From a virus: a DNA stretch of 23,717 bases. The notes under the pieces were generated by a model. The model saw nothing but the letters and a program-made list of their open reading frames with translations, was not told the origin of the DNA and made no database searches. Each line of letters opens with the position of its first letter. Position 1 is the stretch's first letter. The position numbers and the translations under genes are program-made. The stretch is from positions 1 to 23,717 of the IMG/VR virus record IMGVR_UViG_3300027901_000297; one strand, given 5' to 3'. This document shows positions 1-23,717 of the stretch, one piece after another.

Positions 1-2026
1 GTTTATTGGAGTTATCGCTACTTCCTGCCACAAGCGTCCTGATTAGCTTATCCTGTGCTTCTCCTGATTCCTGCCACGCCACCTCACCACTATCATGGAT
101 TTCTTCTGGTCGCACATCCCTGTATTGAAACGTTCCCTCACTTCTGTCCGCCGTTCTGACTATGTGCGATTTGTTTATGGTTTTCTGTGAGGTGGCCGAC
201 ATGGGATGCAACTCCACACCCTCCCCAACAATGACGTTTGAGTGTGCCATGGCGAGCAACTGTAATAATACATATCTGCGTGGTTGTTTTTGGTAGTACC
301 CACCATTGAAACCACTGTGACTCCAAGACGTATAGGTCGTTTTGGCGGTGTCAAACGTTGCCAAATCCAAATCGTTCTGGTCAACGCCCATGTCTTTTAG
401 CGTGAAATGAATAGCATCTGCAGGGTTTGTTAACCCGCTCGTGTCAGACCGCGTGAATTGCGTGGGCATGTCAAGGAAATGGTCTCCCTGTCGCCATAAA
501 CCGGGGGCATCCGCCGTGCCGTCATTGTCCACATCGGCTATGATTGCGTGAAACATCCTGTAATTATTCCCGTCAACGGGAGACGCCTTCGTGTATTGAT
601 TGAAACTGTACGACCCACTTGCCCACTCACTCTTTCTACCCCACGCACGGGGGGAGCGTACATTAGCTATATTATAAGTATGTTTGGTACTGCCTAGAAC
701 GTAATAGCGCGACCCCATACTAAACTGTCCCGTGCTACCTGATAGGGTTTCGCCAACAAGACCCGTATCATGCCCAACCTCAATGGCAGAGGATTGTGCC
801 CGGAGTAAGATAAAGGTGCCATTGTTTTCTGCATTGCTAAACCCCGTAGTGGTTATGTTTCGACCTACCTCGAAATTGTCAAAGGCATTGGCTTTATCAC
901 ACAGGAACTTACACCTTGCCCCTTCACTTGTGGCCTTAACCACCACATCGGAGCTTGTTGCTGTGATACCACTTGAAACATAAACCGAGCGCAGGGGGAT
1001 ATATGCAGAACCTATTGGGACGGGCAAACAAACATTGCTATTGAAATCGGTGTCATCTGAGGGAAATAAATCTTTCAGGAGGCGCAAGTTAGGATAGTTA
1101 CCACGCAGATACTTTTGCAGAAAATCTTCGCATACCAAACGAAATTTCTGATATCCAAGTTCAGCTCGCTTGATACGAAAGCGCCAGCGTCTAACCACTT
1201 CTTCATTCGTGCCATCGGATATGCGAAGTGATAATTTTACAGTTCCCCCCTCAAATTGTGAGGGATTCATGCTGTTATCTTTATTGCTTACCCAAAATGA
1301 TAATTCGTTTGGTGTGATAAGCCCTATTTCGGACTTAGAGCGAGACATTTCAACGCCATTAAAGTCCATTATCTTGAAATCATAAGAACGTGTTTCTTCG
1401 CCATCCCAATGAATAGGAATATTCCAATTTATCTCGCTATCATAAATTGTAGTTCCACTAAGTTCGTTGCAATCCCTAGTAGACCAATGTTCCTCACGAC
1501 ATTCTTTGATAGACACATTATCAAGGTATCCTTCAAAATTTTGTTCGGTATAAAAACCAACCCGAACGCATGTGCTAGTGGACGGGGCAGTTACGTAAAA
1601 AACATAAGATACCCACTCAGAATCAGCACAAGCAGCAATTAACCTATCACCCCATACGGGCCCATGCTCAGCATAAATGTTGGGTGACCCAGAGATTATC
1701 TTAACATCGAATGCAATTCTATATCTTCTGCCAGCTACTACAGTGCTATTGGGATTATATCCTCCAACACAGTAAGTCCCAGTCGTTGTGCGCACAGCAT
1801 GAATAGAGTATGTCCCCCGTGATGATTCTACCGATGAGGATTCAAATGTGTCATAATTGGAGATCCATCCAGTTGTTGCATTTGTCTCTATTACCCCATC
1901 TGCTGCTGCCGCCTGCGCAGTTGTAAAAAACTCATCTCCATATTGCGAAACATCAAACAACCAAGACACTTTCTTATTGGTTGCTGTTATAAGGTCTTCC
2001 TGTGTTTTTGTAAGGGATAATGCCAT
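1..2026 (-). CDS. Phage tail hub/tip-like protein with N-terminal carbohydrate-binding-like domain (partial, 3' end outside window)
   Basis: An open frame starts at the ATG at 2026, directly after the TAG stop of the preceding gene. It runs about 675 codons to the left edge without a stop, so its C-terminus is missing. Residues about 55-175 look like a CBM4/9-type jelly roll: an aromatic-rich beta pattern ending in the motif YLDNVSIKEC. The part after residue 230 (RWRFRIKRAEL, then KYLRGNYPN, LFPSDD, VPIGSAYIPLRSVY, later YYQKQPRRYVL) resembles proteins found at the tail tip/baseplate hub position of siphoviruses; this is from memory of such proteins, not a search. Its position as the second gene after the tape measure gene supports a tail-tip role. 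Inference: it forms or decorates the tail tip, and the binding-like domain contacts cell-surface glycans. Hub versus receptor-binding protein cannot be settled from the part present. Confidence 0.8.
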   Translation of the reverse strand, partial: MALSLTKTQEDLITATNKKVSWLFDVSQYGDEFFTTAQAAAADGVIETNATTGWISNYDTFESSSVESSRGTYSIHAVRTTTGTYCVGGYNPNSTVVAGRRYRIAFDVKIISGSPNIYAEHGPVWGDRLIAACADSEWVSYVFYVTAPSTSTCVRVGFYTEQNFEGYLDNVSIKECREEHWSTRDCNELSGTTIYDSEINWNIPIHWDGEETRSYDFKIMDFNGVEMSRSKSEIGLITPNELSFWVSNKDNSMNPSQFEGGTVKLSLRISDGTNEEVVRRWRFRIKRAELGYQKFRLVCEDFLQKYLRGNYPNLRLLKDLFPSDDTDFNSNVCLPVPIGSAYIPLRSVYVSSGITATSSDVVVKATSEGARCKFLCDKANAFDNFEVGRNITTTGFSNAENNGTFILLRAQSSAIEVGHDTGLVGETLSGSTGQFSMGSRYYVLGSTKHTYNIANVRSPRAWGRKSEWASGSYSFNQYTKASPVDGNNYRMFHAIIADVDNDGTADAPGLWRQGDHFLDMPTQFTRSDTSGLTNPADAIHFTLKDMGVDQNDLDLATFDTAKTTYTSWSHSGFNGGYYQKQPRRYVLLQLLAMAHSNVIVGEGVELHPMSATSQKTINKSHIVRTADRSEGTFQYRDVRPEEIHDSGEVAWQESGEAQDKLIRTLVAGSSDNSNK

Positions 2027-2443
2027 CTATGTTGCTCTACCCAATACCTTCAATGTCACCGTGGGGATGCTAAACAAATTCCCTGGTTGCCCTAATCGTG
2101 ACAAATCACTATCAAACCGCACTGTGTATATGTGCCCATCATCTGGGTGTGACCACCTGAAACTACGCCCCCTCGCATTTGCCAATGCAGTGGAGTTGTA
2201 CCAGTTGAATAACTTGCTTGCATCCGTTGTGGTTAGCACGGTCCATTGCAAGGTTACATAAAACATTGCCGTGCTACCACTTAAGGTTATGCGTTCCTCA
2301 CTGTTGTCATCCCCGAGGTGTATCACCTGATTCTTGGTGCCTGTTTCAGTCAACACGTGCTGTGGGGTTATGTTTAGATTGGAGGAATTATAATCCGCCG
2401 TGCTTGGCGAAAGGTAATCCCACATTTCATACACGTACGCCAT
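2027..2443 (-). CDS. Small phage tail protein downstream of tape measure
   Basis: This 138-residue protein starts at the ATG at 2443, which overlaps the tape measure stop as TAATG. A start 12 bases upstream is possible, but it lies inside the tape measure gene and has no better ribosome binding site. The sequence is beta-rich, with no signal peptide or membrane segment. It has a segment (FRWSHPDDGHIYTVRF) typical in style of small minor tail or distal-tail proteins. In siphoviruses the genes after the tape measure encode distal tail and hub proteins, so a distal tail or tail-tip adaptor role is the best guess from position. I do not recognise a named family, so the function is inferred from synteny only. 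Confidence 0.75.
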   Translation of the reverse strand: MAYVYEMWDYLSPSTADYNSSNLNITPQHVLTETGTKNQVIHLGDDNSEERITLSGSTAMFYVTLQWTVLTTTDASKLFNWYNSTALANARGRSFRWSHPDDGHIYTVRFDSDLSRLGQPGNLFSIPTVTLKVLGRAT

Positions 2444-5331
2444 TAGACACCCCAATCACCGCTAAAAATTTGATTGTATATCGACATCCCTGTTTCGTTC
2501 GTCACGTTCCCACTTGCCACCTGATTGACAACAACTTGTCCAACAACCTCTCCGTCTATTTCAACCGTTGCCCCGCTTAAACCTGCAATGATTCCGTCTA
2601 TGACGGCCTGCTTCATTGTCTCGTATTCGCTTTCTTTCGTTGTTGCCATACCACCCAGCGTACCCATAACGCCACCAAATGTTGTGGCATAATCTGAGGG
2701 TCCGTATGCCTTCATAAATGGCAAGTATGTTCCACTAGCATACTGTAATAATGCCTGATATTCTGCCGGACCTCCTGCTCGTGCCCCAGCTAGAAGCTCC
2801 GAATAATATCGACCAAATGTGCCAGCACTCTGTACGGGAGCAAGTTGCCCCGTCATCATGGCCATTTCAAACTGTGTCCACGAAGCCGCATAACCTGCCG
2901 CCGATGTCCTTATTTGTTCAATGGTTTGAGACGCAACGGTTGCCTGTTGCATCGCATTTGCAACTTGGTTATTTAGGTAATCAACGTAATTTGTTGCAAA
3001 TGCTTCAACGTCAGATTGTAAGTTTTGTGCCGACTTGCGTCCCGAAAGTGCATATGAAAAATCTATATTCCTGAAAGACTCACCAAATATGTCCGCTATC
3101 TCCGGGGCAAGAGACTGCGTGAAGGTGTCCATCTGCGTTTTAAATTCGGTCACTACGGCATTGCGTGTATCTATATATGCCTGCACAACAGGGTGATACC
3201 ATACGCCAGTTTCGTTCCATGGGGCTCCAGGGCCCGTAACCATACCACCAGCACGTCCACTACGTAGGTAGTTGTTGATATCCTCCATGGTGTAAGTCAT
3301 CGGGGGATACTCTGCACCACCGAGACTACCTAAGACCCCACCGAGAAGCGCACCTATTATTGTTCCAACTATTGGAACTGCCGAACCCAAAGTACCACCT
3401 AATGCTGCACCTGCTGCACTCCCCCCAACATAACCGAGGCCACCGCCTAACCCTGCAGTCAACCCGCTATACTTACCTTGTGGCAACCCAAACATGGGCC
3501 CGAGCGTTGAATAACCTAACCCGGCAAGACCAGCAGCACCAAGTGCCGCTCCCCAGGTAGGAGCCATGCCATACATTGCAGCAGATGTTCCGGGTGCCAT
3601 ATATCCCGTTGCCGTTGCCGATGTCCACATGGGGGTTGAAAGAAAACCGCTAACACCTGGAATGAGACCACCTAAACTGCCCAATCCCCCAATACCACCT
3701 AAAGCTCCACCTGTCCCACCCAATCCTGCAGCGGCCATGGCAGTGCCACCCAACCCACCAAAACCAAGACCACCCAAAAGACTGCCAACAATGGGCACTA
3801 CTATGGGTTTTGCTATCGCTGCAGCGGCAAGTTCGGCAAGAAAACGGAGAAAATAGTCTTTCATGCGGGAGAGAAAATCACCGAAGGAATTAAGTTGACC
3901 CGAAAAAATGTCATAGAATACGTCTGCAGTTTGGTCGTGGATGTTTTCGAGGAAGCGCTTGTAATCCTCTTCTTGCTTTTTTAAAGTTTTTTCGTTTTCT
4001 TTTTTCTTTTTCTCAAGGGTCTCTATTTCAATTAAAACTTCCTTTTCTTTTGCAACCTCAAGAGCTTTAAGGTTTGCCTCATGCATTTTCTTTGCATTAG
4101 AGGCCATCTCTTTCCATGCTTTACTTTTGGTGAGGTTTTCAGTTTCACGTCTAATCTTTTTGATGGCTTTCTCACCTTCAGTCCCCATGGTTTTGAAACT
4201 AGTCGTTGCCTTGTCAAGTCCTGCAATTAATTTATCAAACTTCTTATTTAAGGCATCAAAATCTTCGGCAGTTCCTCTAGCAACTTCTTTCCATATTTGT
4301 TCTTGACGACGCAATTCATGTGTTATTTGTGCATATGGGCGTGAAAGTTCTACGCTAATCTTGTGACTTATGTCATAAAGAATTTGATAAAAATCAGCCG
4401 CTTTGTCTATTAACCATGCAATGAGTTGAGCGAAACCCCATTGTAATGCTTTGTATGCTTCATGCACCAATTGAATAGCGCCAACAACTGTTCTCATGGA
4501 ATTTATAAATGCTTTAGCAATGGCAACAGCCCATTCTTCTAGTTTGCCTTCACTTTTGAGTTTATTTATATATGCAAGTAATGCTTGTGCCTGTTCCTTC
4601 ATTACAAGGAATGGACCGCTATCCATAACCATGTTACGAAATTGAAACCACAAATCCTGAAACATGGACATTGTTCCAGACCATGTTTTAGCGAGTTCAT
4701 TGGTAACGCCCCTGAATTGACTATCTGCCGCCTCCCATGCTTGAAACATCATTTTTCTGGTTTCTTCGGCAGAATAACTTACACCCGCCTGAAAACCCAT
4801 CATTGCAAGTACGCCACGTTCGCGAAACATATCTGCTGCTGCCGCCCCCGCAGAATACATGCGTATAATTTGTCCTGTAGTTTCCTGTAATGTTAACCCC
4901 GTAACAGCGGCAAGGTCGGTTATCATGGGCATCCAGCGTTTTACTTCATCCACGCCTCCCCGCATAACACCAGAAAGTGAAGTCGCTGCTTGCATGATTT
5001 CTCGATACTGGTATGGCACTTGACTGGCAAATTCAGACATCTCTTGGAACATGCGTCCACCTTCTTGGACGCTCCCAAGAAGGGTATTCAACCGAACACG
5101 GAAACCCTCTGCTTCTTTCGCTGCCTCAAGGAAACTATCAGCAACTTTAGACACACCCCACCCAGCAAAAGCGGCAACTGCAACATTCTTTAAGTTTATC
5201 ATGCGCTTACTAAGGTCACCCACATTGCCACTCAATGCATTAATTCTTTTGGCAGAACTACGCATACCAGAAGTAAATTCCCTGCTTTGTAATGCGAGAC
5301 GGACAAAGAGAGTTTGTTGGTTACTGGGCAT
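2443..5331 (-). CDS. Tape measure protein (tail length)
   Basis: This 962-residue protein sets tail length and fills the tail tube before DNA ejection. The N-terminus (residues 1-260) has the typical tape measure pattern: short helical repeats, SAKRINAL, AAKEAEGFRVRL, then the MRGGVDEVKRW/TGLTLQETTGQ region. A strongly charged, coiled-coil-like stretch spans about residues 377-470 (KKKKENEKTLKKQEEDYK). It is followed by a long Gly/Ala/Leu-rich hydrophobic region at about residues 500-677, as in tape measure proteins that insert into the inner membrane. The gene starts immediately after the stop of the -1 frame chaperone extension and overlaps the next gene as TAATG. At about 1.5 angstrom per residue the tail would be about 140 nm (rule of thumb). 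No lysozyme or peptidase domain was seen. Confidence 0.93.
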   Translation of the reverse strand: MPSNQQTLFVRLALQSREFTSGMRSSAKRINALSGNVGDLSKRMINLKNVAVAAFAGWGVSKVADSFLEAAKEAEGFRVRLNTLLGSVQEGGRMFQEMSEFASQVPYQYREIMQAATSLSGVMRGGVDEVKRWMPMITDLAAVTGLTLQETTGQIIRMYSAGAAAADMFRERGVLAMMGFQAGVSYSAEETRKMMFQAWEAADSQFRGVTNELAKTWSGTMSMFQDLWFQFRNMVMDSGPFLVMKEQAQALLAYINKLKSEGKLEEWAVAIAKAFINSMRTVVGAIQLVHEAYKALQWGFAQLIAWLIDKAADFYQILYDISHKISVELSRPYAQITHELRRQEQIWKEVARGTAEDFDALNKKFDKLIAGLDKATTSFKTMGTEGEKAIKKIRRETENLTKSKAWKEMASNAKKMHEANLKALEVAKEKEVLIEIETLEKKKKENEKTLKKQEEDYKRFLENIHDQTADVFYDIFSGQLNSFGDFLSRMKDYFLRFLAELAAAAIAKPIVVPIVGSLLGGLGFGGLGGTAMAAAGLGGTGGALGGIGGLGSLGGLIPGVSGFLSTPMWTSATATGYMAPGTSAAMYGMAPTWGAALGAAGLAGLGYSTLGPMFGLPQGKYSGLTAGLGGGLGYVGGSAAGAALGGTLGSAVPIVGTIIGALLGGVLGSLGGAEYPPMTYTMEDINNYLRSGRAGGMVTGPGAPWNETGVWYHPVVQAYIDTRNAVVTEFKTQMDTFTQSLAPEIADIFGESFRNIDFSYALSGRKSAQNLQSDVEAFATNYVDYLNNQVANAMQQATVASQTIEQIRTSAAGYAASWTQFEMAMMTGQLAPVQSAGTFGRYYSELLAGARAGGPAEYQALLQYASGTYLPFMKAYGPSDYATTFGGVMGTLGGMATTKESEYETMKQAVIDGIIAGLSGATVEIDGEVVGQVVVNQVASGNVTNETGMSIYNQIFSGDWGV

Positions 5332-5541
5332 TTATAATCGTCTTCCGCGTTTCATTCTTGCTTGTGCTAGTTGTTCCGCACGCTTTTCTAAAAATCTCTT
5401 TACCTTGAAGTATGCCATCCAATCGGTTATCTCTTGGCTGTCAAGACTATCAAGTAATTCGTTTAAAGTTTTCCCGAGCGTCTCAGCGAGTGAGTGAAGA
5501 AAATATTTATGCGTAGGATCGCCAGTGCTCGGGTTTAGACA
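5332..5541 (-). CDS. -1 frame extension of tail assembly chaperone (gpT-like, made by ribosomal frameshift)
   Basis: After the chaperone stop at 5535, the -1 frame stays open from the slippery run to a TAA at 5332-5334, directly before the tape measure ATG. It encodes 69 residues: CLNPSTGDPTHKYF, then an LAETLGKTLNELLDSL helix, then the motif EITDWMAYFKVKRFLEKR, and a basic end. The DWMAYF signature matches the gpT-like part of tail chaperones (the ELTEWMAYYRL style of lambda gpT/DUF4035). The frame has no credible start of its own, so it is almost certainly translated only as the C-terminus of a chaperone fusion of about 184 residues. Known biology: gpG and gpGT hold the tape measure protein during tail tube assembly. 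The frame and motif are seen in the sequence; expression by frameshifting is inference. Confidence 0.8.
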   Translation of the reverse strand, partial: CLNPSTGDPTHKYFLHSLAETLGKTLNELLDSLDSQEITDWMAYFKVKRFLEKRAEQLAQARMKRGRRL

Positions 5542-5885
5542 TTTTTTTCGGCCTCTTTCATTGCGTCTGGACTGAGACCGCTTATCTCCATGGCAGCATT
5601 AGCCAATCGTTCCACTGCCCCCGCTGACTTCTCCATGATTAACGACTCGTCTGCGGGCGCAAAAAGTTTTTCTCCGCTTTCCGGGTCAAAACAACAGGCG
5701 ATAATCACTCCCGCCTGAAACTTGTCGTGGATAACGTTTCCCTTCTTGTCCATGCAGGATGTAAACAGGTTTGCCCTTTCCCGTGCAGTCATGGTGCGTA
5801 CCTCTATGGTTACACCCCACTCGGGCATTTCTACATGCTTGTCATGGATGTCTTTAGCCGCCTTGATAGTTTCCTTGATATTCAT
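5535..5885 (-). CDS. Phage tail assembly chaperone (gpG-like)
   Basis: This 116-residue acidic helical protein starts at the ATG at 5885, behind a strong AAAGGAG site. Its features (N-terminal EVRTMTARERANLF, a central C-C-FDPESGEKLF segment, and a helical C-terminus AVERLANAAMEISGLS) are those of phage tail assembly chaperones. These sit between the tail tube and tape measure genes and keep the tape measure protein soluble. The last codons (GAA AAA AAT GTC TAA) contain a canonical -1 slippery heptamer, so a fraction of ribosomes should make a longer G-T type fusion (see 5332-5541). Family call rests on position, size and frameshift architecture together. Confidence 0.87.
   Translation of the reverse strand: MNIKETIKAAKDIHDKHVEMPEWGVTIEVRTMTARERANLFTSCMDKKGNVIHDKFQAGVIIACCFDPESGEKLFAPADESLIMEKSAGAVERLANAAMEISGLSPDAMKEAEKNV
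5541..5547 (-). promoter_or_regulatory. -1 ribosomal frameshift slippery heptamer A_AAA_AAT
   Basis: On the coding strand the end of the chaperone gene reads GCC GAA AAA AAT GTC TAA. The heptamer A AAA AAT fits X_XXY_YYZ, and slipping back one base enters a 69-codon open frame with a gpT-like motif. I did not identify a definite downstream stem-loop or pseudoknot; tail-chaperone frameshifts do not always need one. Confidence 0.75.
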
Positions 5886-5891
5886 ATCAAA

Positions 5892-5898
5892 CTCCTTT
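5892..5898 (-). promoter_or_regulatory. Strong ribosome binding site of the tail assembly chaperone
   Basis: AAAGGAG on the coding strand, six bases before the ATG at 5885. It lies in one of the few real intergenic gaps (5886-5910), which fits a need for independent, efficient initiation of the chaperone. Confidence 0.75.
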
Positions 5899-5910
5899 CA
5901 CTAGGTTTTG

Positions 5911-6339
5911 TTACGTTTCAACCCTAGCTAATGTTGAATCCCCAATGAATGTCAATGTCTTGGTTGCCAAGTCTCCAACCGTGCCACCCGTCGGGAAACT
6001 TTCTAGGTATGTAAGTCCCTTGTATTCCGGGTTAGTGTTGGCTACCGCCGATGTGCTTGGGCGGAAAGCTATCCAGCAATCCGTTGAACTTTTTCCTATC
6101 TTGGTGAAAAAGTAGTCATCAATCATGCCATCTGCGTAGTCATCGTTGAACTCAACAGTCACACTCCACTGCTTTAAACCAGCAATGCGACAACGAAAGT
6201 CGTCACCGGATGCCGTTTTATCTAGAATGTCTGCACTGTAATTCAATGTTACCGCTCTCACGTATGACCATAATGTTGTGGTCGGTGAAGCAGGGTTGCC
6301 AAATCTCATAAAAGGCGCCTTAAATACAAGTTCTGCCAT
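5911..6339 (-). CDS. Phage tail tube protein
   Basis: This 142-residue protein has the pattern of small siphovirus tail tube proteins: an N-terminal segment ending in DILDKTASGDDFRCRI, then AGLKQWSVTVEFNDDYADG, a WIAFRPSTSAV strand and an NPEYKGL segment, and a final GTVGDLATKTLTFIGD beta strand. These proteins polymerise into stacked hexameric rings around the tape measure. A clear GGAGGAA ribosome binding site lies 9 bases before the ATG at 6339. Its place just before the chaperone gene is the canonical tube position. The preceding gene (6364-7191) is also tail-tube-like, so it is not certain which of the two is the main tube subunit. Confidence 0.8.
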   Translation of the reverse strand: MAELVFKAPFMRFGNPASPTTTLWSYVRAVTLNYSADILDKTASGDDFRCRIAGLKQWSVTVEFNDDYADGMIDDYFFTKIGKSSTDCWIAFRPSTSAVANTNPEYKGLTYLESFPTGGTVGDLATKTLTFIGDSTLARVET

Positions 6340-6363
6340 TGTTTTAATTCCTCCAGTTAGTTA

Positions 6364-7191
6364 TTAAGTTGATGCGGTTGAATCTATTCCAGCCGTGGCT
6401 ACTATGTTCCATTTCGGGTCAGTCGTGCCAGCGCTGGATCCAAAATGTAGTCTGAAAAATCTAAGTTTCGTTGACGGCATTTTCGTGGAACCCCACTTAC
6501 TCTTGCCTCCCATGCTGCTATCCCAGTTCGCACACGCCCAGTGAAGCATAGTTGTTTCGGTGCCGAAGTCCGATTCACTCGAACCCATAATGCACACGCT
6601 CATGTCCTTATTGGTTGCCGTGGTGTACAGGGCGTGAATTGCGGCATAGAATTTTACAGTGGTGGTGTTCTGCCCGCATACATTACATGAAGTAGTGTTG
6701 CCCGAATTGCTATTTATCCCCGTGCTTGCAATGCCCTCTCTCAAAACCTTGCCACGAATTACCTTGCCGTAATTAGAGTACAGGTTGAGCGTGAACCCGA
6801 GCATGTCCCCGATTGTGCCTGAAATGTTGTATTCCCCGGCAACCGCCTGTGTTAAGTATGCCCGCCGCCCGAAATTGGTTCCCTCTGGCAAAATAGAAAC
6901 CGATCCCGTTGTGCCACCTATGCGACTGAATATAGGGGCATCTACAGCTCCCGACGTTGGGACGGTCTGCGCCCCGCCCAAACCAGTGGACACCTCACCC
7001 TTGGCGTTCCAGAATCCACCCACGCTAATATCCGCCGTTATAAGGCCACCCTTTCTTTTGCGCCACGAGGAACCAAACGGGGTTGCGTCAACCACTTCTT
7101 GCGTGTGATTCAATGTAAGTGTGTTGGAATCTCCAGTGAAGTTCCAGCCATCAAAAAAGATTCCGCAGTTTTTCCATACTTTCTCTGCCAT
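6364..7191 (-). CDS. Second tail-tube-like structural protein
   Basis: This 275-residue protein starts at the ATG at 7191 behind an AGCAGGA site. It carries tail-tube-type features: DSNTLTLNHTQEVVDATPFG near the N-terminus, KGGLITADISVGGFW, and a central SGTIGDMLGFTLNL...RGKVL block. A Cys-X2-Cys pair (CNVCG, about residues 168-172) and a Ser/Thr/Gly-rich extension make it about twice the size of its neighbour. It could be the major tail protein, with the 142-residue gene a second tube subunit or the reverse; alternatively it could be a decoration protein. An intrinsic-terminator-like hairpin lies directly upstream, which separates it from the connector genes. The structural role is well supported; the exact role is inferred. 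Confidence 0.72.
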   Translation of the reverse strand: MAEKVWKNCGIFFDGWNFTGDSNTLTLNHTQEVVDATPFGSSWRKRKGGLITADISVGGFWNAKGEVSTGLGGAQTVPTSGAVDAPIFSRIGGTTGSVSILPEGTNFGRRAYLTQAVAGEYNISGTIGDMLGFTLNLYSNYGKVIRGKVLREGIASTGINSNSGNTTSCNVCGQNTTTVKFYAAIHALYTTATNKDMSVCIMGSSESDFGTETTMLHWACANWDSSMGGKSKWGSTKMPSTKLRFFRLHFGSSAGTTDPKWNIVATAGIDSTAST

Positions 7192-7203
7192 ATTCCTGCT
7201 CCA

Positions 7204-7241
7204 TAAAAAAAGGACCGTACAGATTCGCCCGCACGATCCTT
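7204..7241 (-). terminator. Intrinsic terminator-like hairpin before the tail-tube-like gene
   Basis: On the minus strand the arms AAGGATCGTGC (7231-7241) and GTACGGTCCTT (7210-7220) can form 11 pairs, two of them G-U. They close a 10-base loop and are followed by a run of seven T (7205-7211). That is the textbook Rho-independent form. It lies in the 76-base gap between the DUF3168-like gene and the tail tube-like gene, only 12 bases before the latter's start codon. Confidence 0.75.
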
Positions 7242-7267
7242 ATTATTATTTTCTATTTATATTTTTT

Positions 7268-7669
7268 CTAACTGCTATACCAGCATATGAAATCTGCCAC
7301 AGTATGATAAATAACGGATTGATCCAGGGGATCTACTTCGGTTAAATCAATTTCCCCATCAAAGAAAAATCTTTGGACTGCTACCCATGTACTGCCAGAA
7401 TAGTCACGTAAACATTCTTTTATTTGGTCCGCTAAATTGCGAACCTGTGTGTAACTCGTAGACCAACCATGAACTTGCCATCTTGGACTATGTATATTGG
7501 GATCCTGACCAGATGCATGAATTCCAACATCAGATGCCTTGTTGAACGTTATGGCAGGCAAATCCCCAGATTGTGGTAAAACAACGGGATAAATTCTCGT
7601 ATTCACAATGCCAGTTATTCCCGTTGTGTTACGTAATCTACCGTATATTGCTACTCCTGCGTCACCCAT
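7268..7669 (-). CDS. Tail completion protein, DUF3168-like
   Basis: This 133-residue protein has the pattern of the DUF3168 / SPP1 gp17-like tail completion family: a short N-terminal helix (GVAIYGRLRNTTG), TRIYPVVLPQSGDLPAITFN, a WQVHGWSTSYTQVRNLADQIKE strand-helix unit, and a final beta hairpin ending in FICWYS. Proteins of this family sit at the head-proximal end of the tail and join it to the head connector. It follows the HK97 gp10-like gene, the usual order. The ATG at 7669 has only a weak binding site (TAAGATA), and 36 bases separate it from the previous gene. Confidence 0.8.
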   Translation of the reverse strand: MGDAGVAIYGRLRNTTGITGIVNTRIYPVVLPQSGDLPAITFNKASDVGIHASGQDPNIHSPRWQVHGWSTSYTQVRNLADQIKECLRDYSGSTWVAVQRFFFDGEIDLTEVDPLDQSVIYHTVADFICWYSS

Positions 7670-7705
7670 ATTATCTTATTTCAAATAGTGCAAAATGCTT
7701 GCCAA

Positions 7706-8233
7706 TTACCGTTGTTGCCGCCATGCTTCCCTTATAGCTTTTTGTGTTCCACTCATTATCATTTGGGTAGCTCTATTACGTGATTTATCAACCCCTCGCG
7801 TGAAAAACGGATTCGCTGGCATTGGTGCTATTGATTTTAACCTGTGAAAGCGTCCATCAAAGAAAGCAGTCCAATATTCTCCAGTTGCAGTAACGAATCG
7901 TTCGCCTTTTTTAACTTTACGTGCAGTTTTCACTCGCCGTCCTGCCGTACCCCAATGAACTAAATGAAAATGAGGAGCTATCCTACCCACTACATACACA
8001 GCACCAGCAGGTTCTATTTTACTACTCCAAAATCGCTTTCTTGTGTCACTTTGAATTGAACGTTTTAAGTTGCCAGTTGGTCCTTTTGGGGCTTCCCCTT
8101 TGATAACATTTCTTACATATTTTGTTGCTTGGTTGAATGTTTTGGCAACCGATGGAGTCGCGCCTATTTCTGCTACTTCCATAAAAGCTTTATGGAGAGC
8201 CTTGGTTCCCGTTATTTCAGCCATATTTGCCAT
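7706..8233 (-). CDS. HK97 gp10-like head-tail component
   Basis: This 175-residue basic protein matches the HK97 gp10-like family: TFNQATKYVRNVIKGEAPKGPTG, a GNLKRSIQ segment, YVVGRIAPHFHLVHWGTAGR, and PANPFFTRGVD followed by a C-terminal amphipathic helix. These proteins help join or complete the tail at the head-proximal end. I chose the ATG at 8233, which forms TAATG with the upstream stop and has an AGAGGTG site 8-9 bases away. Starting 24 bases earlier would overlap the previous gene without benefit. Confidence 0.85.
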   Translation of the reverse strand: MANMAEITGTKALHKAFMEVAEIGATPSVAKTFNQATKYVRNVIKGEAPKGPTGNLKRSIQSDTRKRFWSSKIEPAGAVYVVGRIAPHFHLVHWGTAGRRVKTARKVKKGERFVTATGEYWTAFFDGRFHRLKSIAPMPANPFFTRGVDKSRNRATQMIMSGTQKAIREAWRQQR

Positions 8234-8577
8234 TATCCGCCCACCTCTTCCGAACAATAGAGTTCGAGCATTATATTTCTCTCATCTACATTTACCACAT
8301 TGTGAATCGTAAAGTAACGATCTCCATATTTTACTCTACAGTAACCTGGCGCTATTTCCGTACTTGCCGCAAGCGTGGCATAACGCATGCGTATTCTATG
8401 CGTAGCGCCTGCCTGTGTTTGTTGACTGGCAAAATAGAGGTTACCTCTCATGGGATATATTGCGCAATATGCTCCAATGTTACTAGACCATGAAACAGTT
8501 CTTTCCCCATATTGTGTGCTAACCGAAACAGTCTTTTTCTCAATGATGATTCTATGCCTTAACTCTCCACTACGCAT
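8233..8577 (-). CDS. Head closure / head-tail joining protein (Phage_H_T_join-like)
   Basis: This 114-residue protein opens with RSGELRHRIIIEKKTVSVSTQYG, the hallmark start of SPP1 gp16-like head-tail joining proteins. It continues with the expected compact beta barrel (WSSNIGAYCAIYPMRG, HRIRMRYATL, DRYFTIHNVVNVDERN). The family closes the portal/connector channel after packaging and gives the tail its docking surface. The ATG at 8577 has a GGAGA site and overlaps the end of an HNH endonuclease frame by 19 bases. It should directly follow the gp8-like connector, but here about 14.8 kb of unrelated genes separate the two. Confidence 0.87.
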   Translation of the reverse strand: MRSGELRHRIIIEKKTVSVSTQYGERTVSWSSNIGAYCAIYPMRGNLYFASQQTQAGATHRIRMRYATLAASTEIAPGYCRVKYGDRYFTIHNVVNVDERNIMLELYCSEEVGG

Positions 8578-8816
8578 AATTTTTTCTCCATAAATTCTTC
8601 AATTATCTTATTGCTTTTGGATACATTACAATGTAAGCAGGCTGGTGCGATATTCTCTATATAATCATTTCCACCCTTAGTTAATGGCACAATATGATCC
8701 CTTGTGATTGTCTTGCTATTCAACTTTTTTCCGCAATAAGCACACTTCCAGTCATGCTCTTTGCATAAAGAAATAAATTCATCTGCCGTATGTGAACCTT
8801 CTGCATTATGTTTCAT
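8559..8816 (-). CDS. HNH endonuclease domain (C-terminal half of a frameshifted HNH gene)
   Basis: This 85-residue frame holds a complete HNH nuclease domain: NAEGSHTADEF lead-in, C25-x2-C28, the RDHIVPL catalytic segment (D40-H41), GGNDYIENIAPAC, and C60-x2-C63-N64. HNH homing endonucleases of this type are phage-borne, nick or cut DNA, and spread their own gene. In full-length relatives the NAEGSHT segment is preceded by an RRA-type basic linker. The same linker is encoded here upstream of the ATG in this frame (VANRRAM), and it follows naturally from the end of the 8831-9457 frame if one A is added to an A run. So this is probably the displaced C-terminus of that gene rather than an independent gene. 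Confidence 0.8.
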   Translation of the reverse strand: MKHNAEGSHTADEFISLCKEHDWKCAYCGKKLNSKTITRDHIVPLTKGGNDYIENIAPACLHCNVSKSNKIIEEFMEKKLCVVES

Positions 8817-8830
8817 AGCACGCCTATTTG

Positions 8831-9457
8831 CTACTTTTGTTCGTACATATGTTCTCTATTTTTTTCTACCCACAATTTCCTTTGTCGTCTAATTTTATCT
8901 CTATTTGCCCTTTTGTATTGCTGATGTTTGTGTTTGTTCTTGTGATATTCCTTTCTCTTATATTCTAATACCTGTTCGGGGTGTTCATTTTGCCATTTAT
9001 GTGCTCTATCTAAACATATTTCCGGATTTCTATGATAATAATCTATAGCATATTTTCTGTGTCGTTCTGGTTCAGCCTCATATTTTGTTTTACGCCAATT
9101 CAAAAACCAATATCTGTTATCATCACGCCATTGCTTTTGATATTGTTTATGTTTCTCGCTATTTTTTTTATAATTATTTCGTCTTCGTTCGTTTATTTCG
9201 TCCTTGTGGGTTGCCCTATATTCTTTCGCTTTTATGTTTATTGCGTCTCTATTGTTTTCTCTCCATTTTCTAGCATTTGCTTTTACCTTATCTCTGTTAT
9301 TTTCTCTGTAATTTTTTGCCCATAATCTATGATATTCTTTGTTATGCTCTTTTCTACATGAATCACAAAATTTTTTAGTATGAAATGTTTTTAGTATTGG
9401 TTCCCCACACCTTTTGCAGGGTATCCAAATTGGTTTATTTAATATACCGCGTGGCAT
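8831..9457 (-). CDS. N-terminal half of frameshifted HNH endonuclease: zinc ribbon plus basic repeats
   Basis: This 208-residue, very Lys/Arg/Asn-rich protein begins with a zinc ribbon (C14-x2-C17, C31-x2-C34). It continues with a degenerate helical repeat built on NNRDK..A..R.WRENNR / KEYRATHKDEI, a common DNA-binding arm of phage HNH endonucleases. It ends NREHMYEQK and stops at 8831, 14 bases before the HNH half, in a different frame. Inserting one A in the A run at 8835-8838 fuses the two halves as MYEQK-VANRRAM-KHNAEGSHT, a typical HNH architecture. The gene is more AT-rich than its neighbours, as expected for a recently moved homing endonuclease. It starts as TAATG with the upstream gene. 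Confidence 0.7.
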   Translation of the reverse strand: MPRGILNKPIWIPCKRCGEPILKTFHTKKFCDSCRKEHNKEYHRLWAKNYRENNRDKVKANARKWRENNRDAINIKAKEYRATHKDEINERRRNNYKKNSEKHKQYQKQWRDDNRYWFLNWRKTKYEAEPERHRKYAIDYYHRNPEICLDRAHKWQNEHPEQVLEYKRKEYHKNKHKHQQYKRANRDKIRRQRKLWVEKNREHMYEQK

Positions 9458-11058
9458 TATTCCTTCACCTTAAACATGTCATAGCACGCCCGCAAGAACG
9501 GTTCCCTCTCGTTCATATAGTCGTCTATGTTTTTGTTGGTTTCCCACTCATGCTCCCGTAAGTGGTTGTTAAACACTTCACTCTTGTAATTATTCTCACC
9601 TGCCAAAACCCGCACCACCTCATCGGCGCTGCATTGCAATACATAATCGTATGCCCTTATGCCAGACAGGGCTTTCCTGTATGCTGATCTTACGTCTGTC
9701 ACGAGTTCATTTAACTCGTCGTAATTCGTGTATTCTATGAATTTCAGCTTACCAAATATCTTTGTTCTGGCCATGGGGGGCACGTTTATCCAGGGCACAT
9801 TTCGGCGTATCATGTCATACACGGGCCCGCTCGCATCCAGATATGAGTATGAAAAGTTGAGCATGAGGTAGAGGATATTGTCCTGTGCAAATAATTCCTC
9901 TATCTGGGCATTGTTCAGGGACCCCATGTAGTATTGCGGACACACGTTTTTCCATCCCACGTCCCCATAAACCTCTATTGTTCGGTCGGTGTTCAGGTTT
10001 TTTACTATTTCAAACTTGCACCATTGTGCCGCCATGAAAAAAAGATTGTGCAACAGACTAATCTTTGCCAGCCTATCATATTCTAATTCATCGGCATTTA
10101 GGAAAATGCGCCTCATGCTCATGTACCACGTGGTCAACTCCGTTAACGGGTTTGCCATGTATCTCATGATGGTTTCTATGGACCTAAGCATTGCCTGCAC
10201 GCCATCCCACCTACTATTTGATAGCACCACTACCTTGTAATCGTCTCGCAATTCCCGTTGGCGGGAAACACTACCGTAATCCTGCGGAATGGCTATATAA
10301 TGCATACCGTTGTTGTTATATCTTTCGTCCCAATCTTTAGTTAGAATGTGCAGATTAGACAAGTATGTTCGGCCCCGCCCCGTAAACATCCTGCGGGGAA
10401 ATCCCCATGGCTTCATGTCAGGTGGGTCGTTCTCCATAATGTAATAGTCAATCCCCATCCAATCGAACAACTGCAATATATGAACAGAGTAGTGATCCCA
10501 ATATTTTTCGAGAAAGTAATGGTTGACGGATGCCATCCGCCCTATCTTGTTTTCCTTTATAAACTCAATCAACTCATCTATTTCCATGGGGGGAGGAGAA
10601 TTAACCCACTTTCTCTTTTCACGGTCAAACCCAAGTTTAACATTTTTGCATATCGCATCAGGCAATGTTCGTTTTAAACGCTCAAACAGCGAACCGTACC
10701 GCATGTCTTCCTGCACATTCCAGTACAGCATGCGGTCCCAATCTTTTGCCACGCCCTTGAGGTTTTCATGCGTTTCTATCGCATCATTGGTGTTGTTAAT
10801 CAGTTTAAAAATGCGGTCAAATACCTTGTTGTGCTTTTCCAATAGTGGTTTTGGGATAATGGCATTTATCTGTTGTAATGGCATGGCATTAAACAAGTCA
10901 GATAGGTGATATAGTAACCATACCCCAAGGAAGTCTTTGCCCAACTTCCCGTTTCGTATGGTGATTTCCTTCCACTTTGGACCGTCACCAACGTTCCACT
11001 TTAGGCATATGGCACCATGATTTTCTGTTACCGCTATCTCTGCTTCTTTTCGTCCCAT
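9457..11058 (-). CDS. Glycosyltransferase-like protein (CgeB / GT-B type)
   Basis: This 533-residue protein has a C-terminal third that looks like the donor-binding half of CgeB-type GT-B glycosyltransferases. A strand gives IEVYGDVGWK (about residue 365), then PQYYMGSLNNAQIEELF, LMLNFSYSYLDASGPVYDMIRRNVPWI and a late TNYDELNELV helix. The middle part has a Rossmann-like strand (KVVVLSNSR) and a long helical insert. The N-terminal 200 residues are not recognised. The predicted role is transfer of a sugar to an unknown acceptor in the cytoplasm. It is the last metabolic gene of the cassette before the HNH insertion. The fold is inferred by pattern only, and the sugar donor cannot be told. It contains one of the TTCCCG-N4-CGGGAA palindromes (10252-10267). 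Confidence 0.6.
   Translation of the reverse strand: MGRKEAEIAVTENHGAICLKWNVGDGPKWKEITIRNGKLGKDFLGVWLLYHLSDLFNAMPLQQINAIIPKPLLEKHNKVFDRIFKLINNTNDAIETHENLKGVAKDWDRMLYWNVQEDMRYGSLFERLKRTLPDAICKNVKLGFDREKRKWVNSPPPMEIDELIEFIKENKIGRMASVNHYFLEKYWDHYSVHILQLFDWMGIDYYIMENDPPDMKPWGFPRRMFTGRGRTYLSNLHILTKDWDERYNNNGMHYIAIPQDYGSVSRQRELRDDYKVVVLSNSRWDGVQAMLRSIETIMRYMANPLTELTTWYMSMRRIFLNADELEYDRLAKISLLHNLFFMAAQWCKFEIVKNLNTDRTIEVYGDVGWKNVCPQYYMGSLNNAQIEELFAQDNILYLMLNFSYSYLDASGPVYDMIRRNVPWINVPPMARTKIFGKLKFIEYTNYDELNELVTDVRSAYRKALSGIRAYDYVLQCSADEVVRVLAGENNYKSEVFNNHLREHEWETNKNIDDYMNEREPFLRACYDMFKVKE
10252..10267. repeat. Palindromic repeat TTCCCG-TTGG-CGGGAA
   Basis: One of three perfect copies of TTCCCG-N4-CGGGAA, here inside the glycosyltransferase-like gene. 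Like the other two it is preceded by AA, giving AATTCCCG. Its spacer TTGG is the reverse complement of the copy at 16403. Confidence 0.6.
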
Positions 11059-11246
11059 TTCACCACCCTCACCTGATAGTAAACAGGGGGTTTCTTGTGT
11101 TTATAAAGGTTATTCAAGTTTAATGCCTTGTCACATTTTGTAACCCGCACCATGTGCGTGGACCCGTCTATTATATGAAATTGAGGTGACGGGGTGGTTC
11201 GCCTTTTGGTTTTTCCAGTTTCGCCTCGCCTCTTTTTAGTTTCCAT
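11034..11246 (-). CDS. Small basic hypothetical protein overlapping the radical SAM gene end
   Basis: A possible 70-residue basic protein (METKKRRGETGKTKRR at the start, then FHIIDGSTHMVRVTKCDKALN and a YYQVRVVKWDEKK end). It begins inside the last 76 bases of the radical SAM gene and overlaps the next gene by 25 bases. The part from FHIIDG onward looks protein-like and fills the otherwise unassigned 11059-11170 gap, which is the main reason to accept it. An AAGGTGA site lies 10 bases upstream of the ATG at 11246. A shorter start at 11153 is possible but lacks a good binding site. No family recognised. The Lys/Arg-rich N-terminus may simply mirror the overlapped frame. Confidence 0.4.
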   Translation of the reverse strand: METKKRRGETGKTKRRTTPSPQFHIIDGSTHMVRVTKCDKALNLNNLYKHKKPPVYYQVRVVKWDEKKQR

Positions 11247-12274
11247 AAGAACTCGTTCACCTTGTGTTGCAAGCATAATGACCCGCACATAGTCTTGGCA
11301 TTGAAACGCTCCGATGCTAATTCACCAATAACTTGCCAGTATCTTTTGCCTTGCCAAATTCGTTTGAAAGAATCATCGACGATACTACCAATGTGAAAGC
11401 GCGCATATCTTTCGCCAAAGAACATGCCACATGGAGCGACCAGACCGCTACCGCTAAATTGCATAATAAAAGGAGGACCATAACAACGATCATATTCCCT
11501 CTTTCCCTCGCTTAAAATTTTTGACCATTTCGCCTTGACAAGATAATCAGGAGTGCTTAACGCCTCCGCTTCCGTTAGGATTGGGATTAGCTTTGGGTAT
11601 TTATCGTACTCTACGCCTAAGTCTCCGTCTTCATTGTCACTGCAGTGCTTGAAGATAGTATAATCCACCCCCAACTGCTTGCCCAGTCTTGCCAACGGTA
11701 AAACCTGGTCGGCAAAACTCGGGAGCGTGACCATCTGCAACCCTATGGTACAGTCGCACCCCAACTCCTTCTTTACCTTCATACATTGCCTTATTGTTTC
11801 CACAACGCGGTCGAACGCCGTAATAGAGCATCCGTGAATTTCTGCGTACCTATTCGGCATCGCCGCAGATATGTTAAATCGGAGATAATCAAGAGCAGGA
11901 AGAATATCCCAAAGATGGTCCCTTTTAAGTAGGAATCCATTCGTGCCAAGAGCCATTGAAAGACCGTTCTGCTTGCCCCTGATAATCGCGTCATACAGGT
12001 GCGGATTACACGTGCTTTCTCCATCACTTACAAAGCTCACCCCTTTTACACCAATTTCGGCGGCATCATCTAAGAATCGAAATATTACATCTCGGGATAA
12101 ATTGATATTAGTATTGGTCTGCACTTGGCCATAGCAAAATACACACCGATAGCTACATTTGGTGCCCATGCTACAGTCAATGGTTATTGGTGCTATACGC
12201 TCCCCTGCGAGCCACGCCTCAACCCTATCCCTATGCCACTGTAACTTATGCCCATCTAAAACTAATTCGCCCAT
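11171..12274 (-). CDS. Radical SAM enzyme with SPASM-like C-terminus
   Basis: This 367-residue protein has the radical SAM cluster motif C40-x3-C44-x2-C47 (CSYRCVFC), which binds a [4Fe-4S] cluster and cleaves S-adenosylmethionine to start radical chemistry. The glycine-rich strand (SFVSDGESTCNP) and a TNGFLL turn follow. Late cysteines (CYGPPF, APCGMFF, MCGSLC) suggest a SPASM/twitch auxiliary cluster. The N-terminus (LQWHRDRVEAWLAGERIAPI) and the last residues (PPRHLNFI) match the radical SAM protein at 16888-17904 (LQFHPKRITKWLNGEPIGPI; PPKHVNFI), so both belong to one subfamily. The substrate is unknown; SPASM enzymes act on peptides or small molecules, and the neighbours here suggest a sugar or glycan. 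Three bases separate it from the preceding sulfotransferase-like gene. Confidence 0.88.
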   Translation of the reverse strand: MGELVLDGHKLQWHRDRVEAWLAGERIAPITIDCSMGTKCSYRCVFCYGQVQTNTNINLSRDVIFRFLDDAAEIGVKGVSFVSDGESTCNPHLYDAIIRGKQNGLSMALGTNGFLLKRDHLWDILPALDYLRFNISAAMPNRYAEIHGCSITAFDRVVETIRQCMKVKKELGCDCTIGLQMVTLPSFADQVLPLARLGKQLGVDYTIFKHCSDNEDGDLGVEYDKYPKLIPILTEAEALSTPDYLVKAKWSKILSEGKREYDRCYGPPFIMQFSGSGLVAPCGMFFGERYARFHIGSIVDDSFKRIWQGKRYWQVIGELASERFNAKTMCGSLCLQHKVNEFLWKLKRGEAKLEKPKGEPPRHLNFI

Positions 12275-12277
12275 CCT

Positions 12278-12901
12278 TTACTCTGGTAATTCCTTTCTAT
12301 ACCCAAAGTTATCAAAAATCTTTGCGTCCTTTTTTAATACCAGGTCAACCAATTCATCATCGTAATAATATGCCGTCTCTCTGTGGTCGGATGTATTCAT
12401 TACGCCCAAGTCACACAATTTTTGTTTCACCTCATATCCCATGTTCAGGATATCGGCAATCTGTTCCGTTAATCCATCCTCCATGCGGCATATTTTATCC
12501 AAGAGGCACGCTTGTGGCTTGTTCGGGTGAAACCATTGTATGATCATTCGTGCCGTCATGAATCCCACACTATCATCAAATAAATTTGTCTTCACGTAAG
12601 TCCCCAACTGTTTTTGTGTTGGCAATAACATGAATTCCTTGAATGACATGCCCTTTAAACTCATTGTTACAAGATTTGCCCACCAGCTCACGTACCAGTC
12701 AAAGGGGTTGCGCACAAAACCGAAACAGAATCTATTTGCTAAATCCACCCCAAAGAGTTCGTGTGCCTTATAAATTGGTGCATGTCGGTCATTGGTCATC
12801 ACAACAATGTCGTAACTGGCGTAACGATTAAAAAATTCCCGCAGCAGTGTGCCACCCGTTTTGGGAAAGTGCGAGTATACAAATGTGCGCCCTATTATCA
12901 T
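12278..12901 (-). CDS. Sulfotransferase-like P-loop protein (paralog family member 5)
   Basis: This 207-residue protein has the PAPS-binding 5' loop of sulfotransferases near its N-terminus (HFPKTGGT, residues 11-18) and the 3'-phosphate segment FGFVRNPFDWYVSWW (about 60-74). It closes with the family signature YYDDELVDLV and IFDNFGY. The known family reaction is transfer of a sulfo group from PAPS to a hydroxyl of a sugar, lipid, peptide or small molecule. At about 200 residues it is short but complete for the Sulfotransfer_2-like class. The start overlaps the methyltransferase stop as ATGA. Along with the members at 22716, 18963, 16172 and 15447 it forms a paralog set. The acceptor is unknown. 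Confidence 0.8.
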   Translation of the reverse strand: MIIGRTFVYSHFPKTGGTLLREFFNRYASYDIVVMTNDRHAPIYKAHELFGVDLANRFCFGFVRNPFDWYVSWWANLVTMSLKGMSFKEFMLLPTQKQLGTYVKTNLFDDSVGFMTARMIIQWFHPNKPQACLLDKICRMEDGLTEQIADILNMGYEVKQKLCDLGVMNTSDHRETAYYYDDELVDLVLKKDAKIFDNFGYRKELPE

Positions 12902-13737
12902 TCTTTATCCCTAGTCAGATACCAACATGCCCTTAAGGCCAACCTAGCCGAAAACCCTACCAATGGTATAAACGGTCGTTGTACTTTTTCTAATATGGGA
13001 ATTTTGGGATTCCACTTCCCCTTTATTCTTATTTCATCGGCATTGTCCCATTCTGTGGATTCAATCATTGTGTAATACCATAGAGGGTGAAGTGTCCAAC
13101 CAGAAAATATATTAATCATTGTATGAACCACATCTTCGTATGATGCCAAGTATACTGATTCATGCGATATGCTTTTTGATCTATGGTCTGGCCTGTCAGT
13201 TGCCACCCTATCTTTACGGTCACGATGAAATATTTCGCTCTCTATAATTATTGTTTTCACTGAATCGGAAATAAGTCTTACTATTTCAGTCCATGGGTTT
13301 GTCATATGGTAAATCAAACCGAGGCATGATATAACGTCATAGTTATTGTCTGGTGTAAAATTGCGTACATTGGTTGTATGCCACTTTATTCGGGTTGTAT
13401 CTATATTGGGGATTCGGTCTTTGATTTTATTCCATTGCTTCCTGAAATCCAGGCGTCCCTCAACTGCGGTGACATGTTCTGCCCCTGCCCGAATATATTC
13501 TATAGGGAAATGTCCTGCATTGGAGCCCAAGTCAAGTATGCTTTTGCCTTCAAATAGGTCTCTGCGACTATTGATCCACAATGTCAGGGGTCCCAAGCGC
13601 CCATTATAATCGCCACCCAATAAAGTGCCATCATCCAATATCTGATTAATAAGCGAACCATTAAGGCAGTTTATAACGCCTGAACGCTTATATATGCCAT
13701 CATCTCCTATTGGTAATCCCGTTCTATAAAAAGACAT
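12898..13737 (-). CDS. Class I SAM-dependent methyltransferase
   Basis: This 279-residue protein has the SAM-binding glycine loop ILDLGSNAGHFPI (residues 67-79). The acidic residue after the second strand follows (TAVEGRLDF), then a motif-IV-like DVISCLGLIYHMTNPW. The first 60 residues and a C-terminal segment rich in aromatics and basic residues probably bind the substrate. The layout resembles small-molecule or sugar methyltransferases, with some likeness to the CmoB/UbiG style, but I cannot name the acceptor. It begins immediately after the stop of the transketolase second subunit and overlaps the next gene by ATGA. This tight coupling argues that it acts on the same product as the transketolase or sulfotransferase. 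Confidence 0.85.
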   Translation of the reverse strand: MSFYRTGLPIGDDGIYKRSGVINCLNGSLINQILDDGTLLGGDYNGRLGPLTLWINSRRDLFEGKSILDLGSNAGHFPIEYIRAGAEHVTAVEGRLDFRKQWNKIKDRIPNIDTTRIKWHTTNVRNFTPDNNYDVISCLGLIYHMTNPWTEIVRLISDSVKTIIIESEIFHRDRKDRVATDRPDHRSKSISHESVYLASYEDVVHTMINIFSGWTLHPLWYYTMIESTEWDNADEIRIKGKWNPKIPILEKVQRPFIPLVGFSARLALRACWYLTRDKE

Positions 13738-14220
13738 TTACACCCTTATGTATGCTGGTTTCTTGCTTTTAATAAACTTATCAATCAAAATATCAAACCT
13801 ATCTGCATCGTAGTATGGGTCATAAACCTTCATACCTATCATATCTATGAGTTTTATGTCATCCTTGCCGCAACAATGGCAATCGCCAAGGAATCGAAAG
13901 TAATCATCACATCCGGTTGCAATGAATTTGACTGGCAATTCCTGTAGTACAACATCATTTCGTATCTGCTCAAGCGCTCTGTAAACGAGAAAGTTCACTA
14001 TGCTATAAACAACTGGTCGCATGCCTGCAAGCGCCATCCCTGCAGCTATCCCGACCATGCCCTGTTCGGCAACCCCGCAATTGGTTATCCGTTCTGGCAT
14101 TTCATCATGCATTTTATCAATGGCGCCAAAACCCATATCCCCCACAAGCAAATGATAACGCTCGTCTTTTCTGAAATAGGGGACTAACTGGTCTATTATG
14201 ATTTTGCGGTAGTTGCTCAT
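13738..14220 (-). CDS. Transketolase second subunit, pyrimidine-binding domain only
   Basis: This 160-residue protein corresponds to the Pyr domain of transketolase/DXS-type enzymes. The TPP-activating glutamate lies in CGVAEQGMVGIAAGMA (E52), followed by YRALEQIRNDV and a GMKVYDP strand. It ends with KKPAYIRV, which is where the Pyr domain of larger subunits ends, so the usual transketolase C-terminal domain (about 120 residues) is absent. The cofactor-near THH segment of classical transketolases appears as DCHCCGKDD (residues 113-121), giving an unusual Cys-His-Cys-Cys run. It follows the first subunit with no gap (TAA then ATG), so the two should form the active heterodimer. The predicted reaction is transfer of a two-carbon ketol unit or related carboligation, probably in unusual sugar synthesis. 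Confidence 0.87.
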   Translation of the reverse strand: MSNYRKIIIDQLVPYFRKDERYHLLVGDMGFGAIDKMHDEMPERITNCGVAEQGMVGIAAGMALAGMRPVVYSIVNFLVYRALEQIRNDVVLQELPVKFIATGCDDYFRFLGDCHCCGKDDIKLIDMIGMKVYDPYYDADRFDILIDKFIKSKKPAYIRV

Positions 14221-14967
14221 TTATAGGCGCAATTCATCCTGTGTTGGTAAACGATAATGAAACTTCGGTACATTCTCTGCCACTAACAGGCCATACCCCT
14301 TAATTGTTTCTGCCATAACGCAATGGGGGAACTTGTCACCCACATACATATTTAGCGTTTCAATTAATTCTGCCATATCATGTCCGTTACATATTATGGG
14401 CCACAACCCAAAACCGCTTAACCGCCTGCGTAGCGAATCATTAAACCTATCCATTACATTAATTCTGAAATCCATGGCCTGCAAGCGGTTATCGTCCACT
14501 ATTATTGCAAGGTTGTTTAATTCATGCTTGACGGCAAACTGAATGGCTTCCCAGTTGCTCCCTTCCTGCATTTCGCCGTCTCCTACAATACAAAAGACTC
14601 GACCCTCATGACCCAGTACCTTTTTTCCGAAGGCCGCGCCTACCGCTATCGGCAGTCCGTGTCCCAACGAACCGCACCCTGCGGTTATCCCATAATTCAA
14701 GTTGCGGGCGGAACAACCGGGAAGCTCAAAGTTTAACCATACCTCTCTCGGTATTTTGCCTAAGTCGGTAAGTATGGCATAAAGTCCATAACACCCATGT
14801 GCCTTGCTAAATATCAATTCATCATGGTCACCCATAACCTCGTAATACAGGGCAACCAATATATCCACACAGGACAGGGATGGCGCTATGTGCCCCTGCT
14901 TATTGCGCACAGCAACATCTATGACTTCACGCCTTATTTGGTCTGCTTTATTTTGATGGGGTTCCAA
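14221..14967 (-). CDS. Transketolase first subunit, TPP-binding domain
   Basis: This 248-residue protein carries the transketolase N-terminal signature QGHIAPSLSCVDILVALYYEV (H26 corresponds to the catalytic-site His). It also has SKAHGCYGLY, the GSLGHGLPIAVG loop, and the TPP/metal motif starting GDGEMQEG (129) and ending NN (151-152). Length matches split transketolase first subunits (about 250-280 residues). The likely start is the TTG at 14967, inside the end of a small Lys/Gly-rich gene and behind a GGCGGAGG sequence; no upstream ATG or GTG exists in the frame and the next ATG would delete the His motif. With the following gene it would use thiamine diphosphate to move two-carbon units between sugars. 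Such split pairs are common in polysaccharide gene clusters. Confidence 0.88.
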   Translation of the reverse strand: MEPHQNKADQIRREVIDVAVRNKQGHIAPSLSCVDILVALYYEVMGDHDELIFSKAHGCYGLYAILTDLGKIPREVWLNFELPGCSARNLNYGITAGCGSLGHGLPIAVGAAFGKKVLGHEGRVFCIVGDGEMQEGSNWEAIQFAVKHELNNLAIIVDDNRLQAMDFRINVMDRFNDSLRRRLSGFGLWPIICNGHDMAELIETLNMYVGDKFPHCVMAETIKGYGLLVAENVPKFHYRLPTQDELRL

Positions 14968-15055
14968 TTGGTCCGTGGCCTCCGCCTTTCCCTTTCCCCT
15001 TACCCTTGCCCTTAGATTTGATTTTTCCGCCAGGACAGTTTTTCTTTTTTGCCAT
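14948..15055 (-). CDS. 35-residue Lys/Gly-rich small protein
   Basis: A short frame of 35 residues starts MAKKKNCPGGKIKSKGKGKG and continues GKGKGGGHGPIGTPSK before a TAA at 14948. A perfect GGAGG (15061-15065) lies five bases before the ATG at 15055; a second ATG three bases upstream is too close to it. The strongly basic, low-complexity sequence with a single Cys could bind nucleic acid or polyanionic glycan, but I recognise no family. It overlaps the start of the transketolase first subunit by 20 bases and may couple its translation, since that gene begins with TTG. Confidence 0.55.
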   Translation of the reverse strand: MAKKKNCPGGKIKSKGKGKGKGKGGGHGPIGTPSK

Positions 15056-15060
15056 CATTT

Positions 15061-15065
15061 CCTCC
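15061..15065 (-). promoter_or_regulatory. Ribosome binding site of the Lys/Gly-rich small protein
   Basis: GGAGG on the coding strand, five bases before the ATG at 15055. It decides between the two adjacent ATG codons (15058 and 15055) in favour of the second. It lies in a 58-base stretch (15056-15113) without other genes, where I saw no convincing promoter or terminator. Confidence 0.65.
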
Positions 15066-15113
15066 ATTAATTGTAAAGCGTTATGTGTTCCCAATCGAAA
15101 TAACTGTTGAAAT

Positions 15114-15434
15114 CTATCGTCTTAATCCTATACCTGCAGGAGCGCCAGGAACAGTTTTGTTGAAGTCGAAAGGGACGTTTACACTGTGCCCCCATATGTT
15201 TCTGGCATTTACCTCAATATGGTGATTGCCATTGGATATGCCTGCCAAGTCCATGAGAATAACAACTGTTTCACCGCCAACGTCCGTCTCTGCGTATGGC
15301 ACATAAGTTGGCGCTCCATCAAAAATGACTTCATATTCGTCAACGTCAGTTTGCGGGTCACACACGAGAAATGGGTTTGCCATTGCAAATGCTGGCAATA
15401 AAACAATGGCAACAATTAAAAATAATGTTTTCAT
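15114..15434 (-). CDS. Small secreted/periplasmic protein with signal peptide
   Basis: This 106-residue protein opens with a classical signal peptide: MKTL, a hydrophobic core (FLIVAIVLLPAFA) and a probable cleavage after AMA at residue 19-20. The mature part begins NPFLVCDP and has about 85 residues of beta-type sequence (YEVIFDG, ETVVILMDLAG, NHHIEVNARNIWG, VNVPFDFNK). An immunoglobulin or fibronectin-III-like domain is a reasonable guess from the strand pattern. With one Cys in the mature protein and no lipobox at the cleavage site, it is unlikely to be a lipoprotein. Its place between sulfotransferase and transketolase genes suggests a link with the envelope. Translation starts at an ATG behind a strong AAGGAG site. 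Function unknown. Confidence 0.75.
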   Translation of the reverse strand: MKTLFLIVAIVLLPAFAMANPFLVCDPQTDVDEYEVIFDGAPTYVPYAETDVGGETVVILMDLAGISNGNHHIEVNARNIWGHSVNVPFDFNKTVPGAPAGIGLRR

Positions 15435-15442
15435 ATGGTTAT

Positions 15443-15448
15443 CTCCTT
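15443..15448 (-). promoter_or_regulatory. Ribosome binding site of the secreted protein
   Basis: AAGGAG on the coding strand, eight bases before the ATG at 15434. It overlaps the TAA stop of the preceding sulfotransferase-like gene, so initiation here may be coupled to termination there. Confidence 0.65.
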
Positions 15449-16175
15449 ATTTAAATGATTCTTTATACACAGGAAACATATTGAATATAAGTCTATCGCG
15501 ATTTAAAACCTCTTGCACCATGTCGTTATCATAATATTCAGTCCAATGCTTTTTGCCCTTGGTAATATTTGCCTTTGGGAAATTCCTTAGAGACCCTATG
15601 TGTTGGGGTGATAATTCAATGGTTTCACTTAATAGTTTATACAAAACATTGGGAATCCCAAACTCCATGGGCACTATTGCGTCGGCTAATTGTAAGTTTT
15701 TAAACTCCGTAACCCACTCATGGTTTGGCATCCTTAAAGTTCTAGCGATATCATAAAACAACATAACAAACCTTACCGTAAACGACCCCATATCCTTGGG
15801 AAATCTATTCTTGTGTGTATCCCTCAGATATTCGGTCTCATATGGTAATTGGTCTACGGGATCCATAAATACATAATCCATGAAACTCATATTCTTCCGT
15901 TTGCGTAGTCCCTTGTACCAAATAGTTACATACCAATCTAATGGGTTGCGGACAAAACCAAACTTGAAACATGTATGGATATCAAAGTAATTTATGAAAC
16001 TTAGTGGTTTGTGCCAATACCCACTCTTATCTATTTTTGTTGGCACTCCATCCGTCGGTTTATAGACGATCTCGAAATTATCCTCAATCCACTTCTTTAC
16101 GCTGGTCCCGCCAGTATGTTGCAAATGAACAAATATCGCGTGCTTTTCCGTGTCCGGGTTTTTAAATATTATCAT
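15447..16175 (-). CDS. Sulfotransferase-like P-loop protein (paralog family member 4, tandem copy)
   Basis: This 242-residue protein starts at the ATG at 16175, overlapping the previous stop as ATGA; starting 54 bases earlier would intrude into that gene. It has the family signatures: a P-loop-like HLQHTGGTSVKKWI (17-30), FGFVRNPLDWYVTIW (72-86), a late YYDNDMVQEVL, and LIFNMFPVY at the end. It is a tandem duplicate of the preceding gene, sharing about two-thirds of the first 60 residues, including NPDT, HLQHTGG and SGYWHKPL. Two features are odd. The Pro-Lys of the usual PKTGG loop is Gln-His, and the Ser of the 3'-phosphate segment is Thr (YVTIW). Either PAPS binding is altered or the substrate differs. 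Confidence 0.78.
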   Translation of the reverse strand: MIIFKNPDTEKHAIFVHLQHTGGTSVKKWIEDNFEIVYKPTDGVPTKIDKSGYWHKPLSFINYFDIHTCFKFGFVRNPLDWYVTIWYKGLRKRKNMSFMDYVFMDPVDQLPYETEYLRDTHKNRFPKDMGSFTVRFVMLFYDIARTLRMPNHEWVTEFKNLQLADAIVPMEFGIPNVLYKLLSETIELSPQHIGSLRNFPKANITKGKKHWTEYYDNDMVQEVLNRDRLIFNMFPVYKESFK

Positions 16176-16888
16176 CGCAACATATCCATATACATTGGGA
16201 ACGCCTTGAATATCAAGCGATCTCGCCACACGACTTCGCGCACCATTGCGTCATCATAATATTCCTGCCAAGGTTTTCGTTCTGTGCTGTTTTCATGCGG
16301 AAATTCCGTATCGTTCTTGAACCCAAGTGTATCAGTCAAGAGTTGCCGCAATATGCCTATATGTCCTAATTCCATTGGTGCTATCGCATCCGCAAGGCAT
16401 AATTCCCGCCAACGGGAACGCCAATTAGGGTCTATTACTATCTTTGCTAAATCAAAATAAGCAGTCAAAAAACGCCACGTAAGCATGCCTATATTTTGTG
16501 GTATCCTCTTAAAAGACTCAAACACTACTCTCGTATTCCCATAAGCGTAGGGCAACTGTTCCGAAACAGGCAAAGACATAAAGTGTTTAAAACTCCATGA
16601 TTGGCGTTCCTCCCCCCTTCTATGCCAATACGATACATACCAATCAAATGGATTACGTATAAAACCAAACTTAAAGCACATCTGAATCTCATAATTTTGT
16701 GCCAAACATAGTGGTTTATGCCAATAACCACTCCTATCAACCATGCTATCTGTTACTACTCCATCGCCAGGTTCGTAAACAATCCTGTAGTTTTGCTCCA
16801 ACCACTTTTTTGTGCTGCTCCCTCCAGTATGCTGCAAGTGGGTAAATATTGCTCGCTTGCCCGTGTCTGGATTTTCAAAAATAACCAT
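16172..16888 (-). CDS. Sulfotransferase-like P-loop protein (paralog family member 3, tandem copy)
   Basis: This 238-residue protein starts at the ATG at 16888, which shares bases with the radical SAM stop (TAATG). An earlier ATG at 16933 would overlap that gene by 46 bases and adds sequence not found in the paralog. Signatures: HLQHTGGSSTKKWL (17-30), FGFIRNPFDWYVSYW (74-88), YYDDAMVREVV and LIFKAFPMY at the C-terminus. The shared SGYWHKPL and NPDTGKRAIF segments pair it with the following gene. The loop carries Gln-His where PAPS-binding loops normally have Pro-Lys. It contains a TTCCCG-N4-CGGGAA palindrome (16403-16418). The predicted role is sulfo transfer from PAPS to an unknown acceptor. 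Confidence 0.78.
   Translation of the reverse strand: MVIFENPDTGKRAIFTHLQHTGGSSTKKWLEQNYRIVYEPGDGVVTDSMVDRSGYWHKPLCLAQNYEIQMCFKFGFIRNPFDWYVSYWHRRGEERQSWSFKHFMSLPVSEQLPYAYGNTRVVFESFKRIPQNIGMLTWRFLTAYFDLAKIVIDPNWRSRWRELCLADAIAPMELGHIGILRQLLTDTLGFKNDTEFPHENSTERKPWQEYYDDAMVREVVWRDRLIFKAFPMYMDMLR
16403..16418. repeat. Palindromic repeat TTCCCG-CCAA-CGGGAA
   Basis: Perfect copy of TTCCCG-N4-CGGGAA within a sulfotransferase-like gene, preceded by AA as in the other copies. Its spacer CCAA makes this copy the exact reverse complement of the one at 10252. Confidence 0.6.
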
Positions 16889-17904
16889 TATATAAAATTT
16901 ACGTGCTTTGGCGGTTCCTCTTTCAGCGCCCATAAATAACGGTTGCAGGCATCCATCCTACACATCTTGCGACACTCTGTGCAATCAGGTGTGGGTTTGT
17001 TTATAGTCCACACCATATCGCTAAACGGTTGTTTCTTGATATTTCCATAGTAGAACGCCTTATTCCCCAGGTGAGCGCTACATGACCATAATCCGCCCCC
17101 ACTATCTAAGTATGCCCAGAAAGGTAGGGCATAGCATTTGTCATATGCACGCTCTGCATTGTCTGCCGTGTTTGTGCGGTATATTATGGGGAACCCATCA
17201 ATTTCGACCCTCTCTGTCCAAGAGGAATAATCTATGTCTCCATATGGGGCATCACTTGAGGGGTGCTGCGAGTACGGTTTTATTACCAGATAATCCATGC
17301 CAATGTTTTTTGCCATTTTAGCCAACTCAAACACTTCGTCCCTATTTTCGGGCAACCAAAGCATCTGAAAACCCAACACACACGGATATTGATTACGCTC
17401 CCTGATAGACGCCGCTCGTTCCATGTTTCTTAATGTCTGATAAAATTTGTTTTCCTTAACGCCGTGTAGTTTGGCATACGTGCCCGGAAATCCAGCATCC
17501 ACGCTCGTCTTTATCCAGTGGCAGTACGGGAGTATCTTTTCGGCAAGTTCCTGTTTTAGCAATCCGCCATTAGTGGTTATGGCCACATCTAAACCGCTTA
17601 ACACGGCAGTTCTCACTATTTCCGCAATATCCCCATGAAGCAACGGTTCCCCTTCTCCCGCAAACATAACGCTCTTGGTGCCTACCCCTGCCATCTCACC
17701 GAATGTGGCCTCAAGCAACCCAATATCTAGTTTGCGTCTCTTGTATCCCATAAAGTCAAGGGCACAAAAGACACATCGGTGTTGGCATGCCCCTATCGGG
17801 CTAATCTCCACATATATTGGCCCTATCGGTTCTCCGTTCAACCACTTGGTGATTCTTTTGGGGTGAAATTGTAATTTTTGGCTATCAATATAATATTTAT
17901 CCAT
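16888..17904 (-). CDS. Radical SAM/SPASM-like enzyme
   Basis: This 338-residue protein begins at the ATG at 17904 (a GTG two codons earlier is also possible), inside the last bases of the HNH gene. It has the radical SAM motif C40-x3-C44-x2-C47 (CQHRCVFC), a glycine-rich MFAGEGEPLLH strand and a TTNGGLL turn. The C-terminus has a set of cysteines (KCYALPF, WSCSAH, CTECRKMCRMDAC) typical of SPASM auxiliary Fe-S clusters. It ends PPKHVNFI. The same first-40-residue layout and the same tail occur in the radical SAM protein at 11171-12274. Such enzymes perform radical redox, epimerisation or bond-forming chemistry on peptides or small molecules. Substrate unknown. Its natural upstream neighbour may have been a sulfotransferase-like gene before the HNH gene arrived. 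Confidence 0.9.
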   Translation of the reverse strand: MDKYYIDSQKLQFHPKRITKWLNGEPIGPIYVEISPIGACQHRCVFCALDFMGYKRRKLDIGLLEATFGEMAGVGTKSVMFAGEGEPLLHGDIAEIVRTAVLSGLDVAITTNGGLLKQELAEKILPYCHWIKTSVDAGFPGTYAKLHGVKENKFYQTLRNMERAASIRERNQYPCVLGFQMLWLPENRDEVFELAKMAKNIGMDYLVIKPYSQHPSSDAPYGDIDYSSWTERVEIDGFPIIYRTNTADNAERAYDKCYALPFWAYLDSGGGLWSCSAHLGNKAFYYGNIKKQPFSDMVWTINKPTPDCTECRKMCRMDACNRYLWALKEEPPKHVNFI

Positions 17905-18889
17905 TGACACATCTCAAATCAAAACGTCTACAACCATATTGACTATGTATATATTCATGGCATGTGTTACATACTGTTATGCATATATCTATATCTACAG
18001 ATTCAATGGGGTTCTGTTTTATACCTTCTAGATGATGACAATGGAGGCTTTTATTGTCCCCGCATATTTGGCATTCCCAACCATCACGCTCAAATACCAT
18101 TTGGCGTAATTCGGGTTGCACTTCTCTTGCAGAATATTTTTCTCGTCCCCTGAGAAATTTTCGTTGATTAAAGGTGGGACATTCATTTTTGCATTCATCA
18201 GAGCAATATAATCGAGACTCTCCGTGATTTACTAAATGTGTTACTCGTATCCGGTTACGGACAGCGTTTTGAGTGGGGGTAAACCAGATGCCACAATAAG
18301 CGCATTTTACTTGTAAAATATTTGTTTCTGTAGGTTTCCTCCGAACGTCTTCCATAAATTTGATTTGTTTAGCATAAGTATCATATGCACATAATTGGCG
18401 TTTTTTTACACCCCCCTTCCAACTTGATGACTTTTCTTTTTTCCTTGAGTTTTTTTGGAACCAAAGCAACCAACAAGTCTTATTACAAAAGAAATGTTTA
18501 TTTCTTTTGAGAGCATAAGGGGTAACCATCTTAGGTTTTTTGCAGTTACTACATGCTACTTTGATTTTGGTAGATTTTCGTTGATAATTCCCCTTGCTTA
18601 ACCATGAACGAAAACATTTTTGGTCACAGAAAAAATGCTTATTACGTTTTGCACGAGAGGGGTGAACAAATTTTTTTGTACCACACTCGCCACATTGAAC
18701 TTCAATGCTACTAAATTGAGGGTTATTTGTTCCTCTGGTATTTTCTGATAACCATAATGCTTGGCACTTACTGTCGCAAAAATGTCTTTTAGACCTAACC
18801 GCACGAGCAAGTGTTAATCTTTTTGGTTTATTGCAGTATGCACACAAGACTTTGACTCTTTCTTTTCTTTCTTTTGTATGCTGTCTCAT
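17897..18889 (-). CDS. HNH homing endonuclease with four zinc-finger repeats
   Basis: This 330-residue basic protein contains four Cys4 repeats of the form CxxC-x18-29-CxxxC: C16/C19/C38/C42, C66/C69/C88/C92, C113/C116/C135/C139, and the looser C196/C199/C229/C233. The first three share RSKRHFC / RNKHFFC segments and probably read DNA. An HNH domain follows at about residues 262-316 (C273-x2-C276, LHCHH at 282-286, C307-x2-C310-H311, H315). This is the layout of phage HNH homing endonucleases. The gene is AT- and Lys-rich compared with its neighbours. It lies next to a sulfotransferase-like remnant and its 3' end overlaps the next gene's start, all signs of a mobile insertion into the cassette. 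Confidence 0.85.
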   Translation of the reverse strand: MRQHTKERKERVKVLCAYCNKPKRLTLARAVRSKRHFCDSKCQALWLSENTRGTNNPQFSSIEVQCGECGTKKFVHPSRAKRNKHFFCDQKCFRSWLSKGNYQRKSTKIKVACSNCKKPKMVTPYALKRNKHFFCNKTCWLLWFQKNSRKKEKSSSWKGGVKKRQLCAYDTYAKQIKFMEDVRRKPTETNILQVKCAYCGIWFTPTQNAVRNRIRVTHLVNHGESRLYCSDECKNECPTFNQRKFLRGREKYSAREVQPELRQMVFERDGWECQICGDNKSLHCHHLEGIKQNPIESVDIDICITVCNTCHEYIHSQYGCRRFDLRCVNG

Positions 18890-18892
18890 GTC

Positions 18893-19015
18893 TTATAAAT
18901 ACCCAAATCGCTCCATAGCCAGTTTAAATTTTGATCGCTTTTTCCATGTATTATCATGGCCATTATATTGGTTGTATGTTAGTTGCGGGTCTAAATTCTG
19001 CCTCGATACCCTGCC
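18893..19015 (-). pseudogene. Possible sulfotransferase C-terminal remnant
   Basis: A 40-codon open frame without a start codon near its beginning overlaps the end of the sulfotransferase-like gene in another frame. It fills the 73-base gap before the HNH gene and ends in FKLAMERFGYL followed by TAA. That ending closely resembles the end of the sulfotransferase at 20820-21764 (FTATMENFGYL). The stretch HDNTWKKRSKFKLAMERFGYL is otherwise unexplained. It could be a fragment of a lost sulfotransferase gene cut by the HNH insertion, or the true C-terminus of the preceding gene after a frameshift. Confidence 0.45.
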
Positions 19016-19751
19016 TTAATTCTATTGGTTTTGCCTCTGGCGGTGTCCGTGGATAACCAAACCTGTCAAACAAGTATTGTTCCCTATGAAGAATTTCGCT
19101 TACTGCGCGCTCATCATAATAATCGCATATAGCCTTATTCGGGTCTTTCCTAACAGATGGCGTCAAGTTGTATGGTTCGGCCTTTCGTAAACCTGCCTCC
19201 TGTTCGGGGGATAGTTTGAAAATAAACTCATTGAATATGTCTACCACTTGTTCTACGAGTCCATCTTCCAATCTTATTATCTTATCGGCTAGATCACTAC
19301 CGTCATCATCGAGAAACATGAATTTAAACCACTTGGTCATCATACCATCCTTTATGTCTCCCTCGTTCCATACCCTCTGGTGGTGTGGCCAATTAATGGG
19401 TCTGCATTCATCCTGGTTTAATAGGTACTCACTAAATCCTACTGGCCTGTCTGTCACAGAACCGTCAAAACTAAATTGTGCTATAGACCACCATGACACC
19501 CACCAATCGAAAGGGTTTTTTATTATGCCCCAACGATAAGGTGGGTCTGTAATGCGGTAGGGGCGATTTGGACCGTTATATATCCAATCACCAAGCCATT
19601 TACGAATGAAGGTTCCGGCGCACTTGGGCATATGAATGAAACCAAAATCAGTATGCACGTAGGTGAATTTTCGATAGGAATACGTGTCGAACTTGTTCTT
19701 GCGCCTATTCATGTGCTGAATGTATTCCCAGGCTATTTGGCTTCTAATCAT
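18963..19751 (-). CDS. Sulfotransferase-like P-loop protein (paralog family member 2)
   Basis: This 262-residue protein starts at the ATG at 19751, overlapping the YkgJ-like stop as ATGA. Signatures: the P-loop HMPKCAGTFIRKWL (40-53), the 3'-phosphate segment WGIIKNPFDWWVSWW (about 74-88; the usual Arg is Lys), IIRLEDGLVEQVVDIFNE, YYDERAVSEIL, and LFDRFGYP near the end. After FGYP there is a 30-residue tail (PRTPPEAKPIELRQG and beyond) that its paralogs lack. In an overlapping frame another sulfotransferase-like ending is visible (18893-19015), so the C-terminus here may have been altered by a frameshift or rearrangement. Likely a PAPS-dependent sulfotransferase with unknown acceptor. Confidence 0.78.
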   Translation of the reverse strand: MIRSQIAWEYIQHMNRRKNKFDTYSYRKFTYVHTDFGFIHMPKCAGTFIRKWLGDWIYNGPNRPYRITDPPYRWGIIKNPFDWWVSWWSIAQFSFDGSVTDRPVGFSEYLLNQDECRPINWPHHQRVWNEGDIKDGMMTKWFKFMFLDDDGSDLADKIIRLEDGLVEQVVDIFNEFIFKLSPEQEAGLRKAEPYNLTPSVRKDPNKAICDYYDERAVSEILHREQYLFDRFGYPRTPPEAKPIELRQGIEAEFRPATNIQPI

Positions 19752-19978
19752 TTTGACTTACAACAAAAATCAACGCAAGCATCGGGGCGGTTCTCGTAAA
19801 TGCCACAAAGATTGTCCTCGGTTAAGTGTGGACAGTCTTTATCAAACACAAACATCATCTTCTTTACTGTATGCCCCGTGCGCACCGATAAAAATTTAGC
19901 CGCTTTTGGAGGAAGTGTAATTGAATACTTATTGCCTTTCCTGCAACACTTTCCGCATTTATCACAATCCTCTTTCAT
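19748..19978 (-). CDS. YkgJ-like CxxCxxCC metal/Fe-S-binding protein
   Basis: This 76-residue protein has the CxxCxxCC motif (C5, C8, C11, C12) plus CPHL (C49), a C-GIYENRP segment (C58) and a Cys-rich end (C68, C72, C73). This is the complete layout of the YkgJ / putative zinc- or iron-chelating family. I chose the ATG at 19978: it overlaps the radical SAM stop as ATGA and has a GAGGT site four bases upstream, while an earlier ATG at 20002 lies within that gene. The direct coupling to a radical SAM gene suggests a helper role, for example in cluster supply, electron transfer or metal handling. The biochemical function of the family is not established. Confidence 0.83.
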   Translation of the reverse strand: MKEDCDKCGKCCRKGNKYSITLPPKAAKFLSVRTGHTVKKMMFVFDKDCPHLTEDNLCGIYENRPDACVDFCCKSK

Positions 19979-20820
19979 GTTGACCTCAAGGTAATGGCAC
20001 ATGAGCCATACTCCTGAAATCTATTATTCTTGATTTTTACATCACACTCATTGCATGAGGGGGTTTGGCAATTTCTAAATTTGAACCCTATTTCAAGGTC
20101 TTCATCTAATATGTGTCCAATCGGGTTAATCCCCGCATACAAATCCCTGTGGCATCTATGTAAGTGCCCATCGGGTGCTATCAGTATTTCAGTATTCTTA
20201 CATTCCACATCTTTTACTTTTCCACGCATAACTCTTGGATACTTATATGTTCCGTATAGTTGTCCATGATACTCACCCAAAAACTGCTTGGTGCGAAAAT
20301 CAACTCCCGCAAGCAATGCAGTACGTTTCAATATCTCAATGCCAACATTAGGGTGATCCACAACAAACAACCCTATATCATATCCCGCTCCCTGTAATGC
20401 CAGTATGCGTCTCAACAATACATCATAGTCTGCCCATTCGGGATGATAGCTAACTCTAATAGATGCATAGGGGACGTTTCTCTGTAGTCGCCCTGGCAGT
20501 ATTCTTTTTATGAAATCATCCAAATCAAACGTAAGGTTGGTAAGAATATCTATGTAGAATTCCGGTCTCACACCTTCTATGATATCCAACCATCCCTTGT
20601 AAACGCTTGGTTCTCCACCCTGTAGCGTCAACGGCACCATAAGCGAGCGGGTAATGTTTAAGCGGTTCAATCCCTCCACCCATTGTTCTGGGGTTAATTC
20701 CCGTCGACGGGAAAGTTTTCCGTGCCTATTGATGCAGTAGATACACTTATAGTTACAGCGTAATGTTAGAAACACGCCCACATAAGTCAAATCGTTTGGC
20801 ACATCAATTTTTGGTAACAT
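19975..20820 (-). CDS. Radical SAM enzyme
   Basis: This 281-residue protein has the radical SAM motif C22-x3-C26-x2-C29 (CNYKCIYC) close to its N-terminus. It then has a glycine-rich LTLQGGEPSVYKG strand and an ILTNLTF turn. The C-terminal third has late cysteines (VECKNTE, LHRCHRD, RNCQTPSCNECD) consistent with an auxiliary Fe-S site. It is shorter than the other two radical SAM proteins and lacks their LQ-W/F-H start and HxNFI tail, so it belongs to a different branch. It overlaps both neighbours (TAATG upstream, ATGA downstream with the YkgJ-like gene). Substrate unknown; from context, modification of the same molecule that the sulfotransferases act on. It carries the perfect 16-base palindrome at 20698. 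Confidence 0.88.
   Translation of the reverse strand: MLPKIDVPNDLTYVGVFLTLRCNYKCIYCINRHGKLSRRRELTPEQWVEGLNRLNITRSLMVPLTLQGGEPSVYKGWLDIIEGVRPEFYIDILTNLTFDLDDFIKRILPGRLQRNVPYASIRVSYHPEWADYDVLLRRILALQGAGYDIGLFVVDHPNVGIEILKRTALLAGVDFRTKQFLGEYHGQLYGTYKYPRVMRGKVKDVECKNTEILIAPDGHLHRCHRDLYAGINPIGHILDEDLEIGFKFRNCQTPSCNECDVKIKNNRFQEYGSCAITLRST
19983..19987 (-). promoter_or_regulatory. Ribosome binding site deciding the YkgJ-like start
   Basis: GAGGT on the coding strand, four bases before the ATG at 19978. It supports that ATG over the in-frame ATG at 20002. Confidence 0.55.
20698..20713. repeat. Perfect 16-base palindrome TTCCCGTCGACGGGAA
   Basis: Third copy of TTCCCG-N4-CGGGAA and the only one whose spacer (TCGA) makes the whole 16 bases self-complementary. 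It lies inside the radical SAM gene and is preceded by AA, like the others. Confidence 0.65.
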
Positions 20821-21764
20821 TATAAGTATCCAAAGTTTTCCATTGTGGCAGTAAACCTATCGCGTTCTGGTTGTTCTATATCCTCAATCTTGATTGGTAC
20901 AACCCTCATTGAGTCTTCACATTCTCTTTTTACCCTGTCTTCCATCATCTCTGTCAGAGCAGTCGGTGAAACAAATGGATAATTAGATAGCATCATTCCA
21001 GCAATAATGCCTGGGTTCTCCACAATCATTTCATATTTGACATATTGGGCATCGCCCAGTGTATCCATTTGCGCTCTCCATATATGAGCACATCTCGTTA
21101 TATTATTCCACTCACCCCATAGCTCTCTAGCCTCTGAAGATACATACCACGGGCAATATGTTTCCGGTATAAACCAATTCAGTAAGGGAAGGGTTGGATG
21201 GGTAACGCCATCAGGTGTAGCAAATTTTAATTTTACATAATCTGCCACGACATCAAGACCGTTTCTAACCACGATCATGAATTTTACTTTCGGAAAAATC
21301 TTTCTTATCGTTGCCATGTGTGGAAATCCATCCACCAAATCGGAGATAAATAAGGGACGTTCCTCTATTATTCGAACAATGGCAGCACCATTGTCTGAGT
21401 TGTTTCCATGTCTCCTTTCAATCAATCGTTCTGCACATGTGGCCCATGCCCAATCTTTGTAAAGTAAATGGCGGGGATCATCGCACAAATATATCCCCCT
21501 AACCATTGGCACACAATGATCGTATAAAAGTGATAATCGGATAAGTGGGGATAATGTTTTAAGGGCATCGTTTGATGCGTGCGGGGGGATAAGTTTAAAC
21601 AAGGCTGGATGATTTAATCTATAAACATATTTCATGGTTGCAACTATCGCAGCAATCCAGGTCAGGCCAGTTCTTGCCACACCAGTTATCAGCAACATAT
21701 TGTCAAGCATGCTTCTTTCTAACGGTAGTTGCAAGGCAAGCCCCTTATGATTTTCTTCAATCAT
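20820..21764 (-). CDS. Sulfotransferase (distinct from the paralog set)
   Basis: This 314-residue protein has a sulfotransferase P-loop LLITGVARTGLTW (about 24-36) and a 3'-phosphate segment FMIVVRNGLDVVADY (162-176), with Arg167 in the usual position. It has a predicted PAPS-dependent fold of normal length. It ends in TATMENFGYL, the usual Sulfotransfer_1/3-type ending. It lacks the NPFDW and YYD signatures of the other five, so it probably acts on a different acceptor. The start is the ATG at 21764, with GAAAGGGG four bases upstream. A longer frame from a TTG at 21806 would overlap the GT9 gene and lacks support. It is joined to the next radical SAM gene by TAATG. Confidence 0.83.
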   Translation of the reverse strand: MIEENHKGLALQLPLERSMLDNMLLITGVARTGLTWIAAIVATMKYVYRLNHPALFKLIPPHASNDALKTLSPLIRLSLLYDHCVPMVRGIYLCDDPRHLLYKDWAWATCAERLIERRHGNNSDNGAAIVRIIEERPLFISDLVDGFPHMATIRKIFPKVKFMIVVRNGLDVVADYVKLKFATPDGVTHPTLPLLNWFIPETYCPWYVSSEARELWGEWNNITRCAHIWRAQMDTLGDAQYVKYEMIVENPGIIAGMMLSNYPFVSPTALTEMMEDRVKRECEDSMRVVPIKIEDIEQPERDRFTATMENFGYL

Positions 21765-21768
21765 GGTG

Positions 21769-21776
21769 CCCCTTTC
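21769..21776 (-). promoter_or_regulatory. Ribosome binding site deciding the sulfotransferase start
   Basis: GAAAGGGG on the coding strand, four bases before the ATG at 21764. It favours that codon over the TTG at 21806. Confidence 0.65.
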
Positions 21777-21795
21777 ATTTTCAAAATCGTGCTTA

Positions 21796-22728
21796 TCAGG
21801 CAACAAGCCTGCGCGTCTCCTCGTTGACGGTCTGCGCCGAAATAGCTTTCATGCAGGGTTCGGTGAACTGGCAGGTAGGTTTTAGACAGGGCATGTGCCC
21901 GCATATGTCGGGGGCAATTATCTTTTTGCCATTCTTGTATAGGTATACTTCGTGAGGAGATGTGGGGCCAAACAGCGCAACCGTCTTTTTCTGCATCGCG
22001 ATAGCCAAGTGCAACCCAAGGCTATCGTTCGTTATGATTGATTTGCAACTGTGAATCCAATCCATATAAGTTCTTAAATCATTCTCCCCCTCCTGCCATG
22101 ACACCTCCCTGATGTTTCCATCCAATAAACTGTATAATTCATTCCACCTCTCCGTGGGCCATGCCTTGTTTGGCCACTTTCTGCCCACGCGATGATTTAA
22201 TCCAACCTTAAATCTTACTTCGCTTTTTGGTTTATATCCGAGCACGTACGGCTCGCCATTCCATTTCCGATCTAGCATTTCAAACAGCACATCCTGCCAC
22301 GGGCGGGTGGCGTACCGTTTACGCTCATAGCTGCTATACGTCAAGAAAGCATTCACGCTATCCTTGTATGCCCTAGCAGTTCCAGTCTCAGGGTCAAACC
22401 TAAATCCGCATTTCTCCCATGCGTGAATCCTGTCCGCCAATGCGCACATCCCCGGTGTCTTTTCCAGATTTATCATAAGGTCATAGCGTTCGGACTCCAA
22501 CTGTAACAACGAATCCCAATGCCTGATAAGCACGCGGTCTATCATTGGGTTGTTTTCAATGAGCGGGTAGGCAGATTCCTCTACAAGCCATGTAATATTA
22601 TAATCCTTCAGGCAATGGAGTATTACCGTGGTGCGCAACACATCCCCAAGGCTGGGTGTTCGTCCTATCTCTGGATCCAGTGTTTCAGAATTGCCAAGTT
22701 TCAGGATAAGGGCCTTTAGCACCCCCAT
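21796..22728 (-). CDS. Glycosyltransferase family 9 (heptosyltransferase-like)
   Basis: This 310-residue protein has the family 9 layout: an opening strand (LKALILKLG), the TPSLGDVLRTTVIL loop-helix near residue 25, and a C-terminal donor-binding half. The latter holds KPKSEVRFKVGLNHRVGRKWPNKAWP, ITNDSLGLHLAIA, and VALFGPTSPHE (about 230-260). A Cys-rich tail (CGHMPC, CQFTEPC) is also common in this family. GT9 enzymes normally move ADP-heptose onto LPS core sugars, so the host surface or a similar glycan is a plausible acceptor. I used the ATG at 22728. A GTG two codons later has better spacing to GGAGG, and a TTG at 22737 is also possible. It overlaps the preceding sulfotransferase-like gene by 13 bases. 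Confidence 0.88.
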   Translation of the reverse strand: MGVLKALILKLGNSETLDPEIGRTPSLGDVLRTTVILHCLKDYNITWLVEESAYPLIENNPMIDRVLIRHWDSLLQLESERYDLMINLEKTPGMCALADRIHAWEKCGFRFDPETGTARAYKDSVNAFLTYSSYERKRYATRPWQDVLFEMLDRKWNGEPYVLGYKPKSEVRFKVGLNHRVGRKWPNKAWPTERWNELYSLLDGNIREVSWQEGENDLRTYMDWIHSCKSIITNDSLGLHLAIAMQKKTVALFGPTSPHEVYLYKNGKKIIAPDICGHMPCLKPTCQFTEPCMKAISAQTVNEETRRLVA

Positions 22729-23357
22729 TGCCTCCAAGAATCTTTTTCGTAACCGAAAGCGTTAAACATGGGTCTTTCTTTATAATACACTGCTTCTGCC
22801 AATTGTTCCGTGTAATGGGCATCCCTGACGGAGCTATTCTGTCTTTCTCCGTTGTAACTTTTGCCCGTTACACGTTTTAAAATATTGCCTATCCCGTCCT
22901 CAAACCTGTAAACGGTCACATCGGGCGGTTTAAGCGTTCCACCAAATTGTACCCACCAACGATAAAACATGAATCCCTCCTTGGCATTCTTTTGATGCCA
23001 TAAGGCGTATTTCATCTTTTCTCCTTGTTTCATGCGTAAGTGTACTTTTGGCGGGTCTAGTTGGTGCGGGAGTGCCTTTGCATAATCTTCAAAGGCCATT
23101 CTGTCACTATACATCCAACTCCAGTAGGACATGTTCCAATCGTATGGGTTCCTGACAACCGTCCACATGCCAGCATTCCATAAGTCCGATCTCTCAATGA
23201 ATAGCTGTTTGGCATGTCCGTATGCTGGATGCTGGTACTCATAAACGTCCCTGTATCCTTCTGCCCCTGGTGATTCATCCCCCATAAGGCAAAAGTCGGG
23301 TTGCCTTAGTTTCGCTTTTATGTATGTGCCACCCGTTCTTGGAAAATGGATAAACAT
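22716..23357 (-). CDS. Sulfotransferase-like P-loop protein (paralog family member 1)
   Basis: This 213-residue protein has the sulfotransferase 5' loop at its very N-terminus (IHFPRTGGTYIK, residues 3-14) and the 3'-phosphate segment TVVRNPYDWNMSYW (about 66-79). A VYRFEDGIGNILKRV helix follows, and it ends with PMFNAFGYEKD. It keeps the NP-aromatic-DW signature shared by the other four paralogs but lacks their YYD motif. This is the first gene of the inserted cassette: its ATG overlaps the TAA stop of the head-tail connector gene (TAATG), so it is translationally tied to a virion gene. Predicted PAPS-dependent sulfo transfer; acceptor unknown. Confidence 0.78.
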   Translation of the reverse strand: MFIHFPRTGGTYIKAKLRQPDFCLMGDESPGAEGYRDVYEYQHPAYGHAKQLFIERSDLWNAGMWTVVRNPYDWNMSYWSWMYSDRMAFEDYAKALPHQLDPPKVHLRMKQGEKMKYALWHQKNAKEGFMFYRWWVQFGGTLKPPDVTVYRFEDGIGNILKRVTGKSYNGERQNSSVRDAHYTEQLAEAVYYKERPMFNAFGYEKDSWRQWGC

Positions 23358-23717
23358 TACGTTTTCCAGATTTTATACGGCAATGTTAACGCCTTGACCG
23401 CATTTGGGATGTGACTTACTGTTTGCCCAACAATGAACGTCTCTCTTTGTTCGTACAGATCGCTAATTACCAGTTTGATTGCATGTTTTAAACGTTCTGG
23501 CACTTCCGAGGAACCGCCATAACCGCACAAGTATTGCACGGCTATCGGGTTTACGTTGTGGAGAGATTCTGTTGGCCAACTCTCGTTGTATTCCAAAACT
23601 ATGCGCCCTGGTTCGCTCACCGAATCACATCTATACACCGTGGTTCCCATGGTAATGGTGCTACTGTCAATATCAACGTATGTCACTATGGGGGCAGTTT
23701 CGGTAGAAAACGGCGGG
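23357..23717 (-). CDS. Head-tail connector protein, phiE125 gp8 / HK97 gp6-like (partial, 5' end outside window)
   Basis: The frame is open from the right edge, so the start lies outside; the GTG at 23686 is probably an internal Val codon, not a start. The visible ~119 residues begin PPFSTETAPIVTYVD and have VYRCDSVSEPGRIVLEYNESWP, VQYLCGYGGSSEVPERLKHA and IKLVISDLYEQRETFIVGQ, then IPNAVKALTLPYKIW. This is the standard C-terminal pattern of phiE125 gp8-like connector proteins, which dock under the portal and form part of the head-tail neck. The family usually has about 190 residues. In related phages the head-closure gene normally follows directly; here it is 14.8 kb away at 8233-8577. Confidence 0.87.
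   Translation of the reverse strand, partial: PPFSTETAPIVTYVDIDSSTITMGTTVYRCDSVSEPGRIVLEYNESWPTESLHNVNPIAVQYLCGYGGSSEVPERLKHAIKLVISDLYEQRETFIVGQTVSHIPNAVKALTLPYKIWKT

Follow-up and report, generated by a model that had tools for sequence, protein, structure and literature searches.

Why would a phage carry a long run of enzyme genes between two virion genes that are adjacent in its relatives? The question is raised by IMG/VR record IMGVR_UViG_3300027901_000297, whose positions 1 to 23,717 form the window analyzed here (the whole 23,717-nt stretch), in which all called genes lie on the minus strand. A head-tail connector is found at 23357..23716 (phrog_442, 2.7e-7), its N-terminus truncated by the contig end; the complete copy, in a second contig of the same phage (G002), has 200 amino acids (aa) and matches PF05135 (1.5e-13) and the phrog_442/phrog_40 head-tail adaptor families. 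The head-closure protein (Hc1, Phage_HCP) is encoded at 8233..8577 (PF05521, 5.1e-19; phrog_25 Hc1), and thus both PF05135 and PF05521, the families of the HK97-type siphophage neck module, are present. The connector stop (23357) and the head-closure start (8577) are 14,779 nt apart, so that the close spacing seen in relatives, within about 1 kb, is not kept.

Among 55 comparison loci with a head-closure relative (L003–L057), a connector was found in 49 at E 1e-4, with gaps of −1 to 963 nt; a looser limit added L004 (−4 nt) and L057 (898 nt). A preliminary description of this DNA had proposed that a cassette splits the connector/head-closure pair and had suggested a gene-order comparison with related phage contigs, and this comparison supports the proposal: the neck pair is adjacent in relatives, and one distant relative repeats the island at the same site. 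The connector had been called gp8-like; it is a connector, but gp6/Ad1-like. Both junctions described as tight are present (TAATG at 23357 and a 19-nt overlap at 8559–8577), but in the second the gene overlapping head closure looks like a remnant of an endonuclease gene.

The interval had also been described as holding non-structural enzymes of the sulfotransferase-like, radical SAM, glycosyltransferase, methyltransferase, transketolase and homing endonuclease types, which is what we found, except that the transketolase proved to be split; other genes have no family. Seven genes form what we call the core: a heptosyltransferase-like glycosyltransferase (GT9, 21796..22737; PF01075, 8.7e-16), three radical SAM proteins (rSAM_A, 19975..20820, PF04055, 4.3e-10; rSAM_B, 16888..17910, PF04055, 1.4e-18; and the radical SAM/SPASM protein rSAM_C, 11171..12274, PF04055, 3.5e-14 and PF13186, 1.7e-5), the N-terminal half of the transketolase (TKn, 14221..14967; PF00456, 2.4e-14), its second piece (TKc, 13738..14220; PF02779, 1.3e-15, pyrimidine-binding domain only) and a conserved 533-aa protein, o533 (9457..11058). 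The best PDB match of TKn is a split-chain transketolase (6yak, 2.5e-29). Six sulfotransferase-like genes are interspersed, four of which match the phrog_3347 profile (E 1.9e-8 to 7.6e-5): ST_f (22716..23357, 1.9e-8; also in alignment A1), ST_c (16172..16933, 7.6e-5), ST_b (15447..16229, 1.5e-5) and ST_a (12278..12901, 1.8e-6). This profile has no match in the divergent ST_e (20820..21806; PF13469 at 6.1e-4, below cut-off, and no PHROG match) or in ST_d (18963..19751), which was assigned by alignment only (A1, A3) and has no Pfam or PHROG match. The remaining genes encode a small CxxCxxCC-domain protein (19748..20002; PF03692, 1.4e-10), a methyltransferase (12898..13737; PF13489, 1.2e-6), a 106-aa protein with a signal-peptide-like start as judged by eye (15114..15434; no meaningful family match), a 330-aa HNH homing-type endonuclease (17897..18889; phrog_1271, 1.4e-16) and, beside head closure, o208 (8831..9457; no Pfam or PHROG match) and an 85-aa HNH domain (8559..8816; PF14279, 2.8e-14).

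Such an arrangement could in principle reflect an assembly chimera of unrelated pieces, a reading that we consider very improbable. In its favor, the window changes haplotype inside o533, between 10822 and 10905, where two other IMG/VR contigs of the same phage (G001 and G002) both end, and for this population only the window contig and a 542-nt overlap at 95.8% link the two halves. Against it, each island junction recurs within G001 or G002, which match the window without mismatch around the junctions and represent complementary halves of a phage, and a distant relative, G403 (IMGVR_UViG_3300027861_000044), carries the whole arrangement in one contig; on these grounds an assembly artefact was rejected.

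In G403, the connector and head-closure genes are 14,755 nt apart, with the core island at the same site and in the same order: connector, GT9, rSAM_A, rSAM_B, TKn, TKc, rSAM_C, o533 and head closure. Protein identities between the two phages are 44.5% for the connector, 47.5% for GT9, 51% for rSAM_A, 45% for rSAM_B, 56% for both TKn and TKc, 61% for rSAM_C, 35% for o533 and 53% for head closure. Because the core recurs at this site in so distant a relative, we regard the island as a lasting part of the virus rather than an assembly error. A resident island also fits the oligonucleotide composition of the cassette, which resembles that of other parts of the phage (r 0.85–0.92) and not that of 129 other loci (maximum 0.66). 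The G403 block yielded no sulfotransferase, methyltransferase or homing endonuclease; these are either later additions in the window phage or losses in G403.

The HNH genes suggest another origin, namely passive or selfish cargo accumulated via homing endonucleases. Besides the gene at 17897–18889, the 85-aa HNH protein (matching positions 171–232 of the 301 in phrog_2118) and o208 (24% identity over 197 aa to the front part of an HNH protein in G002) look, from their sequences, like the C- and N-terminal parts of one homing endonuclease gene split between different reading frames. Nonetheless, when the HNH proteins encoded in the window, G001 and G002 are compared by blastp with the G403 block, where the core occupies the same site, there is no match, and a homing-endonuclease origin is therefore disfavored. 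Gene order has moreover been kept at 35–61% protein identity, and the two o533 haplotypes differ mainly at synonymous positions (19 synonymous versus 4 non-synonymous codon differences, of 180 codons). We judge this origin improbable.

Related gene sets occur widely in phages. From 171 stretches found, we kept 79 phage loci with flanks limited to 10 kb, and a thiamine-diphosphate (TPP) enzyme was present in 68 and heptose enzymes in 60 (59 and 52 of 69 after removal of near-copies at 90% identity). By comparison, TPP and heptose enzymes were found in 0 and 9 of 57 control phage sulfotransferase loci, and in none of 55 control head-closure loci. In L221, TKn, TKc, rSAM_C and o533 immediately precede tail genes, and the island does not adjoin head closure. 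In 50,697 annotated phage records, searches with o533, ST_f and rSAM_A found nothing, rSAM_C gave five records with weak matches (24–29%), and a megablast of the window was likewise empty.

With the exception of o533, the core enzymes have homologs in gene clusters of bacterial genomes, where sugar-nucleotide genes are present as well. In 80 bacterial loci, kept from 290 found, a TPP enzyme was present in 67 and relatives of the heptose enzymes GmhA or HldE in 58 (59 and 51 of 72 after 90%-identity removal), while 22 had no GmhA or HldE relative within their flanks. Like these clusters, the window has rSAM_B and rSAM_C accompanied by a TPP enzyme. Three bacterial loci (L166, L183 and L187) cluster the same six enzyme families, along with genes that look by eye like glycosyltransferases. 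Unlike the phage, however, the 80 loci contain no match to o533 or to the sulfotransferases, and heptose-synthesis relatives, so common in these loci, were found in none of the window, G403, G001 and G002. To judge from these loci, the bacterial clusters do not include sulfation, and a heptose is only a tentative candidate for the island sugar. A scan of eight whole bacterial genomes with the sulfotransferase profile A3, built without ST_e, gave no hits but was run without a positive control and so shows nothing.

In phylogenetic trees, the rSAM_A proteins of the window and G403 form one clade (support 100/99), the only firm window–G403 clade. For GT9, TKn, TKc and rSAM_C, most of the closest sequences in the trees come from bacteria, and the tests neither established nor excluded a common clade (p-AU 0.446, 0.136, 0.497 and 0.158, respectively). 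These four genes may therefore have been exchanged with bacteria more than once, or captured from them. The nearest bacterial cassette genes come from assemblies titled Nitrospirae, Thermodesulfovibrio, Geobacter, Deltaproteobacteria and Planctomycetota, but in composition no locus is closer to the cassette than r 0.66. Relatives of the major capsid protein (E 1e-10) were found in 4 of 198 genomes of the L130 phylum and 3 of 198 of the L200 phylum, with a best identity of 39%.

Among the ORFs of the phage and bacterial loci compared, relatives of o533 were confined to the neck- or tail-side cassettes of L218 (the G403 locus) and L221. A further scan returned none but also missed these two known copies. 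The structural model of o533 had a pLDDT of 35 without relatives and 62.7 with three sequences (pTM 0.61; residues 399–471 below 50). It aligned to BshA, GT4 and LPS transferase rows over 250–269 residues at Z 5.7–6.4, although unrelated rows reached 7.2 over shorter stretches, and Foldseek gave no match at E 0.001 in PDB or BFVD. On this model, o533 is possibly a GT-B glycosyltransferase.

We consider that the interval is probably a resident glycan-biosynthesis island, located at the connector/head-closure junction of a long-tailed phage lineage, that alters the host surface glycan. The split TPP enzyme and the radical SAM enzymes would produce or alter a nucleotide sugar of an unusual kind, which might be a heptose with its precursor drawn from the host. 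GT9, and perhaps also o533, would transfer this sugar onto an envelope polysaccharide. Sulfotransferases of this phage might then sulfate the product, with the PAPS supply aided by an APS kinase that G002 encodes upstream of the island, between terminase and portal, together with a further sulfotransferase and NeuB/NeuC/LegC-like genes. The likely purpose would be a cell surface, or debris, that is no longer bound by rival phages or by the phage's own progeny. More tentatively, phages and many bacterial phyla may share an unrecognized sugar pathway, composed of the radical SAM trio and the split transketolase-type enzyme, which in this lineage would be fixed in the neck module with its own, so far phage-only, glycosyltransferase o533, tying glycan remodeling to virion assembly.

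A different target for the same chemistry would be the virion itself, with sugar and sulfate placed on capsid, neck or tail proteins at assembly. This would account for the location among virion genes and for the partner o533 with its neck- and tail-side relatives, and GT9 lies close to the connector in both phages sequenced that far (its absence from the other phage loci says little given the 10-kb flanks, as even the G403 copy lies beyond the L218 flank). However, the other core enzymes have their homologs in bacterial clusters, and in other phages the radical SAM/TPP set is found apart from recognized structural genes, leaving virion decoration unlikely. Less likely again, the enzymes might serve to modify the DNA of the phage, or to produce a small metabolite inside the infected cell, and have no part in surface glycans. 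G002 does encode a DNA methyltransferase (N6_N4_Mtase), and the scores of the radical SAM proteins fall far short of the cut-offs set for the listed NCBIfam families, which would leave room for another reaction. Against this stand the heptosyltransferase-like GT9 and the radical SAM pair itself, whose relatives of solved structure include the sugar-acting DesII and BlsE, though the peptide enzyme SkfB ranks first.

Expression of the island as a single late unit, also proposed initially, is consistent with the shared strand and mostly tight packing, but less so with G403, where a 13-pair terminator is predicted inside the block between rSAM_C and o533. The rSAM_C–o533 gaps of the two phages (112 and 114 nt) are dissimilar by eye past the coding ends. 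A consensus scan of 4000–23717 on both strands gave 34 promoter-like sites (48.8 expected) and 20 terminator-like sites (17.1 expected); this lack of enrichment agrees with the reported absence of internal promoters and terminators but is only weak evidence for it. No RNA family matched Rfam at the gathering score. The radical SAM/TPP set is not in itself tied to a late position, since in L224, L225, L229 and L232 it lies off recognized structural genes, with ParB, nuclease and DNA polymerase genes among its neighbors in L224.

Nor is the location as unusual for metabolic cargo as was first stated, since neck-side sugar islands are already known from SAR11 myophages (pelagimyophages), and the window island is a further variant of this kind of island. 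In the pelagimyophages the host recognition cluster, which has a cyanomyophage counterpart, lies next to the neck gene gp14 within the structural region; it is large and variable, and encodes glycosyltransferases and LPS-sugar functions in addition to radical SAM cassettes (PMC7029224). Glycosyltransferase and radical SAM genes in a neck-side sugar island are thus common to both. The pelagimyophages, however, are T4-like and carry tail-fiber genes in the island, between VrlC and gp14 (PMC7029224), whereas structural-gene matches place the window phage with HK97-type head families (Phage_HCP, Phage_connect_1), and in its cassette no tail-fiber gene was recognized and the core order is conserved in the two phages seen whole. 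An Acinetobacter baumannii prophage offers another parallel, in which two genes, epaA and epaB, convert one capsule sugar (PMC12053666); there, as proposed here, phage-borne enzymes alter a host surface sugar, although the cited portion of that work names no radical SAM enzyme or split transketolase (PMC12053666). Among the titles and abstract starts listed by word-combination searches of the open-licence literature, none concerned this island, and no assigned function was found for the radical SAM trio with the split transketolase.

What appeared to be a single odd contig is therefore a recurring architecture, in which two divergent phages, and probably a third, keep a sugar pathway of many genes at a single position among their virion genes. 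Cassettes related to it, which combine radical SAM genes with a TPP enzyme, are present in dozens of environmental phage contigs. The gene set shared with bacteria is small enough for expression and assay, making both the sugar and the proposed surface-closing role directly testable.

The window, an IMG/VR record, spans 23,717 bases, and all genes called in it lie on the minus strand. In transcription order, the connector (stop at 23357) is followed by 19 ORFs and then by head closure (start at 8577), an HK97-gp10-like protein (E 0.045), tail completion, an ORF of 275 aa (6364–7191) that matches no family and is labelled major tail protein here, ORFs resembling a tail tube (E 6.7e-4) and a chaperone (E 0.061), the tape measure (E 4.2e-7) and distal tail genes. 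The tail-tube and tape-measure matches fall below cut-off, and the gp10 and chaperone matches are weak. The interval encodes six sulfotransferase-like proteins, three radical SAM proteins (rSAM_A, rSAM_B and rSAM_C), a GT9 glycosyltransferase, a CxxCxxCC protein, a methyltransferase, a split transketolase (TKn and TKc), HNH proteins, and 533-aa (o533) and 106-aa proteins of unknown family. By eye, what we take to be the sulfotransferase, radical SAM and thiamine-diphosphate (TPP)-binding motifs appear intact in the translations. At 8559–9457, a homing endonuclease gene is apparently split by a frame change, and G001, a contig of the same phage, has ORFs matching the two in length.

The connector and head-closure genes are 14,779 nt apart in the window, compared with −1 to 963 nt in the 49 of 55 IMG/VR head-closure loci where both were found, which bears out the preliminary description of normally neighbouring neck genes split here. 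Six loci went uncounted, with no match to the connector (L004, L018, L022 and L037), to head closure (L057) or to either (L056); a looser limit recovered both genes in L004 (4 nt overlap) and L057 (898 nt apart). Most of the 12 gaps opened held one or two small ORFs, while by eye those of L006 and L039 contain a methyltransferase-looking gene and a 184-aa ORF, respectively, so the same junction accepts single extra genes elsewhere.

Both junctions are found in separate contigs of the same phage: G001 (3300028897_000222) corresponds to window 2–11004 and spans the head-closure junction, and G002 (3300028897_000717) corresponds to 10463–23717 and spans the connector junction. Outside 10465–10963, the window differs from them at three positions only, all at its first bases. 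The 542-nt overlap between G001 and G002 has 95.8% identity; the window agrees with G001 as far as 10822 and with G002 from 10905 onward, and is therefore either a recombinant or a bridge of two haplotypes. Over 180 codons the haplotypes show 19 synonymous and 4 non-synonymous codon differences, where random single changes would give a synonymous share of 20%.

The island recurs at the same location, with homologous core genes in the same order, in a divergent phage. A radical SAM family profile searched against viral contigs returned 171 stretches, of which 80 were retained, one from G002 and 79 others; one of the latter, L218, belongs to G403 (IMGVR_UViG_3300027861_000044, 49,128 bases), from a different metagenome than G001 and G002 by record number. 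There the connector is followed by GT9, a 2077-aa protein, rSAM_A, rSAM_B, TKn, TKc, small ORFs, rSAM_C and o533, and these by head closure and tail genes; protein identity is 28–61%, and 14,755 nt separate connector from head closure. The gene-order comparison proposed earlier thus finds the island core repeated between the same two genes. No blastp match (E 1e-4) to the window phage's sulfotransferases, HNH proteins or methyltransferase was found in the G403 block. The 2077-aa protein (G403 33314–39547) is secreted-looking and by eye resembles a protein of beta-helix or pectate-lyase type. A contig from a third metagenome number, L221 (9,324 bases), carries TKn, TKc, a methyltransferase-like gene (below cut-off), rSAM_C and o533 followed directly by a gp10-like gene, with head closure absent between them and no connector found on this short contig.

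The core may descend from a single ancestral insertion followed by exchange, or from repeated capture. Window and G403 form one clade in the rSAM_A tree (support 100/99), and a common clade is unrejected, without being established by the trees, for GT9 (p-AU 0.446), TKn (0.136), TKc (0.497) and rSAM_C (0.158); the TKn tree places the window with bacteria (95/90). The shared site, shared order and o533 make a single insertion with subsequent exchange the likelier history.

The association of these enzymes extends beyond the neck. In bacterial genomes, 290 stretches encode radical SAM relatives; among the best 80, which were kept, the flanks include a TPP enzyme (split transketolase, E1-type or acetolactate-synthase-type) in 67, GmhA/HldE heptose enzymes in 58, rSAM_B in 48, rSAM_A in 6, all six core families in 3 (L166, L183 and L187) and a sulfotransferase match in none. 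The corresponding counts in the 79 phage loci are 68 (TPP enzyme), 60 (heptose enzymes), 11 (rSAM_B) and 5 (rSAM_A). After removal of near-copies at 90% identity, TPP and heptose enzymes were present in 59 and 52 of 69 phage loci and in 59 and 51 of 72 bacterial loci. Among control loci, TPP enzymes occurred in 0/57 phage sulfotransferase loci and heptose enzymes in 9/57; both were at 0/55 in head-closure loci, which are shorter (mean 9.7 kb versus 16.1 and 16.4 kb).

Of the 79 phage loci, 18 include a recognised structural gene and 61 gave no marker match; in the 18, the cassette lies before terminase/portal (6), between portal and protease (4), after a capsid gene (3), at the neck (2) or beside an opposite-strand portal (3). 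Radical SAM/TPP sugar cassettes sit between portal and prohead protease in L129, L223, L231 and L279, from other phages. L224, L225, L229 and L232 carry the radical SAM trio and TPP pair with no structural gene recognised nearby; Pfam neighbours are ParB, PD-(D/E)XK, AAA and DNA polymerase/UDG in L224, which L225 resembles by eye, and an ERCC4 nuclease in L232. On L070 (6789–10140), from another large viral contig, two sulfotransferase, one GT9 and one radical SAM relative lie next to each other.

In pelagimyophages, LPS genes and radical SAM cassettes form part of an island that lies between VrlC and the neck gene gp14 (PMC7029224). A neck-side sugar island is thus already known in kind; the one described here differs in its phage type and has a conserved core. 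The comparisons establish its location, gene order, homologies and recurrence. Its product would be a modified nucleotide sugar that is transferred to an envelope glycan and, in the window phage, sulfated; phage precedents suggest surface change and superinfection exclusion as its purpose. GT9 is heptosyltransferase-like, but searches of the window, G403, G001 and G002 turned up no heptose-synthesis gene. Among solved radical SAM structures, SkfB, DesII and BtrN match best and BlsE ranks lower. For o533, a GT-B transferase is a possible identity, although unrelated structures reach equal scores over shorter stretches.

Late co-expression of the island with the virion genes is plausible. Window genes overlap or are closely spaced except for gaps of 146, 112 and 73 nt, and promoter-like sites are not enriched on either strand taken together over 4000–23717. 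The strongest coding-strand terminator-like site (7241–7210, minus strand) lies outside the cassette, and is a 14-pair hairpin with a T run that immediately precedes the 275-aa ORF. On the G403 coding strand there are two 13-pair terminator-like sites (L218 11146–11179 and 15320–15350), one after rSAM_C and the other within the tail genes.

Upstream in G002 lie the MCP, protease and portal genes and, beyond them, before terminase is reached, a further block (about 34.6–52.6 kb; L066–L067). This block, with genes of nonulosonic-acid type, encodes an APS kinase, another sulfotransferase, NeuB, NeuC, LegC/PseC-type, PseB-type and NeuD-type proteins, a cytidylyltransferase and an N-acetyl-sugar amidotransferase. 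Of ten of its genes scored against NCBIfam, only NeuC exceeded the cut-off among the families shown (320.9 versus 235.9 bits). With the neck island, the window phage therefore appears to carry two sugar blocks within its morphogenesis genes. The portal gene (L066:11093–14455, 1120 aa) contains an intein with a LAGLIDADG domain.
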